A stretch of 64,000 nt of DNA from a virus. Positions 1 through 64,000 of the stretch are shown piece by piece. The translations under genes and the position numbers were made by a program. Numbering within the stretch: position 1 is the first letter of the stretch; each line of letters begins with the position of its first letter. The stretch spans positions 184,836-248,835 of IMG/VR virus record IMGVR_UViG_3300035703_000005; one strand, 5' to 3'. The notes under the pieces are model-generated. The model was not told the origin of the DNA and made no database searches. It saw only the letters and a list, made by a program, of their open reading frames with translations.

Positions 1-544
1 CTGGATCAACAGTAATGTAAGAATTTCCAATAACTCCAATAACAGGATCAGTATTATCCCCCTTTGTTACGGTCGTTCCAATACCAACAGAAGCATAGTG
101 TACAACACCCTGAACTGAAACAGGCATGTTGTTAGCTCTAGTTACATAATAACCGTAAATATCTCCAGCATCACCAGTGAACGTGAATGTCTGTTCTGGA
201 TATGTTGCAGTTGTACCAGAACCAACCTGATTAATTCTCCAACGAGATCCGTTTAGTAGAATACCGGTCTGAGAAGTATAATTCTGATCCCCTCTATTAT
301 TTACGCAATATGGATAACCGGTTGTAGGAGCGAATCCATACGCATTAGTGTTACCAATTCCATATGGCTCATAATATCTGGTATCAGAAGGAACATCCGT
401 CTCAGCTGGAGTGGTGTTACTTGTAAAAAGTTTTAAAACTAGGTTTCTGGGAGACTGGTCAGCAAGACTTGCAGTGTGGTTGTTTTGTGCAACCAAGTAT
501 CTGAGTGACTCAAGTTCTCCAATATTTGGAACTAATAGTGCCAT
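1..544 (-). CDS. Virion structural protein, 3' end outside window (partial)
   Basis: Reading frame open from an ATG at 544 to the left edge, giving at least 181 residues (begins MALLVPNIGELESLRYLVAQ). The visible part is rich in G, T, N and Y with beta-strand-like spacing and no membrane segment, which suits a tail-fibre or baseplate-associated protein of a T4-like cyanophage. A GGGGAG Shine-Dalgarno lies about 9 bases before the ATG, and a perfect TATAAATA late promoter sits 45 bases upstream. The family is not identified; the structural role is inferred from promoter and neighbours. Confidence 0.75.
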   Translation of the reverse strand, partial: MALLVPNIGELESLRYLVAQNNHTASLADQSPRNLVLKLFTSNTTPAETDVPSDTRYYEPYGIGNTNAYGFAPTTGYPYCVNNRGDQNYTSQTGILLNGSRWRINQVGSGTTATYPEQTFTFTGDAGDIYGYYVTRANNMPVSVQGVVHYASVGIGTTVTKGDNTDPVIGVIGNSYITVDP

Positions 545-588
545 TTAAACAACTCCCCTACAGGCTATGATTGTGTAATAACTATCTT

Positions 589-596
589 TATTTATA
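589..596 (-). promoter_or_regulatory. T4-type late promoter TATAAATA
   Basis: Exact TATAAATA octamer on the minus strand, overlapping the end of the preceding gene and followed by a 45-base leader with a GGGGAG ribosome binding site. This is the sequence recognised by the gp55-type late sigma factor in T4-like phages. Confidence 0.8.
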
Positions 597-1269
597 ATTT
601 TAATTTTAAAGAGATTAAAAATCTATTGATATTGTTGACGGAGATAACATCAAACGTTAATATATCTCCAGCTACTATTGATTTACTCCAACCAACCAAA
701 TTATCATCACGAACCTTTCTTGAATTTGTCATTTGTGGATATACACCACCAACAATAGAAGAAAAAGTAGGAAAAGTTGAATAATTTGACTTCTTTATAT
801 CAATAGTCAAATCGCCCTGTTGATCAGATAAAATTACTAAAGATTCAATAATTCCACTTACATCAATGGTTACAGATCCCTTATTTCCAGGTAACATTGA
901 AATTGATCCACTATCAATAATATAATTAATTGTTCTAGTTAAATCTGCGGTTGTTGCAAGAGCTATTATAAAAACATCATCACCAATGTCAGGAGCATTA
1001 GTAAAAATAATGTTATTATTGGATACTACAAAATCCTGTGTGGGTTCTAAAATGGAATTATTTAAACTTACAATTAATTGTTGTTCATTGATTGGAACAT
1101 ATGAATCACCAGAACTGTATAATCCAAAAGTATGAGCAACTCCAGTAAATTGAGAATTTATGTTATCTAGTATTAGATTACTATACTGGATAGATTTAGT
1201 TGGTATCTCGTAATCAACACCAATCCTATATGGACCGGGTTCATTTAACGTTACTAAGTAGTCGGACAT
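592..1269 (-). CDS. Virion structural protein (225 aa)
   Basis: 225 residues with no signal peptide or membrane segment. It has alternating polar and hydrophobic residues typical of a beta-rich tail or fibre protein, and an N-terminal YLVTLNEPGPY stretch. Its start ATG overlaps the stop of the upstream 110-residue gene by one base, so the two are translationally coupled. It lies downstream of the baseplate genes, where tail-fibre-associated proteins are expected. No domain is recognised; the role is inferred from position. Confidence 0.75.
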   Translation of the reverse strand: MSDYLVTLNEPGPYRIGVDYEIPTKSIQYSNLILDNINSQFTGVAHTFGLYSSGDSYVPINEQQLIVSLNNSILEPTQDFVVSNNNIIFTNAPDIGDDVFIIALATTADLTRTINYIIDSGSISMLPGNKGSVTIDVSGIIESLVILSDQQGDLTIDIKKSNYSTFPTFSSIVGGVYPQMTNSRKVRDDNLVGWSKSIVAGDILTFDVISVNNINRFLISLKLKL

Positions 1270-1601
1270 TATGATACTCCCGGAGTTACCAAAACGTTTC
1301 CTTGAACAGGTCGGGTTCTGTAAGAATTAGGAGAAATAAGAATAACATCATAAACATAACGGCCGCCTTCCATCGCACTTGTATCAGTATGTCCCATAGA
1401 TACTGAAATTCTTCCATTTAATCTATCTACGAATGTAAGAGTTAACGGATATGATGTAGAAGATGTTGGATGTTTTCTGATAGAGGAAATACCACTATAA
1501 CCAGTAAGATTTAATGGTGCGTTATTAGTATTTCTGATCGTAAAGGTGGCTTGAAAATCAACCCCCTGTTCAAGAACTAGATTTACATTTCTTGCAGCCA
1601 T
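1269..1601 (-). CDS. Virion structural protein (110 aa)
   Basis: 110 residues beginning MAARNVNLVLEQGVDF, with DLTGYS-like and ISVSMG segments of the small beta-sandwich kind found in baseplate or fibre connector proteins. It is led by its own AATAAATA late promoter (1624-1631), and its ATG follows an AAGGACG ribosome binding site. It is coupled to the 225-residue gene downstream. Family assignment is tentative. Confidence 0.75.
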   Translation of the reverse strand: MAARNVNLVLEQGVDFQATFTIRNTNNAPLNLTGYSGISSIRKHPTSSTSYPLTLTFVDRLNGRISVSMGHTDTSAMEGGRYVYDVILISPNSYRTRPVQGNVLVTPGVS

Positions 1602-1622
1602 TGCTGTAATTCGTCCTTTTAG

Positions 1623-1868
1623 TTATTTATTGTTAGTCTGCATTTGTGAAACAAGTTCTTTCATTAGAGACTTCAATTCCAGTAAGTCGGATTTGATAGT
1701 CTCTATTTCAGAAACTTTATTTTTCAAATTATCAATTTCTTGCATTTCTTGGATTTTCTTTTTTTTAACCTCTTGATAATTAATGTAATCAATATCTGAA
1801 CAATTCAATATTGCTCCAGATTCACTATCACGATATAAATTAGGATTTCCTTCTACTGGTATTTTCAT
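1623..1868 (-). CDS. Small coiled-coil virion-associated protein (81 aa)
   Basis: 81 residues. The first 30 contain NPNLYRDSESGAI; the rest (about 33-78) is a continuous heptad-like helix (EVKKKKIQEMQEIDNLKNK, then ETIKSDLLELKSLMKEL) predicted to form a coiled coil. It is wedged between the gp10-like protein gene and the 110-residue gene, so an oligomerising tail component or chaperone is plausible. Confidence 0.75.
   Translation of the reverse strand: MKIPVEGNPNLYRDSESGAILNCSDIDYINYQEVKKKKIQEMQEIDNLKNKVSEIETIKSDLLELKSLMKELVSQMQTNNK
1624..1631 (-). promoter_or_regulatory. Late promoter AATAAATA
   Basis: Minus-strand AATAAATA (NATAAATA class used by T4-like cyanophages) embedded in the 3' end of the 81-residue gene, about 23 bases upstream of the 110-residue gene start. 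Confidence 0.65.
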
Positions 1869-1869
1869 T

Positions 1870-4800
1870 TTAAATTGATGCTATTACACGTAGATCTCTA
1901 ATTAATGGTGTGAATGTCGTATTAGTTCCACTCATAATAATCTTAATTTGGAATCCATTGAATAATGGTAGATTTTTAGAAGTAAATTCATAGGATTTAA
2001 ATTCACCAATAGTTGAAGAAGGTAATACAAGTCTATCAGGTCTTCCACTATTATTTGCTGCACTTATCACTTGATTATTTTCATCTAAATTATCATAACC
2101 AGGGAAAAGTTCATATAATTGTGTAGATAGATCGGTATCAGATCTGAATAATCTATACATTACTCGGATATCACTTGTTGAATGCCTGTAAGCGTCAAAA
2201 AAGACTTTTAGATTATCAGATCCTCTTTCTAACCTTACAATTTTGGTAACATAACTACAAGCACTAGGATCATCTCTTAATGAATTGACTCTAGGATCTT
2301 TGGAATAATCAGAAATTTTTGAATTTAATCGGTTTCCAACAGTAATTAAATTTACTCTATCCAAATCAATTATAGGAGAAACTTTAGAATCAGTAGTTGA
2401 TAAGTTTACTTCCATTGTGAATGATTTTTTACCTGGGAAATCTTGTAAAAACTGATTTTCATTAACTTTAGAACAAATAATTCTTGGACTTGACAAGAAA
2501 TTATTAGAAGTAAGAGATATAGTTTCAAATCCCTGATCAACAAAAGCATTTATTGAATTATTATCGGGAGATCCGCCAGAAAAAGTTCTAATCTTAGCGG
2601 ATATTCCAGTTGATTGTGGAGTTAGAGTTTGAATGTTAGGTCTTACAACATTAAAAGATATATTTTGTGTGGCTTTTGGTGTTCTATTAGAAGAAGTTAA
2701 TTGTAAAGGATCATATGATCCACAACTCTTATTCTGATTAAAATATAGTTCTGGGAATCCATTTAAATTTCCTGCAGATCTATCAGTTCCATTAGTAGAT
2801 ATACCCAGTTTTACGTAATAGTAATCTAAATCAGTTGGATACTTCGAATGATCCGTTTCAGATAAATTATGAGTTCTGTTAATTCTTCTTAAAGAAATTC
2901 CATTCAATTCATATTTAAATACCTGTTGTGATGTAGAATAAGATGCTGGAATAGTAGAATCAATTCCTCTAGTTACGCCAGTTAAACTATTTGTTGAAGT
3001 GGTTACGCCAGTGTATCTAATTATTTCATCTCCGATTAAAATGTATCCAGGATTAAGAGCAGAGACTGGTAAATTTTCAAAACTTGTAAAAATTCCAACA
3101 GCACTTAAAGTTATATTAGAAGTAGCTGAAGAATTATAACTTGAATTTAATTTTTGTGGTTTTAGGTCAGATTCCAGTCCACTAAGAGTCACATAATCAT
3201 TTAAAGAATACATGCCATGATTATTATGTTTTACTTTGAAATGTAATCCGTCACTTATATTATTATTATAAGTTACAGTAGCTCCAGATAAAACTGTAGT
3301 TCCAGAAGTTCCGACATATATTAATTGGGAAGTACTATCTTGAATAATAGATCCTTGAATATTTTCAATTAATAAAGAATTAAATGATGAAATTACCCCT
3401 ACGTTATTAGGAATGGTTAAAATTAAATTTTTACCAAATCCATCAGTTTTTGTGTAATCTATGCTAAGAGCATCTCCATAAGCATAACCAGTTCCTCCTA
3501 TAGAAACTGTTGCAGCAACTGCAACTCCACCAGAAACAGTTAGGTTAACTTTGCCACCAACACCTCTTCCAGACAATGCGACTAGATCAACATTTGAATA
3601 TGTTATTGAGGATGAGGTAAATCCAGATCCAACTGAAGTAATCGATAATGTGCTTCCTATTCCTATCGCACCAACGACACTCTTTAACTTACCACTAAAA
3701 TTATTATTTGAACTTTGGAGAATAGTTACTCCTGGAGTTAAATTACTAACTTCACTTGAGGTTAAACTCTTAGCAATTCCAACTAGTGAAGATCTGGAAA
3801 TACAATCAAGAGGATTTGGTCGTAATGAAACAATTTGATTATTTCCGATATCCAGATCTGGATTATAGAATCTTACAGTGGTTTCTCCTTGATAAAAATT
3901 CGCTCTGTATAATTTTAACTTAAGATCTTCCAATTGACTTGGATCCCAAGTAGCTCCATTTTGTGATTTAAATAGGGAACCTAACAATGGTTGTTGTGAA
4001 ACAAGAATCTTTTCCGATTCTGCAAGATTAACAGTACTTATATCTTCTTCACCCATTCTCGAAATCCATACTGTATATTGATTTGAAGCAGATAATAGAA
4101 CTACACAATATGCATTACCTGTCTCAAGATATACTGGTGATGGGAAAGTGAACGTAGTAGGTACACTTGCATCTTCGGAAAGATTTACTTCTTCTGGTTC
4201 TAATACAACTTCACCAAAAGGTAATATTGTTTGAGTTGGTAAACCAGTCTGCATTGTTCTTACCTGAAGGGTAACTGGCAATCCAGATGTATCCTTCGTT
4301 TTAAAGAAAATCTCACATTTGGTCAAGAATACTCCATTTGCATCTGGAACTTCAAATGATTGAGCCAATGGATCAACCCATCTGGTTTGGGTAGTCGTTC
4401 TATTTGAAAAAGAAGTATTAGCTTGAAGAGTCGTATTTTGTTCGGATAATGTTCTGGTATCAGTTCTAACTTCTCTGGAGATATCTGCATTTCTAATTCT
4501 TAGGGTTGCATCTTCTACATTATTCAAAGTTCCCGCAGAAGTAAATACAGTTTCCGCTGTACTATCTACAGTACCAACAATTGTAGCATTAACATCACTT
4601 GTTGTAAGAGCAAATGTTTTAGTGCCAGTTTCAAAGGATGGTGTAGAAGGAAGTCTTGAATCTGGTATAAACAATGATCCGATTAAAGTTCCGGCATTAT
4701 CGGTAATCAATCTGACATTTTGAACAGTAGCAATAGCACCACTGGTTTGACCAACCAATTGCATATTTTGAACTATATAACCGTAAAATCCAGATGCAGA

Positions 4801-7800
4801 TTGTAATTCTAAACTTGCAGTATCAACGTTTAATAGAGTTGAAGTTGTGGAATACGAAGTGGATAAGTTTTCGGATATGTTATAAGGATTTTGAACAAAA
4901 ACTTGAGTTGGATTGTTATATGGACCATACTTGTGATCAGCTTTTGCAAGTCTAAACCTCGTAGATACTGATCCAGATGTTCCCTGAACAGTTTCTCCCA
5001 TTACAAAAGTTCCGGAAACCATAGAAATCTCAATAAGTTTTGGTATGACATATTGAGACATGTTTACATTATCAAAGAATGGATAGAGTCTCGTATTTGG
5101 CTTTAATCTTCTAGAAACAAATTCAATATTTCTAGATCTCATAGTGTGGATTACATCAGTAGAAACTACCCTTGGACCAAGATTTGTTTCATCAAATCTT
5201 TCTCCAACTCTATATTGAATGCCCTGTCTACTTTGTTTTTCTGTCGTTAATGTTGTAACATTTTCAAAGTTTGTAAATTGATCTCTAAAAGTTGTAGTAG
5301 TTGTTTGTGGTATTCCTCTACCTTTTTGGAAACTACCTCTGCTAGTACTTTGAGATACTTGTTGTGTACCAACAAGTATACTTCCCATACTTTGTCTACC
5401 AATATCCTGAGTTCCCGTCCAAGTAGTTTCCCAAGCACCCCAATCGATAGGAGACAACCCAGTATTAGTATCAACTCCAAGTTGTTGAATAGCACTTTCA
5501 TAACTACCCTCAACATCCACCGTTCTCTGACTTGTTCTAGTTTCTATCCATGTATCTGTGGATGGATTTAATTCTATAGCACCAATCCAGTTGACTACAT
5601 GGAATGGATTTACATTTTCAGATCTAGTTGCAAATTTATTTTCTAAGAAAACTATGTCGGTGTAATTTAAACAAACAATATCCCCAACTTTTTTAATATT
5701 TGGAGATCCCAAATTACTGACAAACCTTAAATCTGCTTGTGGATTAGATGTATTTCCTGCACCGATAACGAATTCCGAACCAAGAAGTAGATCTATAGAT
5801 GTAGTATAATGTTGTGGCCTCAAATGTCCCTCAGCAGTATCAATACTACATTTATAAGCAGGGTCTGAAATATTTCCACTGAATAAAGATTTAAAATTAT
5901 CTACAAAAAATCCACACTTAAATCTATCCAATTGAGTCTGTTCATCTCTCAGAGTTAAATTCTTAGTATCGGATTCCAACAAAGATAAAGATGTATAATA
6001 TTCTACATTTTTTAATCTATTTTCGATATTTGAAATATCTTTCATTCTATATCTTTTATGGTTCGAAAGAACCACTCTTACATCTCTAGTATTATAAACA
6101 TAAGGAGGTAGAGTTATTGTAGCTACTTCTAATGCATTATCAATACTATTTGGTAATTTTGGAGTTATAGATGGGACTCCACTATTAATGAAAAATCTTC
6201 CATCTTTATCCAAATATAGTCTATCAATTCTACCAAGATAATATGCATATGATAAATTTATAGACTTATCTTTACCAAAATTGTGTGGAGAAGAATTATT
6301 TTCTGTAGAAAATCTTCTAGAATCAAATTCAAAAGGAGAACTTGTGGCAGTTAATGGATTATATGGTAATACTCTTGGTCTTAAATCTATTATATCACTC
6401 GCATAAAATTGATCAACTTGAGGAAGATCTGAAGAATATCTCTCTTTATCATAAGAACTTACAGTTACAAAATCTCCAGAATCTGTTGGATCTAATGTGT
6501 AATTATTATAAACTACTTTTAATCTTCTTGTTGGAGGAGTGTTATCATCCTTCCTTGTAATAAATGAATAATCAATATACTCTAATTTTTGATTTTGATT
6601 TAGAATATAATCCGATAAAATATCACGATCTCCCTGAGTAAATGTCTCAACATTTGCTCTTATTTGAGATTCTTGGAAAATAATACTCTCACCTTCAATA
6701 AAGCTATTTTCATTTGAGTAAACAAATTCAATTTGATTTGTTCCATTATTTGAAACTAGTAAACCAACAGATCCACTTTTTTCACCAATAATTGCTTCAC
6801 CCTTAATACTATTGAGTATATTTGAATTTAAATTAGTAAGAGTTAATTTTGGAAGATCTGGATCATTCTGGTCTGAAGATTCATATATTGCTAAAATATT
6901 TTGAACATCTGGGACATTCAATGAAATATTCTTATCCTGAACCCTTGTTCCATAAAAAGTATTATATGATAATCCATCGTTTATGGATGTAGATCCAATT
7001 CCGGATGAATTTAAAGAAGATCCAGATACAACTAAAGTGGAACATCTATTAAAAATTTTATTTTTAGATGTTGCATTTTGTTTTCTGAATGTTACTGTAA
7101 GGGTCGCATTTCCATTAGCACTAATATTTTGCAAAGTAACCGTTCTTCCAGAAACTGTTAGTTTTTGGGAATTGAGAGACTCTACTACACCAGTTGAAAA
7201 TGTTAGATTATAATCTTCTTCATCAAAAGGTTCTAGTGTGTAATTGGAATTAGTTTCTAAAGTAACATTTAATCCATTGGAAACTACAGTAACCGGATAA
7301 GATTTTTTAATTATGATGTCCGAATTCGTTAAATCTATACTCGAAACATGTTGGTCCGGAAGTATTGAAAATAGATAAGAATTATTGGTATTTAAAATTT
7401 GGGGAGTAACCTTAGTTATATTAGTTACACTTGTCGTGGAAACTGGCAAACTTCCGCTGGAAACTCCAGCAACAGTTGTTGTTGCTTCCAAAACCACAGA
7501 ATTGGAAGTAGTTACTACTGTTTTTACTCTATTATAAGTGGGAGTTGAGTTGCCTTGAGTATAATAAGATAAGATATCACCAGTGTTTATGCCTACAAAG
7601 AATGTAGAACTTGAAGTTATAACTGTACTTATTCCACCGGATGCGGCAGTAATGGTAAAAGTTGAACCTGCTGGAGAAAGAAGAGTACCTTGTGATAAGA
7701 TGGTATCTGCGGTAAAAGATACCCCATTAGTTCCAACTACTTGTTTTATGTCTGAAATATTATAATCACGGACTGATGTTACGATTGAGGATGAATCCAC

Positions 7801-9375
7801 TCCATTTACGGTAATTGATTCATTCAGAGAAAAAGATCCGGAAACTTGATATAAAATAATTTGATTTGAGTTTGTTACGTTGGAAGCAAGATATCCAGTA
7901 GCACCACTATTCTTACCTTGTATGAACGCTGGTTTTGATATACTTACGGGAGTATTGAGATTTATATAATTATAAGTTTGAATATCATAAAAAGATCCTT
8001 CAAACTTAGTAGATGCATTATTATATTCAGCATTCTTAAGTTTTAAGTCATAAATTCTACCTACACCAATTTGAATTCCTGAGGATGATCCAGGTGTAGA
8101 TGTTCTATTTGAATAAAAATGAACTATAGATGTTGTGCCGAATCCTACAGGAGTTGATCCATAAACATTGTTAAGTTCTATCTGTTTACCCAAACTAAAT
8201 GGGATGGATACATTATTTTTATTTTCAGTTGTTCTTGGTTTTTCAGAATCTACTGAAATGGTGTTTATTGTTTCTACTTCATATCCTCTAACATATGCCT
8301 TGCCTGGAGAAATTTGTAGAGATAATAAATTGTCTGAGGGAACATTGCCCTGTTGGGTCAATTGATTATATTCATATACTCCATTATTTCCAACCTTATT
8401 ATTCAAAGATTCTTTAACGGAAACTTTAAAAGGATTTACGTAATAATCCCCAGATTCATCGTATGTTCTCCTAGCTAATTCATCTCGAATTAAGTTAAAT
8501 TGACTTTCATTTGAAAACTTTTTAATAATTCCGTTTTCTATTCTCAGAAGTTCAATAAAATCTTCATCATTGAAGTCATCTAAACTTTTTTTAATTAAAC
8601 TCGCAGTAATTTTAAGTCTATCTGCTCCTGGAGCTGCAAAGTTAGAAAATCCTCTAGCATTATCAAATAAATCTGGATTAGCTTGAGAAGCTACAGAAAT
8701 TGATTCTTCAATGAATAGACCAATTCTGTAAGATGGTGAATTATTATATTGATCTAGAATAACTGTCTGAGATGGAACATCTACGAAAAATCCTCGTATG
8801 AAAAATACTCCTTCTTGTATTTTGGCAGCAGAACCAGATCCAACAGATTCGGATACAATAGTTGTCGCAAATGATGATCCGGATCTAATAATACTTAATG
8901 AATATTGCAAATCTTCCAATATAATTAAATTTTCACCGTCAACAAAACTGTTGATTGTGAAATCAGTTTCTCCAGAACTTTGATATTTTACATATAATGT
9001 ATAATTTCCGTTTTCCGATTCTTGGTCAGTAATATATGACTCTATTAAGGCTTTAACTCCACTAATTTCCCCTTTTACATATCTACCAACTAACTGGGAA
9101 ATGTATAATGAAACTGGAACACCCAAGTGAGTTGGATCAATTTGAACATAAAAATAATCTGGGTCATAAGCTAATTGACCCGGAATAACTACGGAACCTT
9201 CTTTAAAAAAATGTTTACCAAATTTTTCGACTTGGTTTTGTAGAATTGACTGGAGTGTTGTTAATTCTCTAGCTTGAATAGGAATTCCAGGTTTAAATAA
9301 TACTCTTTGATAATTTTTTGTTGCATCAAAATCATCAAAATATGGAGAAGCATTTAGATTGGTGTTTTGTGCCAT
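1870..9375 (-). CDS. Large baseplate/tail-fibre connector protein, gp10-like with DUF4815-type N-terminus (2,501 aa)
   Basis: 2,501 residues. The N-terminus (MAQNTNLNASPYFDDFDA, then a KPGIPIQARELTTLQSILQNQ segment at about 28-48) matches the DUF4815 type found in T4-like cyanophage baseplates. The rest is a long beta-rich array with repeated V-T-S-G-x-G-x-x-T strands and, near residue 1,250, YNPLTATSSPFEF and DLRPRVLPYNP segments. There is no catalytic motif. It lies six bases downstream of the gp8-like gene, the slot of gp9/gp10 in T4, so it probably attaches fibres to the wedge. It is far longer than T4 gp10 (602 aa). The baseplate role is inferred. Confidence 0.85.
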   Translation of the reverse strand: MAQNTNLNASPYFDDFDATKNYQRVLFKPGIPIQARELTTLQSILQNQVEKFGKHFFKEGSVVIPGQLAYDPDYFYVQIDPTHLGVPVSLYISQLVGRYVKGEISGVKALIESYITDQESENGNYTLYVKYQSSGETDFTINSFVDGENLIILEDLQYSLSIIRSGSSFATTIVSESVGSGSAAKIQEGVFFIRGFFVDVPSQTVILDQYNNSPSYRIGLFIEESISVASQANPDLFDNARGFSNFAAPGADRLKITASLIKKSLDDFNDEDFIELLRIENGIIKKFSNESQFNLIRDELARRTYDESGDYYVNPFKVSVKESLNNKVGNNGVYEYNQLTQQGNVPSDNLLSLQISPGKAYVRGYEVETINTISVDSEKPRTTENKNNVSIPFSLGKQIELNNVYGSTPVGFGTTSIVHFYSNRTSTPGSSSGIQIGVGRIYDLKLKNAEYNNASTKFEGSFYDIQTYNYINLNTPVSISKPAFIQGKNSGATGYLASNVTNSNQIILYQVSGSFSLNESITVNGVDSSSIVTSVRDYNISDIKQVVGTNGVSFTADTILSQGTLLSPAGSTFTITAASGGISTVITSSSTFFVGINTGDILSYYTQGNSTPTYNRVKTVVTTSNSVVLEATTTVAGVSSGSLPVSTTSVTNITKVTPQILNTNNSYLFSILPDQHVSSIDLTNSDIIIKKSYPVTVVSNGLNVTLETNSNYTLEPFDEEDYNLTFSTGVVESLNSQKLTVSGRTVTLQNISANGNATLTVTFRKQNATSKNKIFNRCSTLVVSGSSLNSSGIGSTSINDGLSYNTFYGTRVQDKNISLNVPDVQNILAIYESSDQNDPDLPKLTLTNLNSNILNSIKGEAIIGEKSGSVGLLVSNNGTNQIEFVYSNENSFIEGESIIFQESQIRANVETFTQGDRDILSDYILNQNQKLEYIDYSFITRKDDNTPPTRRLKVVYNNYTLDPTDSGDFVTVSSYDKERYSSDLPQVDQFYASDIIDLRPRVLPYNPLTATSSPFEFDSRRFSTENNSSPHNFGKDKSINLSYAYYLGRIDRLYLDKDGRFFINSGVPSITPKLPNSIDNALEVATITLPPYVYNTRDVRVVLSNHKRYRMKDISNIENRLKNVEYYTSLSLLESDTKNLTLRDEQTQLDRFKCGFFVDNFKSLFSGNISDPAYKCSIDTAEGHLRPQHYTTSIDLLLGSEFVIGAGNTSNPQADLRFVSNLGSPNIKKVGDIVCLNYTDIVFLENKFATRSENVNPFHVVNWIGAIELNPSTDTWIETRTSQRTVDVEGSYESAIQQLGVDTNTGLSPIDWGAWETTWTGTQDIGRQSMGSILVGTQQVSQSTSRGSFQKGRGIPQTTTTTFRDQFTNFENVTTLTTEKQSRQGIQYRVGERFDETNLGPRVVSTDVIHTMRSRNIEFVSRRLKPNTRLYPFFDNVNMSQYVIPKLIEISMVSGTFVMGETVQGTSGSVSTRFRLAKADHKYGPYNNPTQVFVQNPYNISENLSTSYSTTSTLLNVDTASLELQSASGFYGYIVQNMQLVGQTSGAIATVQNVRLITDNAGTLIGSLFIPDSRLPSTPSFETGTKTFALTTSDVNATIVGTVDSTAETVFTSAGTLNNVEDATLRIRNADISREVRTDTRTLSEQNTTLQANTSFSNRTTTQTRWVDPLAQSFEVPDANGVFLTKCEIFFKTKDTSGLPVTLQVRTMQTGLPTQTILPFGEVVLEPEEVNLSEDASVPTTFTFPSPVYLETGNAYCVVLLSASNQYTVWISRMGEEDISTVNLAESEKILVSQQPLLGSLFKSQNGATWDPSQLEDLKLKLYRANFYQGETTVRFYNPDLDIGNNQIVSLRPNPLDCISRSSLVGIAKSLTSSEVSNLTPGVTILQSSNNNFSGKLKSVVGAIGIGSTLSITSVGSGFTSSSITYSNVDLVALSGRGVGGKVNLTVSGGVAVAATVSIGGTGYAYGDALSIDYTKTDGFGKNLILTIPNNVGVISSFNSLLIENIQGSIIQDSTSQLIYVGTSGTTVLSGATVTYNNNISDGLHFKVKHNNHGMYSLNDYVTLSGLESDLKPQKLNSSYNSSATSNITLSAVGIFTSFENLPVSALNPGYILIGDEIIRYTGVTTSTNSLTGVTRGIDSTIPASYSTSQQVFKYELNGISLRRINRTHNLSETDHSKYPTDLDYYYVKLGISTNGTDRSAGNLNGFPELYFNQNKSCGSYDPLQLTSSNRTPKATQNISFNVVRPNIQTLTPQSTGISAKIRTFSGGSPDNNSINAFVDQGFETISLTSNNFLSSPRIICSKVNENQFLQDFPGKKSFTMEVNLSTTDSKVSPIIDLDRVNLITVGNRLNSKISDYSKDPRVNSLRDDPSACSYVTKIVRLERGSDNLKVFFDAYRHSTSDIRVMYRLFRSDTDLSTQLYELFPGYDNLDENNQVISAANNSGRPDRLVLPSSTIGEFKSYEFTSKNLPLFNGFQIKIIMSGTNTTFTPLIRDLRVIASI

Positions 9376-9381
9376 TTTAAC

Positions 9382-10977
9382 TTAGAACTCCAGTACAATT
9401 TTAATATCTTCTTTTTGGCTCGCTGATCTTGGAATAGGAGCTCTATTATCTATGTAGATTATTTCTCCGGATTTTTTATTAAATTCCGCTGAGCCTATTC
9501 CAGAAACAAAATCCACGCCTAACTGATATATTCTATTATTTATTGTTGTAGTAATACCACTAAAATTAGTATCAATCGATAAAGCTGGACCAATTATAGA
9601 ACTACAATTTATTGTTGTATCATATCCAACATCTGGATTTGAAGTAAATTTTATAATTCTAAATCCTGATTCACTTGAAGCTAATCCAGTTGGTTGATAA
9701 TACTTTAAAACTCCTGTTATAGGATCCCATGAAGCTACAAATCCAATAGCAGTAGATCCTAGTCCAACAGTTTGTTTAATTATAGAATCTACAGCATAAG
9801 TTGTGTTAGTTGTCACTCCAGAAAGTTTTAAGGCATCTAATCCACTTACAAGAGAAGTATTCAAAATTTCAACATCACTATTTCGGATAGTTGGATTTTT
9901 AATTATTCCAACTCTAGCAAAGTCATTTCCCAAAATGACATCTGGATTACTATCCAAAGTTTCATATCTAGAATAAAGGAGAACTCTATATGCTCCCAAT
10001 TCTTTGTAGATATCGTATCCATGGCCACCCCTAGGAGGAATAATAACATTAAAAGAAGCTATAGAAGTAGTACCAATTCCAGTGTTAGTTAAACTACTTA
10101 ATGGTCCTCCAATGTCAGATCCTGGAGCTCCAGGATAAAATTGAATAGTTCCATAACTATATCCAGAACCACCTTCAGTTACAAACACTTCCGAAACTTT
10201 TCCGAAAGAATCTATAGTGATAGTTGCTTTTCCTCCATCACCATCTCCCAAAATTGGTACATTGGAAAAAGATGTTGAGATTGGTTGATAATTTGAACCT
10301 CTATTATTAATTAATACAATTTCTACTTTACCTTCAATCGCATTATTTTTTGTAGCTATACTTTCACCACTGTTTCCCCAGTTCTCTGGGACAGGAATAT
10401 ATTCAATTGAATCGAATTTAACTATTTCTGATGGTTTAATCGTAAATAGATATTTCCAAATATAACCATCACCACTAGTTCCTGCAGCTCTTGGTTCCAA
10501 ATCAATAAATGTTGGCTGATCAAAAGAAGGTCTTCCCTTTGGATTTTCTGGATCAGTTCCATTTTGTAGACAAATATAAACCCTTAAATCCTCATTGATT
10601 ACGTAATAATTTGATTCGTATAGGGATGGAGAATTTGTGATGGGAGATGGATTGTATATACTATAATCATGCCTATACATTTCATACGTAGATCCAGAAA
10701 TCCATGTATTTTTTCTAATCAACCTTCTTACATCTTGAGATGTAATTTGCTTCATAGAAATTATTGTTTCTTTTATTTCATTTTCTTCTTTAAATCCATC
10801 CAAAGGTGCAGGAGTGTTGGTAATCCAAGTTGGAGAACCACCTGCAGAAGTATTCAATGCATTTGGCATACCAATGAAGGTATAATACCTGTCCGAAGTG
10901 TTAGCTACGCCAACAACATTCTTTACAAAGTTTTCAGCATTTAAAATTCTAAACTGATCTGATATAATAGCAGGCAT
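9382..10977 (-). CDS. 8: Baseplate wedge subunit gp8-like (531 aa)
   Basis: 531 residues. The first 200 resemble T4-like gp8 wedge proteins (MPAIISDQFRILNAENFVKN; SSRDVRR-like MKQITSQDVRRLI at about 75-90; DGYIWKYLFTIKPSE near 170-185). The middle carries an insert with a GGSGYSYGTIQFYPG-type strand repeat also seen in the giant protein. It is longer than T4 gp8 (334 aa), as is usual in cyanophages. The gene order gp25, gp6, giant, gp8, gp10-like follows the T4 wedge cluster. A duplicated AATAAATA late promoter lies just upstream. Confidence 0.85.
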   Translation of the reverse strand: MPAIISDQFRILNAENFVKNVVGVANTSDRYYTFIGMPNALNTSAGGSPTWITNTPAPLDGFKEENEIKETIISMKQITSQDVRRLIRKNTWISGSTYEMYRHDYSIYNPSPITNSPSLYESNYYVINEDLRVYICLQNGTDPENPKGRPSFDQPTFIDLEPRAAGTSGDGYIWKYLFTIKPSEIVKFDSIEYIPVPENWGNSGESIATKNNAIEGKVEIVLINNRGSNYQPISTSFSNVPILGDGDGGKATITIDSFGKVSEVFVTEGGSGYSYGTIQFYPGAPGSDIGGPLSSLTNTGIGTTSIASFNVIIPPRGGHGYDIYKELGAYRVLLYSRYETLDSNPDVILGNDFARVGIIKNPTIRNSDVEILNTSLVSGLDALKLSGVTTNTTYAVDSIIKQTVGLGSTAIGFVASWDPITGVLKYYQPTGLASSESGFRIIKFTSNPDVGYDTTINCSSIIGPALSIDTNFSGITTTINNRIYQLGVDFVSGIGSAEFNKKSGEIIYIDNRAPIPRSASQKEDIKIVLEF

Positions 10978-10993
10978 TTTAAATTAAAGGTTT

Positions 10994-11005
10994 TATTTAT
11001 TTATT
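10994..11005 (-). promoter_or_regulatory. Tandem late promoter, two overlapping AATAAATA
   Basis: The minus strand reads AATAAATAAATA, giving two overlapping NATAAATA octamers in the 34-base gap between the giant gene and gene 8. ATG follows 17 bases later. It separates expression of gp8/gp10-like from the 12.8-kb gene upstream. Confidence 0.75.
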
Positions 11006-11011
11006 TACAAT

Positions 11012-14000
11012 TTATAGATCTCTTGTTCTACTAATCATTGGTCCAGTCAACAACCCAACTAAACCATTATTTGTGTACACGTCAAATTGTTTTGGAGAAC
11101 CCAAAACTCTATTTTCATAATCAAAAATCTTGGACCAACTATATCTACCATAGAAATTATTAGTATTAATTCCCGTATTATTCTCACCTCGTTTATAAAC
11201 TTCAACATAATTACCAGTTGGTCCTTCAATTGGAGCAAAATTACAAGTTACTGTTACTATTCCTGATGCAGCATTTGTGACGTTTTCAACAATATAAACA
11301 CCATCCAAAAATTCAGTAGAAGTACCAACTCTAGAAGCTGGATAATTTGACATTCCACCTAGAGAAGTAGTAATACCAGTTAAAGCATGACCAACAGTTA
11401 CATTACTATTTGTAATTACAAAGTAGTCCCCTTTAGACAATTGACTGTAAGTAATACCAAAAGAATTCAATGATGAATATCCAATTCCAAGAGTGCTGTT
11501 ATCATAAAACTCAGATTTAAGAACGAATTCAACTTTTGGTGAAGTTGTTCCAATTCCAGGAGTTCCTGCAACAAAAGTATTAATACCAATTATCGTTCCA
11601 TAATCACCCATAACCTTAAATGATCTGACAAATTCAGTTTTTGGAGAATCTGGTTCAATAAGAACCGATGGTGCATTTGATTGGGAATATCCAAATCCAC
11701 CATTTATAATAGTAACTGAAGTAACAACTCCCGCAGTAACATTTGAAATAGCAGTAGCTCTATTATAAATTGGATCTGCATAAATTGATGTTCCAGAAGA
11801 TCCAACAAAAATGTATCTACCTTCCAATCCAATTTCATTGATAAATAAACCACTTCTTAAATTGTTAACTTGATTTGTTTCTCTTAGAACCCAATTTGAG
11901 AGATCGAAAGAATAGTATAAATTACCTAATGATGTCAATATCACATAAAAATCATTGTATGAAATGTCTATAATATCTTCGGAAATATTTGTAGTCACTA
12001 AATTAAATGTAAATGAATTTGTAGATTTAATAACTGTACCAAAATCACCAACGGCTACAAATTCACCATCAACATGAATAACTTTGTTTAAATTAGCAGT
12101 AGTTGGCGATAATAAATCTTCCCAAATTACTCCATTCACACTACTGAGTATTACAGAATCATTACCAACAGCAATAATATTTGATGGTCCGTAAGCCAAA
12201 CTATTGAGTGTTTGTAATGTTCCGGAGAATCTACTTATTAGTGTTGTCGTTCCAATACCAACTCCACTAAATATCGAACTTAATCCTACAACAACTACGG
12301 TATCTAGATATGAAGAATACGTAATATCAGATATTGGACCAGTATATCCAGCAGAAACTCTAGCAGTCACTCCGACAGTAGGAGTAACAATTTCTCTTAA
12401 AAGATTTATTGCACTCCAAGGTCCAATAGTATTACCTACAGAAACTGCAGTAGCAACAGTTCCATAAGATCCACCGACAAAATACCTATTTGTACCAACT
12501 CCAATTATAGAATTGTAACTTATAGTAATTCCGAATCCAACTGAACTGGCCTGCCAAGAACTTCCATTTAAACTGTATGCAAAGGTATCGTTATCTCCAA
12601 CGGCAACAACATATTTGCCCGTATAAGAAATGGAATTTAAATCATACAGAGATGATATTCCAGTACTTGGTTTCCAATCTTTAATTGGATCCTTTCTTGT
12701 TATTGAAGATCTAGAAATAGTAACTACAGGATTTCCTGTATAAGCATATCCAACACCACCATCAGAAATAACTATTGATGAGATTGAAGATGAAGAAGAA
12801 ACTACAGAAGTACAAATAGCATCCTCTGTTATTCTGTTTTCACCAATTACAAGATCTCTAAGATCTTCAGCTACAGAATCAACATCCGAAAATAATGGAT
12901 AAGCATTGTCGATGTATATTGACTCATCAGTTGGCACTATCTTTTTAATTACATGTGCGTTTGGTTTAACACGACTTCTAATGCTTGGTCTACTCTTAGA
13001 ATAAAGTGAACCACTTATAATTTTATCTTGAGTTTGTTTGATCCAAGTTAATGGTCTATCTTTAGTCGAATCAGTCGTTATACCTACACTATTATATGTG
13101 AATGTGTCAAATTGGTCTGATGATATTATTTTTTTAACAGTTCTATCAAATTGATCAATATCCAATAAATCATTTTTATTTTCTCTAATAATAATTACAT
13201 CACCTTCTTTTATAGTTTTAGGTGGTTCAATTTGCTCAACATCAATAGAAGAACCTCTATAGTATAAAATACTACATGTAGAATTTTCCTTTGGAGCTTC
13301 TTTAAATATTATTCTAGAACCAGAATATGTGTATGAAGATTCTGGAGTCTGTAGAACATCATTGATATAAACAAATATATTATTTGTGATGTTTAAATCA
13401 GAACCAGGTATAGTTCTCAAACTCAATATTTCTCTAACATTATTTGTGGTTACACTTAAAGTAAACTTCTTTCTAAAACCATTAAAATTTGAAGATATGT
13501 CATCAAATTTTATAAATTGACCAGGGTAAAATCCGTTAAATTTATCATTTTGGATTTCTTTTACAGTTAAAGTAAATTCTTCAAATGAAGTTGATAATCC
13601 AGGATTAGTTGTTATTCCAATTACAGATAATACATCACCAACTTTATATCCAATGCCAGGATTATCTATTTTAAATGATATGATACTTGATCCTTGACCT
13701 ACAGTTACTGATATTTTAGCGCCCTGGCCAACGCCAGAACTCCCGCCAGTGTACGCTACACCAAGATTACTATAAGATGTAGGAATACCAATAACAACCG
13801 TTGGTAGGGAGGTAGTAGTATACCCAGAACCAGCGTTTACAATAGTAAATCCAGTTACAGTACCACCAGCACCAACAGATGCAGTGATGCTAGCTCCAGA
13901 TCCAATTGTAGATGCAATACTGACATTTATATTTTGTCTGTATCCGGACCCAGCACCAGTCAAACTAATTGCAGAAATAGTTCCTGCGGCTGATACTGTT

Positions 14001-17000
14001 GCTACTGCTGATGCTGGCAACAATGGTGCATAACCAAATCCGGTTGTAATTGCAACTTTAGAAATTTTACCAGCACTAGGAGTTCCAGATAAAAATCTTA
14101 CCACATTTTCGGAATTACCATCTATATCATAATCAACTTTTGGTTCTTGGAAAACATTATTGATAATAACAAAAGGATTATTGTTGATCAATGAAGAATT
14201 GTTTACATTATTAAAAATAGTTGTGGTTGTCTGACCACCAGATTTTAAAGTAAATTCTGTTGCGGCAATTCCAGTGAAAGATAAAGAAATATCGTCAAAA
14301 ATGATATTTTTATCTACTGGTTTTGAGGGATCAAATCTTCTAGTAAATACTCTACCAGAAAAAATAGAACCAGTTTCAAGACCAACTGGGCCAATTTTTC
14401 CATATGGAGCTGTTGTAAAGTAAATAACGTCACCATCAATATAATAATCTCCATTAAATATCGTTGCAGAAGCTCCTACAGTATGAATTCCAGAAACGCT
14501 ATTAAAATAACCCCTCTCCACATTTACAAAATTTGTCGAACCTATACCTATATTTTTAACAAGTAAGTATTCGGAATTAATATTGATTACATCATTGACA
14601 GCTAATGATGAAATTCCAGAAGAAACCTCGATAACTGAAGTTGTAGCAGTGGAAATTGGAGAATTTAAGGTAATTGCCAAAGATTTTCTTCTTAATTGAG
14701 TTTGTATTATTCCATCAATGGTTATAATTGTAGAAGGAAGTGGATCTTTATATTTTAAAGAATGTATGCCAGATCCTAGTCCAACAATATCAAAAAATAT
14801 ACTAGTAGATAATCCAGAAACCCTAAAGTTATTATCATCAATTTTATTGACAAATAAAGTTCGTGGTAATTTATCTGTACCTAGTACTGAAGGCGTAAAC
14901 GAAATACTATCATCTGGAGAATTTCCGCCAATATATGTTCCAGAAATAGATACTACGGATGTAGAAGCATATCCAGATCCTCCATTTACGACTTGAATTA
15001 AAGAAACAAGTCCATCATTGTCTCGATAAACATTAAAAATAGCACCTAATCCATTAGCATCGGTAGATGGTAAATTTAAGTAACTATTATTAGCTTCAGT
15101 CTGTATTCCAGTTGGTGCAGTTGCAGTAATAGTAAAACTTAAATCATTTGCTGGCGTAGACCCCTTAAAATAAGTACCCGCTATTGAAACCACATCCCCG
15201 ACTTTAAATCCAGATCCACCAGAAACTAATGAAAGGGATGTTGATAGAGGTTGACCTGTTCCAACGTCATATGTAATAAGTGCATTAAATTTAGCATTAC
15301 TTCCACTAGTAGTACCAAATCCAATAACATTTAAAAATAGTTGGTTACTTATTCCAGCTGGAACAACTACTGTAGAAATTCCTGTTATAGGACTAGTAAC
15401 TGCTTGTGCATATCCATTTTCAAAGATTGCTGTACCATCATAGTTTCCTACTTGCATTATTACGTCCAAATCACCAACAGCATAAGATGTTGTAGCAATT
15501 CCTATAGGCGATCCAATTCCATAATCATAAATCAATTCTTGTCCAGATTGGAAATTATGATTTATTGATGTAAAAGCGTTATTGGAGATATTGACTATCG
15601 CACTATCGGATGAATCAAATTCATATTTAAATAATGGAGTTCCTTTATTTTTCAGTTTAAATGTAGTTAATCCTACTACTGATCCGCTCCTAGAAATACT
15701 TGGATATACAACATTGGGAGCAGCAGTAGTACCAATTCCAATAATGGATGTTACTATCCCAATATAATTACCAATTGCAGACCAAACATCAGAACAACAA
15801 TTTTCATTATAAGTAGGACTACAAGAAGTATCCGCCAATATCCTAGTGTCAAATTGTTGAGGTTCCGTAAATACAGGTATTTGATATGAAGTGGATATAG
15901 CTACATTATTAATAACGTATTTCGATAAGTCAATAATATACTTAAATCCAGCTATAGTTTCTTCAGACTCTCCAGCTACATATGAAGTACCCAATCCACT
16001 CCAGTAAGCCAATCCGGCCTCAACAGACTTGTTATTTGATTTGTATTTAATGTCATGTGAGATTGCATCAACAATAAATCCAACATCTCTTTTGCAAATC
16101 TCACGATCCCAATCTATATTTGTTGTTATACCAGGATAAGACGAAGTAATAAATCCAACCACTTCCTCCTGAATAAACGATCTATTCAATTCCAAAAGAT
16201 CGGATGCATCAGCATATCTTCCATCCAATTCTTGAATAGAAGTTCCATCAAATTGGTCACTAATATCATCTATTGTTATGACTTTATTTGTTTTGTTGAT
16301 AATGAAATTTCTTAAAGATATCCCACCACTCAAAAATACTCTTTCAACTGAACCATCATCTAAAAAATCTTCTTCATATACTATAGTAAAGTTATCTTTT
16401 TCATATAGTGACTTGTGAGAATCTATATTTACCAAGAATGAAGATTGTTTATCGAGAACAGATGGTTTTAAATTGGTTGTTCTACCGATTCCGTGTGTTG
16501 CTTTGGTATAAATTTCCAAATCAGAAAATTCTTTAAATCCGGATGGGTGTATAATAGATCTTACAGACTCTCTCCAAATATCATATGGAATTTCACTCTT
16601 AATTGAATATGAAAACTTCTGGTAATAAAAATTATCGGAAATTCTTTGATTAAAATCGTTTAAAATTCCAACAGAGTTATCAATAACTCCCACCTTATCT
16701 CTAAATGGACCTAAAGTAGATCTTAGATTGAAACTATCATGATACTCTACTGTGCCTGTTATTTTTGATACTTCGCCGGTAATTTTATCTCCCGTTCTCA
16801 ATTCACCAAAAGAATTATTGGTTCTTAATTGATTTAAATCATTATCCCATCCATCTTCCATGACAATGGAAGAAAACTTAGTTGAAGTTACTCTTTCTTT
16901 AGAAAAATATTTAACATCATCAGCTAAAATCATATCAAAAACTGGCATGTCTTTTTTGTTTACGACATATCCCAAAGTAACTCCATCATCATACGTACCA

Positions 17001-20000
17001 AAAAGACCGGTAGATATTCCAGTCATATCATAAGTAACAGTATTATTCTGACTACTTATTCCAACTACTTCAAAAAATCTATATTCATATGATGAAGAAT
17101 TGAAATTAGACTTCGATTTTGTATTTGGAGTAAGTCTACAACCTTCGATAAAAATTTGATCACCAATTTCAAATGGGAAGATAAAATCAGTTTTACCATA
17201 TCCTGTAGAAATTAATGGATTAGAATTTGAAGAGTTAGCGAGTTCTAATGTTACCAAATCTCCAGAAACACTAATAAAATCAATATCATACCCATTAGAA
17301 TTGTAAATCGGTATAATATCGAGAGGTTCTGATAAATTAGTTACATTTTGGACAACATCAACTTTTACTATTGAACCACCACTGAGTTGAGGCTGTAACT
17401 TAATTTCTGTATTTTCTTTTACAAATAAAGTTGGTGGAGTATTATAATTTTTACCTCCAGTGATAATACCAATGTAATCAATTCTTCTTATATCTTTAAT
17501 TCCTATAACACTTGGTACACTTAATACAGGAGATAGAGTTGGATCTGTTGGATAATCAAATCCATCTTTAATTCTTTCTAAAGACTCTACTTTTCCAATG
17601 TTGGGAGAATTTAATTTTATTACTGCATCCTTACCTCTTTCGGATATAATGTTACTGACATATGGTAATTTGTCATACTTTCTGCCAGAAAAATTAATCT
17701 TAAGACTTGATATTGGACCATAAGCAGTTTTAGAACTAGTCAGATATTCAATTGTAGAGGATGCATAAGAATTTTTTTCTAATTCGGTTGGTTTATTTTT
17801 TAAATTAAAATTAAATACTCTATCAGAAGATTTATTAATAATAAATTTGCTATTTAATATATGAGATTTCAAAACAACTTTATTATTACCAATTACATCC
17901 TTATCGGAAGTAATTTGATTTTTTCTTTCATCTATTGGACTCTTTGGTAATAAGTTATAGTAAAGTAATTTTGGAAATCCAGAGATAGAAGTATCCAAAT
18001 CTACATATGATCCAGGGAATCCTGCAGTACCATTTCTCGTAATTGCAAATCCTATTTCAGTATTTCCTATAATTTCTAATTTCTTTTGGAAATCAACGTC
18101 AGCATAAAATTCCAGATACATATCAAGAATACTTGCATCTGAAAGATCAAATCTAATTACATTCCCATCAACAAAATGGAATGGAGGGTTTATTAAATAA
18201 AATCCGTGAGATGATCCGCCAACAGAATTGATATTTACTACTACATTATTTTTTATGTCAACTCTATTTTTGCATAGTTTTACATTATCAAAATCCGTTT
18301 TTAAGATATAATATACTTCATTATTTTGCAATCCATCGGCAGGATTACTGGAAACATATACTACTTTATCACCAGTTTTTAAACTGGTATCAGTTAAGTC
18401 AATTTTATTCTCATTTATGTTAATATCTGAATTAGTAAATTCAATTCTTTCTCCAGTAATTTTCCTGATTTCTGGATTATATAATATTTTTACAGAGTCG
18501 GTTTGATTATTAAATATTTTTAGTTCTATTTCATCACCGGTTAACAAATTGTGGTCCGCAGTAGTCGTTACTATTCCAGTAAATCTTTCCAAAGTTGACG
18601 TAACTTGGAAATTTTTTGTGGTTAATGAATGTGAAGCGCCTACAGTATTTAAAATATCATCAAAATTTACAAACTCTACACAATTTAAAGTTGTTCCTAT
18701 CCCACCAACACTACTAGTAAATCCTATAGTGGATATTCCAATATAATCAACACCAAAATTTACTGCATATACTGTTTGACCTTCATCAAAAGATATAGAA
18801 GTGGCGGATCCTACATTATTATATTTGAGTGGTGTACCATTAAATCCGGAAAAATAAGTTAATGGTTGACCAGTGTAAAACTTATGGTTTGGTATATAGA
18901 TTGATTTTTGTGGAATAAATCTAGATTCTACGCTACTTGTACCAATACCAACCAAAGACCTTGTAACTCCAGCCGTACCTGTTCCAACTGACTCACTAGG
19001 ATTGAAAAATACAATTTCATTTAAAGTAATAGAGTCGGAATTTGATCGTTCAAGATCAAATGTAAACTCAGTTGGTAGTAATTTTACTACATCAATTCCG
19101 GCTGTATGAACGCCTGTATTTTGAATTCTATTAACATAAAATCCAGATCTTTCTGGGGAAACTCCCGTAATATGAAGAATTTCGGTGCCTATGCCAATGA
19201 AATCATTTGATTTAAACCCGGAAATATCTTTTACGGTTATAAAAGTAGAAAGTCCGGTCGTAACTTGATCTTGAATATCATTTAGAAGTTCAATAGTTTT
19301 GTCTAAAACACTTATTACATGACTACCTTCAATAGTCGATGACGTTATAGTCGAAACTCCAGTAAGAATAATAGTTTCATTATTAACTAATTGATGAGGT
19401 TCATCAGTTTTTCCAACTACTTTTCTTGATTTAATATCAAAGTTAACTTTTATAATTTTATTATCGACAATAGAAAACTGTAAAACATCAGACCCCTTAA
19501 CTTTTGAAACTACAATATTTGCTCCACTTCCAGAAGTATTTTTATTTTCAATTACTAATCTATCGTCAACTTGATAATCTCTACCAGCTGAGAAAATAGA
19601 AGTTGAAGTGATTCCAGAAAAATTAACTGTATCTATTCTAAATTCTTGTTTATAATCTTCAGAAACTCTATCAATCAAATCGTAATATGAATTATTAAAA
19701 TTTAAATAATATGGACCGACATTTCTAGTTATGTTAAAAGTGCCAATATCAAGATCCTGATTAAAAACTGGTAAAAAGTTTTCTTTAATTGGTTGGTCTT
19801 TAAAATATTCACCAATTACATACGGATATGATGGAACAGAATTTCCAGTTGGATCAATACTTATGGATGTAAAATACGCATAAATTCCATCTGGATATTG
19901 TGGCGTTAAACACCATCTTCCATTATATTCATCAAGATCTCCAGAGCCCGTATAAACATAATCGTTAATGAAATATCCAGGCTCAAATCCCTGTGGACGA

Positions 20001-23000
20001 ACAAGTGGATCAGTGTTTGCCCTTAATTCATAACTGGTTCTTATTTGTCTAATAGAACCTCCAGATAAAGGATCATATCCATATGGACCATAAATTGGAT
20101 TTCCATCATATGCAAATCCAAGAATAGGTGAATGAGAAAGAGTATTTAAGTTCTCAGAATTGGTATCTGTAAAGTTATCATTTAATTGGAATCTGAGTTT
20201 TTTGGGAATATAGAAATTTATAAATTCTAATCCAAAATCTGGATTTTTACTTGGGTATAGAATTCCATCGTCTTCATCAGAAATTGATGGAATTGACTTG
20301 ACAACCTGATTTATTTTCCATTCAAATACATTGCCTAAAAATTTTGCATCCGACCCTCTATTAACAACTGACATGGTTGTGTTTGAGGATGCATATCCAA
20401 CACCACCAGAAATAATATTTACTGATACAACTCTACCATCTTCTATAATTGGATCAATCTGAGCAAACTGACCATTTCCATTAATTATAATGTCAGAGTC
20501 TTTTCTATATCCTCTACCTCTGTTGATAATTTTAACATCTCTAACGGTTCCGTTAATAATGATTGGTTTTAATACACATTCAGATATTATACTGGAAAAT
20601 CCTACATTAGGTCTTCTATGGTAATTTACAATATCCGTGCATCCATAAGAAACTCCACCATCTTCCAAATAAACATCAGTTATTGAACCAAGAACTATTG
20701 GTTCTAATAATGGTTGAACAATATCGGTTGATCCAATAGCAGATAATGCTTCTACTGAAACAGTTATTGCTGGATAACCAATAGTGTGAGTTCCAAATCC
20801 CAAACTAGAAAATTCTACAAATATATTATCAATGTAATTATTCCTAGTAGATGTTGTACCAATTCCCGCTTCAGATAACTTAAATTTATTTTTGTCGATT
20901 ACTTTTACATAATACTGAATTTGAGTAGATAATCCTGCAATTGGAGTACCAGTAGTTGAGTATTCAACTAATTCACCATCAGAAAAACGATGATTTGTAG
21001 CACAAATATATGAATCAAAGGTATTAATTCCAATGTTATCTTTTAAACTTAAAATAGAAGGTACTTTTACTTTTCTGTTGGAATATCCTTTACCAGGATC
21101 TTTAACAAATACTTGAGTAATAGTATTTTTACTTTTAATAGTTTCTATAACATGGAATCCAGAACTAATTCCTACTATATCAACCTCATTTACTTTATTT
21201 ACTGCATCTTGAAAAGTGTTGAAAATTTTGATTGAATTTGAACTGGTAATTCCAACAAAATACCTAGAACCATCAACTAAACCACCAATATTACTATTTT
21301 GATTAGATCTATAAATTACTTCTTCAGCGTCATCAAAATTGTGATCATTTAAAAAAGTAATAACATTAGTCAAAGTGTTTACTGCAGACTCTGGTCTAAA
21401 TCCTACGGATATTCTGGATTTAATTAAATTGGATTCTAAAATACAACCAGATCCATTTCCACCAGATATTGTAATTTTTGGTTTTGTTTGATAACCAATT
21501 CCTGGAGTTATTACTTTAACTGATTTTACTTCACCGACTAAATTGACATGTGCTTTCGCTCTAGATCCAGTATCGTCTTTAATTTCTAAAGGAGCAACAT
21601 TAATTACATCATAATTTTTACCAGAATTTGTAACATCAATAGAAACTAATTTTCCATAGTAAATGTTTTCATCAAAAAGAGTAGGAGATAATAATTCAAC
21701 TCCATTAGCCAAAAGTCCTACGGCTCTATTATTAGTTGTCCTATCATTTTTGTCATCAAAAACATTAAAAGCTCTGTTTAATCTAAACTTTTTTAATAAT
21801 TTTTGATTCTTTATTGTTTTATTCTCATATCCAGACTTGAAAAATCTATCGGATGAGATTCCAGAATTAAAACTTATATATTTTTTGGAAAAAAGATCAG
21901 TATTACTATAAGATAATTTAATATTATTATTATTGAGTTTAGTTACAAAATAATACCCTGTAGAAATTCCAGAAAAATTGCTGGAAATTGGATCATAATA
22001 AATTGAATCACCAGTGACTAAATTATGATTTTGTGAAAATAGTGTATCTGTAATGCCTGCTCCAGAACTAGAAGCATTTTTTTCCGTATTCTCTATGAAA
22101 AGAGTATAATTAGGTAGTCCTGTAGATGTTACATAGAAATTAGAATCTTCAGAATCTACATATGTATTCTGAACTCCTGATGGAATTTTTGAAAGTCCAT
22201 CAAAAAATCCACGATTATGATTTGCTTTATAAATTATCTTTTTTACAACTTTAGAATTTAAAAGATTAAATGTTGGATTTAAAGCCTGAACTACTAATCT
22301 GTTAGAATATTTTCTAATTGTATCTCCAGGATCAAATTCTACAGAAATTATAGAAACATTGGAAGAATTGTTAATTCCATCATCTAGTTTAATAATTTCA
22401 TCTTTATAAAAAGAGACTTTATCGTAGAGAACAACTCTAAATTTATTTGCGTCTAACTGAGAAACATTTTTTATTATGTGATTTGTAGGAATATTATAAA
22501 TCCAAGAATTAAATTGGAAAGAATCACTTAAATCTTTTCCGAATCCAGAAAGAGTAACTTTATCTCCTACTTTTAAATTAGAAGTTTTGGAAAAATCTAT
22601 AGAATCTATAACATTTACAATTCGGAAGTCTACTCTCGACGTATTTCCAAATCCAATATAACTAAAAGCAAATTTTTCTTCAACAATATCTAATCCATAG
22701 TCAAGATCTCTATCAATTCCAGTAACTCCTAAGAATTGATTATTTGTTTTATCCGAATAAAACAATTCTATTGTATTATAATTTTTGGGAGTTACTAAAA
22801 TTTTACCAGATTTGGAAAATCCAATGGTAGAGTCAACAAGAATAGTATCAGAATTTTTTGGAACACTCTCTAAAATTTTAGTTTTACCAGCAACTTGAAA
22901 TGCTCCTGATAATGAGGTCGAATCCAAAGAAATTTCGTATAAATTTTTATTTCTTAGTGGTCTAAATTCTACGTTAAAAATAGAAGCACTTACAGTTCCA

Positions 23001-23800
23001 ACACCACTAACATTTTGGAATAAAAAATTACCTCTAATTTGAGTAGGATCACCACCTGAAATTTTTTCTACTAATATATTCTTTGTAGTAAAATATGAAT
23101 TTGAAGATGGGATTATAGTAAAATCTTGAGGTTTAATAATTTCAATATCTTTATTATATAAAATTTTGAAAAGAATTTTATACGAAGTATCCGTTCCTTT
23201 AGACGTATAAAAATCTTTTGCTCGAATTAAAATATTTTTTACAGAAAGTTCGTCTACAAAATTTCTTGATTCAAATCCAGGTAAAAATTCAGATTTATAC
23301 TTTTCAAAAAATTCTTTGATAAAAAGATTACTTAAATTTTCTACAACAGAACCAGATGGATGTTCTGAAGCTTCAGTAGAAGAGAATGTTAAAAATTTGG
23401 AATCATCGACAGATTTTATTTTATCTATTCCACTAAAACCTCTAACACAATCTACAAATGAATTGGAAGTTTTTTCTTTGTAAGTAATAATCTCATTATT
23501 GATTTTCAACAACCCATAGGAGTCTGGCCAACCTTCAGTAGAATCGACATGTATTACATCATCAAAACTTAAAATCTCAGAAGTAGTTTGTGCAGAGGAA
23601 TTTAAGTTTGAAAAAGTAAAATTATCAATATTTTTATAACTAGGTAAATTTATTGATAAATCAATAGCTCCAGAAAAATGTTCTAAAGAATTATAGTATT
23701 CGGAAAGAAAAGCTTTAAAAAGTGGAGATTCCTCTGTCAAAAACTCAGGAATTTGAGACTGGAGGATATTATCGATTTTTACCTTTTTAGTGTTGGACAT
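11012..23800 (-). CDS. Giant virion protein, YHYH-type and beta-propeller domains (4,262 aa)
   Basis: 4,262 residues encoded by 12.8 kb, a fifth of the window. The N-terminus (IPEFLTEESPLFKAFLSEYY at about 18-37) and the next 250 residues resemble cyanophage tail proteins. A YHYH-type segment (HSPILGFAYDGNPIYGPYGY) lies near residue 1,220. Many copies of a G-G-x-G-Y plus V-T-S-I strand repeat fill the middle and C-terminal thirds. Residues about 3,710-4,010 hold repeated YxGKYVVAVGDN / SSVNGVIWEDL / GTVIKSTNSF units typical of a BNR/sialidase-like beta-propeller. It occupies the slot of gp7 between gp6 and gp8, so a wedge and receptor-contact role is inferred. Not cleaved into domains as far as can be seen. 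Confidence 0.85.
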   Translation of the reverse strand: MSNTKKVKIDNILQSQIPEFLTEESPLFKAFLSEYYNSLEHFSGAIDLSINLPSYKNIDNFTFSNLNSSAQTTSEILSFDDVIHVDSTEGWPDSYGLLKINNEIITYKEKTSNSFVDCVRGFSGIDKIKSVDDSKFLTFSSTEASEHPSGSVVENLSNLFIKEFFEKYKSEFLPGFESRNFVDELSVKNILIRAKDFYTSKGTDTSYKILFKILYNKDIEIIKPQDFTIIPSSNSYFTTKNILVEKISGGDPTQIRGNFLFQNVSGVGTVSASIFNVEFRPLRNKNLYEISLDSTSLSGAFQVAGKTKILESVPKNSDTILVDSTIGFSKSGKILVTPKNYNTIELFYSDKTNNQFLGVTGIDRDLDYGLDIVEEKFAFSYIGFGNTSRVDFRIVNVIDSIDFSKTSNLKVGDKVTLSGFGKDLSDSFQFNSWIYNIPTNHIIKNVSQLDANKFRVVLYDKVSFYKDEIIKLDDGINNSSNVSIISVEFDPGDTIRKYSNRLVVQALNPTFNLLNSKVVKKIIYKANHNRGFFDGLSKIPSGVQNTYVDSEDSNFYVTSTGLPNYTLFIENTEKNASSSGAGITDTLFSQNHNLVTGDSIYYDPISSNFSGISTGYYFVTKLNNNNIKLSYSNTDLFSKKYISFNSGISSDRFFKSGYENKTIKNQKLLKKFRLNRAFNVFDDKNDRTTNNRAVGLLANGVELLSPTLFDENIYYGKLVSIDVTNSGKNYDVINVAPLEIKDDTGSRAKAHVNLVGEVKSVKVITPGIGYQTKPKITISGGNGSGCILESNLIKSRISVGFRPESAVNTLTNVITFLNDHNFDDAEEVIYRSNQNSNIGGLVDGSRYFVGITSSNSIKIFNTFQDAVNKVNEVDIVGISSGFHVIETIKSKNTITQVFVKDPGKGYSNRKVKVPSILSLKDNIGINTFDSYICATNHRFSDGELVEYSTTGTPIAGLSTQIQYYVKVIDKNKFKLSEAGIGTTSTRNNYIDNIFVEFSSLGFGTHTIGYPAITVSVEALSAIGSTDIVQPLLEPIVLGSITDVYLEDGGVSYGCTDIVNYHRRPNVGFSSIISECVLKPIIINGTVRDVKIINRGRGYRKDSDIIINGNGQFAQIDPIIEDGRVVSVNIISGGVGYASSNTTMSVVNRGSDAKFLGNVFEWKINQVVKSIPSISDEDDGILYPSKNPDFGLEFINFYIPKKLRFQLNDNFTDTNSENLNTLSHSPILGFAYDGNPIYGPYGYDPLSGGSIRQIRTSYELRANTDPLVRPQGFEPGYFINDYVYTGSGDLDEYNGRWCLTPQYPDGIYAYFTSISIDPTGNSVPSYPYVIGEYFKDQPIKENFLPVFNQDLDIGTFNITRNVGPYYLNFNNSYYDLIDRVSEDYKQEFRIDTVNFSGITSTSIFSAGRDYQVDDRLVIENKNTSGSGANIVVSKVKGSDVLQFSIVDNKIIKVNFDIKSRKVVGKTDEPHQLVNNETIILTGVSTITSSTIEGSHVISVLDKTIELLNDIQDQVTTGLSTFITVKDISGFKSNDFIGIGTEILHITGVSPERSGFYVNRIQNTGVHTAGIDVVKLLPTEFTFDLERSNSDSITLNEIVFFNPSESVGTGTAGVTRSLVGIGTSSVESRFIPQKSIYIPNHKFYTGQPLTYFSGFNGTPLKYNNVGSATSISFDEGQTVYAVNFGVDYIGISTIGFTSSVGGIGTTLNCVEFVNFDDILNTVGASHSLTTKNFQVTSTLERFTGIVTTTADHNLLTGDEIELKIFNNQTDSVKILYNPEIRKITGERIEFTNSDININENKIDLTDTSLKTGDKVVYVSSNPADGLQNNEVYYILKTDFDNVKLCKNRVDIKNNVVVNINSVGGSSHGFYLINPPFHFVDGNVIRFDLSDASILDMYLEFYADVDFQKKLEIIGNTEIGFAITRNGTAGFPGSYVDLDTSISGFPKLLYYNLLPKSPIDERKNQITSDKDVIGNNKVVLKSHILNSKFIINKSSDRVFNFNLKNKPTELEKNSYASSTIEYLTSSKTAYGPISSLKINFSGRKYDKLPYVSNIISERGKDAVIKLNSPNIGKVESLERIKDGFDYPTDPTLSPVLSVPSVIGIKDIRRIDYIGIITGGKNYNTPPTLFVKENTEIKLQPQLSGGSIVKVDVVQNVTNLSEPLDIIPIYNSNGYDIDFISVSGDLVTLELANSSNSNPLISTGYGKTDFIFPFEIGDQIFIEGCRLTPNTKSKSNFNSSSYEYRFFEVVGISSQNNTVTYDMTGISTGLFGTYDDGVTLGYVVNKKDMPVFDMILADDVKYFSKERVTSTKFSSIVMEDGWDNDLNQLRTNNSFGELRTGDKITGEVSKITGTVEYHDSFNLRSTLGPFRDKVGVIDNSVGILNDFNQRISDNFYYQKFSYSIKSEIPYDIWRESVRSIIHPSGFKEFSDLEIYTKATHGIGRTTNLKPSVLDKQSSFLVNIDSHKSLYEKDNFTIVYEEDFLDDGSVERVFLSGGISLRNFIINKTNKVITIDDISDQFDGTSIQELDGRYADASDLLELNRSFIQEEVVGFITSSYPGITTNIDWDREICKRDVGFIVDAISHDIKYKSNNKSVEAGLAYWSGLGTSYVAGESEETIAGFKYIIDLSKYVINNVAISTSYQIPVFTEPQQFDTRILADTSCSPTYNENCCSDVWSAIGNYIGIVTSIIGIGTTAAPNVVYPSISRSGSVVGLTTFKLKNKGTPLFKYEFDSSDSAIVNISNNAFTSINHNFQSGQELIYDYGIGSPIGIATTSYAVGDLDVIMQVGNYDGTAIFENGYAQAVTSPITGISTVVVPAGISNQLFLNVIGFGTTSGSNAKFNALITYDVGTGQPLSTSLSLVSGGSGFKVGDVVSIAGTYFKGSTPANDLSFTITATAPTGIQTEANNSYLNLPSTDANGLGAIFNVYRDNDGLVSLIQVVNGGSGYASTSVVSISGTYIGGNSPDDSISFTPSVLGTDKLPRTLFVNKIDDNNFRVSGLSTSIFFDIVGLGSGIHSLKYKDPLPSTIITIDGIIQTQLRRKSLAITLNSPISTATTSVIEVSSGISSLAVNDVININSEYLLVKNIGIGSTNFVNVERGYFNSVSGIHTVGASATIFNGDYYIDGDVIYFTTAPYGKIGPVGLETGSIFSGRVFTRRFDPSKPVDKNIIFDDISLSFTGIAATEFTLKSGGQTTTTIFNNVNNSSLINNNPFVIINNVFQEPKVDYDIDGNSENVVRFLSGTPSAGKISKVAITTGFGYAPLLPASAVATVSAAGTISAISLTGAGSGYRQNINVSIASTIGSGASITASVGAGGTVTGFTIVNAGSGYTTTSLPTVVIGIPTSYSNLGVAYTGGSSGVGQGAKISVTVGQGSSIISFKIDNPGIGYKVGDVLSVIGITTNPGLSTSFEEFTLTVKEIQNDKFNGFYPGQFIKFDDISSNFNGFRKKFTLSVTTNNVREILSLRTIPGSDLNITNNIFVYINDVLQTPESSYTYSGSRIIFKEAPKENSTCSILYYRGSSIDVEQIEPPKTIKEGDVIIIRENKNDLLDIDQFDRTVKKIISSDQFDTFTYNSVGITTDSTKDRPLTWIKQTQDKIISGSLYSKSRPSIRSRVKPNAHVIKKIVPTDESIYIDNAYPLFSDVDSVAEDLRDLVIGENRITEDAICTSVVSSSSSISSIVISDGGVGYAYTGNPVVTISRSSITRKDPIKDWKPSTGISSLYDLNSISYTGKYVVAVGDNDTFAYSLNGSSWQASSVGFGITISYNSIIGVGTNRYFVGGSYGTVATAVSVGNTIGPWSAINLLREIVTPTVGVTARVSAGYTGPISDITYSSYLDTVVVVGLSSIFSGVGIGTTTLISRFSGTLQTLNSLAYGPSNIIAVGNDSVILSSVNGVIWEDLLSPTTANLNKVIHVDGEFVAVGDFGTVIKSTNSFTFNLVTTNISEDIIDISYNDFYVILTSLGNLYYSFDLSNWVLRETNQVNNLRSGLFINEIGLEGRYIFVGSSGTSIYADPIYNRATAISNVTAGVVTSVTIINGGFGYSQSNAPSVLIEPDSPKTEFVRSFKVMGDYGTIIGINTFVAGTPGIGTTSPKVEFVLKSEFYDNSTLGIGYSSLNSFGITYSQLSKGDYFVITNSNVTVGHALTGITTSLGGMSNYPASRVGTSTEFLDGVYIVENVTNAASGIVTVTCNFAPIEGPTGNYVEVYKRGENNTGINTNNFYGRYSWSKIFDYENRVLGSPKQFDVYTNNGLVGLLTGPMISRTRDL

Positions 23801-23801
23801 G

Positions 23802-25670
23802 TTATCTTGTATATTTTCCGTTTAAGTAACTTGAAGTTGGGGTAAATAATGTTGCAGAAATGTTCTCACCTGAGGTAATAATATCTTCAATAATATTTAC
23901 CGTAGAATTTTGAACATCTACTTGTAAATATAGATCTTTTAATCCAACAACATCATTAGATTCTGGAATCGCTTGGACCTCTATCAATCCATTATTTAAA
24001 GAAGCTCCACTAATATTTACAACATCTAGAAGAACTTCTCCACGTTTGTAATCTACAGTACCAGCATTATTTTTAACGATAACAGGTTCATTATTTTCCA
24101 ATTTAAAGAAAAATATTTTACCAAAATTGGAATCTAATTGTGTATCAGCCATATAAACAACGTCACTTACACCATTAATAAAAAATCCAGTAGATTTTAT
24201 GGAATAACCATTCTTCTTGACATGAATCTCATTACCAAAACATAATTCATATGTTGCATTACTATTTAACTCAGGAATTAAATCTCTTCTCATCCTGACT
24301 TTAGTAATGTTTGACGTAATTGATTGATCAGTATCATCTATAAGAGCATTAACTTTACTGAATTTAAATCTTCCACCAAAACTATTGACATCGGAAGAAG
24401 ATGCATATGATATTAATGAATTTAAAACTTTAGTTCTAACTAACTCGGGATTAGTTGCTCTATTTACATTATAATAAATTGTGGTATCTAATTCAACATA
24501 AAGATATGAAAGATCTATAATTTCCGGTTGAATACCAGCGATAGAATATTGTTTTAAAGTTCTTAATATATCTTGTTTAGTAATTTGTGAAAGAAAATTA
24601 CCATTTCTAGGTTTTATAGAAATGAAAACTTTTCCATATTCAGGTGGATCAAGTTCTTCACCACCATAAGATGTGACCGAATCGACATTTGGATAAATGA
24701 ATGGTATTAATCCCTTATAATCGTTGGCGGTAACTGCACGATACTGAGAAGCATATACACGAGGAGCAAGATACTTTATCTTATCAATAGATTCTATATC
24801 ATCTCCATTTTCTGAAGCACTTAAAGTATTAACTAACGAGATTCCACTTGTAATATTTTGTAAGTTATTATCTTTTAAAATTCCAGAAAAAGTAAAATTA
24901 GAAGCCCCATTTCCAAGTCTTCCATTTGTTACAATATATGTGACATTAATTACACTTCCATTAGCTGGTTTTTTTCCAACAATGTTGTCTCCAAATATAA
25001 TTTCGTATTTTTGGTCCTCTATTTCTTGAATCAGGAAAATTCTCGAATTTCCATCAATATTTAAGATATTTGAATATGAACTATAAACTTCCGATACTTG
25101 ATTCCTAGCGGTAACTCTAATTGTTGTGGTATCTATGTTAGCGTTAGGTAAAATAAATCTTTGATTTGGTTGAGAATCATCTACAACGAATGTACTTGTT
25201 AGGTAAACACCTTCATATATCTCAATATTATTGAAAGTTGCAATACCATTATTGTCAACCGGTGTTGTAATATCATCCGGAATTGAAAAAATATAATTTC
25301 CATCTCTTACCGCTCCTAAAGCAACTTGTCCTGCAACAATTTTAACTGTTCTAGAGTCGGTTTGACTCATGTCTACAGTAAAATTAATCTTAGCTTTAGA
25401 AGACCTTTTAGATCTTGGAACATATCCTATATTTCTTGCAAGAGAAACTACATTTTCTCTAAGAGTAGCGCTGTCAAGAAATACTTCATTGACCGCCATG
25501 TTAGTGTTGAAGGCGGTAATGTAACTATTATATGCAAGTAAATCTATTAAAGTCGAGAAGTTAGATCCTTCAAAATCAAAATCAGTAAAATCACTGTTTG
25601 ATCTCAGGTAATCTTTAATTTGTGTTCTTAGATCCTGAAAATCTAAGTTGGTGAATTGATTGAAGGACAT
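23802..25670 (-). CDS. 6: Baseplate wedge subunit gp6 (622 aa)
   Basis: 622 residues, close to T4 gp6 (660 aa). It begins MSFNQFTNLDFQDLRTQIKD and contains FDFEGSNFSTLIDLLAYNSY at about 29-48, hallmarks of cyanophage gp6. Baseplate-J-like features follow (RNIGYVPRSKRSS, then a central PRVYASQYRAVTANDYKGLI motif near 300). It overlaps the stop of gene 25 by the ATGA arrangement (start 25670) and is followed one base later by the giant gene. It forms the inner wedge ring. Confidence 0.92.
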   Translation of the reverse strand: MSFNQFTNLDFQDLRTQIKDYLRSNSDFTDFDFEGSNFSTLIDLLAYNSYITAFNTNMAVNEVFLDSATLRENVVSLARNIGYVPRSKRSSKAKINFTVDMSQTDSRTVKIVAGQVALGAVRDGNYIFSIPDDITTPVDNNGIATFNNIEIYEGVYLTSTFVVDDSQPNQRFILPNANIDTTTIRVTARNQVSEVYSSYSNILNIDGNSRIFLIQEIEDQKYEIIFGDNIVGKKPANGSVINVTYIVTNGRLGNGASNFTFSGILKDNNLQNITSGISLVNTLSASENGDDIESIDKIKYLAPRVYASQYRAVTANDYKGLIPFIYPNVDSVTSYGGEELDPPEYGKVFISIKPRNGNFLSQITKQDILRTLKQYSIAGIQPEIIDLSYLYVELDTTIYYNVNRATNPELVRTKVLNSLISYASSSDVNSFGGRFKFSKVNALIDDTDQSITSNITKVRMRRDLIPELNSNATYELCFGNEIHVKKNGYSIKSTGFFINGVSDVVYMADTQLDSNFGKIFFFKLENNEPVIVKNNAGTVDYKRGEVLLDVVNISGASLNNGLIEVQAIPESNDVVGLKDLYLQVDVQNSTVNIIEDIITSGENISATLFTPTSSYLNGKYTR

Positions 25671-26068
25671 TAGACTCTAGTTGGTTGTAAAATAAATTCT
25701 ATAATTTGAGGAGGAACTGACAAACCAACAATATCATAGGATATTCGTACATTCAAATCATTAGAATCTTCTGGATATGAAACAACTACAGAACTTTTTT
25801 TAATTCTAGGTTCAAAGTTTTTAAGTAATGTTTCAATTTCAAGTTGCAAAGAATATGCAACAGTTGGTGATTGCAATTCAAAAACAGAATCTTCAATCTT
25901 TGTTCCGAGAATGTAGTTATAAAATCGTTCACCCAGCCTTGTTCTGACCAAATTTATAACAGATTTTTTAATGGCATCCTCATTCGTAATTGAAAGAATG
26001 TCATTAGTCACAGGATTTCTCGCAAATGAGAGACTAATATCTTTAAATTTGCGAGAAATCCTAGTCAT
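25670..26068 (-). CDS. 25: Baseplate wedge subunit gp25, GPW/gp25 fold (132 aa)
   Basis: 132 residues, the same length as T4 gp25. It contains the characteristic LSFARNPVTNDILSITNEDAI stretch near residues 12-33 and RTRLGERFYNYILGTKI at about 42-58, typical of the GPW/gp25 family that links the wedge to the sheath. A AATAAATA late promoter lies 16 bases before the ATG, leaving a very short leader. It is coupled to gene 6. Confidence 0.95.
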   Translation of the reverse strand: MTRISRKFKDISLSFARNPVTNDILSITNEDAIKKSVINLVRTRLGERFYNYILGTKIEDSVFELQSPTVAYSLQLEIETLLKNFEPRIKKSSVVVSYPEDSNDLNVRISYDIVGLSVPPQIIEFILQPTRV

Positions 26069-26083
26069 TACTCAAACTAAGGG

Positions 26084-26091
26084 TATTTATT
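26084..26091 (-). promoter_or_regulatory. Late promoter AATAAATA before gene 25
   Basis: Exact minus-strand AATAAATA 16 bases upstream of the gene 25 ATG, in the 40-base gap behind the 85-residue gene. The implied leader is only about 10 bases. Confidence 0.75.
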
Positions 26092-26108
26092 ATATGTATA
26101 ACACCTTT

Positions 26109-26366
26109 TTACCACTTTTTTCCGTAAATTGGTTCAGTACCATACTCCCAATCATCATAATCCTCATCATTACGAATTTTTTCATGAAGATCTGTTTGTT
26201 TCAATAAATCATGTTTTGGTGCTTTATCGTACATAACCTCGGAAATAACTTTTTTTTCGTTATTTTTTGAGTTTTGGATCATAGAATCATAGTCAGTGAT
26301 TAATTTTGTGGTTCCCCACATCTCTCTCATGTAATTTTTGTCTCTGTCTACGGGTAAATTTGACAT
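26109..26366 (-). CDS. Conserved-looking hypothetical protein (85 aa)
   Basis: 85 residues, polar and strongly charged (NEKKVISEVMYDKAPKHD; RNDEDYDDWEYGTEPIYGKKW at the C-terminus). No membrane segment or known motif. Its AGGAG ribosome binding site is partly paired in a small hairpin (26382-26397). Position between a late promoter and the 155-residue gene suggests a virion-assembly or late accessory role. Confidence 0.7.
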   Translation of the reverse strand: MSNLPVDRDKNYMREMWGTTKLITDYDSMIQNSKNNEKKVISEVMYDKAPKHDLLKQTDLHEKIRNDEDYDDWEYGTEPIYGKKW

Positions 26367-26381
26367 TTTTAGCTCCTGATT

Positions 26382-26397
26382 AAAAAATCAGAACTTT
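26382..26397 (-). promoter_or_regulatory. Hairpin partly covering a ribosome binding site
   Basis: The minus strand reads CTGATT-TTTT-AATCAGGAG just before the 85-residue gene. The 3' arm runs into its AGGAG Shine-Dalgarno, so folding would reduce access. It could also act as a weak terminator for the 155-residue gene. Confidence 0.4.
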
Positions 26398-26408
26398 TTA
26401 CGGGGTTG

Positions 26409-26876
26409 CTATCCCGAAATGTCTGTATTTTCTACAATTTTTAAGTCTTCTCCAAGAATTTCTGTCAGGTACTCCTTTGACCAAAAGCTATAATAGTCAG
26501 TTTCAGACAATTTTTTGCGAATTCCATTCAATTTTTTCTTAGATTGACATAAAATCAGATTAAATTTTTGATTATTAGTCTGGACTCCACCAATAAATGT
26601 CGGACTAGAGGATAAATCTTCAAAAAACTTATAATAAGAGAATTTTTCATTGTAAAATTGGACCCATTTCTTAATTTGATCAGGTCTCCAAAAATCTTCA
26701 ACAATAAAAACGATGACATCGTACCCAGATTCCGGTTCAATGTCATCGATGGGAGTCTCTACGATTAAAGTTTTTGATGAAGAAGCATATGGACAAATAG
26801 CAAATCCACCCAACTCAGGTCTTTGTTTAGATACTTCACGTATCCATTCATGAATGTATGCTTCTTTATCTGTCAT
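26409..26876 (-). CDS. Hypothetical protein of late cluster (155 aa)
   Basis: 155 residues, soluble, with GGFAICPYASSSKTLIVETPI near 23-43 and YDVIVFIVEDFWRP near 49-62. The C-terminus contains KKLNGIRKKLSETDYYSFWSKEYL. No catalytic motif is recognised with confidence. It precedes the 85-residue gene and gene 25 and overlaps the 3' region of the 52-residue gene, so it is likely a co-expressed late protein. Confidence 0.75.
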   Translation of the reverse strand: MTDKEAYIHEWIREVSKQRPELGGFAICPYASSSKTLIVETPIDDIEPESGYDVIVFIVEDFWRPDQIKKWVQFYNEKFSYYKFFEDLSSSPTFIGGVQTNNQKFNLILCQSKKKLNGIRKKLSETDYYSFWSKEYLTEILGEDLKIVENTDISG

Positions 26877-26877
26877 A

Positions 26878-27036
26878 TTATCCTGCTGCTAGAGGAGACA
26901 TAGGATTTGGTTTTGGTGGAGCAACTGTTCTTGCATTTGATGCAACATCATATCCAAAAACCTTTGCTTCTTCTGGGGGTTGTTCCGGAGAATCCGCGGC
27001 AGTTGGTCCAACTTTTGGTGTTTGTTCTTCTGTCAT
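26878..27036 (-). CDS. Small proline-rich protein (52 aa)
   Basis: 52 residues (MTEEQTPKVGPTAADSPEQP, ending PKPNPMSPLAAG). Acidic, proline- and alanine-rich, probably disordered. Stop codon overlaps the start region of the 155-residue gene, indicating coupling. A good reading frame in an otherwise late operon; small disordered virion-associated peptides are common here in cyanophages, but function is unknown. Confidence 0.7.
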   Translation of the reverse strand: MTEEQTPKVGPTAADSPEQPPEEAKVFGYDVASNARTVAPPKPNPMSPLAAG

Positions 27037-27083
27037 TTTTTTATAAATTTTATTTAAAATTATTTAGACTTTTTCCTCTTGAA

Positions 27084-27227
27084 TTATTTACCTTGACCTC
27101 GGTATGGTTTCCGAGCTTTGTTACGACTTGTAGCTGCATACTTAGTATGTTTTCCAAGTCCTTGAAGAGTTTTCTTAGGAGTGGATTCAATTACAGCTTT
27201 TCCACCAGATGATTTTTTTACAGCCAT
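27084..27227 (-). CDS. Small basic protein (47 aa)
   Basis: 47 residues, strongly basic (MAVKKSSGGKAVIESTPKKT, ending RNKARKPYRGQGK, 13 K/R). A GAGG ribosome binding site lies nine bases before the ATG. A nucleic-acid or capsid-binding peptide is suggested by charge only. Similar short basic peptides sit beside tail genes in cyanophages. Confidence 0.7.
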   Translation of the reverse strand: MAVKKSSGGKAVIESTPKKTLQGLGKHTKYAATSRNKARKPYRGQGK

Positions 27228-27252
27228 TTTAATACCTCACAATTGGTTTTTT

Positions 27253-27275
27253 ACGCGCCGATTTAAACGCGCCGA
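27253..27275. repeat. Direct repeat ACGCGCCGA x2
   Basis: Two identical 9-mers (27253-27261 and 27267-27275) start 14 bp apart in the leader of the 47-residue gene. They are GC-rich islands in AT-rich surroundings and could be a protein-binding site. Confidence 0.5.
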
Positions 27276-27294
27276 ACATAAAAATTAAAGAATT

Positions 27295-27318
27295 CTAGGG
27301 GTTTCAAAGAACCCCTAG
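27295..27318 (-). terminator. Hairpin terminator behind the glycosyltransferase gene
   Basis: Nine-base-pair stem CTAGGGGTT / AACCCCTAG with a six-base loop, starting four bases after the stop codon of the 250-residue gene. On the minus strand it is followed by a T-rich tail (ATTCTTTAATTTTT), so it is a plausible but imperfect Rho-independent terminator. Confidence 0.6.
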
Positions 27319-27322
27319 AGTA

Positions 27323-28075
27323 TCAGATAATACGAGTCTTCTCGTGACCCACACGAATCTTAGGATCGCACCAGATCTCAAATCCCGCTGCCTTTGCATC
27401 CAGACAGAAGGATACGTCTTCACCGCACATATCTTGAACTTCTCCAGAGTCAAACACTTGCATCTTCGGAGCGAACCAAGGATACTCTAGAGACTCAAAA
27501 ACACCATTCTTAATCAACACCCAACCGAAACCAGTATAGTCCACGGTAAAGGGCTTACGACGCTTCGTCATCGTTTCACCAGTCTCATGGTTCATGACTC
27601 CGCCATTGTTCTTAAAGTCATCTTCTTCAAGCCAATGAGCAACAGAAGTCGTATGACCATCTTCAGTCATATACCAACCAGCTGCAATGTCCTTATCCAT
27701 TGCAACGAGACGATAGAATTTTTCCGTATCGAAAACAATATCATTATCAATCCAGAGTTGGTAATCATACTTCAGTTTACCATCCCAAGGAATCTGTTTT
27801 GGACCACGAAGAACGTTTGCACCAAGAACCTTGCAACGTGCAAAGTTAACCATGGAAGAGTAGTCCTGTGAAATTTGAATACTTGCACCATTCTGGACAA
27901 GATCAAAACAAAGTTGAACAAAATTCTTTAGAAAAATATAAGAACATCCACGACCTGGAAGACAGAAAACAATCGATTTGCCACGAATCATATCTTTTGC
28001 TTCTTGCAAATCAAATTCGTCTTCGTTCTTTTTTGGAGTTGGAACTGTTGCTTTAATTGTGAATCCTTTTGACAT
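27323..28075 (-). CDS. Glycosyltransferase-like protein (250 aa)
   Basis: 250 residues. A Rossmann-type start (SIVFCLPGRGCSYIFLKNF near 33-52), a DxD-like metal site in LWIDNDIVFDTEKFYRL (about 127-143) and FTVDYTGFGWVLIKNGVFE followed by CGEDVSFCLDAKAAGFEIW match GT2/Anp1-like transferases found in T4-like cyanophages. The C-terminal GEDVxFC and GHEK motifs would complete the active site. It probably modifies virion protein, DNA or host surface glycans; substrate cannot be read from sequence. Late promoter CATAAATA upstream (28140-28147). Confidence 0.8.
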   Translation of the reverse strand: MSKGFTIKATVPTPKKNEDEFDLQEAKDMIRGKSIVFCLPGRGCSYIFLKNFVQLCFDLVQNGASIQISQDYSSMVNFARCKVLGANVLRGPKQIPWDGKLKYDYQLWIDNDIVFDTEKFYRLVAMDKDIAAGWYMTEDGHTTSVAHWLEEDDFKNNGGVMNHETGETMTKRRKPFTVDYTGFGWVLIKNGVFESLEYPWFAPKMQVFDSGEVQDMCGEDVSFCLDAKAAGFEIWCDPKIRVGHEKTRII

Positions 28076-28119
28076 AAAAATAGAATTGCGACGTTATTAT
28101 TCTACCACTACAAATCAAT

Positions 28120-28284
28120 TCATGCAATGGTTTCTGTGTTATTTATGGGTTTGTATGTAACCTTTGAAAAACGATGTTCTGGAAGTAAATTACAATATGC
28201 ACGGATCATTTCAATCTTATGCTGAAGATCGCACTTCAATACATTCTCTGCAATAACTTCATGATCTACAAAAATATTATACAC
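28120..28284 (-). CDS. Small hypothetical protein, GTG start (54 aa)
   Basis: 54 residues (VYNIFVDHEVIAENVLKCDL..., ending KVTYKPINNTETIA). There is no ATG in frame; the GTG at 28284 overlaps the stop of the upstream 49-residue gene (GTGTATAA), the coupling geometry used by many genes here. The amphipathic composition is protein-like. Start choice is moderately uncertain. Confidence 0.55.
   Translation of the reverse strand: MYNIFVDHEVIAENVLKCDLQHKIEMIRAYCNLLPEHRFSKVTYKPINNTETIA
28140..28147 (-). promoter_or_regulatory. Late promoter CATAAATA before the glycosyltransferase gene
   Basis: Minus-strand CATAAATA fits NATAAATA and lies 65 bases before the glycosyltransferase ATG, inside the end of the preceding small gene. 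Confidence 0.55.
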
Positions 28285-28426
28285 AATCTTCTTCAATTTT
28301 CATTAGAAGATCTTCAATTTCATTTCTCAATGAATCATTAATAACCAAAAGTTTATCTGTATCCAAACGGTGTTGAATGCAATCTACAAGTAAATCTTTT
28401 TCGTAATGATCTAATTTAAGTTCCAT
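28277..28426 (-). CDS. Small acidic helical protein (49 aa)
   Basis: 49 residues (MELKLDHYEKDLLVDCIQHR, ending EIEDLLMKIEEDCV), almost entirely helical, acidic. Its stop overlaps the GTG start of the next gene. Function unknown; such short helical peptides are frequent among T4-like phage accessory genes. Confidence 0.6.
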   Translation of the reverse strand: MELKLDHYEKDLLVDCIQHRLDTDKLLVINDSLRNEIEDLLMKIEEDCV

Positions 28427-28463
28427 ACTTTCTTTGAGCTTATTTCAAAACTTATATATGTTT

Positions 28464-28730
28464 CTACACTTTTGCAATTGCAATATATTCGAGATTATTT
28501 TGAATATATCCCTCATTTTTTGCTGATACAACTAAATCAGATTTATTTGTAAATCCAATGCGTTTTCCTTCTTCCAATTTATCACGCACATAAGAATACA
28601 TAATCATATCAATTTGTTTAGTTGTAATATTATCAATTATTTTTTGAACCGCTTCTTGAATATCGGAGTTTCTACTAAAAACTTCTAAGGCTATTACTTG
28701 TGCTTCGGTTAAAGTAACAATGCATTCCAT
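28464..28730 (-). CDS. Hypothetical protein (88 aa)
   Basis: 88 residues, no membrane segment. VTLTEAQVIALEVFSRNSDI and IQEAVQKIIDNITTKQIDM suggest a small helical domain. A AATAAATA late promoter lies 25 bases upstream. First gene of the late-type operon leading to the glycosyltransferase. Confidence 0.7.
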   Translation of the reverse strand: MECIVTLTEAQVIALEVFSRNSDIQEAVQKIIDNITTKQIDMIMYSYVRDKLEEGKRIGFTNKSDLVVSAKNEGYIQNNLEYIAIAKV

Positions 28731-28754
28731 GAATAATACTTTTATATTTCAAAA

Positions 28755-28762
28755 TATTTATT
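28755..28762 (-). promoter_or_regulatory. Late promoter AATAAATA before the 88-residue gene
   Basis: Exact AATAAATA on the minus strand 25 bases upstream of the ATG at 28730. Confidence 0.6.
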
Positions 28763-28859
28763 TTTAATTTACTTTGATGGGGGTAAAAAATTACCAAAAA
28801 AATTTTTGAATCGAAAGAGGCTTTATGAGCGCTTTTTGGGGTCGTTATAGATTAGGGTA

Positions 28860-28902
28860 GTTAGCGTTTTTTCAAACGGGGGCCACCGCGCCCCGCGCTA
28901 AC
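28860..28902. repeat. Nested GC-rich inverted repeat at the composition boundary
   Basis: Outer arms GTTAGCG (28860-28866) and CGCTAAC (28896-28902) enclose inner arms CGGGG (28877-28881) and CCCCG (28891-28895). No gene covers it and neither strand has the T-run of a standard terminator. It lies where AT-rich late genes meet the GC-richer small-gene region. The wider gap 28731-29027 holds no convincing gene. Confidence 0.6.
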
Positions 28903-29027
28903 ACAAACGCCCCGCCACATAACTGCTCAAACTGCTCATAAGCTCACGAACACCGCTGCTCGTTCTCCGATGTATTCGTGTCCCCTCCAAGTGCTCATAA
29001 GCCTCAGAGGGGACGCTACATAAACTC

Positions 29028-29252
29028 TCACACAGCCTTAGAGCACTTGTTGTTCTTGGTGACTGCAGCTGCATCACTGATAGCACCATGCAGGAATGCC
29101 CCTTTAGGAGCAGCATTCGCCCAAGCCCTCTGACCCGTGAGTGCTTTCACACCGCGACGGGAGGGCTTAAGCACAGTGTACTTAATCTGCCCCTGAACAT
29201 CAGCGACCAGCAGTTCGAGTTTGGTAGCAGTTGCGATGTTGATGGTGCTCAT
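29028..29252 (-). CDS. Hypothetical protein (74 aa)
   Basis: Start chosen at MSTINIATATKLELLVADVQ; a longer frame adds 20 histidine/threonine-rich residues that look untranslated. The basic middle (SRRGVKALTGQRAWANAAPK) and ending KNNKCSKAV have no recognised motif. Last gene before the nested inverted repeat. Confidence 0.55.
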   Translation of the reverse strand: MSTINIATATKLELLVADVQGQIKYTVLKPSRRGVKALTGQRAWANAAPKGAFLHGAISDAAAVTKNNKCSKAV

Positions 29253-29312
29253 GATGTTGTTAGCGAAGTGTGTGTGGTGAGTGTAGACGAATGTGAAGAG
29301 CTTATGTAACAA

Positions 29313-29573
29313 TCAATCACGAAGCTCTTGGATCATTTCATCCAGCTCAATGTGGTTCAGCTCAGGGTCATTCCAGAGTACACCATCAGGGGTGCAGCTC
29401 TTACCGAAATCATCAATCATAAGCTCTTGGAACTCGGCATAATCATCACACTGCAGAGCAATGCTGTAGAAACCATAATCATTGCCAATCCACAGAGCAA
29501 CATTCCAGGTCTCATAATTGCTCCAACCGTTGTAGGTCTCTTGTGCAAGCTTGGGCTGGAAGGTGGTGGTCAT
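29313..29573 (-). CDS. NGWSNYETWNVALW-type phage protein (86 aa)
   Basis: 86 residues. The YNGWSNYETWNVALWIGNDY segment at about 12-31 marks a small family widespread in phages (DUF7249-like by recollection). The acidic C-terminus LNHIELDEMIQELRD is helical. Start taken at MTTTFQ; the in-frame ATG farther up lies in the conserved promoter leader (ATGTTGAGAGG). Preceded by operator-promoter module at 29596-29654. Function unknown. Confidence 0.75.
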   Translation of the reverse strand: MTTTFQPKLAQETYNGWSNYETWNVALWIGNDYGFYSIALQCDDYAEFQELMIDDFGKSCTPDGVLWNDPELNHIELDEMIQELRD

Positions 29574-29583
29574 GTGTGTTCCT

Positions 29584-29654
29584 CTCAACATGGCTAAGAT
29601 ACCCCATCTGGCTACCCCATGGCATCATCTGTGGCCAGTTATTAAGCTGTCCAC
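29584..29654 (-). promoter_or_regulatory. Operator-promoter module 1
   Basis: Palindromic operator 29631-29654 (plus strand GTGGCCAGTT, ATTA, AGCTGTCCAC), an ATGCCA -35-like box and TATCTT -10 (29596-29601), then the conserved GCCATGTTGAGAGG leader with ribosome binding site. Leftmost copy of the 20-member family and the promoter nearest the DnaA-box locus. Confidence 0.65.
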
Positions 29655-29703
29655 TATTCACTCAGTTGTCAAGGTTCTATGGTAGGCTCATGATCCTTTG
29701 TGG

Positions 29704-29740
29704 CTTGAGCTTTACTTAAGCTTTCTTAAGCGGCTTAAGC
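29704..29740. repeat. Four phased CTTRAGC repeats
   Basis: CTTGAGC at 29704 and CTTAAGC at 29715, 29725 and 29734, spaced 11, 10 and 9 bp, so they sit on one face of the helix. They lie 100 bp from the first DnaA-box cluster, as iterons do at replication origins. Confidence 0.55.
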
Positions 29741-29837
29741 ACTCAGCCCCTTTATGCACTCCCACAGAGTTATTATAAGCCATTCAGAGGGCTTATGTCA
29801 AGCATGAGGATTAGAGCCCTTAGAGTGCTCATAAGGC

Positions 29838-29879
29838 TGTGGAAAACTTATAGACTTTTTCCACAAGTGTTGTGGAAAA
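29838..29879. other. DnaA-box cluster A (three TTTTCCACA)
   Basis: Three exact copies of the cyanobacterial-type DnaA box TTTTCCACA: 29838-29846 (minus), 29857-29865 (plus) and 29871-29879 (minus). One exact 9-mer is expected about once per 130 kb per strand, so three in 42 bp is not chance. Candidate origin or initiator-binding site. Confidence 0.65.
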
Positions 29880-29979
29880 CTTATAAGAACTGTGAGACCT
29901 TATGTGTAGCAAACTGTGTGGGTTCTGAGATTTATGTCCGGGTGCCATTGACATTTTAGCGGTCGTGTGATAGCCTGCC

Positions 29980-30111
29980 CGCTAAGATCACAAGGTCTCA
30001 GAGGCTTTTCAAGGGTGCTAACACAAGGTCTCAGAGGGCTTTAAGACTCTAGAAGCACCCTAAACTCACATGGCTTTGCGAAAGAAAGCTTTAACAAAGC
30101 CATGTTTTTTT
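29980..30111 (+). ncRNA. Candidate plus-strand structured RNA
   Basis: The only plus-strand transcript signal in the window. Stem AGGGTGCT (30012-30019) pairs with AGCACCCT (30054-30061); inside it TCT-C-AGAG (30029-30036) pairs with CTCTAGA (30047-30053). A strong terminator follows. A TTGACA -35-like box is at 29948-29953, with no good -10 at standard spacing, so the 5' end is approximate. Could be a primer RNA, antisense regulator or decoy RNA. Confidence 0.45.
30068..30111 (+). terminator. Rho-independent terminator on the plus strand
   Basis: Perfect 11-bp stem ACATGGCTTTG (30068-30078) / CAAAGCCATGT (30095-30105) followed by seven T residues (30105-30111). The T-run is on the plus strand only, opposite to every gene nearby, so a plus-strand RNA ends here. 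Confidence 0.75.
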
Positions 30112-30131
30112 AGCCATTTATTTTAAGCCCT

Positions 30132-30165
30132 TTTTCCACAGCTTTTTCCACAGCGTTGTGGAAAA
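30132..30165. other. DnaA-box cluster B (three TTTTCCACA)
   Basis: Exact TTTTCCACA at 30132-30140 and 30144-30152 (plus strand) and 30157-30165 (minus strand), 12-13 bp apart. Together with cluster A it flanks the structured RNA. AT-rich sequence (30101-30131) adjoins it and could serve as an unwinding element. Confidence 0.65.
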
Positions 30166-30250
30166 GCTATCATAACTCATTGTTAGCAACTCTCGGAGCA
30201 CTAGTAGTATGTAACTCCACTCCTCTCTAGGTGTTGTTTCCGTTGAGAGC

Positions 30251-30403
30251 TTAGGGGTCATAACTCTCTAACTCTACAGCCCCTTGAGCATAATCATCAT
30301 AGAACAGCTCATCCTCTGTGTGATTAGCATAGTGATCCATGATCTCTTGCTCAAAGTCAAAGAAGCTTTCTTCCCCGATAGGGTGAGCGTTAGCGATGTT
30401 CAT
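30251..30403 (-). CDS. Small acidic protein (50 aa)
   Basis: 50 residues (MNIANAHPIGEESFFDFEQE, ending GAVELESYDP), strongly acidic with no membrane segment. The ATG follows an AGGAGGAATAA ribosome binding site and overlaps the upstream gene's stop. Last gene before the DnaA-box locus. Function unknown. Confidence 0.65.
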   Translation of the reverse strand: MNIANAHPIGEESFFDFEQEIMDHYANHTEDELFYDDYAQGAVELESYDP

Positions 30404-30585
30404 TTATTCCTCCTGGTGTTGTATTCTCCGAGATTCTCTACATAAACCTCGTTGACACTTTCGTTACCTTTGAGTTCCAGAAGCTCACGCCAATTCCATT
30501 CCTTTGGACTGACACAATTTGTAGCATCAACTGTGAAGTCAAGAGTAACTCTGTAGCGCGTAACTTTGTCGTTGATTGTTTGCAT
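30400..30585 (-). CDS. Hypothetical protein (61 aa)
   Basis: 61 residues (MQTINDKVTRYRVTLDFTVD...), beta-strand-rich start then a helical part (WNWRELLELKGNESVNEVYV). AAAGGA ribosome binding site. It is led by a canonical sigma70 promoter (30623-30651). Resembles in style the 56-residue MQTIRIQVE gene at 32177, possibly a distant paralogue. Confidence 0.7.
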   Translation of the reverse strand: MQTINDKVTRYRVTLDFTVDATNCVSPKEWNWRELLELKGNESVNEVYVENLGEYNTRRNK

Positions 30586-30622
30586 TGTGCGATGTCCTTT
30601 GAGTGTAACAAACTACGTAGCT

Positions 30623-30651
30623 ATTTTATACTGTTTGAGGGTTTAAGTCAA
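30623..30651 (-). promoter_or_regulatory. Sigma70-type promoter TTGACT-17-TAAAAT
   Basis: -35 TTGACT (30646-30651), 17-bp spacer, -10 TAAAAT (30623-30628). It lies in the last codons of the preceding gene and lacks the palindromic operator, so it should be constitutive or early. Confidence 0.75.
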
Positions 30652-30796
30652 CAAAATTGTCATACTTTGACAACACTTCATTGATGACTTGATCTGTGAA
30701 ATAATCCACGATTTCATCATACATGAAGCTAATAGTTTCAGGTGAATAATTGTTCACCCAATTCGCTGAGATAAATGTTACTTCGGCTGATGGCAT
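30626..30796 (-). CDS. Hypothetical protein (56 aa)
   Basis: 56 residues beginning MPSAEVTFISANWVNNYSPE with an acidic helical C-terminal half. This start overlaps the stop of the 43-residue membrane peptide; an alternative start at 30847 would give 73 residues but would overlap that peptide fully. Its last codons contain the -35 of the next promoter. Confidence 0.6.
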   Translation of the reverse strand: MPSAEVTFISANWVNNYSPETISFMYDEIVDYFTDQVINEVLSKYDNFVDLNPQTV

Positions 30797-30909
30797 GATT
30801 CTTGAAAGTATTGTGCATAGCTTGGATTGAAACAACTGTCCCGCCATGTGGCGAAGATCAGTAGAGTCGTGGGAACGATTGCGATAGCAAATAGATGGCG
30901 TTTTTTCAT
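30778..30909 (-). CDS. Single-pass membrane peptide (43 aa)
   Basis: 43 residues: MKKRH, a hydrophobic helix (LFAIAIVPTTLLIFATW, about 6-22), then a short polar tail with two cysteines. The ATG overlaps the TGA of the upstream gene (TCATGA). An N-in inner-membrane peptide is likely. Confidence 0.6.
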   Translation of the reverse strand: MKKRHLFAIAIVPTTLLIFATWRDSCFNPSYAQYFQESCHQPK

Positions 30910-31091
30910 GAGTTGTTAATCAGATCTTGTTCAATCTGTTGGAGCATGTTTTCTGTCCAAGCTTGAGGATCTGCGACACCATTGTTTGCGTAGAGTTGAC
31001 TATACCGTAGACCATAAAGATCTGGGTTTAGGTGTTGCAACTCTTCAAGAGTTTGAGCAATCCGAACCTGTAGAATGTAGTCGTCAATCAT
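30906..31091 (-). CDS. Hypothetical protein (61 aa)
   Basis: 61 residues starting MIDDYILQVRIAQTLEELQH, all helical and acidic, ending MLQQIEQDLINNS. The chosen ATG overlaps the end of the upstream 56-residue gene (CATCATGATTGA). Function unknown. Confidence 0.65.
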   Translation of the reverse strand: MIDDYILQVRIAQTLEELQHLNPDLYGLRYSQLYANNGVADPQAWTENMLQQIEQDLINNS

Positions 31092-31254
31092 GATGCAAAA
31101 TGTCAATCATTTTTTGATGGTAAGCATCAGCGAGTTGCACAACATTATGAGATTGAGTAGGATCTTCAATCTCGTATTGTGTCATCTCAAGAGCAAAAAT
31201 GACGGTGGAGAGTAACTCTTGCAACTGTTCAAGCTTTTGAGTTTCAGTCATCAT
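31084..31254 (-). CDS. Small helical protein (56 aa)
   Basis: 56 residues (MMTETQKLEQLQELLSTVIF, ending QKMIDILHHD). Amphipathic helices, no motif. Start and stop overlap both neighbours by a few bases. Confidence 0.65.
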   Translation of the reverse strand: MMTETQKLEQLQELLSTVIFALEMTQYEIEDPTQSHNVVQLADAYHQKMIDILHHD

Positions 31255-31396
31255 TTGGATTCACCTCTTTGAGAACTTGAGTGAACAATTCAATCGCAGC
31301 TTCGTTGCAGTTGTCTTTCTTCATTCGGTAAATGTAGAACTCCAATGCTTCAGTGATAGCTTCTTGTTTGAGTTCTTCCCAGGTTGGCTTTGTCAT
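31244..31396 (-). CDS. Small helical protein (50 aa)
   Basis: 50 residues (MTKPTWEELKQEAITEALEF, ending VLKEVNPNDD). Acidic, helical. Coupled to the 56-residue gene by an 11-base overlap. Function unknown. Confidence 0.65.
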   Translation of the reverse strand: MTKPTWEELKQEAITEALEFYIYRMKKDNCNEAAIELFTQVLKEVNPNDD

Positions 31397-31402
31397 GATA
31401 AT

Positions 31403-31606
31403 TCAAGCCAAGATTGCGGACTTCATTTCAACATTGCGGATTTCCATCCGAGCATAATCATACCCCTCAACTTCCGTCAGTTGTTGATAGTATGCTTCAG
31501 CCGTAGAACGACAATCAAACAAGCAGAGAGAATCAAAGCTTTCGCCTTCATAATTCCAACCACCGATCACAGCATAAACTTGCACGAGGTTTGCTCCGTT
31601 GTTCAT
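31403..31606 (-). CDS. Hypothetical protein, leaderless-type start (67 aa)
   Basis: 67 residues from MNNGANLVQVYAVIGG. Contains CLFDCRSTAEAYYQQL, a segment echoed by GVFDCVTIASAFANCY in the gene at 32372, suggesting related proteins. The ATG lies about seven bases after the TATCTT -10 box, leaving no room for a leader or Shine-Dalgarno. Confidence 0.7.
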   Translation of the reverse strand: MNNGANLVQVYAVIGGWNYEGESFDSLCLFDCRSTAEAYYQQLTEVEGYDYARMEIRNVEMKSAILA

Positions 31607-31671
31607 GTGGCTAAGATACCAGGCCCAGAGTCCCCTCGGCGTGATCAGTGGACAGCCAGTGAACTGGCACA
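31606..31671 (-). promoter_or_regulatory. Operator-promoter module 2
   Basis: Operator 31648-31671 (plus strand GTGGACAGCC, AGTG, AACTGGCACA), a CGCCGA -35-like box and TATCTT -10 (31613-31618). The start codon follows at once, so the mRNA is predicted to be leaderless. Confidence 0.7.
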
Positions 31672-31713
31672 TTGCTACTCAAAAGGGGGCGAAGTGCCCC
31701 CTAGTGTGCTCAA

Positions 31714-31881
31714 TCAGAACTCAATCGGTTCAAGAGTTGCTACACCGAGAACGCTCTCAATCATCGGGGATTCGGCATAAGTGTGCCCGACAGAATCAGC
31801 GGCCAGAGTGTCAAGCACTTGCAGCATTTGATTGCCGTTTTGAGCAACGCGAAGCATACCGATTGCGGTTTCTTTGGTCAT
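31714..31881 (-). CDS. Hypothetical protein (55 aa)
   Basis: 55 residues from MTKETAIGMLRVAQNGNQML; helix-rich then a flexible tail. The upstream CCTTTTATC resembles a weak ribosome binding site. A longer frame from 31953 is possible but less likely. Confidence 0.6.
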   Translation of the reverse strand: MTKETAIGMLRVAQNGNQMLQVLDTLAADSVGHTYAESPMIESVLGVATLEPIEF

Positions 31882-31963
31882 GATAAAAGGAAAAAAGTGT
31901 AGGGCAATTTGAGTGTCTTTAGAGCGCATCTCATTCTCATTCGCTATTCGCAAATGGCGAATG

Positions 31964-32173
31964 TTACTGAACTTCCTCTAGCAAATTGTTCAGGTATTCT
32001 TCATCATAAAGCTCTGCAATCTCTGTTTTAATTTCATCCTCACTCATGCCATCTAGATTGTCACAAATGGTGTCAACAGCAAACTGACACAAATCGCGGA
32101 CATCCATGCCATCAACAACATCAGTGGCATAAAGTTCAATCAGTTTGGAAAGCTGTTCTTTGGAAAGTGTCAT
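31964..32173 (-). CDS. Acidic helical protein (69 aa)
   Basis: 69 residues (MTLSKEQLSKLIELYATDVV, ending EEYLNNLLEEVQ), 17 acidic residues, repeated amphipathic helices. Tightly spaced with the 56-residue gene upstream. Could be a DNA-mimic-like or binding peptide, from charge only. Confidence 0.65.
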   Translation of the reverse strand: MTLSKEQLSKLIELYATDVVDGMDVRDLCQFAVDTICDNLDGMSEDEIKTEIAELYDEEYLNNLLEEVQ

Positions 32174-32176
32174 GAT

Positions 32177-32347
32177 TCAGATGGTAGCTGGGGACAGGGA
32201 AACTTCAACTCGCTTCAGATTCAATCCAGCAAGTTGCTCATTCACACGCTTGCAGATTGCATCAGTCGGGTTCTTTAGCTTGGACTTCTCATACCAAATG
32301 GTACGGCAGCCGTCGTTGGTTTCTACTTGGATTCGGATGGTTTGCAT
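32177..32347 (-). CDS. Hypothetical protein (56 aa)
   Basis: 56 residues (MQTIRIQVETNDGCRTIWYE, ending EVSLSPATI). Mixed strand and helix, no motif. Start at an ATG with an adjoining CGCAAAG. Part of the operon behind module 3. Confidence 0.65.
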   Translation of the reverse strand: MQTIRIQVETNDGCRTIWYEKSKLKNPTDAICKRVNEQLAGLNLKRVEVSLSPATI

Positions 32348-32371
32348 CACTTTGCGTTGCAGTAGTTAGGA

Positions 32372-32539
32372 TCAGTCAAAAACAACAGGCTTGAAGTCAT
32401 CCGCATAACAATTAGCAAAAGCTGATGCGATGGTGACACAATCAAAGACACCAAGTTGCTCACCGTTGCGAACAGCAACCCACATAGGCTTGCGGGTCTC
32501 AAGATCAGCGCAGGGAAGAAAGTTGGTTGCGTTGGTCAT
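32372..32539 (-). CDS. Hypothetical protein (55 aa)
   Basis: 55 residues from MTNATNFLPCADLETRKPMW. The C-terminal half (GVFDCVTIASAFANCY) matches the style of the 67-residue gene at 31403, so the two may be paralogues. First gene after operator module 3; an upstream in-frame ATG is part of the promoter leader. Confidence 0.65.
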   Translation of the reverse strand: MTNATNFLPCADLETRKPMWVAVRNGEQLGVFDCVTIASAFANCYADDFKPVVFD

Positions 32540-32548
32540 TTGCGTTTG

Positions 32549-32619
32549 TCTCAACATGGCTAAGATACCAGAACTGGCTGGTCGTGGCGCGATCAGTGGA
32601 CAGCCGCTCAACTGTCACA
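32549..32619 (-). promoter_or_regulatory. Operator-promoter module 3
   Basis: Operator 32596-32619 (plus strand GTGGACAGCC, GCTC, AACTGTCACA), -35-like GCGCCA (minus strand, 32585-32590), 17-bp spacer, TATCTT (32562-32567). Five bp separate operator and -35. It holds the stop codon of the 62-residue gene. Confidence 0.75.
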
Positions 32620-32796
32620 CTCATAATCATAAGGCACAAGCTCTCTCGGTACGATTAACTGATTGTTGATCGAAAACTCATCCAAAAGATAATCAACTGT
32701 CATCTCCATTTGAGCAGCGTACCACTCAAACATCAGGTAAGTTTCCAATGGAATCTCGTAGCCTTCAGTTTCAACAATGGTGGGTTCTTTAGCCAT
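32608..32796 (-). CDS. Acidic hypothetical protein (62 aa)
   Basis: 62 residues from MAKEPTIVETEGYEIPLETY. YLMFEWYAAQMEMTVDYLLD forms a helix; the end is acidic and tyrosine-rich. The stop codon falls inside the operator of module 3. Confidence 0.65.
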   Translation of the reverse strand: MAKEPTIVETEGYEIPLETYLMFEWYAAQMEMTVDYLLDEFSINNQLIVPRELVPYDYECDS

Positions 32797-32800
32797 GATT

Positions 32801-32962
32801 TTACCAGTTAATGAGAGTAGCTGTGTTACCAAGTTTGTTCTGCTCATCCACGATTTCCATAGCATGAACATAAGTTTTGACAGTGACATAACGGGCTTTG
32901 CCTTTAGTCTCAGGGAACAAGCCGAGTCGGTCAATGATGCGAACAGTATTAGAATGTTTCAT
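32801..32962 (-). CDS. Basic hypothetical protein (53 aa)
   Basis: 53 residues from MKHSNTVRIIDRLGLFPETK (K/R-rich N-terminal half). AGGAAAACAAAG ribosome binding site. It overlaps the end of the 55-residue gene upstream by 14 bases. Confidence 0.6.
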   Translation of the reverse strand: MKHSNTVRIIDRLGLFPETKGKARYVTVKTYVHAMEIVDEQNKLGNTATLINW

Positions 32963-33116
32963 CTTTGTTTTCCTCAAGAGTGAAATCAGACTCGATACAA
33001 TCATACCAAGTCACCAAATCATAGTCTGGTTCCTGCATCCATTCTTCAGCTTCTTCCTTTGTGTTGAATGTCACAGTAGCAACGTTAGTCTCTTTGATGT
33101 GAACAGTGTAAGACAT
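32949..33116 (-). CDS. Hypothetical protein (55 aa)
   Basis: 55 residues (MSYTVHIKETNVATVTFNTK, with EEWMQEPDYDLVTWYDC). Alternating polar/hydrophobic, then acidic. Its 3' end overlaps the next gene. Function unknown. Confidence 0.65.
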   Translation of the reverse strand: MSYTVHIKETNVATVTFNTKEEAEEWMQEPDYDLVTWYDCIESDFTLEENKDETF

Positions 33117-33118
33117 AA

Positions 33119-33235
33119 TCAGTCAGCTGTGGATTGAATGAAGTTAGCAGTGGAGTGCAGAATGCTCCCCGTAGTGTAGCGAACCTGAGGAAAGATCAGG
33201 AACGCTACAATGAAGATCAGGCCGATTGTTTTCAT
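33119..33235 (-). CDS. Single-pass membrane peptide (38 aa)
   Basis: 38 residues: MKTIG, hydrophobic segment LIFIVAFLIFPQV (6-18), polar tail. Likely inner-membrane or secreted peptide. Ends at TGA two bases before the next start. Confidence 0.6.
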   Translation of the reverse strand: MKTIGLIFIVAFLIFPQVRYTTGSILHSTANFIQSTAD

Positions 33236-33239
33236 CGTA

Positions 33240-33566
33240 TCAGTTCAGCCGCATCCCAGAGAAGAAAGGAACAGTCACCGAATTGTTGCGATAATCGGAG
33301 AAAGTTACGAACCATTCGCCTTTCTTTTGAAACACATAGTCACCGTTACCATGCTCTTTGAGAATAGCATTCAGACGGGACTTAGTGGTAGCGGTGCGCC
33401 AGCCACCATCAAACAGTTCAATCCAAGTCTCACCGATACGAGCAATCAAGTTACCGTGCAGGTAGACATCAGCAACATTGGTGCAGCTGACAACCTCAGT
33501 GTTGTCCAGCTTGAAGTCCACACCGTTGGTGATGGCTTTGTTCATTTGCTGTTCGATCTTACGCAT
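33240..33566 (-). CDS. TTKSRLNAIL-type conserved phage protein (108 aa)
   Basis: 108 residues from MRKIEQQMNKAITNG. The stretch HGNLIARIGETWIELFDGGW followed by RTATTKSRLNAILKEHGNGD and VFQKKGEWFV is shared by small proteins in many cyanophages and plasmids. No catalytic motif. Preceded by operator module 4 and a long, G-rich leader. Start supported by a conserved-looking N-terminus. Confidence 0.75.
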   Translation of the reverse strand: MRKIEQQMNKAITNGVDFKLDNTEVVSCTNVADVYLHGNLIARIGETWIELFDGGWRTATTKSRLNAILKEHGNGDYVFQKKGEWFVTFSDYRNNSVTVPFFSGMRLN

Positions 33567-33610
33567 GGTTTGTGAAGCGATTGTTTGGTGGGGGGTCTCG
33601 TTTCCCCCCG

Positions 33611-33677
33611 ATGTGGCTAAGATACCAGGCCCAGAGGCCCCTCGGCGGGATTGGTGGACAGCCCGCAGATTGGCACA
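33611..33677 (-). promoter_or_regulatory. Operator-promoter module 4
   Basis: Operator 33654-33677 (plus strand GTGGACAGCC, CGCA, GATTGGCACA), CGCCGA -35-like box, TATCTT (33619-33624). The leader has a G6 run instead of the usual GTTGAGAGG. Confidence 0.65.
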
Positions 33678-33848
33678 CAGGCCCCGATTCGGCAGGATCC
33701 GACCCATACCCTGGCTGTCGCAAGTCGGAAGCGGTGAGACTCATTGCAGGCACTAGGGCAGAAACCGGAAAAAGCGTTGATTCTGGCCGCCAGGTAGGTT
33801 GGATCATCCCATGCAGCCAGAATCAGCGGGATCTGAGTTTGTGTTAGT
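33678..33848. other. GC-rich gap with a 9-bp inverted repeat
   Basis: 171 bases without a convincing gene. Holds perfect inverted arms GATTCTGGC (33779-33787) and GCCAGAATC (33816-33824). In translation, LILAAWDDPTYLAAR is weakly like LIAMDEPIPYWGKIA in the gap at 38214-38403, so decayed or alternative coding sequence is possible. Confidence 0.45.
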
Positions 33849-34043
33849 TTAGAGTCCAGCTGGTTCGATGCAGTAATAGACTCGATCACCATTTGTGCTC
33901 AGTCCATGCACCCATTGGCCGCCATGTTCGATACAACTTTGGTGGTCAACTTGAATGCTGTGAACATAAAGAATGATGACACCAATGACCAACAAAATGA
34001 TCATCAAGAGTTGAAAGCCTGACACCCAATCATCATTAGTCAT
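33849..34043 (-). CDS. Small membrane protein with C-GGxW-C tail (64 aa)
   Basis: 64 residues: a hydrophobic helix (FQLLMIILLVIGVIILYVHS, about 10-29), then CIEHGGQWVHGLSTNGDRVY and YC. The tail (C, GGxW, then a C) closely parallels the pilin-like protein at 49886. The two cysteines could form a disulfide in the periplasm. Paralogy with the pilin-like gene is an inference from this tail. Confidence 0.75.
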   Translation of the reverse strand: MTNDDWVSGFQLLMIILLVIGVIILYVHSIQVDHQSCIEHGGQWVHGLSTNGDRVYYCIEPAGL

Positions 34044-34046
34044 GAC

Positions 34047-34250
34047 TCAAGCCTCCTCGTATTCGTAATCATAAACCCGCATCACATCATCCTCAAGAAG
34101 CTTAAGCGTCCGTTCGGTAATCATGTGCGGTTTGATGTCACCTTGCTTGTTGAACAGCTGAGTAACCCAATAGGAGGCAATTTGCTCATCCCGTTCAGCA
34201 ATCTGTTCAAAGCAATCAGCAATCAGAAGCTCAAGATCGTTGTTGTTCAT
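34047..34250 (-). CDS. Hypothetical protein (67 aa)
   Basis: 67 residues (MNNNDLELLIADCFEQIAER, ending VMRVYDYEYEEA), helical, acidic C-terminus. Three bases upstream of the 64-residue membrane gene. No motif. Confidence 0.65.
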   Translation of the reverse strand: MNNNDLELLIADCFEQIAERDEQIASYWVTQLFNKQGDIKPHMITERTLKLLEDDVMRVYDYEYEEA

Positions 34251-34293
34251 TGTAGGAAAAACGGAGGTTTTGATGTAGTAAATGTGGAGCTAA

Positions 34294-34461
34294 TCAGTCG
34301 GAGAAACCATAAAGATCCCAACCAGGCTCTTCCTCTTCAGTTTCATTCCAATACTGATCATACTCACATTCGCTCATAGCGAAGACCTTAGCCATTTCCT
34401 CGCGGTCAGCATCGGAGATCTCAAAGATTTCAGCGGGAAGGTCAACGATTTCGTTGAACAT
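34294..34461 (-). CDS. Acidic hypothetical protein (55 aa)
   Basis: 55 residues from MFNEIVDLPAEIFEISDADR, with SECEYDQYWNETEEEEPGWD; about 20 acidic residues. The in-frame ATG seven codons up is the promoter-leader ATG and is not preferred. Confidence 0.65.
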   Translation of the reverse strand: MFNEIVDLPAEIFEISDADREEMAKVFAMSECEYDQYWNETEEEEPGWDLYGFSD

Positions 34462-34471
34462 TGGTTTGATT

Positions 34472-34545
34472 CCTCTCAACATGGCTAAGATACAGGGCCC
34501 CAGCCCCCTTTGGCGGGTTTGGTGGACAGCCGCCCAACTGGCCTA
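34472..34545 (-). promoter_or_regulatory. Operator-promoter module 5
   Basis: Operator 34522-34545 (plus strand GTGGACAGCC, GCCC, AACTGGCCTA), CCGCCA -35-like box, 17/18-bp spacer, TATCTT (34487-34492), then the GCCATGTTGAGAGGAA leader. Confidence 0.7.
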
Positions 34546-34698
34546 CCAACCGCGATTTGATTGCTCAAACAGCTTACGATCTAGGGCCTCTTCATACTCA
34601 TCGGGAGAGAGATAATCCTCCCAGCAACCTCTATCATCATAGCTGCGGTTGGAGTATTCCCAAGAGTAGGATTGGCCTTCATAAAAGTGCAGAACCAT
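34543..34698 (-). CDS. Hypothetical protein (51 aa)
   Basis: 51 residues from MVLHFYEGQSYSWEYSNRSY; aromatic and acidic. The stop overlaps operator module 5. A longer 85-residue frame has an unlikely N-terminal extension. Confidence 0.6.
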   Translation of the reverse strand: MVLHFYEGQSYSWEYSNRSYDDRGCWEDYLSPDEYEEALDRKLFEQSNRGW

Positions 34699-34705
34699 GA
34701 TCGTT

Positions 34706-34900
34706 TCAGAGAGTTTGGAAAGGTTGAGCTTCTTTGATGTCGCTGTTGTAATACTTACGGAAGATTGAGTTAATCGTATCGTACCATGGCTCATTGCCAC
34801 TCGGATACCCGCAATCTGCAGCCTGTTGAAGAAACTTAAGGATGCAAGTTTCCTCGTCTTGAGTGAACTTAACTCGGTTCAATGTGTAGCCGGTAGTCAT
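34706..34900 (-). CDS. Hypothetical protein (64 aa)
   Basis: 64 residues from MTTGYTLNRVKFTQDEETCI; a helical middle then polar C-terminus. The ATG overlaps the end of the upstream 92-residue gene. No motif. Confidence 0.65.
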   Translation of the reverse strand: MTTGYTLNRVKFTQDEETCILKFLQQAADCGYPSGNEPWYDTINSIFRKYYNSDIKEAQPFQTL

Positions 34901-34902
34901 AA

Positions 34903-35181
34903 TCAAACCAGTTGAAGTTGGGGTGCAGGTTGAACACTAAAAGTACCAAGCCGATCGCAAGAGATGCTCACTGCGTTTGCAGGTGCTCCCAGTTCATCAA
35001 CAACATCCCAGAAATCTTCTCCTTCTTCAATGACAACATAACCGAACACACCGGCGATGGGCATAGATTGAATGCCCCATCGTTCGGCTGAGCGTTGGGT
35101 ATCCCACCAAGTACGCTCATTCCAGAACATGTTAGGCTCATCATTGCGAGGGCCAAAAGTGATGCAGATAAACTTGCTCAT
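34903..35181 (-). CDS. Hypothetical protein (92 aa)
   Basis: 92 residues from MSKFICITFGPRNDEPNMFW. Acidic, mixed secondary structure (VVIEEGEDFWDVVDELGAPA near 45-64). First gene after operator module 6. Function unknown. Confidence 0.7.
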   Translation of the reverse strand: MSKFICITFGPRNDEPNMFWNERTWWDTQRSAERWGIQSMPIAGVFGYVVIEEGEDFWDVVDELGAPANAVSISCDRLGTFSVQPAPQLQLV

Positions 35182-35190
35182 GGGTGTTTG

Positions 35191-35261
35191 TCTCAACATG
35201 GCTAAGATACAGGATCTGGCTGGGTTTGGCGGGATCAGTGGACAGCCCACCAACTGGCACA
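35191..35261 (-). promoter_or_regulatory. Operator-promoter module 6
   Basis: Operator 35238-35261 (plus strand GTGGACAGCC, CACC, AACTGGCACA), CCGCCA -35-like box, 17-bp spacer, TATCTT (35204-35209). Confidence 0.75.
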
Positions 35262-35264
35262 TTG

Positions 35265-35654
35265 CTACACCATTGTCAGGCCATAATCGTTAAGCATAAT
35301 GTCACGAACATGCTCACGATCAAAGCTGTCACCAGTAAAGTCAGCTCCAGAGCTGATGTATTTCTGTGTAGCTTCCATCACCATGTCTCGGGTAGCTCCG
35401 ATCTTGTAGATACCATCATCCCCATAAAATGCGAGAACATAATCATAAAACTCTTCCATAGGCTTCTGAAGTTGTTTTACAATACGATTCAGATCATCAA
35501 TAGCACCATTCATTGCAGCTCGTGAGTAACCAGTAGCAAATGGGTAGGTCTTTTCATGATCATCTGAGCTTTCATCCACACCATAACAAACATTCACAGC
35601 TTCGGTGAGATTGTTAATCACTCGGAGCAAAGTGTCATCAATGTTGTAAGTCAT
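35265..35654 (-). CDS. Hypothetical protein (129 aa)
   Basis: 129 residues (MTYNIDDTLLRVINNLTEAV, ending RDIMLNDYGLTMV). Helical, slightly acidic, one SGADFTGDSFDREH loop. Coupled to the 67-residue gene upstream (ATG overlaps TGA). No family recognised. Confidence 0.75.
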   Translation of the reverse strand: MTYNIDDTLLRVINNLTEAVNVCYGVDESSDDHEKTYPFATGYSRAAMNGAIDDLNRIVKQLQKPMEEFYDYVLAFYGDDGIYKIGATRDMVMEATQKYISSGADFTGDSFDREHVRDIMLNDYGLTMV

Positions 35655-35857
35655 CAGATCACACCTTCAGCGATTTGATTCATCACATCCTGAGCATACT
35701 TCATGAACCGATAAGCTGTAACCTCATCATAAGTAACACCATCAAGCACATCTGAGCCCATGTAAGTATCAACAATCAACTTACATGCGTCGTAGAGAGC
35801 AGCGGTGTGTTCGTACTTTGAGTGAAATTGCATAGCGTTGTAAGTAGGCATTGTCAT
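35654..35857 (-). CDS. Hypothetical protein (67 aa)
   Basis: 67 residues (MTMPTYNAMQFHSKYEHTAA, ending QDVMNQIAEGVI), two helices. Overlaps both neighbours at start and stop. Alternative start one codon pair later (MPTYN). Confidence 0.65.
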   Translation of the reverse strand: MTMPTYNAMQFHSKYEHTAALYDACKLIVDTYMGSDVLDGVTYDEVTAYRFMKYAQDVMNQIAEGVI

Positions 35858-36096
35858 CAGAAGTGTGCCTCAGAGTAGTCAAGTTGTGCAGAGTATTCTG
35901 CAATTTTGTTGTAGCACTTCTCACGAGTTTGTTCATCAGCACCCTCCATGAATGAGAAACAATACTTCATCCGTTGCTCAGGATGTGAGAGCACACGAGC
36001 AATCTCAGCTTGACGCTTCTGGTATGCAGCATTGTATGCGAACATCTCGCGGTCTTCAATGCTCATTGTGTGATACTTGCGTTGCATTGGATTCAT
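35857..36096 (-). CDS. Hypothetical protein (79 aa)
   Basis: 79 residues (MNPMQRKYHTMSIEDREMFA, ending YSAQLDYSEAHF), charged and helical. ATG follows the promoter leader of module 7 directly (TTGAGAGATG). Confidence 0.7.
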   Translation of the reverse strand: MNPMQRKYHTMSIEDREMFAYNAAYQKRQAEIARVLSHPEQRMKYCFSFMEGADEQTREKCYNKIAEYSAQLDYSEAHF

Positions 36097-36097
36097 C

Positions 36098-36169
36098 TCT
36101 CAACATGGCCAAGATACCACCGCCAAGGCCCTCTCGGCGGATTTGGTGTGCAGCCCACCGATTGTCACA
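36098..36169 (-). promoter_or_regulatory. Operator-promoter module 7
   Basis: Operator 36146-36169 (plus strand GTGTGCAGCC, CACC, GATTGTCACA), CCGCCG -35-like box, TATCTT (36111-36116). Stop codon of the 58-residue gene is within the operator. Confidence 0.65.
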
Positions 36170-36341
36170 CCAGTTCCTTTAATTGCTCTTTGGAACAGAA
36201 CTTATAGGTATAACCTGGATAGAACTTGTTGACGAGATGGGGAACACCATAACGACCCAATTGGCCGTTTCCGTTATAGTTGACCCACACAACTTTGGTG
36301 GACTCTTCTACAAAATGTTCGTAGGGAAATGCTTTAGTCAT
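36165..36341 (-). CDS. Hypothetical protein (58 aa)
   Basis: 58 residues (MTKAFPYEHFVEESTKVVWV, ending SKEQLKELV). NYNGNGQLGRYGVPHLVNKF is a strand-loop segment. Its GTG-TGA end overlaps operator module 7. Confidence 0.7.
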   Translation of the reverse strand: MTKAFPYEHFVEESTKVVWVNYNGNGQLGRYGVPHLVNKFYPGYTYKFCSKEQLKELV

Positions 36342-36891
36342 CGGAAGAATAGTGAAATGCTCTGTTTTGTTTGTGTTTTGTTTGAGTTTGTTTAGAACTT
36401 GGCTTCTTACCGGATCTTACCTTACCTGCGGTAGTTTGTCCAATAGATTGATCTGGATTGTTACCGGCTTTGGCTTTACCGATCTTGAAAGAATCTCCTT
36501 TTTCTGATGTAGGATGAAGTTCAGCTTCTTGACCTTTTCTTTGAGTGATGACACTATGTTGTGCTTCACCAGAAGGGCCTTTTTTCTTACCAATGTTTCT
36601 CACCATTCTCTCAAAGCCTTTCCTAGATTGTTTCTTCGGATTCCTTGAGAGTTGGTATGCAACTTCGGTCTCGGGCTTTCCTTCACCTTTCTCGTCATAA
36701 GATCCAACGACTTTGCTGAATCCAACACCTTTTCTTCTGAGTTTCTTTTCAAGCGATTTTCTCTCACTACGATTCTCTTTTTCTGACTGAGATCCACGAT
36801 CACGAGATACCATTGCGGTGTCTCTTTCTCTCGTGTTTCTAATCATTTTATTGAGAGTAGCTTCATGCAAAAATTGCTTGAAAGTTTTCAT
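36334..36891 (-). CDS. MKTFKQFLHEA-start basic protein, DUF3293-like layout (185 aa)
   Basis: 185 residues, very basic. Starts MKTFKQFLHEA, a peptide used at the N-terminus of many T4-like phage proteins. Then AMVSRDRGSQSEKEN at about 26-40, RSERKSLEKKLRRKGVGFSK, VVGSYDEK and TEVAYQL, in the order of DUF3293-type proteins (ERGxxSxxEN, arginine helix, GxYxE). The C-terminus is K/S/Q-rich and disordered. Family match is by eye; function unknown. Confidence 0.7.
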   Translation of the reverse strand: MKTFKQFLHEATLNKMIRNTRERDTAMVSRDRGSQSEKENRSERKSLEKKLRRKGVGFSKVVGSYDEKGEGKPETEVAYQLSRNPKKQSRKGFERMVRNIGKKKGPSGEAQHSVITQRKGQEAELHPTSEKGDSFKIGKAKAGNNPDQSIGQTTAGKVRSGKKPSSKQTQTKHKQNRAFHYSSDD

Positions 36892-36919
36892 GTCTAATCT
36901 AATTTTTTAAGTATTTAGA

Positions 36920-37075
36920 TTAGTGTCGGTTTAGGTTGGAAAGCTGTCGTTCAATCTCTATCTTCATGGGCATCAGATGTGATACCATGAAGTGTTCATA
37001 CTCATTCTCTTTCATCAGGTTGCTGATGTTTTCAATCTGCAACAATGCGAGAATGAACTTAGTTTTCTCATCCAT
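36920..37075 (-). CDS. Small helical protein (51 aa)
   Basis: 51 residues (MDEKTKFILALLQIENISNL, ending IEIERQLSNLNRH). Amphipathic helices, no motif. Ends just before the 185-residue gene's leader. Confidence 0.65.
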   Translation of the reverse strand: MDEKTKFILALLQIENISNLMKENEYEHFMVSHLMPMKIEIERQLSNLNRH

Positions 37076-37274
37076 AGCTTCGGTCAAATCGGTGTTTGCA
37101 ATCAGGACACATAAAGTAAGCAGTTCGGTCTAGATCACGATCATAACATGCAATCACCCGACTGTAAAAGTATGGGGGAGAATAATTCTCCCACCGATCT
37201 TCTGGGATCAATGAATCAACCCAGTTTGCATCACATTCTGGGCAATTTTCTAGTTTGGTTACATCAGGTTTCAT
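37068..37274 (-). CDS. Zinc-ribbon-like protein (68 aa)
   Basis: 68 residues (MKPDVTKLENCPECDANWVD, ending MCPDCKHRFDRSYG). CPEC near 11-14 and CPDC near 56-59 are the two knuckles of a zinc ribbon. Likely a nucleic-acid or protein-binding adaptor; target unknown. Confidence 0.75.
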   Translation of the reverse strand: MKPDVTKLENCPECDANWVDSLIPEDRWENYSPPYFYSRVIACYDRDLDRTAYFMCPDCKHRFDRSYG

Positions 37275-37663
37275 CGTTGATACAGATAACTACCGAAAGG
37301 ATCACACTTACTATAACACAATTCCCGAGAATTATCATCCAGAAGATTGTACCTCACACCCTTAGCTGGAGACTTCCAGGATGCAGACTTGTAGACATCG
37401 CCAGTGGATTTATCAATGAAACAATGCACCGAGCGACTGATACCATCCTTCTGAATCAGTTTGTAATACTTACGGCCTTCCTCCAGATAATACTCATGAT
37501 TCACACCTTTTTCTTTAATCTCTTCAATTTTGTTGATGTGATAATCTACATTCTCACCCCTAGCTGCTGCAGATTCATGCAGTCGCAGAAACCAAGCTTT
37601 CATGGACAGGTAGAGTGCGTCACACAACATGACACTATAATGTTGAACTTTAGAGTCGTTCAT
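37271..37663 (-). CDS. Conserved phage protein, DKSTGDVYKSASWK type (130 aa)
   Basis: 130 residues from MNDSKVQHYSVMLCDALYLS (an upstream MKM is possible). DKSTGDVYKSASWKSPAKGV and RYNLLDDNSRELCY near the C-terminus belong to a small protein family seen in many cyanophages. Coupled to both neighbours. Function unknown. Confidence 0.7.
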   Translation of the reverse strand: MNDSKVQHYSVMLCDALYLSMKAWFLRLHESAAARGENVDYHINKIEEIKEKGVNHEYYLEEGRKYYKLIQKDGISRSVHCFIDKSTGDVYKSASWKSPAKGVRYNLLDDNSRELCYSKCDPFGSYLYQR

Positions 37664-37665
37664 TT

Positions 37666-37908
37666 TCACAGAAGATGATAAATTAGTGGTTCAAGTGCAT
37701 CAACAGGTTGACCTGTTCTCTTCAACATGTAGTAACCTTGTAACATTTTAAGGTCACTACCTTTCTTGGGTATTTTACCCTTTGGTGGTGGAAGTGGATC
37801 ACCAAACTTTCTGGGTTTCCCAGGCTTTCTCTTCCACCACTTTTTTTCTTCCTCTAATTCACGAGGAAGTGTAACTGACCAACTCCGAACTTTATGCGTG
37901 AAGTTCAT
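37666..37908 (-). CDS. Basic hypothetical protein (80 aa)
   Basis: 80 residues from MNFTHKVRSWSVTLPRELEE. The segment KKWWKRKPGKPRKFGDPLPP is K/P-rich; the end is LKRTGQPVDALEPLIYHLL. Overlaps or abuts neighbours. Possible DNA binding from charge only. Confidence 0.65.
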   Translation of the reverse strand: MNFTHKVRSWSVTLPRELEEEKKWWKRKPGKPRKFGDPLPPPKGKIPKKGSDLKMLQGYYMLKRTGQPVDALEPLIYHLL

Positions 37909-37912
37909 AATT

Positions 37913-38125
37913 TCAGTTGATGATTGTGTCAGTTTCAGGATCAAATGTTACCTCAGTGATAACATCAAACTCATCAGTCATTTTCACATAATTCCATTCA
38001 CCTTCATCCTCACCTTCTTGGTAACAATGAATGAAACCTTCTGCGTCTTGTTTGACAAAACAACCATCATAGTTGTCTTCATCAAACACATAACCAGATG
38101 CAATCAATGCGTCAACGAAAGTCAT
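37913..38125 (-). CDS. Acidic hypothetical protein (70 aa)
   Basis: 70 residues (MTFVDALIASGYVFDEDNYD, ending VTFDPETDTIIN). Over a fifth acidic. First gene after operator module 8; the leader ATG is out of frame here. Confidence 0.7.
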   Translation of the reverse strand: MTFVDALIASGYVFDEDNYDGCFVKQDAEGFIHCYQEGEDEGEWNYVKMTDEFDVITEVTFDPETDTIIN

Positions 38126-38140
38126 GGGAGTTGTGTGTTT

Positions 38141-38213
38141 CTCTCAACATAGCTAAGATACATCGTATCAGCGCCCAGTGGGGGGATTAGTGTGCGGTTC
38201 GCGGATTGGCACA
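38141..38213 (-). promoter_or_regulatory. Operator-promoter module 8
   Basis: Operator 38190-38213 (plus strand GTGTGCGGTT, CGCG, GATTGGCACA), CCCCCA -35-like box, 18-bp spacer, TATCTT (38155-38160), then GCTATGTTGAGAG. Confidence 0.65.
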
Positions 38214-38403
38214 AGGGGGCTGGGTTTGGGGGCGATCATACCAACCCCCAGTGAGTCCCGATCCCGTCTCAGTGAGATCCCTGTTGTGGCAATGGGTTTG
38301 AGTTTGAGCAAACTTTGATTTTTCTGCAATTTTACCCCAGTAGGGGATTGGTTCATCCATTGCAATCAGATTCATCAAAAATGAATTGTTGTAACTAATT
38401 GAC
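38214..38403. other. GC-rich gap between the 45-residue gene and module 8
   Basis: 190 bases. A 62-residue frame (from 38375, LIAMDEPIPYWGKIA...) exists but lacks a good start and is compositionally odd. Contains small inverted repeats (TGGGGG/CCCCCA and TCTCA-G-TGAGA). Similar in style to the 33678-33848 gap. No gene is called. Confidence 0.4.
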
Positions 38404-38541
38404 TCAATCTTTCTTCTGCATCTCTTCAATGTCCTTCAACATTTCATCCAGACGCTTAGCACTTCGGGCATTCATAATGATGTCTGCAACACAATAGCCA
38501 AACGAGAAAAAGGCAGCAAATGCAAGAATAGCTGAAAACAT
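38404..38541 (-). CDS. Small membrane peptide (45 aa)
   Basis: 45 residues: MFSAILAFAAFFSFGYCVAD (hydrophobic), then a charged helix IIMNARSAKRLDEMLKDIEE. Inner-membrane peptide with a cytoplasmic coiled tail. AGGAGGTTAATT ribosome binding site overlaps the upstream gene end. Confidence 0.65.
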   Translation of the reverse strand: MFSAILAFAAFFSFGYCVADIIMNARSAKRLDEMLKDIEEMQKKD

Positions 38542-38543
38542 AA

Positions 38544-38714
38544 TTAACCTCCTACGGATTGAATAGTAATAACATCTAAAGTTTCCTGAGTTAGATTAAC
38601 TTCCTCAGGTTCATTTGTCTCCTCTAGATAAGCACTGAGAAGATCATAAATCAAACTCATTTGCTCATTGGTGAACAGGTATTGTTGTTCAGGGTGAAGA
38701 ATAGAAACATTCAT
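38544..38714 (-). CDS. Acidic hypothetical protein (56 aa)
   Basis: 56 residues (MNVSILHPEQQYLFTNEQMS, ending LDVITIQSVGG). Helical, with LLSAYLEETNEPEEVNL. Ends on an RBS-like AGGAGGTTA. Confidence 0.65.
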   Translation of the reverse strand: MNVSILHPEQQYLFTNEQMSLIYDLLSAYLEETNEPEEVNLTQETLDVITIQSVGG

Positions 38715-38854
38715 ATCAGTGCATTTTGTCCGATGACATGTTGAACCTTTCTCACTGCCATACGAAAGTTTGTAAAGTCCATTGTTTCGTCTTCTTCACA
38801 GAAATCTTCAAAGATCTTTTTAATTTGTTCTTCTGTAATTTGTGGGTCAATCAT
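38711..38854 (-). CDS. Hypothetical protein (47 aa)
   Basis: 47 residues (MIDPQITEEQIKKIFEDFCE, ending RKVQHVIGQNALI). Small helical protein overlapping the start of the next gene (ATATGAATG). Confidence 0.65.
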   Translation of the reverse strand: MIDPQITEEQIKKIFEDFCEEDETMDFTNFRMAVRKVQHVIGQNALI

Positions 38855-39081
38855 TTCAGAACATGCACAAAGTCAAGGGAAAATACACACCAACCAGTGA
38901 GATCTGTCACATGTTCAACTAGACATTGTGCGATGGATTCGTCATCATCGTCGTCATCAACTTCCACTTCATAAGTGTTGCCAACGACAGAATCAATGAC
39001 GGATTGTTGTTCTTCTAGAGTGAAATCTTCATCATCAAAATCAAATGAAGCTTCAGTGACGTGGAGTAAAAGAGTTTTCAT
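38851..39081 (-). CDS. Highly acidic protein (76 aa)
   Basis: 76 residues (MKTLLLHVTEASFDFDDEDF), with seven consecutive Asp/Glu near 41-47 and over a quarter acidic residues. Could mimic DNA charge. Overlaps the 47-residue gene. Function unknown. Confidence 0.65.
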   Translation of the reverse strand: MKTLLLHVTEASFDFDDEDFTLEEQQSVIDSVVGNTYEVEVDDDDDDESIAQCLVEHVTDLTGWCVFSLDFVHVLK

Positions 39082-39245
39082 CAGACTTCATCCCTCATTT
39101 CAGAAAGTTTTTCATAAAGATCACGACATTGACCAACATCAAGACCAGTGATGTTACACATTTCACCCCAGTTTTCATTGAACTGATGTTCAACGATTGC
39201 CAGAATGGCATCCAATTCTTCAAATGTGAGAGTAGTTTGTGTCAT
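39081..39245 (-). CDS. Hypothetical protein (54 aa)
   Basis: 54 residues (MTQTTLTFEELDAILAIVEH, ending LYEKLSEMRDEV). One helix, one short loop with GEMCNITGLDVGQCRD. Coupled to the acidic gene downstream. Confidence 0.65.
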   Translation of the reverse strand: MTQTTLTFEELDAILAIVEHQFNENWGEMCNITGLDVGQCRDLYEKLSEMRDEV

Positions 39246-39409
39246 CAGTAGTTAGAAACAGTGGTGAAGATGATACCAGTTTCGTTGTAGCGAAGGTCAA
39301 CATCACACTGGTATTCCTCGCTCAAATTGTATGCGAGGTCATAAGCTTTGTCCATGTCAGTGGTAGTGTTCTCCCAAGGAGCTCCGTAACACTTAACATC
39401 AATTCGCAT
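39245..39409 (-). CDS. Hypothetical protein (54 aa)
   Basis: 54 residues from MRIDVKCYGAPWENTTTDMD, with YDLAYNLSEEYQCDVDLRYN. Start preferred over the in-frame leader ATG ten codons earlier. First gene behind module 9. Confidence 0.65.
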   Translation of the reverse strand: MRIDVKCYGAPWENTTTDMDKAYDLAYNLSEEYQCDVDLRYNETGIIFTTVSNY

Positions 39410-39420
39410 GGGGTGGATTC

Positions 39421-39493
39421 CTCTCAACATGGCCAAGATACCCGATCTGAGCCCCCAGTGGCGGGTCTGGTGTCCAGCCCGCCAACTGGCACA
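39421..39493 (-). promoter_or_regulatory. Operator-promoter module 9
   Basis: Operator 39470-39493 (plus strand GTGTCCAGCC, CGCC, AACTGGCACA), CCGCCA -35-like box, 17-bp spacer, TATCTT (39435-39440), then GGCCATGTTGAGAGGAA. Confidence 0.7.
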
Positions 39494-39498
39494 CTAGA

Positions 39499-39714
39499 TC
39501 ATTTGCTGCTCCGAGAACCACCGAATAACATGCCAATGAGCAACACAATCACAACATTCTGCCAGAATGCCAGACTAACTCCAAACCAACCCAGAACAAC
39601 ACCAAGCAACCAAGCTTGGAATGAAATAATACCACCAACTAGAAGAATGATAAGAGCAACAAGAGCAAGCAACTGCACTGCAGTCAGATCAAACTTTGTG
39701 TACCTTTTAGCCAT
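39499..39714 (-). CDS. Small membrane protein, AWLLG...WFGVSL family (71 aa)
   Basis: 71 residues with two hydrophobic helices (LLALVALIILLVGGI at about 16-30 and WLLGVVLGWFGVSLAFWQNV near 35-54). Shares AWLLG, WFGVSLxFWQN and a final SSK with the protein at 50077, so the two are paralogues 10 kb apart. Confidence 0.75.
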   Translation of the reverse strand: MAKRYTKFDLTAVQLLALVALIILLVGGIISFQAWLLGVVLGWFGVSLAFWQNVVIVLLIGMLFGGSRSSK

Positions 39715-39763
39715 GATAAAATGCCTCGTGAGAAAAAAGAATAGTAAGAGTATAGGTTATTAT

Positions 39764-39997
39764 TTAGCCTCCGAACAATTCATCAAACAGATTATCCATT
39801 TCCATCATTTCGTTCTGACGATCAATCTGATTACGCATCTCAACATAATACTGTTGTTCCATCTTGAGCTTCAGCAACTGATCACCAATCTCGTGCAGTT
39901 TGTTGTTAATTTCAATCCGATCCATTCCGTTCACCGTAGTAACGGTGATTGGCATACCTTGTGACATCGTGGTGCGTTCGGAGATTGTGTGAGTCAT
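39764..39997 (-). CDS. Coiled-coil protein (77 aa)
   Basis: 77 residues from MTHTISERTTMSQGMPITVT. Residues 30-77 are a heptad-rich helix (NKLHEIGDQLLKLKMEQQYY, EMDNLFDELFGG). First gene behind module 10. Function unknown. Confidence 0.7.
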   Translation of the reverse strand: MTHTISERTTMSQGMPITVTTVNGMDRIEINNKLHEIGDQLLKLKMEQQYYVEMRNQIDRQNEMMEMDNLFDELFGG

Positions 39998-40005
39998 GGG
40001 GAAAC

Positions 40006-40077
40006 CTCTCAACATGGCTAGAATACATTGCCTGGCGTCCTCTGGCGAGTCACTAGGCCGGTTCCGGAACTGTCACA
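40006..40077 (-). promoter_or_regulatory. Operator-promoter module 10
   Basis: Operator 40054-40077 (plus strand TAGGCCGGTT, CCGG, AACTGTCACA), TCGCCA -35-like box, 17-bp spacer, TATTCT (40020-40025). It holds the GTG-TGA end of the 85-residue gene. Confidence 0.65.
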
Positions 40078-40330
40078 CTGTCTCCAATTCGGCGGCGATG
40101 GCGATGAGCTTGTGGCGGATGTTTTGCTTTGCGTTCCAACTCGGCCACGGATCGTTAACAGAGGCAAACGGCAACTCAGGTGGCTCTGGTTCAACCGGCA
40201 CTACCTGATCAGCAACAGCACGGATAGCAGCGCCAGCAAATCCTCGCGCCACTAGACGAAAAGGAGAGTCTGTATCAGGGCAACCACAGGCGGCAAGTAT
40301 TGCCTGAGCGGCAGGAGAAAGATCAGTCAT
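40073..40330 (-). CDS. High-GC, alanine-rich conserved protein (85 aa)
   Basis: 85 residues (MTDLSPAAQAILAACGCPDT, ending IRHKLIAIAAELETV), alanine-rich and clearly higher in GC than its neighbours. RAVADQVVPVEPEPP and the final IxxIAAEL helix recall short proteins shared by marine picocyanobacteria and their phages, so horizontal transfer is possible. Confidence 0.7.
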   Translation of the reverse strand: MTDLSPAAQAILAACGCPDTDSPFRLVARGFAGAAIRAVADQVVPVEPEPPELPFASVNDPWPSWNAKQNIRHKLIAIAAELETV

Positions 40331-40333
40331 CGG

Positions 40334-40543
40334 TCAGGGTGTCACAGTCTCTTTAAGTTGCTCTGCAGGATAGTTAAAAAGTTTATTAATCCTTTCAACT
40401 TCACTCTCAAAAAACTCCATTGCTTCCAAAGGTTCAATGTCATAAGTGTCAGCAAGTTCATCAAGTTTCCACCGCAGATCATCCATCTCCCAAAGTTGAG
40501 TGAGAATGAATAAACGAACTTCGTGCTTTTGTGTGTTTTTCAT
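40334..40543 (-). CDS. Hypothetical protein (69 aa)
   Basis: 69 residues (MKNTQKHEVRLFILTQLWEM, ending NYPAEQLKETVTP). Helical and acidic. Coupled to the 71-residue gene upstream (ATGA overlap). Confidence 0.65.
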   Translation of the reverse strand: MKNTQKHEVRLFILTQLWEMDDLRWKLDELADTYDIEPLEAMEFFESEVERINKLFNYPAEQLKETVTP

Positions 40544-40755
40544 TTCAAATGGGGTGCAATTTGCGTTTGAAGTTTCAGTTGTTGAAGCAAAATACGGGCA
40601 AACTCTACTTCACCATAATCGGCACCATCGTCAAAGGCATCATCATAAGATCCATTGTCACTTGGAGAGTAATAATCACCATCCTCACAATGCTTACGAT
40701 CTGCAGTTTCTTGGAGTTTGGAGAGAAGGAATTGCAGTTTTTCGGTGTCAGTCAT
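40540..40755 (-). CDS. YDDAFDDGADYGE-type protein, copy 1 (71 aa)
   Basis: 71 residues (MTDTEKLQFLLSKLQETADR...). KHCEDGDYYSPSDNGSYDDA then FDDGADYGEVEFAR matches KHCYEGLFGDDYTPSAG and NYDDAFEDGCAYGEITFAR in the protein at 56207, so the two are clear paralogues. Function unknown. Confidence 0.7.
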   Translation of the reverse strand: MTDTEKLQFLLSKLQETADRKHCEDGDYYSPSDNGSYDDAFDDGADYGEVEFARILLQQLKLQTQIAPHLK

Positions 40756-40781
40756 CGGCGGTGTCCTTTGTTGTTGAAACT

Positions 40782-40841
40782 ACTATAAGGGGTCACGGTC
40801 GGGTCTGTGGAGGATTTTGTACCAGTTCCGGAACTGTCACA
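40782..40841 (-). promoter_or_regulatory. Operator-promoter module 11 (palindrome with perfect core)
   Basis: Operator 40818-40841 (plus strand TGTACCAGTT, CCGG, AACTGTCACA) with a perfectly symmetric 14-bp core. -35-like TCCACA, then TATAGT -10 (40782-40787). Leader carries an AAAGGA ribosome binding site. Confidence 0.75.
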
Positions 40842-40844
40842 GTA

Positions 40845-41744
40845 TCACTTGACCCATTCTTTTTTCATGGTGAAGTTTGCATAACTGAACTGAAGACGAT
40901 TTACAAGTTTGAAAGTACCAAACCTGTTGGTCATTACATAACCTTCATGATCGCACTTTTCATCACCAAGATAACAAGATACTTCCTCAACGGAAGTGAT
41001 ACCTTCCATCAGAAGCTCTTTGATCTCAATGATGAGTTTGTAGAGAATCATCAGGTTGTTATCCATACCCGATTCTGCAATGTCGCGTTGTTCGCGGATG
41101 CACTTGTTCACAGCTACTTTGAGTTCTTGTCCTTCTTTTTGCGAAGGGAACTTAACAAAATTGATAGCCACACTTGCAAGACCAAGAAGCAAATCAATTC
41201 TACGACGACGGGAGGTAAAGTGTGCATCAGTTTTCAGGAACTTAACATTAGGAGATTGCAGTTCCTCATCAACACCGAACGATGCAACTGCGTCTTTCAG
41301 ATGAGTAGAACTGGTGTAGGAAGTGTGTGCAGCAATGATCACATTCTCATTCACAATGCGATCAAAGATGTATTCAATGGTGTTGGGCTTGTAGAAGTCG
41401 TTACCACCGAAACCGATGAAATCACCCTGCACAATACCTTTGATGCGAGGGAGATTGTCGAAACAAACATGCAGAATCGACGCAACATTTCCGTCATGAT
41501 TGACAGAAATGTCATAGTGAGAATAATTGATCTTGATTTTCTTCTTGTTGAATACACTTTTCGTACCAACAAAAAACCTACCCGTAAAAGGACAAGTGCC
41601 CCACACAACAGCTGGAGCCCCATCATACTTGACGGAGAGTTCGCTGTTGCGTTCCCGCAGGAATCGCAGGACATTCTTTGCACCATCCCGACCATCGTTC
41701 AGGATCGCGTCCTCTGGGTGTTCTAGGTGAAGATTCTTTTTCAT
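40845..41744 (-). CDS. Ligase-like nucleotidyltransferase, DUF6267 type (299 aa)
   Basis: 299 residues from MKKNLHLEHPEDAIL. Motif-I-like KYDGAPAVVWG near 40-50 (lysine nucleophile, KxDGxP), motif-like GTKSVFNKK, VQGDFIGFGG near 107, HEGYVM and FKLVNR near the end (motifs IV-V) follow the order of ATP-dependent ligase/capping nucleotidyltransferases. It resembles DUF6267 proteins of T4-like phages. Expected to seal or cap nucleic acid ends; substrate unknown. The ATG follows the -10 box directly. Confidence 0.75.
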   Translation of the reverse strand: MKKNLHLEHPEDAILNDGRDGAKNVLRFLRERNSELSVKYDGAPAVVWGTCPFTGRFFVGTKSVFNKKKIKINYSHYDISVNHDGNVASILHVCFDNLPRIKGIVQGDFIGFGGNDFYKPNTIEYIFDRIVNENVIIAAHTSYTSSTHLKDAVASFGVDEELQSPNVKFLKTDAHFTSRRRRIDLLLGLASVAINFVKFPSQKEGQELKVAVNKCIREQRDIAESGMDNNLMILYKLIIEIKELLMEGITSVEEVSCYLGDEKCDHEGYVMTNRFGTFKLVNRLQFSYANFTMKKEWVK

Positions 41745-41750
41745 GAGGCC

Positions 41751-41809
41751 ATCATACATGAAAAAAGGGCCCTGTAAAGGGCCCCCGAACCAGTTCGCAA
41801 ACTGTCACA
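41751..41809 (-). promoter_or_regulatory. Operator-promoter module 12
   Basis: Operator 41786-41809 (plus strand CGAACCAGTT, CGCA, AACTGTCACA), -35 TTTACA, 16-bp spacer, -10 TATGAT (41751-41756). A terminator hairpin overlaps the -35. The stop codon of the 40-residue gene is in the operator. Confidence 0.7.
41767..41784 (-). terminator. Terminator overlapping module 12
   Basis: GGGCCC-TTTACA-GGGCCC hairpin followed on the minus strand by six T residues. Ends transcription of the 40-residue gene while its loop serves as the -35 of the next promoter. Confidence 0.7.
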
Positions 41810-41927
41810 CGAACTCAGCGATGTAGTAACCAATCGTTACATTGTATTGTTGTGCCTTTTGTTCCCATTCTTGCCATTCTTCATCATCAGCAAGACACTC
41901 AAGCAAAAGCAGTTGATCTTCAGTCAT
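41805..41927 (-). CDS. Small protein (40 aa)
   Basis: 40 residues (MTEDQLLLLECLADDEEWQE, ending YYIAEFV). Helical, acidic. Stop codon inside operator module 12. Overlaps the 60-residue gene upstream. Confidence 0.6.
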   Translation of the reverse strand: MTEDQLLLLECLADDEEWQEWEQKAQQYNVTIGYYIAEFV

Positions 41928-42102
41928 TCTCAGTCACATTTGTGTTAGGTTTATCAAGATAATCAATAACTTTTTTCAATTCATCAACCTTAGTTCCGGA
42001 TGGATTGTCAATGATTTCGCTCATAAGAACTTTCATTGCTTCCATCTTTTGTTGATGTAAACGTTGTAATTGTTCTGGATCGTGAAAGTTTGGGTCAATC
42101 AT
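41920..42102 (-). CDS. Hypothetical protein (60 aa)
   Basis: 60 residues (MIDPNFHDPEQLQRLHQQKM, ending KPNTNVTEND). Helical with a polar tail. Tail overlaps the next small gene. Confidence 0.65.
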   Translation of the reverse strand: MIDPNFHDPEQLQRLHQQKMEAMKVLMSEIIDNPSGTKVDELKKVIDYLDKPNTNVTEND

Positions 42103-42121
42103 TGTAACGATAAACTCTAAA

Positions 42122-42295
42122 TTATGTATCAGGTCTAAATCCTGGTTCTAATCCATTTACCATCGAATAAGGATAAAGTTTTCTTAGGATTGTATCACAT
42201 TTCCAGTATTCTTTACTGTCAATGACGGTTTTATTGATTTGATAATGTTTTACAGCTTGATAGAGTGTTGTACACTCATCCCCATTAAAGTCCAT
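42122..42295 (-). CDS. Hypothetical protein (57 aa)
   Basis: 57 residues (MDFNGDECTTLYQAVKHYQI, ending LEPGFRPDT). Mostly polar. The ATG overlaps the stop of the 77-residue gene (TTGATGG). Function unknown. Confidence 0.65.
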   Translation of the reverse strand: MDFNGDECTTLYQAVKHYQINKTVIDSKEYWKCDTILRKLYPYSMVNGLEPGFRPDT

Positions 42296-42528
42296 CAAGT
42301 TGTAAAACTATCAACAACACGAGAAGGCTCTTCATCTACAAGAGCAAACTTATGTGCATTTACTACACGTTCCATGATGCGAGAATCATGAGCATTTTCA
42401 TACTCATCACGCCATTCTAGAAGAACATCGTGGCACTCATTATCATTCTCTGCGATGACACTTACGACGCCACCATACTCAGAGGAAGGAAACGGAACCC
42501 AATAATCAACAAGATAAAGATACTTCAT
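42295..42528 (-). CDS. Hypothetical protein (77 aa)
   Basis: 77 residues (MKYLYLVDYWVPFPSSEYGG, with VVSVIAENDNECHDVLLEWR). Likely a small alpha/beta domain. First gene behind the sigma70 promoter at 42552-42580. Confidence 0.7.
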   Translation of the reverse strand: MKYLYLVDYWVPFPSSEYGGVVSVIAENDNECHDVLLEWRDEYENAHDSRIMERVVNAHKFALVDEEPSRVVDSFTT

Positions 42529-42551
42529 TTTCAGTGTTAAACTACTCCTTT

Positions 42552-42580
42552 AGTGTAAATGTTTTGTTTGGATTTGTCAA
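42552..42580 (-). promoter_or_regulatory. Sigma70-type promoter TTGACA-17-TACACT
   Basis: -35 TTGACA (42575-42580), 17-bp spacer, TACACT -10 (42552-42557), AAAGGAG ribosome binding site downstream. No palindromic operator. Confidence 0.7.
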
Positions 42581-42583
42581 GAG

Positions 42584-42973
42584 TCAGAGACAATACTTTT
42601 TGAGGACGCGAAGAACCTCTCTAGGATTGTCTTGAATCGCAAAGGCTTCTTTCTCAATGTCTTTTCTGAATCCAAGAGGTCTGATATGACCATCACCAGA
42701 TTTGCAAATCTGTGCTACATGAACTGACTCGTGTGCAAAAGTTCGGTTAATTTCACTTTGCCAGTCTTCATAGATGTTTTTGGTGGTATCAGTACACATA
42801 GCTAAGATTGTTTTTCCCAGATCATTTTTTCGATCTTTGATTGTGATAGTCCAACCATCCCACTGATTTTTACTTCCACAAATTTTGTGATGTTCAATAA
42901 CAGCTACATTTGCTTGATTAAGAACCTCCAGGATCTCTTGATGTGTTGGCGTAAGATATTGGACAAACTCCAT
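42584..42973 (-). CDS. Putative small zinc metalloprotease, HExxH (129 aa)
   Basis: 129 residues from MEFVQYLTPTHQEILEVLNQ. The FAHESVHVAQ segment near 80-89 contains HExxH, followed by IEKEAFAIQDN near 108-118, whose glutamate could be the third ligand of a gluzincin. Length fits minimal M-clan domains found in phages. Substrate unknown; active-site assignment is from motif only. Overlaps the upstream gene by one base. Confidence 0.7.
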   Translation of the reverse strand: MEFVQYLTPTHQEILEVLNQANVAVIEHHKICGSKNQWDGWTITIKDRKNDLGKTILAMCTDTTKNIYEDWQSEINRTFAHESVHVAQICKSGDGHIRPLGFRKDIEKEAFAIQDNPREVLRVLKKYCL

Positions 42974-43371
42974 CACCAACCCCTGTCACTTAAGAAGCAA
43001 GCCAATTTCCAACCGAACCAACCAATAGCTCCACCAACCAACATTGCACCAATTCCAGAAGGAAGAGTGAACAATCCAAAGAGAATTGCAATAGCAGCAA
43101 TAAAGAAAGCCCCAGCACCAATCATGGTGCTGAAACTATCACCATCTCCACCACTACTAGAATCATTGTTCGATGAACCAGAACTATACGATTCTTGAGG
43201 TTCAGAGTATTCTTTTTTCTCAAAAACAGGGCTAACACAGAACGCATTGAAGCCTTCAATGTGTGCATACATTGATTCAACTTGTTCTTTGGCTTGCATA
43301 GGGCCAAGAGCATCAACTGTAGTTGATCGAATACCTTGACGAGGAGAAGTCCAGTCTACTTTGTATTTCAT
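42973..43371 (-). CDS. Membrane protein with serine/glycine-rich linker (132 aa)
   Basis: 132 residues. N-terminal soluble part, a disordered serine/glycine/asparagine linker at about 60-79, then two hydrophobic helices (FFIAAIAILFGLFTL and GAMLVGGAIGWFGWKL, about 89-122). Overlaps the protease-like gene by one base, so the two are co-translated. Confidence 0.7.
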   Translation of the reverse strand: MKYKVDWTSPRQGIRSTTVDALGPMQAKEQVESMYAHIEGFNAFCVSPVFEKKEYSEPQESYSSGSSNNDSSSGGDGDSFSTMIGAGAFFIAAIAILFGLFTLPSGIGAMLVGGAIGWFGWKLACFLSDRGW

Positions 43372-43553
43372 GGGTTGAAGTAAATACGGTGATGTGAAAT
43401 AAACAGATAATCTTCAGGATCTTTTTCATCTACCACGATTTCGTGATAGATTGACATTGCATCTTTTTCCCGACCATCAGATGCAAGATCAGAACACCTT
43501 GATTCATGATAATTCTCAAGGTTTCTAATAAGTTGTTTGTATTTTTTACTCAT
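43368..43553 (-). CDS. Hypothetical protein (61 aa)
   Basis: 61 residues (MSKKYKQLIRNLENYHESRC, ending DYLFISHHRIYFNP). Basic N-terminus, then charged helices. ATGA overlaps on both sides. Confidence 0.65.
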   Translation of the reverse strand: MSKKYKQLIRNLENYHESRCSDLASDGREKDAMSIYHEIVVDEKDPEDYLFISHHRIYFNP

Positions 43554-43834
43554 CCAAATGCAGCCTCAAGTGGGTTAATTTTAAGTGGCATAGCCGTATA
43601 GGGAGTTGTATTATTCAATTCTACTACACTTCCCACTGTCTTACTATTGATTGGGGCATAAAATTGCCTTGTCTTTGTATTGTAAAAGCCCCAGATGGTT
43701 TTAACTGGTTTCCCAAGGTTGTAATCATACTGTTTGTGATGACGCAACCAGATAGCAGTAACATTACGCTTAAAATCCTTTTCTTGTTCGTAAGAATAAC
43801 CATCGGGAGCTTTGTGGAATAGTTCAACCGTCAC
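43550..43834 (-). CDS. Hypothetical protein (94 aa)
   Basis: 94 residues (MTVELFHKAPDGYSYEQEKD, with TIWGFYNTKTRQFYAPINSK). Strand-rich. ATGA overlaps with both neighbours, part of the operon running from 44450 to 42584. No family recognised. Confidence 0.7.
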   Translation of the reverse strand: MTVELFHKAPDGYSYEQEKDFKRNVTAIWLRHHKQYDYNLGKPVKTIWGFYNTKTRQFYAPINSKTVGSVVELNNTTPYTAMPLKINPLEAAFG

Positions 43835-44043
43835 TTCTCAATCTTCCAGTGTTCGTTACCTTTTTTCGGAACCCAAAAACAGTACATTCCATTCATAGAA
43901 ACCAGAAAAAGATGATCAACACCATCAATCACTTTTTCTTGTTCTACAGTACACATGTGGAACTGATCCATAATGTTATGGAATCGGTTCTTAGCTTTAC
44001 TGGACAGAGGAACAACGGAAACCCGTTTTGTTTTAGTAGTCAT
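43831..44043 (-). CDS. Hypothetical protein (70 aa)
   Basis: 70 residues from MTTKTKRVSVVPLSSKAKNR. Strand-rich C-terminal half (LFLVSMNGMYCFWVPKKGNE). Overlaps the 94-residue gene by 4 bases. Confidence 0.65.
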   Translation of the reverse strand: MTTKTKRVSVVPLSSKAKNRFHNIMDQFHMCTVEQEKVIDGVDHLFLVSMNGMYCFWVPKKGNEHWKIEK

Positions 44044-44060
44044 AGTCTTTACCAACATGG

Positions 44061-44450
44061 CTAACTTAATGCGTCAAGCAGTGGATTTGTGGATTTGGTG
44101 GACGGTTTGGGCTTTGTCACACCCTTGGATTTTGGTTTTGCGGGGGAACCCTTGGTGGCCTTGGGTTTTGATCCCTGAGAACCCTTGCGGCCACTAGACG
44201 GTTTCGCCTTTTTTTGCGATTTTTGGCTCACAGGGGTCTTACTACCCGTCTTGCGAACCCGATGCGAGTTTTTTAATTGTTCAAGCCGAATCTCTGCAAG
44301 CTGCCGAGTATCAACTACTTCAAGCTGTTGACCATCTGCAATAATCATGTATTGATTACCAAAGGGTACAGCAGCAAACTGAAAGTCTGGTGTGGTGAAT
44401 CCAGTGGGGCCATTGTCTGGATCCAAAATACTTGTGTTTGGAAAGTTCAT
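44061..44450 (-). CDS. Protein with lysine/serine/proline-rich tail (129 aa)
   Basis: 129 residues. The first 60 form a small domain (PNTSILDPDNGPTGFTTPDF, IADGQQLEVVDTRQLAEIRL); the rest is a disordered histone-like tail (KKAKPSSGRKGSQGSKPKAT, KPKSKGVTKPKPST). Nucleic-acid binding is plausible from composition. Downstream of the helicase by ATGA overlap. Confidence 0.7.
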   Translation of the reverse strand: MNFPNTSILDPDNGPTGFTTPDFQFAAVPFGNQYMIIADGQQLEVVDTRQLAEIRLEQLKNSHRVRKTGSKTPVSQKSQKKAKPSSGRKGSQGSKPKATKGSPAKPKSKGVTKPKPSTKSTNPLLDALS

Positions 44451-45553
44451 CGTTTGACAACAGAGATTGCAGGTTGGCCTTGTTGGAAGATTGTATCCAC
44501 CACAGCTTGGATCTTCTGGTGAGTAGAGATCCCAACTTTATTGAAGACGGGAACAACAACCAGACCAAAAGATTTGGTGTAGTTGTCAACATCACCAGGA
44601 ACCAGTTCACCACTACGGATGCGAGCTGCATCATCATGGTGCATCCGAATCACACGGCCAATGGTCTGGGAGATACCAATGTAGTCCATAGATCGCATGA
44701 AGATGACACCTTCCAAACCACTCACATTGATGCCCTCAGAGAGGATAGAATGGTGTAGCACAACAAACTTCTTAGAGTCATCCTTGCCCCATGCACTTAG
44801 GGTCTCAAAGAATACCTCACGATTCACCTTCTGACCGTTGATAATTGCACCAGTCTTTGCGGTGATGTAGAGATACGAGAACCCACGATCTTGCAACTGT
44901 TGAATGAAATCAGTCTCAGACATCAGTGCAGAGATCTGTTTGGTAGCTTTCGCACAGATTAACACTTTGTCCTTACCACATTCATCCAGAGTCTCAATCA
45001 GATTCTCACAATCTCGGTGTGCAGGAATCTTACCAGACTTCACCATCGGAAGTTGTTTCGCAAGAACTTTCGGAGGAAGGATGTAACCGCCTTGCACAAG
45101 TTCAGGTGCAGGAACATTACAAATGACCTGACCATAAACCTCAGGATCATTCATCCCAGGCTTACCGACTGCGAGAGAATGTTTGGGAGTCGCAGTGAAG
45201 AAGTAACAACGGTCAGCTTCGTGACTGAAGTATTCAGTTGCAGGGAAGAAGTTGCGTTTGACTGAGTTGTGAGCTTCGTCAAAGTAGATGGTATCAACTT
45301 TGATGCGAGATTGCTGCAGTCGTTCCAGAGAATTGTAAGTGGTGAAGATCAGTTTGTGACCGCGAGTGTTCACCCACCAGTCCACAATCTCTTGAGGTTT
45401 GGTAGTAGAATAGTGATGAGTTTCACCCGAGTGAACATGCAGAACACTTGCGTTGGTGATAAACTCTAGAAACTCAGAACACAACTGGTTGGCCAGAAGG
45501 ATGCGCGGAGCACAAACTACAATAGTCTTTTCAGTTTGCATTTGCGTTTGCAT
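44447..45553 (-). CDS. SF2 helicase, main body (368 aa, lacks own Walker A)
   Basis: 368 residues. Contains TIVVCAPRILLANQL (motif Ia), FDEAHNSV (motif II, DEAH type), TATPKH (motif III), ILSEGINV (motif V) and QTIGRVIRM (motif VI). The expected Walker A is missing here but is encoded by the 53-residue frame just upstream (VPTGGGKT), in a different frame that overlaps by 23 bases. The pair equals one UvsW-like/DEAD helicase of about 420 residues. Either a frameshift mutation, a programmed shift or a split protein. Confidence 0.8.
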   Translation of the reverse strand: MQTQMQTEKTIVVCAPRILLANQLCSEFLEFITNASVLHVHSGETHHYSTTKPQEIVDWWVNTRGHKLIFTTYNSLERLQQSRIKVDTIYFDEAHNSVKRNFFPATEYFSHEADRCYFFTATPKHSLAVGKPGMNDPEVYGQVICNVPAPELVQGGYILPPKVLAKQLPMVKSGKIPAHRDCENLIETLDECGKDKVLICAKATKQISALMSETDFIQQLQDRGFSYLYITAKTGAIINGQKVNREVFFETLSAWGKDDSKKFVVLHHSILSEGINVSGLEGVIFMRSMDYIGISQTIGRVIRMHHDDAARIRSGELVPGDVDNYTKSFGLVVVPVFNKVGISTHQKIQAVVDTIFQQGQPAISVVKR

Positions 45554-45692
45554 CGTTTTGTTGGAATTGAATCATTGCATCTTTGATCATTTTCATCGTT
45601 TTCCCGCCACCAGTCGGGACGATTATCTGACCTTTGTTATGCAGTTGCATTAGATCAACTGCGCGTTGTTGGTGTGGTCGGAGATTCATCAT
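45531..45692 (-). CDS. SF2 helicase, N-terminal Walker A fragment (53 aa)
   Basis: 53 residues (MMNLRPHQQRAVDLMQLHNK, then GQIIVPTGGGKTMKMIKDAM). Q-motif-like LRPHQQRAVD and Walker A PTGGGKT of an SF2 helicase. Ends at TGA after the ANANAN repeat; the 368-residue frame opens in the +1 frame from a TGA about 40 bases upstream, giving a shift window. Start at the first of two ATGs following the class-II promoter. Confidence 0.75.
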   Translation of the reverse strand: MMNLRPHQQRAVDLMQLHNKGQIIVPTGGGKTMKMIKDAMIQFQQNDANANAN

Positions 45693-45709
45693 TGCGTTTC
45701 AACATAGCT

Positions 45710-45759
45710 AGAATACCCCTTACCCGTGGCCAGGGCAAGGGGCTGAACGATCAGAGATC
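45710..45759 (-). promoter_or_regulatory. Class-II operator and sigma70 promoter before the helicase
   Basis: -35 TTGCCC (45733-45738), 17-bp spacer, TATTCT -10 (45710-45715). The -35 is joined to a block CTGATCGTTCAG with dyad CTGA/TCAG, repeated almost exactly at 48640-48663 but different from the 24-bp palindrome. Confidence 0.65.
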
Positions 45760-45760
45760 C

Positions 45761-46249
45761 TTATGAGAAAAAGGTCGATCTATTAAGTTCTACAACGTAG
45801 TCAAAGACCTTTTTGAGTTTTTCTTCAGTCAGATCAAAACAAGATCCATAAAGATCGAAAGGAAGTTTGAAAGTTTGTTCTGCAGTCTTCTGCGGATTTG
45901 TTGACATAAATCTGTCAATTTTAGGACAAGAATTGATCTTGTTGAACATTTTTGGAAACTTGGAAGAAAACTCAGAAACATATTTGTATTTTGTGTCCGA
46001 GAATCTCCGAGAAATATCTTTAACAACTACATCATACTCACATTCACTGATGAAGTTCCAACGTTTTTTACAAATACTTTTAAGTCCCCTGAGATATAAT
46101 TCTCCAGGATTCAGTTGTTCAAGAGCTTCTCTGATAATCAAGTCTTTGATAGATGTAGTCCAACTCAAGGAAAACTCTGAATACTTTTCTTTCAGATTTG
46201 TGATTGTGGGTTTGTCGGTGATTGGGCAGTTCATAGTGGTTTGAATCAC
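45761..46249 (-). CDS. Hypothetical protein (162 aa)
   Basis: 162 residues (MIQTTMNCPITDKPTITNLK, ending KVFDYVVELNRSTFFS). Cysteines at 8, 60, 72, and later, with ICKKRWNFISECEYD; helical C-terminal half. Ends two bases before the class-II operator. Sigma70 promoter upstream at 46256-46284. No family recognised. Confidence 0.7.
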   Translation of the reverse strand: MIQTTMNCPITDKPTITNLKEKYSEFSLSWTTSIKDLIIREALEQLNPGELYLRGLKSICKKRWNFISECEYDVVVKDISRRFSDTKYKYVSEFSSKFPKMFNKINSCPKIDRFMSTNPQKTAEQTFKLPFDLYGSCFDLTEEKLKKVFDYVVELNRSTFFS

Positions 46250-46255
46250 AGGCCA

Positions 46256-46284
46256 AGAATAACGACAAGATTTTGAAAAGTCAA
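46256..46284 (-). promoter_or_regulatory. Sigma70-type promoter TTGACT-17-TATTCT
   Basis: -35 TTGACT (46279-46284), 17-bp spacer, -10 TATTCT (46256-46261), in the gap before the 162-residue gene. Confidence 0.7.
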
Positions 46285-46295
46285 GAGGTTTTGGA

Positions 46296-46784
46296 TTAGG
46301 AAACCTTATCAGTGGTATAAGTATAATCTATGTTACATGCGTAGAGAACTTTCATCATTAAGTTCAGCGATCTCTGGTGCGGTCGTTGTTTCCACCCATA
46401 CCACTGAGTTCTTTTGCCTTTGTCGTATGGGGGATTCTGACCAACAGACCAGTATTGTTCAGCGGTTACATCATAGATTGTTTCGCCATCTTGCAACCAC
46501 CAATGAGTATCATTTCGGTAGTCAATTCCACTCATAGGAACTAACTTATCTGTGTTCATTAGATAGAACAAAGCCTGGGTGGAATGATAACAATGTCCGT
46601 ACATTGGATTTGTTACATTTTCTTCTCGGTATTTCTTGGTGAGAAGATCAGGACTCAATTGATTTTGAATCACTTTCATGACTGATTCAGTAATCTCATG
46701 AGTATAGTAAAAGGGGAGAAATCCCAGAGTGCGAGTCTCTGAGATCTCTCCATCTTTGTAAGAATGTCTTACAACTTGTTTCAT
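46296..46784 (-). CDS. Putative Cys-His-Asp hydrolase (162 aa)
   Basis: 162 residues. YGHCYHSTQALFYLMN near 62-77, then THWWLQDGETIYDVTAEQYW near 91-110, place a cysteine, a histidine and an aspartate in the order of papain-like / transglutaminase / NlpC triads. Arg-rich C-terminus. Coupled to the upstream gene by ATGA overlap, third gene of the ParB-like operon. Catalysis is inferred from motif geometry only. Confidence 0.65.
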   Translation of the reverse strand: MKQVVRHSYKDGEISETRTLGFLPFYYTHEITESVMKVIQNQLSPDLLTKKYREENVTNPMYGHCYHSTQALFYLMNTDKLVPMSGIDYRNDTHWWLQDGETIYDVTAEQYWSVGQNPPYDKGKRTQWYGWKQRPHQRSLNLMMKVLYACNIDYTYTTDKVS

Positions 46785-47308
46785 TCAGATAGATAATCCT
46801 TTTCGTATTCGATCAGTTCTCTAGGAACAAGATCCTCAAAAACATCAGAGACAGCACCCTTTTCTGGGTGGAAAAGAATAATGTTCAGGTACTCATATTT
46901 CTTGTGAGTAGGAACATGAATCACGAACTCGCCATCTCTATTTTCAGTAAGTTTACTGAGTTTGTTATTTTCTTCTGGTGTGATTTCGATAGTTTGACAA
47001 CACATGTAAAAAAGTGTTTTGAACTTTTCGTAATCGGTCAACCAGACATCTGCGTTGTCATAAACCATTCGTGCAACGAATTGTGGTGAAAGACAATGAT
47101 CTTTAGTTGTCTTGTTTCCTTTTCGTTTTGCAGACATTGCTGCAGAACTGATGTATCCTGTCTTATTTGGTTCTCCTGCACAAAATACTTGATCGTACAG
47201 GAGACGAGTCATTGAACGCTGTTTATATTGATTTGCAGTTTTCCAGAAAGGAAGAACTCCTTTCATTGCATAAAAACAAATCTCAGCAAAATCTTCCCAC
47301 TTATTCAC
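46781..47308 (-). CDS. Hypothetical protein of the ParB-like operon (175 aa)
   Basis: 175 residues (MNKWEDFAEICFYAMKGVLP, then KQRSMTRLLYDQVFCAGEPN). AAMSAKRKGNKTTKDHCLSP is basic; C-terminal half acidic (IEYEKDYLSE). Coupled to both neighbours by ATGA overlaps, so it acts with the ParB-like protein. Function unknown. Confidence 0.75.
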   Translation of the reverse strand: MNKWEDFAEICFYAMKGVLPFWKTANQYKQRSMTRLLYDQVFCAGEPNKTGYISSAAMSAKRKGNKTTKDHCLSPQFVARMVYDNADVWLTDYEKFKTLFYMCCQTIEITPEENNKLSKLTENRDGEFVIHVPTHKKYEYLNIILFHPEKGAVSDVFEDLVPRELIEYEKDYLSE

Positions 47309-48333
47309 AGCCAGTCCTCCTGATTGTCGGATTCAATTTGCGGAAGAAACTTAAACTCAACATCCTTCACGGGATCGTATTTTCCTGCACGATAATCATC
47401 AACAATTTGGATGCAACGATTCAACATATCCTGCATCATTTGGGACTTTTTGTATTCACGGATCTTCTGAATCTTATCAGAAGTCGCATTGTTCACAGAA
47501 CAAATGTTGACGACCTTATCAACTTTACCACTTTGAAGAAGATAACAATCATCAAAGAAACAACGAGGATCGTAGTCAAGATCCTTGACACCACCAGATC
47601 CAGAACCACCCTTAAAAGTCTTGGAAATGTATGCAACACCGTCAAGAGGAACGATGTTACTACGAGAAGAAAACTCTAGTCCAGATTTGAACTCATCACA
47701 CCACACGCGACGAGTAGTATCGTCGTAAGATTTTACTGGAGTAATGATACCATATTTGGCACGGAGTTTCTCGCGGAGAGCAGGAAACTCATTAGTTTTC
47801 TGATTAAGTCGAATCAGACGAACATTGATTGACTTATCATCATCAATGTCAATAATACCCTTGTCAACCATATTTGCAAGGGTAAGGATAACATCGTTTT
47901 GAGTGCGAGGTGCCTTCACATACTCATCATCTTCGTCATTTTCGTTAGACTGGAAGATCATTTCATCTTCAAGACTATCGAAAGAAACAACTGCAACAAA
48001 GATAGTTTTCCGACCAGCAAGATAGTGAGCTTGAAGTCGGTGTTCACCACAAATAAGCTCAAAAGTACCGTTACCAAGATCCTTTACCGTTGGTTGTTCA
48101 TAACTGAACAAATAACGACCTTCTTCGATACGAGACACAAATGAAGCTACAACATCTCGATCAAGACCTTCAGCACGCACCTTGTTGGTATATTTGTTAC
48201 CAGTTCGTTGAACAACTTTACCAAGTTCAACTTCAAGGAAATAATCAAAGTTTACTCCTTCTCCACGAGGAATGTGGTTGGAGTTAGTAACCAGTTCGAC
48301 TTTTTTATCGAACGGGAGATCTAATGGGTTCAT
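47305..48333 (-). CDS. ParB/Srx-type nuclease-like protein (342 aa)
   Basis: 342 residues. Features: HIPRGEGVNFDYFLEVELGK near 18-38, SFVSRIEEGRYLFSYEQPTV near 64-84, and a GEHRLQAHYLAGRKTIFVAV motif (GxHR) near 95-115, which is the ParB/sulfiredoxin-like catalytic signature. C-terminus is a helical extension. First of a three-gene operon with its own promoter and structured leader. Role could be DNA nicking, partition-like or regulation; evidence is motif only. Confidence 0.8.
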   Translation of the reverse strand: MNPLDLPFDKKVELVTNSNHIPRGEGVNFDYFLEVELGKVVQRTGNKYTNKVRAEGLDRDVVASFVSRIEEGRYLFSYEQPTVKDLGNGTFELICGEHRLQAHYLAGRKTIFVAVVSFDSLEDEMIFQSNENDEDDEYVKAPRTQNDVILTLANMVDKGIIDIDDDKSINVRLIRLNQKTNEFPALREKLRAKYGIITPVKSYDDTTRRVWCDEFKSGLEFSSRSNIVPLDGVAYISKTFKGGSGSGGVKDLDYDPRCFFDDCYLLQSGKVDKVVNICSVNNATSDKIQKIREYKKSQMMQDMLNRCIQIVDDYRAGKYDPVKDVEFKFLPQIESDNQEDWL

Positions 48334-48374
48334 AGTTAAAATGTTTGCGAGGTTTGCATTATGCTTGACTTTGC

Positions 48375-48430
48375 CCTCTATTGAGGTCGTTGTCGTCGCG
48401 TGAGAGGTTAGTTTAGAGACTTAACTCTCA
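48375..48430 (-). promoter_or_regulatory. Two hairpins in the ParB-operon leader
   Basis: Between the -10 box and the ATG (about 98 bases) lie stem TGAGAGTTA/TAACCTCTCA (48401-48410 with 48421-48430; one bulge) and a short CCTC/GAGG hairpin (48375-48386). A possible attenuator or autoregulatory binding site. Confidence 0.5.
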
Positions 48431-48437
48431 TCGGTCT

Positions 48438-48466
48438 ATTATATTAAAAAGATTTCAGAAGGGCAA
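48438..48466 (-). promoter_or_regulatory. Sigma70-type promoter TTGCCC-17-TATAAT of the ParB-like operon
   Basis: -35 TTGCCC (48461-48466), 17-bp spacer, consensus TATAAT (48438-48443). The -10 overlaps the stop of the preceding 48-residue gene. Followed by a long structured leader. Confidence 0.75.
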
Positions 48467-48590
48467 GCGTTTCGGGATCAAATTGTTCCTGAACACCACC
48501 AATCGGAAGCCAATCTTCAGGATCAGTTTCCATCATGGATTGATACAAATCGTTCTCATCCATGTAATCGTAGTTGAAATCGTCGTTCAT
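48444..48590 (-). CDS. Acidic hypothetical protein (48 aa)
   Basis: 48 residues (MNDDFNYDYMDENDLYQSMM, ending ETLALLKSF). Very acidic N-terminal half. First gene after the class-II operator and promoter at 48614-48663. Function unknown. Confidence 0.65.
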   Translation of the reverse strand: MNDDFNYDYMDENDLYQSMMETDPEDWLPIGGVQEQFDPETLALLKSF

Positions 48591-48613
48591 GGGTGAATCA
48601 GTTGAACAAGGCC

Positions 48614-48663
48614 AAAATAATGTGGATTAGGGGAGAAGTCAAGGGGCTGACCGATCAGAGATC
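48614..48663 (-). promoter_or_regulatory. Class-II operator and promoter TTGACT-17-TATTTT
   Basis: TTGACT (48637-48642), 17-bp spacer, TATTTT (48614-48619); the repeat block CTGATCGGTCAG (CTGA/TCAG dyad) adjoins the -35. Second copy of the element seen before the helicase. Confidence 0.65.
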
Positions 48664-48693
48664 TTTATGATTGATCTCCGATCTCATAAGTTT

Positions 48694-48861
48694 TTACTTT
48701 TCTATTCTAAGATTGTCACGACAATAAACAAATCGTCTCCATTCTTCATCCGTAAAATTATCAGATGCGTATGGAATACCTACAACGTAGGCACAGAACT
48801 TGTTAATATCTTCAGAATAATTGTTGGAAGCAATAATAGAACTAGCGAGAAGTTCAATCAT
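48694..48861 (-). CDS. Hypothetical protein (55 aa)
   Basis: 55 residues (MIELLASSIIASNNYSEDIN, ending RRFVYCRDNLRIEK). Two short helices and a tail. ATG overlaps the stop of the prohibitin-like gene (CAAATGATTG). Confidence 0.65.
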   Translation of the reverse strand: MIELLASSIIASNNYSEDINKFCAYVVGIPYASDNFTDEEWRRFVYCRDNLRIEK

Positions 48862-49262
48862 TTGTTCATTTGAAGAGTAGGAACGGGCATACCACCTTCG
48901 GTAGGCACATAGATGGTCACATTACCTTTGTTAGCACCTTCTTCCAGACCAGTAATATACAGATACTGCAGATACTCACGATTGTCTTTCAGCGAGTTAC
49001 CGATGATCTGGTTTGCTTTCGCAACACCTTGAGCACGAATCACTTCAGCATCTGCAAGTTGTTGTGCAGAATCTTTCTTTGCTTGTGCTTCAAGAACTGC
49101 AACTTGACGGGTATATTCTGCTTTTTGTAGTTCTGCTTTACCTGCAAGGGATTGTGCCCATACATTATAGAGCGGACCAATAACAGCATTGATAATCACC
49201 AAAGAAACAAGGAAAGAGACGCCAATGATACTAGCGTTGCGAAGAGTGTTGTCTTGATTCAT
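48858..49262 (-). CDS. Prohibitin/stomatin-like membrane protein (134 aa)
   Basis: 134 residues: an N-terminal hydrophobic helix (ASIIGVSFLVSLVIINAVIG, about 11-30) and a long coiled-coil (ELQKAEYTRQVAVLEAQAKK, then DAEVIRAQGVAKANQIIGNS) with QYLYITGLEEGANK, the signature of the SPFH C-terminal region. The SPFH globular domain itself is missing, so this is a miniature form. Comparable proteins occur in cyanophages. Likely membrane scaffold. Confidence 0.75.
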   Translation of the reverse strand: MNQDNTLRNASIIGVSFLVSLVIINAVIGPLYNVWAQSLAGKAELQKAEYTRQVAVLEAQAKKDSAQQLADAEVIRAQGVAKANQIIGNSLKDNREYLQYLYITGLEEGANKGNVTIYVPTEGGMPVPTLQMNK

Positions 49263-49281
49263 AATTTACCTCAAATAAAGT

Positions 49282-49620
49282 TTAGGGAGTAATCCAATCG
49301 TAACCATCAGGTTCTTTAACAGTCTCATACCCATCATACTCATCAATACGATAAGGACCAGAGACTTCTTCAACAGCAAGTTTAGCACACATTCCGTCTG
49401 CTTTCTCACCCAGTTCTTCTACAACTTGAACAAGAATGGGATTATGACGAGGAATATCATAATCACCCCAGTATTTGCAACTGTTGAACATACTCTTGGA
49501 GTTTGGATTATATTCTGGATTAGGTTGCAATCCTTCATAACCCAGTTCAACCATTCGGTCCATTGCTTCATTGGATAGACCGAACCCACCGTAGCAGGCA
49601 TTATATACTACTTTAGTCAC
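49282..49620 (-). CDS. YNACYGGFGLS-type phage protein (112 aa)
   Basis: 112 residues (MTKVVYNACYGGFGLSNEAM, ending EPDGYDWITP). VVYNACYGGFGLS at the start is a widely shared small-protein signature in phages. Two cysteine-containing strands and an acidic end. Overlaps the upstream gene by ATGA. Function unknown. Confidence 0.75.
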   Translation of the reverse strand: MTKVVYNACYGGFGLSNEAMDRMVELGYEGLQPNPEYNPNSKSMFNSCKYWGDYDIPRHNPILVQVVEELGEKADGMCAKLAVEEVSGPYRIDEYDGYETVKEPDGYDWITP

Positions 49621-49883
49621 AGGGCAGCAACCTCATTCAGGAGTTTTTCAACATCAGACTCGGTAAGATGACCGATAACATCGTCAGTGATGGGAGTATC
49701 ATAGCACAGATGCCATTCATCTTCAACTCCTTTCAGCACGGCAAGTTCATACAGTCCAAGACCACCACCATAGGAGTTGGAAGATTTAATCACACTCACA
49801 CCATAACCATTGTCAAAGAAGTGTTTTGCTTGAACACCATCCCAGCTAGGGTGATCGTCAAAGTTAAGTTCAGTGAAGTTCAT
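49617..49883 (-). CDS. Hypothetical protein (88 aa)
   Basis: 88 residues (MNFTELNFDDHPSWDGVQAK, with NSYGGGLGLYELAVLKGVED). Mixed strand/helix; conserved-looking in cyanophages. ATGA overlap with the 112-residue gene. Confidence 0.7.
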   Translation of the reverse strand: MNFTELNFDDHPSWDGVQAKHFFDNGYGVSVIKSSNSYGGGLGLYELAVLKGVEDEWHLCYDTPITDDVIGHLTESDVEKLLNEVAAL

Positions 49884-49885
49884 AA

Positions 49886-50080
49886 TCAGTTATAGGTACA
49901 GAGTTGAGTGATACGACCGTATTGAATGCCTTCAGACCATTTGCCACCAGCATCAAGACACGCTTGTTTGTTGGGAATAAATGATCGGTCTCCGTTAATA
50001 AAAAGATTGATAAACATTCCTCCAATAACAACAAGAATCAGAACAATCATCAGTTCAACAAGAGTGAATCCGTTTTTCAT
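49886..50080 (-). CDS. Type IV pilin-like protein (64 aa)
   Basis: 64 residues. The start MKNGFTLVELMIVL is a textbook prepilin cleavage and methylation site (G^FTLVE, glutamate +5), followed by the hydrophobic N-terminal helix. The tail has CLDAGGKWSEG and a final C, giving a miniature pilin with a disulfide-like C-GGxW-C end. Very short for a pilin. Might enter the host type IV pilus or T2S machinery or serve as a signal-sequence decoy. Overlaps the next gene. Confidence 0.8.
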   Translation of the reverse strand: MKNGFTLVELMIVLILVVIGGMFINLFINGDRSFIPNKQACLDAGGKWSEGIQYGRITQLCTYN

Positions 50081-50265
50081 TTGGAAGAAACGTTAGTTTT
50101 GAAGATAGCGTTAGCGAGAAAGATAATGGCAAAGTTCTGCCAGAAGGACAAGGATACACCAAACCAAGACAGAATCAGTCCAAGCAACCACGCCTCAAAG
50201 AAGAGACCAGCAACAGCAAGGACAATTACACCAAAAGCAACGCCAAGAGCAGTAGAAGTTTTCAT
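50077..50265 (-). CDS. Small membrane protein, AWLLG...WFGVSL family (62 aa)
   Basis: 62 residues with two hydrophobic helices (LGVAFGVIVLAVAGLFFEAW and WFGVSLSFWQNFAIIFLANA). Paralogous to the protein at 39499, which shares AWLLG, WFGVSLxFWQN and SSK. Coupled to the pilin-like gene. Confidence 0.75.
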   Translation of the reverse strand: MKTSTALGVAFGVIVLAVAGLFFEAWLLGLILSWFGVSLSFWQNFAIIFLANAIFKTNVSSK

Positions 50266-50402
50266 TTAGTTTCTCCAACATAAACATAATCGGGATGTTT
50301 GGCTTTAAAAGCCTCTACCTGCTCTTCAGTTTTAAGAAATACCGAAAGAGTAGTGTTCGGATGTTCCTTAAAGTAATACTTCACTTGAATGAGGTTTTTC
50401 AT
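50262..50402 (-). CDS. Hypothetical protein (46 aa)
   Basis: 46 residues (MKNLIQVKYYFKEHPNTTLS, ending DYVYVGETK). Small alpha/beta. Stop overlaps the next start (AAATGAAAAC). No motif. Confidence 0.65.
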   Translation of the reverse strand: MKNLIQVKYYFKEHPNTTLSVFLKTEEQVEAFKAKHPDYVYVGETK

Positions 50403-50403
50403 A

Positions 50404-50787
50404 TCACGCAGGGATCACTAGTTCATTACCTTTAGGAGTATAACACTTCCACTCACCATCGGCAAAGATGTAAGCGTAGTCACCCCAAGAATCATTTACG
50501 GATTTGATAAAAGTATTGAAAGATTCGTGGAGTTTGGGATCTACGTTTTCTTCACCACGCTCAGCATAATAGAGAGGGCGGGGTTCCATTTCTTTCTGTT
50601 CCCAATCTTTATTAGTCCACAGAGAGCTGATGTCACCACCATCAATCAACTCTGCAGCTTGTTCGTAAGAGTCGAAGTGTTCTTTGAGTTTCCTACCATT
50701 CCACTCGGGATAATTATCCCAATGTGAATACACAGAGAGAACAGATCCATCCTTGAGTTGGATGCCGATTCGTCCGCGAGTTGCCAT
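50404..50787 (-). CDS. MATRGRIGIQL-type conserved phage protein (127 aa)
   Basis: 127 residues. MATRGRIGIQLKDGSVLSVY and SHWDNYPEWNGRKLKEHFDS at 20-40 are the signatures of a protein family widespread in cyanophages and other phages. Beta-rich, no catalytic motif recognised. First gene behind module 13. Confidence 0.75.
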   Translation of the reverse strand: MATRGRIGIQLKDGSVLSVYSHWDNYPEWNGRKLKEHFDSYEQAAELIDGGDISSLWTNKDWEQKEMEPRPLYYAERGEENVDPKLHESFNTFIKSVNDSWGDYAYIFADGEWKCYTPKGNELVIPA

Positions 50788-50808
50788 GTGTCTTGATTGA
50801 TTACTTGG

Positions 50809-51006
50809 CTAGTATGATGCACCAGAGGGGTCTGTGGCGTCCTCAGTGGACAGTTCAGAAAGTGTCCAAAGCGTCCTCTCACACTCTTGTCTAATGCAAT
50901 CAATAAAGTCCTGTTCTGTCCAGGTGTTCAAGATACTTTCAGTGGGATCATTTTCATCCCATGAAATAGTAAACGAACCATCTTGTTCTTCTGTTACTTC
51001 AATCAT
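50809..51006 (-). CDS. Acidic hypothetical protein (65 aa)
   Basis: 65 residues from MIEVTEEQDGSFTISWDEND. The last third (ELSTEDATDPSGASY) is encoded by operator module 13, so the coding sequence and the operator overlap. Function unknown. Confidence 0.6.
   Translation of the reverse strand: MIEVTEEQDGSFTISWDENDPTESILNTWTEQDFIDCIRQECERTLWTLSELSTEDATDPSGASY
50811..50869 (-). promoter_or_regulatory. Operator-promoter module 13
   Basis: Operator 50846-50869 (plus strand GTGGACAGTT, CAGA, AAGTGTCCAA), ACGCCA -35-like box, 17-18-bp spacer, CATACT -10 (50811-50816). Encoded within the 3' end of the preceding 65-residue gene. Confidence 0.65.
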
Positions 51007-51182
51007 TGTTGATTCTCCTTCACAACGCAAGATGCAGTGCATTTGAGATCACCAGAAACACCAACTACAGTGGATGTGTGTTGTGGTGTTTTTTCTGGCA
51101 TTAGATTATACGATACTATTGCAGAAATAAAAAATGCAAGTGATGGAATTGCAACATATTGCAAATAAGTTTTACTATTCAT
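51003..51182 (-). CDS. Single-pass membrane protein (59 aa)
   Basis: 59 residues from MNSKTYLQYVAIPSLAFFIS. Hydrophobic helix (about 8-25), then a polar tail with two cysteines (KCTASC). Similar in plan to the pilin-tail proteins but no GGxW. Overlaps the upstream gene. Confidence 0.6.
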   Translation of the reverse strand: MNSKTYLQYVAIPSLAFFISAIVSYNLMPEKTPQHTSTVVGVSGDLKCTASCVVKENQQ

Positions 51183-51525
51183 GATCCTCATCCCAAGGCG
51201 CTTTACGATTTAGTATCTCTTTGAATCTTTCCATTATAACAGGATCCGGCGGTTGATTCAAGCGTTCAACAAGGGCATCAAAGTCTTTTGCAGGCAACAC
51301 AACTTTTTCAGGTTTTGCTCCCTTACCCCAAAACTTCTCAAACTCCCACTTATAATTCATATCGTGCCATCCTCCGCTAAGAGAATGCCAAAACTCTCCC
51401 CAAATGTGATAATCATCAAAGCGAAATCCATAATGAGACATCAATCTATACCACCACCAGAATGGCGTATACTTAATCGGATTTAATCCGATTATCCACT
51501 TATTTAAGAACACGGGAAAGTCCAT
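51175..51525 (-). CDS. Hypothetical protein (116 aa)
   Basis: 116 residues, aromatic-rich (PFWWWYRLMSHYGFRFDDYH). GEFWHSLSGGWHDMNYKWEF resembles the FFEELSAGWIEMNDEYAMNQ of the neighbouring 78-residue gene, suggesting paralogues. Soluble, function unknown. Confidence 0.7.
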   Translation of the reverse strand: MDFPVFLNKWIIGLNPIKYTPFWWWYRLMSHYGFRFDDYHIWGEFWHSLSGGWHDMNYKWEFEKFWGKGAKPEKVVLPAKDFDALVERLNQPPDPVIMERFKEILNRKAPWDEDHE

Positions 51526-51761
51526 TACTTTTTACTCATCACATAAGAATAATAAGAATCTCTGCCACTCAAATTATAAGGATCAAATCCTGGTTGATTC
51601 ATCGCATATTCATCGTTCATTTCAATCCACCCCGCAGATAATTCTTCAAAAAATGCACATCTATCTATGTTATCTTCTAGGGTTAAACGAAAATAGATTG
51701 CATTAGAGATTGCTCCAAATCCCCATGCAATCATTTCCCATTTACATGTTATGAATGTCAT
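51525..51761 (-). CDS. Hypothetical protein (78 aa)
   Basis: 78 residues from MTFITCKWEMIAWGFGAISN. Shares an LS-x-GW-x-(D/E)-MN core with the gene at 51175. Start overlaps the end of the upstream 95-residue gene. Start is a best choice. Confidence 0.6.
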   Translation of the reverse strand: MTFITCKWEMIAWGFGAISNAIYFRLTLEDNIDRCAFFEELSAGWIEMNDEYAMNQPGFDPYNLSGRDSYYSYVMSKK

Positions 51762-52029
51762 ACATTTCATCTTCATCAAAGATACTCTCAAGGTATGTAT
51801 CAAAATCAAGTGCGGGTTCTGACATTACAAAGTGACCAAAACCCTCCTGTCCTTCAACATGATTACTCACATAATCTTGAAGAGCAAGAAAGATCTTCGC
51901 AGCTCTTTCCCTATCATGTTTCACGATAGCTGTATGAGGATGTGCAACAATGTTGGTAATTACATCAAAGAGTTCTTCAACTTTCATAGAGAAAGCTTTT
52001 TGATCCACATTGACTTTGAGTTTATCCAC
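51742..52029 (-). CDS. Hypothetical protein, GTG start (95 aa)
   Basis: 95 residues from a GTG (MDKLKVNVDQKAFSMKVEEL) that overlaps the TAA of the 60-residue gene (GTGGATAA). The alternative ATG is at 51987. Helical, soluble, acidic C-terminus (YLESIFDEDEMYDIHNM). Confidence 0.6.
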   Translation of the reverse strand: MDKLKVNVDQKAFSMKVEELFDVITNIVAHPHTAIVKHDRERAAKIFLALQDYVSNHVEGQEGFGHFVMSEPALDFDTYLESIFDEDEMYDIHNM

Positions 52030-52204
52030 AATCAGGCATCCATAATGTAGAGAGTTTGTTTTTCTTTGCGGTGATGTTGAAGTGGTCAATCTGCCCATTC
52101 TTATGATAGATTCCACACCAGAGGAATCCATCATCCATCATCTCAAAGTGTATCATATCTATGTCCTTGACGACAATCTCATCAGGGTTCTTTTCATCGT
52201 TCAT
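52022..52204 (-). CDS. Hypothetical protein (60 aa)
   Basis: 60 residues (MNDEKNPDEIVVKDIDMIHF, ending STLWMPDCG). Strand-rich core. ATGA overlap with the 66-residue gene upstream. Confidence 0.65.
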   Translation of the reverse strand: MNDEKNPDEIVVKDIDMIHFEMMDDGFLWCGIYHKNGQIDHFNITAKKNKLSTLWMPDCG

Positions 52205-52401
52205 TTTTCAAGTTCGTCAGCAAGTTCATAAAGCACACGAGCATCAACTACCATATCCTCACCATTACCAAAGTGATAGTATTGAAACTCATTCACAATC
52301 TTACGAACAACAGTCGCAAGAGCTTCTCGCATATCATCTGTGGGTTCTACAATTAGTTCTCCACAAAATGCGTTCCAGATTGTTTGTGCTCTTGTGTTCA
52401 T
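52201..52401 (-). CDS. Hypothetical protein (66 aa)
   Basis: 66 residues (MNTRAQTIWNAFCGELIVEP, ending LYELADELEK). Helical with an acidic tail. Coupled by overlap on both sides. Confidence 0.7.
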   Translation of the reverse strand: MNTRAQTIWNAFCGELIVEPTDDMREALATVVRKIVNEFQYYHFGNGEDMVVDARVLYELADELEK

Positions 52402-52661
52402 TGATAAGGATTCTTGAGGTTGTCTAGAATTGCATTAAAAAACGCAACACGATCTTTGTCGTATTCTACATCAACTGAATGAGAATTGCAAAAATCTACA
52501 ATGGTTTTCTCAAGACGATCTGGATAGGAATGATTGAATCTTGCATAGGTAATGTGATTCTCAAACTGTTCACGCATCATCTCAAAAAGTTGGAAAAGTT
52601 CTTTTTGTGAGAGTTCTACTTCTCGTTCAGTTTCTTGATGTGATTGAAATTTGATGTTCAT
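52398..52661 (-). CDS. Hypothetical protein (87 aa)
   Basis: 87 residues (MNIKFQSHQETEREVELSQK, ending DRVAFFNAILDNLKNPYQ). Helical, slightly acidic. Overlaps both neighbours. No motif. Confidence 0.7.
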   Translation of the reverse strand: MNIKFQSHQETEREVELSQKELFQLFEMMREQFENHITYARFNHSYPDRLEKTIVDFCNSHSVDVEYDKDRVAFFNAILDNLKNPYQ

Positions 52662-52921
52662 TTCAGTTCTCCATAAAGTTCAAGAATACGACGAGCAACA
52701 ACAATCGCAAGTTGTTTGTTGCCGATAGACATATCTTCGGTGATGTTTTTAGAACCTTCTTCGTGTCCCTTTTCACCCGATTTAATGTAAACTCCACCAT
52801 TATCTGCTTGGAGTTCTACACGATAAGTCATTCCTTCTGCTTCATCACAAAGTTCATAAACATCAGTGATGCTATGAAGAATATCCGTTCCAATAATGTT
52901 GTTGTAGAAATTGTGAGTCAT
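52658..52921 (-). CDS. Hypothetical protein (87 aa)
   Basis: 87 residues (MTHNFYNNIIGTDILHSITD, ending ARRILELYGELK). Mixed fold; VELQADNGGVYIKSGEKGHE in the middle. First gene behind the promoter at 52945. Confidence 0.7.
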   Translation of the reverse strand: MTHNFYNNIIGTDILHSITDVYELCDEAEGMTYRVELQADNGGVYIKSGEKGHEEGSKNITEDMSIGNKQLAIVVARRILELYGELK

Positions 52922-52944
52922 TGTAATTAGGTGTTTATGAGAGT

Positions 52945-52950
52945 ATTATA
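52945..52950 (-). promoter_or_regulatory. TATAAT promoter without palindrome
   Basis: Minus-strand TATAATACTCTCATAAACAC, the same -10 and initially transcribed sequence as in modules 14-20, but without the upstream operator. Drives the 52.2-52.9 kb operon. Confidence 0.55.
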
Positions 52951-53229
52951 TCAAATAGAATGAGGATAACTTACTTTAGTCCAAGGAAGAGTTTTCAGTT
53001 CTTCATCAGTAAATTGAATACCATCATCATAACTTGCTTCATTCTTATAAAGATAAAACTGCTTGAAATTAACAACAGTTCCTCGTAAATCTCCATGTTC
53101 ATCTACTTGATAGACAAGCACATCACAATACTTATTCCTATCATAAGTCAGGATTTTTGCCTTACGAATAGGTGCTCCCTCAGCATCACCATAGGATTCA
53201 ATAGGATAATCAGTAAAGGCATCAAGCAT
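52951..53229 (-). CDS. Hypothetical protein (92 aa)
   Basis: 92 residues from MLDAFTDYPIESYGDAEGAP, behind an AAAGGAAC ribosome binding site and module 14. VLVYQVDEHGDLRGTVVNFK then FKQFYLYKNEASYDDG suggest a small beta domain. Function unknown. Confidence 0.7.
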   Translation of the reverse strand: MLDAFTDYPIESYGDAEGAPIRKAKILTYDRNKYCDVLVYQVDEHGDLRGTVVNFKQFYLYKNEASYDDGIQFTDEELKTLPWTKVSYPHSI

Positions 53230-53249
53230 TTGGAGTTCCTTTGTGTATA

Positions 53250-53314
53250 AGAGTATTATAGGGTAAAAAGGGCACCAATGGAGATGCCCTTGTGCCAGTT
53301 CTTCAAGTGTCCTA
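53250..53314 (-). promoter_or_regulatory. Operator-promoter module 14
   Basis: Operator 53291-53314 (plus strand TGTGCCAGTT, CTTC, AAGTGTCCTA), terminator hairpin 53270-53289, CTCCAT -35-like box, TATAAT (53255-53260) followed by ACTCTTATACAC and an AAAGGA ribosome binding site. It holds the stop codon of the 97-residue gene. Confidence 0.75.
53270..53289 (-). terminator. Terminator inside module 14
   Basis: GGGCATCTCC/ATTGGTGCCC hairpin (GGGCA paired with TGCCC plus inner pairs) followed on the minus strand by TTTTT. It ends the upstream unit inside the next promoter. Confidence 0.7.
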
Positions 53315-53605
53315 ACTCCAATTAAAGTGTAAATGAGTTTGCCAGATACCAAAAGATTTCTCTCTCAACATATGAGCAATCACATCAGGAAGAAATCGTG
53401 TGTATTTGTCAAGAAACTCCCGTTCTTCAAGTTCTTCTGTTCCTTGTAGATAAAAGTCAATATCTACAAACTTCTCCCATCGTTTTTGGAAATAATCTTC
53501 TGGATATTGTGGAGAGTTATTGCGGGAGATTTGTAGGAAGATAGTTCTGCCTTCACCAGTCCCATAATAATCAATCACATAATACTTGTAGAATGGTTCA
53601 GTCAT
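53312..53605 (-). CDS. Hypothetical protein (97 aa)
   Basis: 97 residues (MTEPFYKYYVIDYYGTGEGR, ending WQTHLHFNWS). Aromatic N-terminal strand region and a helical middle. Stop codon inside operator module 14. Overlaps the 54-residue gene. Confidence 0.7.
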   Translation of the reverse strand: MTEPFYKYYVIDYYGTGEGRTIFLQISRNNSPQYPEDYFQKRWEKFVDIDFYLQGTEELEEREFLDKYTRFLPDVIAHMLREKSFGIWQTHLHFNWS

Positions 53606-53769
53606 TATCCTATAAAAAGATTTGTAGAAATGTCGTAAAAGTATTGAGGTGGTTCGTCTGGTTTCTTTTCTGGTTCTGGTTGATAAGAACTTTGTGGTTT
53701 TTGTTGAGTTTTGAGATACTCTTTGACTTCTTCCACACTCATTTCGTAGAGTTTTGGTTGTTCAGTCAT
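53605..53769 (-). CDS. Small proline-rich protein (54 aa)
   Basis: 54 residues (MTEQPKLYEMSVEEVKEYLK, ending YFYDISTNLFIG); a proline/glutamine-rich middle. ATAATGA overlap with the next gene. Function unknown. Confidence 0.65.
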   Translation of the reverse strand: MTEQPKLYEMSVEEVKEYLKTQQKPQSSYQPEPEKKPDEPPQYFYDISTNLFIG

Positions 53770-54307
53770 TTTTCAGTTTTCTCACTCGTTCAAGAAACTC
53801 ATTACCTTGTTGATACAATCGTGCAATCAAATCTTTGATGTCATCAATCGCAATCACATTATACTCTACATTCAGGTTTTCGCACATAAGAGCATCAACA
53901 GCACAGTCCAGTGCCATTGCCTGCATATGTTCTGGGGTAATTGGTGTGCCGTGAGGCATACCAGAACATTCTTCATTGTAAAAATGATTATATCGTGAGA
54001 GAACTGTTCTACTTCTTTCCTCTCGTTCCCATTGATCCTTCTCAATTTCAGCAAGACGAAGCATAGCATCCCCGTGTTTCTCATAGAGTTCATCAAGGGC
54101 ATCAAGTGCCTTGCGTTCTGCTTCACGGCGCTCAGCTTCCTCAAACATTGCATCAGGATAAGGTTCTTGATTTCTCATAAGTCGTTTCAGTTGTTCTTTG
54201 CCGTATTCAGTCAGTTCGTGTTTTTTATTGCGGAGTTCTTCAATCTCTTTTTGCGAAAGATTGACCCATACCATATCATCAGGATCTGGAAGGTTGTATT
54301 CAGTCAT
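53762..54307 (-). CDS. Coiled-coil protein (181 aa)
   Basis: 181 residues (MTEYNLPDPDDMVWVNLSQK). Residues 18-100 are a charged helix (KEIEELRNKKHELTEYGKEQ, EEAERREAERKALDALDELY), then TPITPEHMQAMALDCAVDAL and a second coil. No enzyme motif. Overlaps both neighbours. Confidence 0.75.
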   Translation of the reverse strand: MTEYNLPDPDDMVWVNLSQKEIEELRNKKHELTEYGKEQLKRLMRNQEPYPDAMFEEAERREAERKALDALDELYEKHGDAMLRLAEIEKDQWEREERSRTVLSRYNHFYNEECSGMPHGTPITPEHMQAMALDCAVDALMCENLNVEYNVIAIDDIKDLIARLYQQGNEFLERVRKLKND

Positions 54308-54510
54308 AATCCAATATTCCTCACATATTCGTGTGTGCGAACAACTTCTTGAACATCTTTGAGTTGTGTTTCAAGTTCTCTAATTTTAAGATAGAGTTCC
54401 TCCAAGTGTGATGTGAGTTGATAAATGTTTACCCTATCAATCTCATAACACCCACTACTATCTGTGAGGTCTCCAAAGATAGTTCTCCAATCGTCGGTTC
54501 TGTCAGTCAT
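54304..54510 (-). CDS. Coiled-coil protein (68 aa)
   Basis: 68 residues (MTDRTDDWRTIFGDLTDSSG, then VNIYQLTSHLEELYLKIREL). C-terminal heptad region. Overlaps the 245-residue gene by ATGA. Confidence 0.7.
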   Translation of the reverse strand: MTDRTDDWRTIFGDLTDSSGCYEIDRVNIYQLTSHLEELYLKIRELETQLKDVQEVVRTHEYVRNIGL

Positions 54511-55244
54511 CGTAGCATCTCCTTGATTTTACGCAAACAATCATTAAATCCATCCACAAGCAATTCAGTATTTACATTCTGACTTCCTTCTGCTGATTGT
54601 TCTTTCGGCAACCATCTCTCCACCAAATCTACAAACTCATCACAACAATTAAAAGAATATCCAAGTTCATCTCTTACCATATTGTAGAGTTTTTGAGATT
54701 TATATTTCTCCACCAATCTATTCACAACCTCATCGGTAATGTATGAAGCAGGATTATCTTTCTCATCCCACTCTACTTCATCATAATGTTCTGGTTCATC
54801 AGGACAATATGATTCATCATACTTTCCTTTCTTCACATCATTAAACCACACACCTTCAAGCAAACGATGAGTTTCACCATCAATAATCTGTTTTAGAAGA
54901 ATTACATCATTATCATCCCTTTTGCTAATATACCAATAAACTTCATCAGGCAGGTCAAGACGATAATAAGTTTCATTATTATAAGAAACAATCTCAACTT
55001 TTCCTTCATTCACATATACCATTATTGGTTGAGATTTATGTGTTTCAATCTCTTTGAGGAGGTCAAGTTTCTTTTGAAGCACTTTGATTTCTGCTTCTGT
55101 TTTTTGAATATCGTTGGTAAAAGTCATTTGTTTCAGGTAAGGAGTAGCATCCATCACACCATCTTTGATTGCTTGTCTAAAAGCATTACGGAGACCATCA
55201 GCAACTTGTTCTGGTGTTTGGGGAGTTGGTTGAAATTCAGTCAT
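54507..55244 (-). CDS. Hypothetical protein with WLPxEQ...DGFNDCL tail (245 aa)
   Basis: 245 residues. N-terminal helix pair (QVADGLRNAFRQAIKDGVMD), a beta domain near 75-150 (YYRLDLPDEVYWYISKRDDN), and a tail WLPKEQSAEGSQNVNTELLV then DGFNDCLRKIKEMLR. The tail resembles those at 55244 and 62488, so it belongs to a small paralogous group. Function unknown. Confidence 0.75.
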   Translation of the reverse strand: MTEFQPTPQTPEQVADGLRNAFRQAIKDGVMDATPYLKQMTFTNDIQKTEAEIKVLQKKLDLLKEIETHKSQPIMVYVNEGKVEIVSYNNETYYRLDLPDEVYWYISKRDDNDVILLKQIIDGETHRLLEGVWFNDVKKGKYDESYCPDEPEHYDEVEWDEKDNPASYITDEVVNRLVEKYKSQKLYNMVRDELGYSFNCCDEFVDLVERWLPKEQSAEGSQNVNTELLVDGFNDCLRKIKEMLR

Positions 55245-55522
55245 CAGAACTTTCCTCTTACATCTTTGAGTGCGTTGTTGTATCCTGCAAGAACATCAGA
55301 GTGATACTTATTCTCAATAGATTCTGGAATATTATCTTTGATCAAATCCATAACCCTATCAGTCAGTTTATCACAATCAATACCATATCCCACTTTCTTC
55401 CCAAGTTCTTCCCAAAGTTTATCATAAAAACTTTTAGGTTCTACTACTTTTTGATACTTTTCTCCGTGATAGTAAATATGATTATCATATTTGAGAATAA
55501 GAGAGGGGTCAATTTCAGTCAT
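55244..55522 (-). CDS. Paralogue group member (92 aa)
   Basis: 92 residues (MTEIDPSLILKYDNHIYYHG, then EKYQKVVEPKSFYDKLWEEL). Ends LAGYNNALKDVRGKF. The GEKYQKVVEPK core parallels GVKYQRVEEPK in the protein at 62488. Overlaps the 245-residue gene by one base. Confidence 0.75.
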   Translation of the reverse strand: MTEIDPSLILKYDNHIYYHGEKYQKVVEPKSFYDKLWEELGKKVGYGIDCDKLTDRVMDLIKDNIPESIENKYHSDVLAGYNNALKDVRGKF

Positions 55523-55797
55523 TTGTGTAAAATACGAAGAGCGTTATAAAGGACTTTACCTTCTGGTGAGTATGCAGAAACATACTTATCCAGTTCATTT
55601 ACAAGTTCTTTGCACAGAGAACGATAGTCAACCTCATCATAATTCAGAGCATTGAGTGTTCGTTGCACAGTGATTTGTTCAAAACATTGCCCCAAGTCTA
55701 ACTCATTACCCTCAAAGTAGTCAATACCATCAGGACCATCCCACATCTTCCAATCATAAGTATTGGAAGTTAGATTATGATTGATTTCAATCTTCAT
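55519..55797 (-). CDS. Hypothetical protein (92 aa)
   Basis: 92 residues (MKIEINHNLTSNTYDWKMWD, with GPDGIDYFEGNELDLGQCFE). Helical C-terminal half. ATGA overlap with the next gene. Confidence 0.7.
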   Translation of the reverse strand: MKIEINHNLTSNTYDWKMWDGPDGIDYFEGNELDLGQCFEQITVQRTLNALNYDEVDYRSLCKELVNELDKYVSAYSPEGKVLYNALRILHK

Positions 55798-56032
55798 TGT
55801 TTGTGAGTCCTACTTCAAGACCTTCAAATCTACCCATATTATAACCCATAACAAATGCGGAATGAACCCACTTATACATCAAATCCTTACGAGTATTCAC
55901 ATCTTCTACTTCACAATCACCGAAAAAATATTCACTACGAAGTGCAAAACCACCATTAAGGTCATTAAACCATTCCTGAAATGCTTCTTCAATTGTATCA
56001 TCAAAGTCCCAATCGTTTGCTGGATGTTTCAT
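55787..56032 (-). CDS. Hypothetical protein (81 aa)
   Basis: 81 residues from MKHPANDWDFDDTIEEAFQE; start overlaps the TGA of the 61-residue gene (CTATGAAAC). AFQEWFNDLNGGFALRSEYF and VHSAFVMGYNMGRFEGLEVG. No family recognised. Confidence 0.7.
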   Translation of the reverse strand: MKHPANDWDFDDTIEEAFQEWFNDLNGGFALRSEYFFGDCEVEDVNTRKDLMYKWVHSAFVMGYNMGRFEGLEVGLTNNED

Positions 56033-56214
56033 AGATCTAATGGTTGTTGATTGTTTTTCTTCCATTGTTCCTTCCAAGTGATCCATTTTTCTACACCTGT
56101 TTCTTGTTGCCCAGTCCAATGTTGCCCGTTTTCATCAATCGCATCAAGATAATGAACACCAGTCTTCGGGCAGATGACTCTGGATACTTGTGCGAATTTT
56201 ACTCTTTCAGTCAT
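56029..56214 (-). CDS. Hypothetical protein (61 aa)
   Basis: 61 residues (MTERVKFAQVSRVICPKTGV, ending WKEQWKKNNQQPLDL). Strand-rich first half. Coupled to the 75-residue gene upstream. Confidence 0.7.
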   Translation of the reverse strand: MTERVKFAQVSRVICPKTGVHYLDAIDENGQHWTGQQETGVEKWITWKEQWKKNNQQPLDL

Positions 56215-56434
56215 TTTCTTTCATACAAGGGTATTCAAACTTTTCACCAATACATTCTAACATAGTGCGGGCAAAGGTAATCTCACCATAAGCACAACCA
56301 TCTTCAAAGGCATCATCATAATTACCAGCACTTGGAGTATAATCATCTCCAAATAGACCTTCATAGCAGTGTTTTACCTCTGCGTATTCTTTGAGAACCT
56401 TGAGAAGAAGTGTGAGTTTTTCTTCGGTAGTCAT
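56207..56434 (-). CDS. YDDAFEDGCAYGE-type protein, copy 2 (75 aa)
   Basis: 75 residues (MTTEEKLTLLLKVLKEYAEV...). KHCYEGLFGDDYTPSAGNYD then DAFEDGCAYGEITFARTML matches the protein at 40540 across its length, showing recent duplication between the two small-gene regions. Confidence 0.75.
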   Translation of the reverse strand: MTTEEKLTLLLKVLKEYAEVKHCYEGLFGDDYTPSAGNYDDAFEDGCAYGEITFARTMLECIGEKFEYPCMKEND

Positions 56435-56754
56435 TTCAATTCTCCATAAGAAAGTGTTTTGATTTCTTCTACAGTCAAGGTTTTGACATAACCACGAGGA
56501 TACTCATTATCATAAGCATTAAAGACAAAAACAGGAATGTTTCGTTCTTTACAGATTTGTTTGAACTTGTCTTCATTCAGTTCAAACTTACCAACATACT
56601 CAACATATGGATACATATCCCAAGATGCTACAAGTCCTCCTGTATAATAACCCCACTCAAACTCATCAAGTTCTTGAATGATGTTTTCTACCTCTTGAAT
56701 GTTCTCTGGATTAGTGTAGATGCGTCCGTATCCTTTGTATGTGAAGGCAGTCAT
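56431..56754 (-). CDS. Hypothetical protein (107 aa)
   Basis: 107 residues (MTAFTYKGYGRIYTNPENIQ, with EWGYYTGGLVASWDMYPYVE). Beta-rich, acidic. Overlaps the 55-residue gene upstream (GAATGACTGCC). Function unknown. Confidence 0.7.
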   Translation of the reverse strand: MTAFTYKGYGRIYTNPENIQEVENIIQELDEFEWGYYTGGLVASWDMYPYVEYVGKFELNEDKFKQICKERNIPVFVFNAYDNEYPRGYVKTLTVEEIKTLSYGELK

Positions 56755-56918
56755 TCCAAAATACCAAAAGCATAAAGTTGTCGTTCAATCCTTTGACTTG
56801 GTGTTCCAGTAAAGGCACCAACAAGTTCAGGATTTAGAGTATCAAGTTTAACAGCAAGTTCCCAACACTTCTCAAGTTCTTCTTGATAATCTTTGAGAAG
56901 TTCTTCTTGTTCAGTCAT
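56751..56918 (-). CDS. Small helical protein (55 aa)
   Basis: 55 residues (MTEQEELLKDYQEELEKCWE, ending ERQLYAFGILE). Acidic amphipathic helix then a short tail. First gene behind module 15. Confidence 0.65.
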   Translation of the reverse strand: MTEQEELLKDYQEELEKCWELAVKLDTLNPELVGAFTGTPSQRIERQLYAFGILE

Positions 56919-56941
56919 CAGGTTTCTGTGTGTATGAGAGT

Positions 56942-57000
56942 ATTATAAGGCATCCACAGGGTTTATGGAGTGTCCTTGTGCCAGTTCTTCAAGTGTCCTT
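56942..57000 (-). promoter_or_regulatory. Operator-promoter module 15
   Basis: Operator 56977-57000 (plus strand TGTGCCAGTT, CTTC, AAGTGTCCTT), CTCCAT -35-like box, 17-bp spacer, TATAAT (56942-56947). It holds the stop codon of the 63-residue gene. Confidence 0.75.
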
Positions 57001-57180
57001 CAGTCCAATCAGTTTAGCAAATTCAGGAGTAATAGTGAGGTTTTGTTCTCTTACAAGATTACGAACTTCTTTACGAAGATTTATCCACTTGTTGTAGTAA
57101 TCTTGTGATGCTTTTTGTGCTCTGTTTTTAGCATCAAAGTCGCACTGGTGTTCGTAGGTTCTACTTTCGTAGTATCTCAT
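56989..57180 (-). CDS. Hypothetical protein (63 aa)
   Basis: 63 residues (MRYYESRTYEHQCDFDAKNR, ending FAKLIGLKDT). Charged helix in the middle. The stop codon lies inside operator module 15. Confidence 0.65.
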   Translation of the reverse strand: MRYYESRTYEHQCDFDAKNRAQKASQDYYNKWINLRKEVRNLVREQNLTITPEFAKLIGLKDT

Positions 57181-57377
57181 TTAAGTTGCTCCAGAACACC
57201 AATAAAAGTATCAATACAATCTTTGGGAATGTGAAAAGGTTCCCCTGTTTTAGTTTCTTCAACTCCGTGAGTTGTGTATTGATTAATCTCTATAAGACCT
57301 TCACCATCATCAGTAAATTGGTAGAACCAACCATCTTCGTGGTGAATACGGATTTCTTGTGTGATTTGGTAAGTCAT
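57177..57377 (-). CDS. IPKDC-type protein, copy A (66 aa)
   Basis: 66 residues (MTYQITQEIRIHHEDGWFYQ). HEDGWFYQF, then FHIPKDCIDTFIGVLEQLK. Shares DGW-FQF, F-IPKDC and FI-x2-LE-L with the protein at 57994, an adjacent paralogue. Confidence 0.7.
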   Translation of the reverse strand: MTYQITQEIRIHHEDGWFYQFTDDGEGLIEINQYTTHGVEETKTGEPFHIPKDCIDTFIGVLEQLK

Positions 57378-57386
57378 TTCAGTTCC

Positions 57387-57716
57387 TCAAAATTGGTGTT
57401 TAATTTCTTCTTCTGTTGCTATCTCCACAATAGGATAACTCATATCTTCATAATCATACAAGTCAAAATCCTTAATTAGGTTTGCGACAACATTATCGCA
57501 CAGATAATCAGCAAAAATTCCTGGGTCAAGTTCTCCATCATCTGTAAGCATCTCATCATCCCTATGCTTTTCAGGGTCAAACCTCACATAAAAAGTTACT
57601 TTATAACCTTTTAGATTTTCCAAAGCATCCTTTACCTTCTGTTGTTCCTTATGCTTTTGGATTTGAAGTTCAAGTTCGTTGAGTTGGTCTTCGGTCAGTT
57701 GTGTAAGGTCAATCAT
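57387..57716 (-). CDS. Acidic protein (109 aa)
   Basis: 109 residues from MIDLTQLTEDQLNELELQIQ. A coiled start, then VTFYVRFDPEKHRDDEMLTD and a C-terminal acidic end. An upstream 66-residue extension is unlikely. Overlaps the 67-residue gene. Confidence 0.65.
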   Translation of the reverse strand: MIDLTQLTEDQLNELELQIQKHKEQQKVKDALENLKGYKVTFYVRFDPEKHRDDEMLTDDGELDPGIFADYLCDNVVANLIKDFDLYDYEDMSYPIVEIATEEEIKHQF

Positions 57717-57717
57717 T

Positions 57718-57921
57718 TCAGTTCTTAAAGAGTTTGTAGATGGCATCAGCAATAGCAAGTGCTTCTTCTTTTTCCATAGTAATGTGAGTATGTCGTTTTC
57801 CATCTTGCCAATAAGAAATAGTGCAACCATCATCACTGGTGACAATATTTGAGTCTTCAACTGTGTAATACCATTCCTCATCAGGAAGAATGTTGATGCA
57901 GGTGCTGGTGTCAATTGCCAT
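57718..57921 (-). CDS. Hypothetical protein (67 aa)
   Basis: 67 residues (MAIDTSTCINILPDEEWYYT, ending LAIADAIYKLFKN). Beta-rich first half (IVTSDDGCTISYWQDGKRHT) and C-terminal helix. First gene behind module 16, AAAGGA ribosome binding site. Confidence 0.7.
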   Translation of the reverse strand: MAIDTSTCINILPDEEWYYTVEDSNIVTSDDGCTISYWQDGKRHTHITMEKEEALAIADAIYKLFKN

Positions 57922-57946
57922 TTGGAGTTCCTTTGTCTATGAGAGT

Positions 57947-58005
57947 ATTATAAGGCAAAAAGGGGTCTTGTGGAGACCCCCTGTGCCAGTTCTTCAAGTG
58001 TCATT
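57947..58005 (-). promoter_or_regulatory. Operator-promoter module 16
   Basis: Operator 57982-58005 (plus strand TGTGCCAGTT, CTTC, AAGTGTCATT), terminator hairpin 57962-57980, CTCCAC -35-like box, TATAAT (57947-57952). It holds the stop codon of the 64-residue gene. Confidence 0.75.
57962..57980 (-). terminator. Terminator inside module 16
   Basis: Perfect stem GGGGTCT / AGACCCC (57962-57968 with 57974-57980, five-base loop) followed on the minus strand by TTTTTG. Ends the operon inside the next promoter. Confidence 0.8.
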
Positions 58006-58188
58006 CAGGTTCTCCAAAGCATCAATAAAATATTCTACACAATCTTTAGGAATACGAAATTCTGTTGTTTTTGAAAGTAGTTGTTCAAAATAAACAATCT
58101 TTACAAAATCTACCTCTTCCCAAAATTGAAAACTCCAACCTTCTTCTTCATTTTGAATGATTTGTTGTTTTTTGATGTTGTATTTCAT
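57994..58188 (-). CDS. IPKDC-type protein, copy B (64 aa)
   Basis: 64 residues (MKYNIKKQQIIQNEEEGWSF). EEGWSFQF, then FRIPKDCVEYFIDALENLND. Paralogue of the protein at 57177. Stop codon inside operator module 16. Overlaps the next gene by ATGA. Confidence 0.7.
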   Translation of the reverse strand: MKYNIKKQQIIQNEEEGWSFQFWEEVDFVKIVYFEQLLSKTTEFRIPKDCVEYFIDALENLNDT

Positions 58189-58319
58189 TTAGTTTTTACA
58201 CCTCTTCTTCTATCGTGTTCGGCAACTCTTGCCTTATCAACATTTCTACCCCAAATATCATATCTTTGTGTTTGAATGAACTTTTTGTTCCTTTCATCTT
58301 TCTTTTCAAATCTGTTCAT
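58185..58319 (-). CDS. Small basic protein (44 aa)
   Basis: 44 residues (MNRFEKKDERNKKFIQTQRY, ending HDRRRGVKTK). Very basic. Overlaps its upstream and downstream partners. Nucleic-acid binding is only suggested. Confidence 0.65.
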   Translation of the reverse strand: MNRFEKKDERNKKFIQTQRYDIWGRNVDKARVAEHDRRRGVKTK

Positions 58320-58507
58320 TTCAATTCCTCAATAAGTTCATCACGCATTTGTTTGAGATTGTCTCCTGCCCAAATGTCAAGAGTTTTGTCGGCAAGTTTA
58401 ACTGCTTCCCAAAGTTTAGGATAGTTCCTCCAATCTACTACATCCTCATCAAGAGCAATCAGCAACTCAAGAATACAGAGTTTATGAAGTTTAAGAAAAT
58501 CAGTCAT
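58316..58507 (-). CDS. Hypothetical protein (63 aa)
   Basis: 63 residues from MTDFLKLHKLCILELLIALD, ending LKQMRDELIEELK. Helical. First gene behind module 17. Confidence 0.65.
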   Translation of the reverse strand: MTDFLKLHKLCILELLIALDEDVVDWRNYPKLWEAVKLADKTLDIWAGDNLKQMRDELIEELK

Positions 58508-58528
58508 CGGTTTGATGTGTATGAGAGT

Positions 58529-58587
58529 ATCATACCACTCCCAGAACCCCACAGAGCATCCCCTGTGCCAGTTTAGAAAGTGTCCTC
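58529..58587 (-). promoter_or_regulatory. Operator-promoter module 17
   Basis: Operator 58564-58587 (plus strand TGTGCCAGTT, TAGA, AAGTGTCCTC), CTCTGT -35-like box, TATGAT -10 (58529-58534). It holds the stop codon of the 52-residue gene. Confidence 0.7.
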
Positions 58588-58731
58588 ACCGAAGTTCCTA
58601 TAAATCACATCCATCCATATCTTATCAAAATATTTCCTGTCTTCATCAGTAATCATATTTGCTCTCATATACTCTTCAAGGGTGATTTTATTATCATCCA
58701 AGTATTTTTGGAGTTCTTCAATTGTTAACAT
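58573..58731 (-). CDS. Hypothetical protein (52 aa)
   Basis: 52 residues from MLTIEELQKYLDDNKITLEE, ending YRNFGEDTF. Helical and acidic. Its stop lies inside operator module 17. Confidence 0.65.
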   Translation of the reverse strand: MLTIEELQKYLDDNKITLEEYMRANMITDEDRKYFDKIWMDVIYRNFGEDTF

Positions 58732-59086
58732 AAACCTCAAAAAATATTTTTGTTCCACCCATAAGCATAACATCGTGTTCTATACTCACACTTCCTACCT
58801 TTGCTTTTCCTTGTTTGATTTTATCTGCGACTTGTAGAAAAGTTTTCTCCGTATCGTGAATATCGTGAGTTAGAAAATTTGATGCCTTTGTAATACCTGT
58901 GGTTGATGTTGCTACTGATGGACTTGTAAGATTGGATGCGACTGATGTGTTTGAACTCCATTTTTTGAATGCTTCATCAACTTCTGATACTGTTCGTTCA
59001 AACTCATCTGCTTTTATGACTTTTGGTTTTTCTTTCTTTCCGTAGAGTTCTTCATATTTTTGTATTAGTGGATTGGAACTACTCAT
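58718..59086 (-). CDS. Hypothetical protein (122 aa)
   Basis: 122 residues from MSSSNPLIQKYEELYGKKEK. Helical first half, a serine/threonine-rich linker (NTSVASNLTSPSVATSTTGI) and a beta-like end (VGSVSIEHDVMLMGGTKIFF). Overlaps the gene upstream. Confidence 0.65.
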   Translation of the reverse strand: MSSSNPLIQKYEELYGKKEKPKVIKADEFERTVSEVDEAFKKWSSNTSVASNLTSPSVATSTTGITKASNFLTHDIHDTEKTFLQVADKIKQGKAKVGSVSIEHDVMLMGGTKIFFEVYVNN

Positions 59087-59300
59087 AATTATCACACTCC
59101 AAAATAATATCACAACCTTCGTTTCGTAAGTTCAACGACCATACAGATTTTACCACATTGGATAGATTATTACCAACACTCATCCACACCTCACAATCCT
59201 CACCATACTCATTTGTATCAGGAAGAACACTCAAGATTTCTTTGAGTTGCCGAATGGTGAGTGCGTCAGTTGTGAATGGTTGGTTTCTTATATCAGTCAT
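59079..59300 (-). CDS. Hypothetical protein (73 aa)
   Basis: 73 residues (MTDIRNQPFTTDALTIRQLK, with EVWMSVGNNLSNVVKSVWSL). Mixed fold, acidic. Coupled to the mini zinc-finger gene by a short overlap. Confidence 0.65.
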   Translation of the reverse strand: MTDIRNQPFTTDALTIRQLKEILSVLPDTNEYGEDCEVWMSVGNNLSNVVKSVWSLNLRNEGCDIILECDNYE

Positions 59301-59401
59301 TTCTTACACCGATGTAATGGAACACGAAGAAACTGAAAAAACCTTCCAATATATCCTATCTGTGCTCCACATTTTTGACAACAATACGATGGGTAGGTCA
59401 T
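59297..59401 (-). CDS. Miniature zinc-finger peptide (34 aa)
   Basis: 34 residues. CCQKCG near 7-12 and an HRC near 30-32 provide four cysteine/histidine ligands, and the rest is basic and aromatic (GRFFQFLRVPLHRCKK). Start ATG overlaps the TGA of the upstream gene (GGATGACC). Likely a nucleic-acid or protein-binding peptide. Confidence 0.6.
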   Translation of the reverse strand: MTYPSYCCQKCGAQIGYIGRFFQFLRVPLHRCKK

Positions 59402-59601
59402 CCTTCAACATCTCCACTCACTACAATAGGTTCTACATCACCACAGACAACTTCTGCTTTCATTTGTTCCATAATAATAGACACCTTATCCATAACTCTT
59501 TCTCTGGTTTCTTGTGTCCAAATACTATTTCCCACAACATTTAAACTTTTATAGAGAGTGTTATGAATTACCATAAGGTCTGCTGCTGATAGTTTAGTCA
59601 T
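59398..59601 (-). CDS. Hypothetical protein (67 aa)
   Basis: 67 residues (MTKLSAADLMVIHNTLYKSL, with RERVMDKVSIIMEQMKAEVV). Helical then an acidic, glycine-containing end (DVEPIVVSGDVEG). Overlaps neighbours at both ends. Confidence 0.65.
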   Translation of the reverse strand: MTKLSAADLMVIHNTLYKSLNVVGNSIWTQETRERVMDKVSIIMEQMKAEVVCGDVEPIVVSGDVEG

Positions 59602-59768
59602 TTTTCTACCTTTCGTGGGTCTTTACCTTTATGCCAAATAGTATGAAGTTCATCAACACGATTTTCCCAAATCATAGTATCTACAATGTATTCATATGGG
59701 TTTTCATAAGTATCTTCATACACTTCTCTAATGAAGATAGATTTATTTACCGATTGGGGGTATTTCAT
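59598..59768 (-). CDS. Hypothetical protein (56 aa)
   Basis: 56 residues (MKYPQSVNKSIFIREVYEDT, ending GKDPRKVEK). Contains a tyrosine-rich segment YEDTYENPYEYI. Overlaps the gene upstream (ATGA) and the one downstream. Confidence 0.65.
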   Translation of the reverse strand: MKYPQSVNKSIFIREVYEDTYENPYEYIVDTMIWENRVDELHTIWHKGKDPRKVEK

Positions 59769-60007
59769 TTCTCATATTCCCCTAATTTATAAAATGCTCT
59801 AAAACCTTTAGCAAGAGCACCTTCTGGTAAGTCCCGATAATCTGGGTCATAATATTGAACCATTCCCAAAATTGCGGTTGCTGTTTCTACTGGGTCTGGG
59901 ATTTCTCCACTCCATTTTACAAGAGACCCACCATCTCCACCAATATGTTCTAAAAGATGAACCATTACTTTTTCCCAAGAATTATTAGGCAAATCACTGA
60001 ACTTCAT
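59765..60007 (-). CDS. Hypothetical protein (80 aa)
   Basis: 80 residues (MKFSDLPNNSWEKVMVHLLE, ending RAFYKLGEYEK). IGGDGGSLVKWSGEIPDPVE in the middle. First gene behind module 18. Confidence 0.7.
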   Translation of the reverse strand: MKFSDLPNNSWEKVMVHLLEHIGGDGGSLVKWSGEIPDPVETATAILGMVQYYDPDYRDLPEGALAKGFRAFYKLGEYEK

Positions 60008-60030
60008 AGGGTTTCTTTGTATATAAGAGT

Positions 60031-60090
60031 ATTATACACCAAAGGGCACCAGATTTCAAGTGCCCGTGTTCCAGTTTGGTAAGTGCCCTA
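60031..60090 (-). promoter_or_regulatory. Operator-promoter module 18
   Basis: Operator 60067-60090 (plus strand TGTTCCAGTT, TGGT, AAGTGCCCTA), hairpin GGGCAC/GTGCCC (60044-60065), -35 TTGAAA, 17-bp spacer, TATAAT (60031-60036). It holds the stop codon of the endonuclease gene. Confidence 0.75.
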
Positions 60091-60867
60091 TGCTATTCTG
60101 CGTCTATTACTCTTGGATGTATCTATTCCTTTTCCTTTTTGATAAGAAACTACACCAGCAGCAGTTGATACATAACCAGTTATACAACATTCCCATCTTT
60201 GTGCGTTTATAATCTTTGAAGAAATAGCACCACCTTTTTTAGCATTTTCTACCAACTGCTCTGTTGTTAGTGCGAATATACCGACCTTATTTTCTTTATT
60301 TTTAGCAGAAACCTTCTTTCCATTTTCACTTCTTTGTTCGGCAGACAATCCAAAAAGTCCAGTTCCATTTTTCCTATTTACTTCTGCTGCCTTTTTACCA
60401 TTTTCTCTTCTTTCTTCTGTTGTTTGTGCGAATATAGCAGTTTTATTTTTCATATTATTGTGTGCTATTTTCTTACCATTTTCACTCATTTGTTCTTTTG
60501 TTAGAGTGAATATTCCTAAACCAAGTTCTCTATTTCTTTTACCAATTCTCTTACCAGTTTTCCTTCTAATAGAAAGAGAAACTTTTCCCCCACAACTTTC
60601 ATTCAAGCACCATTTATCAGTATTATAAACAGGTCTAATCAATCTTGTTTCAACTTCTTGTGCTTCTATCCAACCTTCATCACTAAACTGAAAGAGTTGA
60701 AGTATCTGCTTCTTTGGAGTATAAAGTTCCCAACACCATTTATGAGTTACTGGAGAACCACAATAATCTTCGTTGAAGTATTTTTCCTTATGAACCCCAT
60801 AGTAGTAATAGGGCACTTCTTCAAAGGTAATTTTATACAAGTATATTCTTGGACTTTGTGAAGTCAT
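60088..60867 (-). CDS. GIY-YIG-like homing endonuclease with repeated DNA-binding modules (259 aa)
   Basis: 259 residues from MTSQSPRIYLYKITF. The N-terminal VPYYYYGVHKEKYFNEDYCG, YTPKKQIL, WIEAQEVETRLIRPVYN and CLNESCGGKVSLSIRRKTG fit GIY-YIG-type homing nucleases (GVH for GIY; E in AQEVE as catalytic site). Then about four repeats of the (G/A)(I/L)F-x-LTxEQ-x(5)NGKK type (residues 125-215), like NUMOD3. A late TATAAATA promoter and its own terminator flank it. Stop in operator module 18. A mobile selfish gene is likely; target site unknown. Confidence 0.75.
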   Translation of the reverse strand: MTSQSPRIYLYKITFEEVPYYYYGVHKEKYFNEDYCGSPVTHKWCWELYTPKKQILQLFQFSDEGWIEAQEVETRLIRPVYNTDKWCLNESCGGKVSLSIRRKTGKRIGKRNRELGLGIFTLTKEQMSENGKKIAHNNMKNKTAIFAQTTEERRENGKKAAEVNRKNGTGLFGLSAEQRSENGKKVSAKNKENKVGIFALTTEQLVENAKKGGAISSKIINAQRWECCITGYVSTAAGVVSYQKGKGIDTSKSNRRRIA

Positions 60868-60897
60868 AGTTCTGCTTCTAAATTGTGTTCGCAATAC

Positions 60898-60905
60898 TAT
60901 TTATA
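60898..60905 (-). promoter_or_regulatory. Late promoter TATAAATA before the homing endonuclease
   Basis: Perfect TATAAATA on the minus strand 30 bases before the chosen ATG, the only late octamer in the small-gene region. Homing endonuclease genes in T4 also sit behind late promoters. Confidence 0.75.
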
Positions 60906-60909
60906 CAAG

Positions 60910-60933
60910 AAAAGGTGCCCGAAGACACCTTTT
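60910..60933 (-). terminator. UUCG-loop terminator of the 175-residue gene
   Basis: GGTGTC-TTCG-GGCACC hairpin followed by TTTT on the minus strand (AAAAGGTGTC upstream arm). It ends the small-gene operon before the endonuclease gene; the symmetric A/T runs make it bidirectional. Confidence 0.8.
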
Positions 60934-60967
60934 CCACTCTTATGGATGCGAACACATTAGAGCATTA

Positions 60968-61495
60968 TTATTTATCATCAATCCACTTGAACCCTAAAAG
61001 TTTATCAGCACAAAATCTAATCAAAAAATTCGGTTTATAAGGCATATAAAACCTCAAATAACCATTACCGATTGTATAATAACCTTTGTGTTTATTTCCT
61101 TGTTTAATTATAAAACCGGAAGTAAAATTATTTGTTCCAAGAGAAGTGCTATAAGTTAGTATAGATTTTTGTGGAAATTGTCCGTTCTTCTTCGCATACT
61201 CAAAGTCCTCAATAATTCTATCAAACTTTCGATTGTAATAATACTCTTGATGACATTTGAGTTGTGCGAACTTGTATTCTACATCCTCAATTAGTTTATC
61301 AATCTTCTCATCAAACTCTTGTGAGATTTCTTCTAATGACTTGGGTGGTTCTGGAATATCAAGATAAGGTTTGATTACATCAAAATACTCATAATTTTCT
61401 GTGTAATAAAAAGCACCACAAACATAAGGAAGAATACTTTGAGGTGCTTTTTTGAGTTTCTTTGGGTTGAGTTTGTATCCTATTTTTTCAGTCAT
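60968..61495 (-). CDS. Hypothetical protein (175 aa)
   Basis: 175 residues (MTEKIGYKLNPKKLKKAPQS). A helical N-terminal half with a VIKPYLDIPEPPKSLEE segment, then KKNGQFPQKSILTYSTSLGT and a beta end (GYYTIGNGYLRFYMPYKPNF). Related in layout to the gene at 61492 (YELLKKYFTIPYVPEPL). Function unknown. Confidence 0.7.
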   Translation of the reverse strand: MTEKIGYKLNPKKLKKAPQSILPYVCGAFYYTENYEYFDVIKPYLDIPEPPKSLEEISQEFDEKIDKLIEDVEYKFAQLKCHQEYYYNRKFDRIIEDFEYAKKNGQFPQKSILTYSTSLGTNNFTSGFIIKQGNKHKGYYTIGNGYLRFYMPYKPNFLIRFCADKLLGFKWIDDK

Positions 61496-61713
61496 TTGTA
61501 ATCTTCAATATAATTTTGATAGTCAAAATCTGCCTTATCAAACTTCAAAGGTTCTGGAACATAAGGAATAGTAAAATACTTTTTGAGAAGTTCATACTGT
61601 TCGTTAGTTTCACTCGAATTAGCAACCAAGTTCATACACTCAAAGACATTTCGCACATCTTCAAGAGTTTGAATTTTACTTACATCAAGTTTGTGATTTA
61701 ATCTTTCAGTCAT
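61492..61713 (-). CDS. Hypothetical protein (73 aa)
   Basis: 73 residues (MTERLNHKLDVSKIQTLEDV). YELLKKYFTIPYVPEPLKFD resembles the N-terminal YFDVIKPYLDIPEPP of the 175-residue protein, suggesting a truncated paralogue. Overlaps the next gene by ATGA. Confidence 0.65.
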   Translation of the reverse strand: MTERLNHKLDVSKIQTLEDVRNVFECMNLVANSSETNEQYELLKKYFTIPYVPEPLKFDKADFDYQNYIEDYK

Positions 61714-61802
61714 TTTTTTCTATCCATAAGGTATTCAAGTAGTCCCAAAAACATAGAACCTCCCATATAAACAAGCATAACAATCATAAGAAACTCAATC
61801 AT
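61710..61802 (-). CDS. Miniature membrane peptide (30 aa)
   Basis: 30 residues, hydrophobic helix (FLMIVMLVYMGGSMFLGLLEYL) and a basic end (MDRKK). Overlaps both neighbours by ATGA. A membrane-active early peptide is possible. Confidence 0.55.
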   Translation of the reverse strand: MIEFLMIVMLVYMGGSMFLGLLEYLMDRKK

Positions 61803-62064
61803 CTTTCAAATACTCCTCATCAATCAGAATAATAGTATCAAAAGGTTGTTCGCATCCCAATACACAATAAGAACCAAACTTATTCATCAAGTCCCACATT
61901 ACAAACTCACAGTATCCATTTTCATCTTCCTTTGGTGGAGTATAAGGAAACTTATCCAATTTACCGTGAGAGTTCCAAAAATCTTCCCAGAGTTTCTTAT
62001 GAAGTTCTTTACCGAACTTTGTAAGTTTGACTTTGACTGGGTAGTTGATGTTAAAGGATTTCAT
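61795..62064 (-). CDS. Hypothetical protein (89 aa)
   Basis: 89 residues from MKSFNINYPVKVKLTKFGKE. Ends TIILIDEEYLKDD. Aromatic middle (LWEDFWNSHGKLDKFPYTPP). Its ATG overlaps the end of the upstream gene. Confidence 0.65.
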   Translation of the reverse strand: MKSFNINYPVKVKLTKFGKELHKKLWEDFWNSHGKLDKFPYTPPKEDENGYCEFVMWDLMNKFGSYCVLGCEQPFDTIILIDEEYLKDD

Positions 62065-62354
62065 TACCACTCCAACTCCACATAAATGCACCACCCCAAA
62101 TAATCGGGAAGATTATCTTTCAGGTATTCTACCATATATTCCTGCAATTCGTAAACAGTTGGAGAGCATTCATCAATCGTAATACCATACAACAAATCCT
62201 CATCGTGAATACTATACTTCACCCATACATCAGAAACTCTCACACTGGCATAATTTACACCAGCAAATCTTTCTGTGGAGTTCTTGTGAAGTTCAAGTGC
62301 TTTTGTGGCAACCTCTTGAATTTGGAATAGATTATCTTTGATGGTGTCGTTCAT
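62064..62354 (-). CDS. Hypothetical protein (96 aa)
   Basis: 96 residues from MNDTIKDNLFQIQEVATKAL. Helix, strand and helix (VWVKYSIHDEDLLYGITIDE). Overlaps both neighbours. No family recognised. Confidence 0.65.
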   Translation of the reverse strand: MNDTIKDNLFQIQEVATKALELHKNSTERFAGVNYASVRVSDVWVKYSIHDEDLLYGITIDECSPTVYELQEYMVEYLKDNLPDYLGWCIYVELEW

Positions 62355-62491
62355 TTGTGATGATAATCCCAAATCTGTTGTTCCACCAATTCTAACACAT
62401 CAGGGGGCACATAGGAAGTATCTGTGGTTTTTGGAAGTTTTGCGACTTCCTCACAGATAAGTTCCAGTTCCATTAGGGTATAGTCAATCAT
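62351..62491 (-). CDS. Small helical protein (46 aa)
   Basis: 46 residues (MIDYTLMELELICEEVAKLP, ending LVEQQIWDYHHK). Acidic helix and an amphipathic end. ATGA overlaps. Confidence 0.6.
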   Translation of the reverse strand: MIDYTLMELELICEEVAKLPKTTDTSYVPPDVLELVEQQIWDYHHK

Positions 62492-62844
62492 TTGAGGTTC
62501 TCTTTTAGATATTGAAGACAATCATTCCATCCTTGATTATATCCCATCTCATCTTCTTCATATTCTAACTCATCAGGCAACCATTTGGCAAAAATATTAC
62601 AGATGCCTTCAGCACCAACAATACCAAAAGAATTGAAATACTCAAGAAGTGTCTGTGGTTTTGGTTCTTCTACTCGTTGATACTTTACACCACCGATTTC
62701 AATAATGTCAGGGAGTTGTTGATTAGTCATTTGTGATTTCCTATAAAGACAATATTCTGGTTCAAAACATCCACCTTGAGTTGCGTTGGTTTCTACATCT
62801 ACTGGTGCATAACAGAACCCACAATCCCAGTATTTACATTTCAT
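62488..62844 (-). CDS. Cysteine-rich N-terminus plus KYQRVEEPK domain (118 aa)
   Basis: 118 residues. N-terminal CKYWDCGFCYAP and GGCFEPEYC form a likely zinc-binding knot (7 Cys). From residue 39 the sequence (MTNQQLPDIIEIGGVKYQRV) resembles the protein at 55244, ending WNDCLQYLKENLK like the 245-residue gene. It may be a fusion of two genes; a second start at M39 is possible. Confidence 0.7.
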   Translation of the reverse strand: MKCKYWDCGFCYAPVDVETNATQGGCFEPEYCLYRKSQMTNQQLPDIIEIGGVKYQRVEEPKPQTLLEYFNSFGIVGAEGICNIFAKWLPDELEYEEDEMGYNQGWNDCLQYLKENLK

Positions 62845-63119
62845 TTTGTCCCATCACAATAGATATGAGGATAACTGTCAGGATAACTTGCAGGTGGTTT
62901 TGAGATTACGGGAGAAACACAAGGAATTGTTTGAGAAGGAGTGAGGGGAGTATAAGGAGAACCAATATACATGCTATATGGAGATTTACTCAAATACTCT
63001 TCAATAATATTACAAGACCATCCATCCTCATAGAATTGCTTACCATAGAAAACAGCATCTTCCTTATTTGGAAAGGAAGCAACATAAGTGTCGTTGTGAT
63101 AGAGTGAATAAACTTTCAT
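62841..63119 (-). CDS. Proline/serine-rich protein (92 aa)
   Basis: 92 residues from MKVYSLYHNDTYVASFPNKE. The first 50 are a small alpha/beta fold; the rest is Pro/Ser/Tyr-rich (PYTPLTPSQTIPCVSPVISK). Overlaps the membrane gene upstream. Confidence 0.65.
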   Translation of the reverse strand: MKVYSLYHNDTYVASFPNKEDAVFYGKQFYEDGWSCNIIEEYLSKSPYSMYIGSPYTPLTPSQTIPCVSPVISKPPASYPDSYPHIYCDGTK

Positions 63120-63121
63120 AA

Positions 63122-63283
63122 TCAATCAGTAGTTTTAGAAGAACTAAAAGTCGTGTGAAGCAAAACGGCAAGAAATAAAAACCATCCCCAACCAGCAATT
63201 CCGTGAAAAGCAAGAATAATTGCTCCAATCACACAGGCAATAGAAGACAGATTAGCAAGAAGTAGAATAAGTGCGTGGTTCAT
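63122..63283 (-). CDS. Small membrane protein (53 aa)
   Basis: 53 residues from MNHALILLLANLSSIACVIG, two hydrophobic helices then a short polar tail. First gene behind module 19. Function unknown. Confidence 0.65.
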   Translation of the reverse strand: MNHALILLLANLSSIACVIGAIILAFHGIAGWGWFLFLAVLLHTTFSSSKTTD

Positions 63284-63304
63284 CGGTTTTATGTTTGTAA
63301 GGTT

Positions 63305-63364
63305 ATTATACGACAAAGGGCACCTGATTTCAAGTTCCCTTGTGACGGTTCTTCAAGTGTCCTT
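63305..63364 (-). promoter_or_regulatory. Operator-promoter module 19
   Basis: Operator 63341-63364 (plus strand TGTGACGGTT, CTTC, AAGTGTCCTT), -35 TTGAAA, 17-bp spacer, TATAAT (63305-63310). It holds the stop codon of the 97-residue gene. Confidence 0.75.
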
Positions 63365-63646
63365 ACCAAACTCCTTTTTGAGTTGTTCATATTGTTTACG
63401 ACGATTTTCTTTTTGTTGCTCTTCTTGTTTCACTCTCTTTTCATACTCTTCATCATTTTCAAGACGGGTTTTGTAGACATAGTAGTCTTTTCCTCCATTC
63501 CCATAATCATAATCATAATCAATACCTTCCCAACCCTCTTTTTTGCACCTTTGGAGTGTGGAAATGATTTTGTCTATTGAACCATAAAACTCACCATAGT
63601 AACAAAAATCTTTGCTTTCTTTGATTGTAATGCGTTCAGCAGTCAT
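63353..63646 (-). CDS. Lysine/glutamate-rich protein (97 aa)
   Basis: 97 residues (MTAERITIKESKDFCYYGEF). The second half is a charged helix (VKQEEQQKENRRKQYEQLKK). First gene behind module 20. Stop inside operator module 19. Confidence 0.7.
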   Translation of the reverse strand: MTAERITIKESKDFCYYGEFYGSIDKIISTLQRCKKEGWEGIDYDYDYGNGGKDYYVYKTRLENDEEYEKRVKQEEQQKENRRKQYEQLKKEFGKDT

Positions 63647-63669
63647 CAGTCCTCTGTGTGTATAGAAGT

Positions 63670-63729
63670 ATTATACGACAAAAGGCACCTGATTTCAAGT
63701 GCCCTTGTGCCAATTTAGTAAGTGTCCTT
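63670..63729 (-). promoter_or_regulatory. Operator-promoter module 20
   Basis: Operator 63706-63729 (plus strand TGTGCCAATT, TAGT, AAGTGTCCTT), hairpin GGCAC/GTGCC (63684-63703), -35 TTGAAA, 17-bp spacer, TATAAT (63670-63675). Upstream gene ends two bases into it. Confidence 0.75.
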
Positions 63730-64000
63730 ATTGTCCAAACTTATTGTAAAGAAACACTCTTCCACCTCCCGCAGGAACAGTAACCGCAATATCATATCCC
63801 AGTTTAATAATAATATTTGCCAGATTGCTTCCGTGACTTTTAGCACTAAGAAAAGTATGAGGATAATGGTCAATAAACTCCACACTCTTACCAGGATTTT
63901 CAAGTGCTTCTGTGATTGCTTTCATATAGAGAGCAGTGGTTCGTCCAGTTCCTCTGGTTGTTGCGTATTCGTATTTTGAGATAACATCATCTATTTCTGG
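63728..64000 (-). CDS. P-loop-like protein, 5' end outside window (partial)
   Basis: At least 90 residues, open to the right edge. The visible frame contains TTRGTGRTTALYMKAI, a Walker A-like glycine/GRTT loop found in a family of small phage NTPase-like proteins, then VEFIDHYPHTFLSAKSHGSN and VTVPAGGGRVFLYNKFGQ. Likely a nucleotide-binding protein; the N-terminus lies beyond the window, so start and full length are unknown. Confidence 0.65.
   Translation of the reverse strand, partial: PEIDDVISKYEYATTRGTGRTTALYMKAITEALENPGKSVEFIDHYPHTFLSAKSHGSNLANIIIKLGYDIAVTVPAGGGRVFLYNKFGQ

Follow-up and report, generated by a model that had tools for sequence, protein, structure and literature searches.

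Introduction

T4-like cyanophages abound in both marine and lake waters; they are without the middle activators of T4, and there is no settled account of how they take over transcription in the host. A 24-bp palindrome repeated ahead of small genes in one virus genome, which a first-pass annotation took for the mark of a phage-wide regulon, raises the question of what kind of control it serves and whose protein reads it. The window, meaning the whole stretch of 64,000 nucleotides that was analysed, comprises bases 184836–248835 of a 248,835-bp IMG/VR virus record. The sequence identifies the source as a 248.8-kb T4-like cyanophage. Its closest relative by DNA is Synechococcus phage S-SRM01, a member of Kyanoviridae that came from a reservoir in Singapore, and the core proteins, with gp23, portal, terminase, polymerase, gp55 and gp33 among them, pair one-to-one with those of Syn9. 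Tail (late) genes fill 1–29 kb of the window and small minus-strand ORFs follow in series from 29 to 64 kb; this run carries on at the start of the record.

An array of dyads in the small-gene cluster

The palindrome consists of inverted half-sites AASTGKCMCA separated by a 4-bp spacer. With that spacer 18 dyads reach at least 13 of 14, and all other spacers, 0 to 12 bp in length, give 0–1. A scan for palindromicity without the motif proved too noisy. A composite matrix, trained on this genome only and combining the dyad with a −10 element at 27–32 nt, finds 36 matches in the whole genome, as against 2, 2, 0 and 1 in order-3 Markov shuffles. A chance origin of the dyads is ruled out by the spacer and Markov controls. 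Exactly 20 sites in the window have a combined score of at least 20, with starts from 29631 to 63706, as the annotation had counted and placed them. The common strand relation that it had noted also holds: all 20 have their −10 on the minus, gene-coding strand, 28–30 nt past the 24-mer, and in nearly all an ATG follows 6–29 nt beyond the −10. The sites found with the composite matrix are given below, together with one possible degenerate dyad that falls under its threshold.

29631–29654, minus strand, dyad; −10 TATCTT at 29596–29601
31648–31671, minus strand, dyad; −10 TATCTT at 31613–31618; hairpin and T run immediately 5′ of the dyad
32596–32619, minus strand, dyad; −10 TATCTT at 32562–32567
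33654–33677, minus strand, dyad; −10 TATCTT at 33619–33624
34522–34545, minus strand, dyad; −10 TATCTT at 34487–34492
35238–35261, minus strand, dyad; −10 TATCTT at 35204–35209
36146–36169, minus strand, weaker dyad; −10 TATCTT at 36111–36116
38190–38213, minus strand, weaker dyad; −10 TATCTT at 38155–38160
39470–39493, minus strand, dyad; −10 TATCTT at 39435–39440
40054–40077, minus strand, dyad; −10 TATTCT at 40020–40025
40818–40841, minus strand, dyad; −10 TATAGT at 40782–40787
41786–41809, minus strand, dyad; −10 TATGAT at 41751–41756; before the DUF6267 gene (phrog_455, Syn9 gp183 homologue)
44098–44121, minus strand, possible degenerate dyad; poor −10 TAAGTT; under the composite-matrix threshold
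50846–50869, minus strand, dyad; −10 CATACT at 50811–50816
53291–53314, minus strand, dyad; terminator-like hairpin, then −10 TATAAT at 53255–53260
56977–57000, minus strand, dyad; −10 TATAAT at 56942–56947
57982–58005, minus strand, dyad; hairpin GGGGTCT..AGACCCC and T run, then −10 TATAAT at 57947–57952
58564–58587, minus strand, dyad; −10 TATGAT at 58529–58534
60067–60090, minus strand, dyad; −10 TATAAT at 60031–60036
63341–63364, minus strand, dyad; −10 TATAAT at 63305–63310
63706–63729, minus strand, dyad; −10 TATAAT at 63670–63675

No dyad in the tail and late-gene part (1–29 kb) lies above a combined score of 20, which bears out the claim that the late genes carry no such array. The dyads do occupy gene junctions, but the description of them as always intergenic is too strict, since the ORF upstream often has its stop codon inside the dyad (TGA in CTTGAAG). 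The same arrangement of dyad and −10 recurs outside the window at record positions 1489, 2026, 142169 and 145363, with dyad variants at 18848, 98031 and 108149. A promoter-linked array that extends beyond the window agrees with the regulon that was proposed; confinement to one genome does not hold, as the dyad is common to many cyanophages.

Promoter geometry

The distance from the end of the dyad to the −10 is 28, 29 or 30 nt in 18, 115 and 43 cases, that is, in 176 of the 185 matches from 11 genomes. TATAAT, TATCTT and TATACT are the commonest −10 hexamers, and an ATG lies 18–30 nt past the −10 at 90 of 104 sites, compared with 4.8% of random positions. The −35 is mostly poor or degenerate. 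Matches of 5–6 bases to TTGACA at the right spacing are found at 27 of 142 sites against 1.5 by shuffling, so a repressor site at an otherwise ordinary sigma-70 promoter is conceivable for some of these. Judged by these regularities, the dyad promoters are a defined promoter class with a predicted operator centred near −53. The dyads had been described as lying upstream of −35 elements; upstream of promoters they are, but their place is fixed relative to the −10.

Local styles can be discerned within the window. At 31–40 kb the −10 is mostly TATCTTAGCCATGTTGAG, whereas at 53–64 kb it is TATAATACTCTCATA or similar and a terminator-like hairpin often stands between dyad and −10. A hairpin with a T run is present at several sites (for instance 57982, 53291 and 41786), and elsewhere the hairpin is weak or missing. 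The stretch TATCTTAGCCATGTTGAG, running from the −10 into the leader (29583–29601 and other sites at 31–40 kb), is itself conserved, with matches in the marine phages S-8S53, S-CAM9, S-PRM1 and S-T4.

The inverted symmetry of the dyad would also be expected of an element that folds into a hairpin in the transcript. The half-site consensus was drawn from 142 sites; at its variable positions, such as position 3 (C or G) and position 6 (T or G), the two halves agree in 54 of 142 sites, where 66 and 64 are expected, and there is no covariation. Because the variable bases of the halves do not covary, the dyad is best read as a DNA site whose halves are presumably recognized separately, and not as an RNA hairpin. 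Furthermore, the dyad precedes the −10 and would be missing from the main transcript, and the Rfam matches coincide with no site. The RNA reading is thus largely refuted by the lack of covariation and of a relevant Rfam match, and we regard it as exceedingly improbable.

Distribution among phages and hosts

The composite matrix finds 12 matches in Syn9, 27 in S-PM2, 23 in S-CRM01, 26 in S-SKS1, 32 in P-SSM2, 21 in P-SSM4, 39 in S-SRM01, 25 in S-SSM7, 15 in S-8S53 and 8 in S-TIM5; in these counts for ten cyanophages (8–39, shuffles 0–3) some sites are counted on both strands. Values at or near chance are obtained for T4 (1), Ma-LMM01 (0), HTVC008M (2) and P-TIM68 (2). P-TIM68 has at least one convincing dyad site and P-TIM40 has 3 strict dyads. 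S-SKS1 and S-TIM5 lie outside Kyanoviridae by the taxonomy of their records, yet bear the dyad. Among the IMG/VR matches listed, each of two strict patterns is represented by more than 120 stretches, and a −10 at 28–30 nt is strongly enriched. Dyad promoters precede the CobS-like gene, the gene of a peptidase (homologue of Syn9 gp150) and that of DUF6267 both here and in Syn9, where the dyads are mostly in the small-ORF cluster at 43–53 kb. S-TIM5, which shares few genes with Kyanoviridae, has sites of the same geometry with the variant half-site AASTGGCCCA, clustered at the end of its record (163774–170888; L362:3774–10888).

Cellular genomes present a different picture. A search of 257 Gb from 84,980 bacterial and archaeal species genomes finds the strict dyad 8 times, about the chance expectation, and not once in the picocyanobacterial genomes among them. 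Two of the 8 matches look like binned cyanophage contigs with a rightly placed −10, and the others are consistent with chance or with unrelated repeats. The composite pattern stays near the control level in 386 cyanobacterial genomes, with at most 3 matches in any one of them, and cyanobacterial matches inspected singly form no coherent regulon. By this distribution the dyad element is viral. Three related cyanobacterial genomes (L442–L444, near base 2000) do share a dyad, GACAGTT-N4-AACTGTCC, which lies some 400 nt ahead of a glycerol-kinase-like gene.

Search for the binding protein

The annotation saw no regulator in the window, and the searches have likewise yielded weak leads only. By presence and absence in 15 phages, no DNA-binding family was found in every dyad-bearing phage, which weakens the case for a single conserved phage factor. 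The best-profiled candidate regulator, to be taken as a lead, is phrog_661 (MazE/AbrB-like), which 11 of the 13 dyad-rich phages have and none of the 6 dyad-poor ones (p = 0.001 by a Fisher test that ignores kinship and uses our own grouping into dyad-rich and dyad-poor). Its gene often lies at the end of the early cluster, as in Syn9, P-SSM2, P-SSM4, P-TIM40, S-SKS1 and S-SRM01. It is absent from S-CRM01 and S-SSM7, and the protein is acidic. In the present phage phrog_661 forms the C-terminal MazE/AbrB-like domain of a 220-aa protein (L003:8291–8953; G000 48291–48953, minus strand); a related fused form occurs in S-SRM01 and several IMG/VR contigs. The other candidates are phrog_1920/1308, which appear HTH-like by eye, have no Pfam match and are absent from S-SSM7 and P-SSM4; phrog_552, absent from S-PM2; and phrog_507, absent from S-CRM01. 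The 'transcriptional regulator' phrog_385 lacks both a Pfam match and an obvious HTH.

Discussion

The dyad is probably the operator at which a dimeric activator specific to the viruses turns on early and accessory cyanophage genes. Each control unit would consist of two inverted half-sites with a 4-bp spacer, 28–30 nt, a −10, about 18–30 nt and an ATG. Assuming a start about 7 nt past the −10, the dyad would cover positions −65 to −42 or so, immediately before the mostly degenerate −35. The annotation had proposed a dimeric DNA-binding protein, and a dyad for such a protein is supported. A dimeric transcription factor of the virus would bind there and bring the RNA polymerase of the host to the early and accessory operons, and the terminator-like hairpins beside many sites may insulate each operon. 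The fixed distance, the place upstream of a weak −35, the independent half-sites and the restriction to viruses all fit a dimeric activator. Such a factor would do the job of MotA/AsiA in T4 by way of a different site and geometry. A further step can be offered only tentatively: one dimeric activator encoded by the viruses, which may travel in the virion, would read the dyad in several cyanophage lineages in place of MotA/AsiA, with a half-site that varies (AASTGGCCCA in S-TIM5) and a specificity that has diverged with the factor.

Alternatively, a transcription factor of the picocyanobacterial host could read the dyad and be exploited by the phages, as PhoB is by P-SSM2 and S-PM2. S-TIM5, S-SKS1 and Kyanoviridae have little else in common but the host, and the binding of host PhoB to S-PM2 promoters provides a precedent (PMC10976474). 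A host factor should, however, have host sites, and neither the strict dyad in picocyanobacteria nor the composite pattern in the 386 cyanobacteria provides them; a host-regulon site of the NtcA or PhoB type was rejected since the host genomes scanned do not carry the site above chance. We consider a host factor unlikely. A repressor or autoregulatory site that turns early promoters off is a somewhat less likely reading still. The dyad abuts the consensus −35 of the phrog_552 gene at record position 98031 and in S-SRM01, and the TTGACA-like hexamer retained at some sites points the same way. Nevertheless, most sites are without a good −35 and would need help in firing, and a fixed 28–30 nt to the −10, which puts the dyad outside the core promoter, suits an activator better than a blocker.

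The repeats could also be cassettes for recombination and shuffling, of the kind of the promoter-early stem-loops (PeSLs) of T4-like phages (Arbiol 2010, Comeau 2014, cited in PMC4503421), with the dyad merely marking the junctions. The location at gene junctions of a hypervariable region beside terminator-like hairpins speaks for this, and the compact combination of terminator and promoter at variable early-gene junctions that marks PeSLs may be present at those sites that have a hairpin with a T run. PeSLs are not known to include a dyad operator, and S-PM2, for which a low density of PeSLs is reported (PMC4503421), has about 20 dyad promoters. Homology at junctions would leave the exact 4-bp spacer, the half-site symmetry and the fixed −10 spacing unexplained, and the dyad precedes orthologous genes in distant phages. 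Cassettes as the full explanation are very doubtful.

The activator reading has a counterpart in the middle promoters of T4, in which an activator site (the MotA box, used by MotA/AsiA) stands in for a good −35 before a sigma-70 −10. The dyad promoters likewise have a putative activator site in place of a good −35 upstream of such a −10, but the sequence is another one, and a dyad of two halves far upstream contrasts with the single box near −30 of T4. Identity with T4 middle promoters was rejected on motif and geometry, and on the 1 composite match in the T4 genome. In T4-like cyanophages motA and/or asiA is missing (PMC5780444).

The control array is well supported, but whether it is undescribed, as the annotation had it, is doubtful, since Syn9 carries the dyad and a novel regulatory element was reported by Doron et al. 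in 2016 to control early-gene transcription in Syn9, with similar results for P-TIM40 and conservation in T4-like cyanophages. The dyad is probably that element; Syn9 carries it mainly in the small-ORF cluster. The geometry in Syn9 is the same, and the matches there (12, against 0–3 in shuffles), the strict dyads of P-TIM40 and the conservation across T4-like cyanophages are further points of likeness. The present analysis works out the dyad with its 4-bp spacer, the 28–30 nt rule and the absence from hosts for further genomes, among them S-TIM5 and a Serangoonvirus-like phage of fresh water; the distances to the −10 and to the start codon are new here. From the consensus and its fixed spacing, transcription starts can be predicted for well over 100 promoters of the 11 genomes. 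The dyad can also be employed as bait for the regulator and as a marker of early genes in metagenomic phage contigs.

Two other repeats were noticed among the small genes. Four in-frame tandem repeats of 78 nt (60260–60573) lie within the ORF at 60088–60894 and are possibly NUMOD-like modules. Where the early cluster ends, TTTTCCACA/TGTGGAAAA, which matches the cyanobacterial DnaA box, occurs six times in about 330 bp of mostly non-coding DNA (29838–30165), copies elsewhere in the genome being scattered. This cluster is a possible replication origin that would use the DnaA of the host.

Follow-up and report, generated by a model that had tools for sequence, protein, structure and literature searches.

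Two trios of DnaA boxes in a non-coding gap

The window analysed here, a stretch of viral DNA 64,000 nucleotides in length, contains a non-coding gap between the ORFs at 29313-29591(-) and 30251-30403(-) that is crossed by small overlapping ORFs only and lies upstream of the baseplate wedge genes gp25 and gp6 (Table 1). A pattern count confirmed the original prediction that this gene-free stretch carries six exact copies of the 9-mer TTTTCCACA in 29838-30165, arranged as two trios and present on both strands, and revealed no other copy in the window. The whole record of 248,835 bp holds 14 copies, the eight outside the element being scattered singles. Each trio includes a convergent pair, TTTTCCACA-N5-TGTGGAAAA at 29857-29879 and TTTTCCACA-N4-TGTGGAAAA at 30144-30165. 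The chance expectation had been put too low, at about 0.5 copies per 64 kb, as dinucleotide-preserving shuffles gave a mean of 1.55 per window; six copies anywhere in the window were reached in 1 of 100 such shuffles, and the real six sit within 328 bp, which is far beyond chance.

Table 1. Features of the element and its downstream anchor, in window coordinates.
Feature	Position	Strand	Basis
Baseplate wedge genes gp6 and gp25, the syntenic anchor on the downstream side	23802..26068	-	ORF list
Non-coding gap containing the entire element	29592..30250	.	ORF list, sequence
Sigma70-type promoter, TTGACA-N18-TATAAT, reading towards gp25-gp6	29772..29801	-	Sequence; conserved in L147/L148
Second box cluster, three TTTTCCACA (29838-, 29857+, 29871-; spacings 19, 14)	29838..29879	-	Pattern count
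Conserved motif ATCTTAGCGGGCAGGCTATCACACGACCGCTAAAATGTCAA (family consensus TTGTAGTCTTAGCRCG..CTAWC..GTCAA)	29940..29988	-	PWM
AT-rich stretch GCTTAAAATAAATGGCTAAAAAAACATGG, candidate unwinding element	30098..30128	-	AT-rich stretch aligned across phages compared
AT-proximal box cluster, three TTTTCCACA (30132+, 30144+, 30157-; spacings 12, 13)	30132..30165	-	Pattern count, alignment

Alignment of the locus across phages revealed a larger element whose order towards gp6 is boxes, AT-rich stretch, the motif TTGTAGTCTTAGCRCG..CTAWC..GTCAA, and a promoter of the TTGACA-TATAAT type. The AT-rich stretch, of which AAATGGTTTAAAAAACATAGG is another example in the alignment, falls within the lowest 10% of duplex stability for the surrounding ±4 kb in this phage and within 0.1-26% in seven others, and at motif-selected loci the AT content adjoining the last box is 0.77 versus 0.59. 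An AT-rich region therefore lies directly beside the boxes, as expected of a DnaA-dependent origin. The motif scores 23.1 bits at the element, the next best site in the genome reaching 11.5, and it is almost identical in the two closest relatives, L147 and L148. The motif shows no covariation and no Rfam match was obtained, and an RNA element was rejected on these grounds. Similar predicted promoters occur at the element in syn9, S-SSM5, S-SM2, S-CAM1, S-H35, and ACG-2014d, with up to 350 bp separating AT-rich stretch and promoter, a distance that weighs against an origin. A strong hairpin that resembles a terminator and includes a T run lies between the two box clusters at 30069-30117 (+) and is absent from L147 and L148.

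Recurrence of the element at one syntenic place

To avoid selection by the boxes themselves, 20 phages were chosen solely by their gp6 protein and their whole genomes were scanned. Box clusters were present in nine (ACG-2014d, S-RIM2, S-H35, S-SM2, S-RIM44, syn9, S-SSM5, ACG-2014a, and S-RIM8), in every case 3-7 kb upstream of gp6, and no further cluster with copies less than 60 bp apart was found elsewhere in the genomes scanned. None of the four Prochlorococcus phages among the 20 carried a cluster. S-PM2, S-CAM1, and S-RIM32 likewise have clusters at this position, 3-7 kb ahead of gp25-gp6, and BLAST with the short element matched S-PM2, DSL-LC02, S-CAM1, S-RIM32, S-PRM1, and Sf-CH11; the AT-proximal trio is shared with S-PM2 (34-bp match, 97%) and S-RIM32. 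As a control for chance we ranked 9-mers within the locus, in place of a reversed-pattern scan of viral contigs, and TTTTCCACA was the 9-mer most often clustered in the gp6-upstream regions of named phages (14 loci, five of which had originally been located via boxes, a bias in its favour). A chance cluster, for which nothing beyond AT-rich composition speaks, is ruled out by this rank and by the syntenic recurrence, and its probability is negligible. The reversed-pattern scan (L225-L344) itself returned a recurrent arrangement, ACACCTTTT-N10-AAAAGGTGT, with a spacer of mostly 10 bp among the matches listed.

Some loci carry a second box site ~0.9-1.05 kb from the first (L481 ~1930, L490 ~1660, and L349 ~6554, from S-RIM44, S-RIM32, and ACG-2014d), and that of S-RIM44 lies ahead of another promoter-like leader. 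In S-PM2, annotations of tRNA-Leu and tRNA-Asn overlie the box cluster (L129 5932-6088; 19177-19333 of the S-PM2 record), but ARAGORN detects no tRNA throughout the stretch, and these tRNAs seem to be misplaced in the RefSeq coordinates.

Relatives without the boxes had been named as evidence that would undermine the original prediction. Such relatives exist, as 11 of the 20 gp6-selected phages have no cluster, which counts against a DnaA origin, but most of them retain the rest of the element. The core is clearly kept at the same place in S-SCSM2R and Bellamy and well kept in S-CAM9 and P-RSM1; in S-WAM2 and S-H9-1 it is kept with TATTGAKAATCAATA repeats where the boxes would be. Motif scores are weak and near background in P-SSM4, P-TIM40, and ACG-2014e, where the context matches, and the motif scan did not find the core in P-HM2 or ACG-2014f. 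Selecting viral contigs by the motif alone yielded 44 real elements, some of them near-duplicates, and in 43 of these the boxes lie at most 260 bp upstream of the motif, the exception, L534, carrying TTATTGAGAATCAATAATAA; this set is not a census of relatives, because the motif version searched was derived from box-bearing phages. Inverted TATTGAKAATCAATA repeats resembling Fur boxes stand beside or instead of the boxes at the element in L493 (~3000-3200), L499 (~796, minus strand), L534, and L010.

These comparisons are consistent with one conserved modular origin having an exchangeable initiator module, consisting of DnaA boxes in many Synechococcus phages and of TATTGAKAATCAATA or nothing in others, which would precede a conserved core of AT-rich stretch, CTTAGCRCG motif, and promoter; we hold this reading tentatively, at somewhat less than an even chance. 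Alternatively, with no role in replication, host DnaA, or a Fur-like regulator at TATTGAKAATCAATA, may modulate the early promoter downstream, so that early phage genes would respond to the cell cycle or iron state of the host. A strong sigma70-type promoter is indeed conserved ~60-350 bp downstream, and the Fur-box-like TATTGAGAATCAATA, which has its TGA-GAA-TCA core in common with Fur boxes, stands in for the boxes in S-WAM2 and S-H9-1. However, the boxes are mostly separated from the downstream promoter by 100-350 bp that include the conserved AT-rich stretch and motif, and box-less phages retain both of these, making purely transcriptional control unlikely.

Host-type boxes and their arrangement

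The 9-mer TTTTCCACA is the published cyanobacterial DnaA box, which domain IV of Cyanothece DnaA binds in vitro where boxes lie near one another, and Cyanothece DnaA binds closely spaced box pairs cooperatively (PMC4674748). We found TTTTCCACA upstream of dnaN in several Cyanobiaceae; some freshwater relatives carry the variants TTTTCCACC or CTTTCCACA, and the PsbA of the phage is nearest to those of Cyanobium/Synechococcus. The original description of the boxes as host-type is thus well supported by the published site, by its dnaN-upstream occurrence in Cyanobiaceae, and by its syntenic recurrence in many T4-like cyanophages. A cluster of cognate boxes, as a DnaA-dependent origin would have, is present, cognate here meaning the cyanobacterial consensus, and it is likely that host DnaA binds these sites. 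The element shares the 9-mer with dnaN-linked cyanobacterial oriC, and in one such locus (L451) boxes upstream of dnaN form arrays with 11-12 bp spacing, like the tandem spacing in the phages; in other Cyanobiaceae dnaN loci the boxes are spaced 20-21 and 37-43 bp apart. Unlike oriC, the phage element has no dnaN. A phage-encoded DnaA was rejected, as no match to PF08299 (the DnaA C-terminal domain) was found in the phage, as was derivation of the motif from host oriC, since CTTAGCRCG is absent from host dnaN loci.

Across 146 distinct clusters the box spacing is quantised, at 11-12 and 20-22 bp for tandem, 12-14 and 21-24 bp for convergent, and 19 bp for divergent boxes. The convergent share is inflated because many of these clusters were chosen for a convergent pair, a selection from which the tandem and divergent spacings are free. 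The spacings correspond to one or two helical turns, as expected of a protein bound on one face of the DNA. When viral contigs were searched for convergent boxes, the spacers peaked at 4, 5, and 3 bp among the matches listed, and the layout TTTTCCACA-N3..5-TGTGGAAAA greatly outnumbered any other in these matches, the pattern having been selected for palindromes. Together with the E. coli DnaA-box hairpin that loads DnaB (PMC6127211), this layout might point to a hairpin function, whether as a cruciform, as RNA, or as a single-strand site of the ABC-primosome type carrying the box in its stem. A hairpin is nevertheless lost where the syntenic boxes are in tandem or 21-31 bp apart, is not retained in one cluster of L147/L148, and is accompanied by no covariation in the motif; the defining feature of the primosome A site, a hairpin that is conserved and holds a DnaA box in its stem, is not found, and we regard a hairpin function as highly improbable. 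In L147 and L148 the second cluster keeps its orientation and spacing, and the spacing of one cluster differs with the boxes retained. Because of this altered spacing, and because the syntenic boxes of Sf-CH11, S-RIM44, S-CAM1, and ACG-2014d are tandem only, we conclude from the sequences compared that the conserved unit is the box and not the hairpin.

The original prediction also allowed for a sink that titrates host DnaA. In a broader version of this reading, the boxes would absorb host DnaA or alter its nucleotide state, as E. coli datA and DARS do, and so halt or reset host replication. The boxes are consensus sites, presumably of high affinity, in a cooperative layout; like DARS and datA they form small clusters outside oriC with some boxes facing, and a convergent pair with a third box resembles the DARS core, whose boxes I and II are in facing orientation (PMC8682772). 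Such a three-box core occurs in some phage clusters, but the purely tandem arrays of the four phages named above do not fit it, and the layout, unlike that of DARS and datA, is variable and attached to an AT-rich stretch and promoter. A sink is less likely because a decoy could do without the AT-rich stretch, the motif, the promoter, and a fixed place, and because the 2-6 sites per genome, six in this phage, are few early in infection; we consider it quite improbable. Marginally less probable than a sink is use of the DnaA-box-like site by another phage- or host-encoded protein such as a partition or packaging factor. The element occupies a single fixed place per genome and a ParB-like gene lies ~10 kb from it in DSL-LC02, but a ParB domain was seen in only one of 19 records tested, with a score below the cut-off, leading us to reject a ParB/parS centromere; the 9-mer, moreover, is the exact box of the hosts' initiator, with DnaA-like spacings.

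A candidate origin at the position of T4 oriE

Co-occurrence of the position, AT-rich stretch, boxes, and promoter makes the element resemble a replicator, and an origin, as originally proposed, stands as the best reading of this combination rather than as a demonstrated function. In the form we favour, to which we give about an even chance, the element would be a modular replication origin at the position of T4 oriE, opened by host DnaA where boxes are present. After infection, host DnaA would occupy both box clusters by cooperative binding along one DNA face; the AT-rich stretch next to them would then open, aided by transcription from the sigma70 promoter through to gp25-gp6, and the helicase loader gp59, the helicase gp41, and a T4-type replisome would load there. 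The first rounds of replication would start at the element, with recombination-dependent replication later taking over. A gp59 gene is present in the phage, which eliminates a missing helicase loader as a motive for DnaA use, and DnaA is not obviously required, since the phage encodes a complete helicase-loading route, with gp59, and a T4-type replisome.

Strand composition, which had been suggested as a check, gave no support: GC skew has neither an inflection nor a switch at the element, whether in this phage, in Syn9, or in S-PM2. It is a weak locator of origins here, because the genes run one way and the skew keeps one sign throughout.

The premise that T4-like phages normally use phage initiators proved loose, as T4 oriF and oriG initiate from transcripts of host polymerase and oriE, which carries direct repeats, requires an early promoter (review, PMC3016281). 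In Tequatrovirus T4, oriE (79,355) is found 1.7 kb upstream of gene 6, with oriF adjoining gene 25; in cyanophages gp25 and gp6 are adjacent with the element upstream of both. Like oriE, the element thus sits upstream of gene 6 of a T4-type genome and combines a repeat array with an early host-type promoter, here predicted from sequence. The match is positional, because DnaA boxes are missing from T4 oriE, whose repeats, not homologous to the cyanophage element, sit in the coding sequence of gene 5, whereas the cyanophage element is intergenic with its own AT-rich stretch and motif. T4 oriF (uvsY) and oriG resemble it in pairing a promoter with an AT-rich unwinding element (PMC3016281) but differ in their MotA-dependent middle promoter, R-loop, and lack of DnaA boxes, and in cyanophages the AT-rich stretch is upstream of the promoter, unlike in oriF and oriG. 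In the basal unwinding system, a DnaA box is joined by at least three DnaA-trios no more than 16 bp away in the correct orientation (PMC8287927). The last box of the phage clusters is frequently directed away from the AT-rich stretch. Host DnaA boxes adjoining an AT-rich stretch, in some cases with iterons, are also found in plasmid origins and in that of phage P1. In contrast to these origins, no Rep gene was identified here, and the phage is of strictly T4-like type and has a replisome of its own.

For the start of replication in cyanomyoviruses, which are abundant marine phages, the sources consulted give only a single theta origin predicted for Syn9 (review, PMC2984593), and the element provides a precise locus in the cultured phages S-PM2, where it lies at 19.2 kb, Syn9, where it lies at 52.6 kb, and S-RIM8. 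No description of it was found in the open-access literature on cyanophage DnaA boxes, DnaA, or replication origins, to which our search was confined, and we therefore treat its novelty as provisional. The arrangement suggests that this T4-like virus of photosynthetic bacteria and its box-bearing relatives may borrow host DnaA to begin copying their DNA. If so, phage replication would be tied to the host initiator, and through it to light and the cell cycle of the host, and initiator modules would be swapped at a conserved viral origin; were the module exchangeable as outlined above, a cellular initiator would feed a T4 replisome. The core motif could also mark cyanomyovirus genomes in metagenomes.

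Two further observations concern the surroundings of the element. An island of higher GC (0.38-0.47 versus ~0.31) with small ORFs begins near it and spans ~26000-60000 of the window. A leader-like repeat on the minus strand, ..CCAGTT..GCTGTCCACTGATC..GGTATCTTAGCCATGTTGAGAG.., occurs in nine copies (29590, 31607, 32556, 33613, 34481, 35198, 36105, 38149, and 39429) immediately ahead of small ORF starts, with two loose matches only in the remaining 184.8 kb of the record, and looks like a promoter or leader that recurs within a set of early genes.
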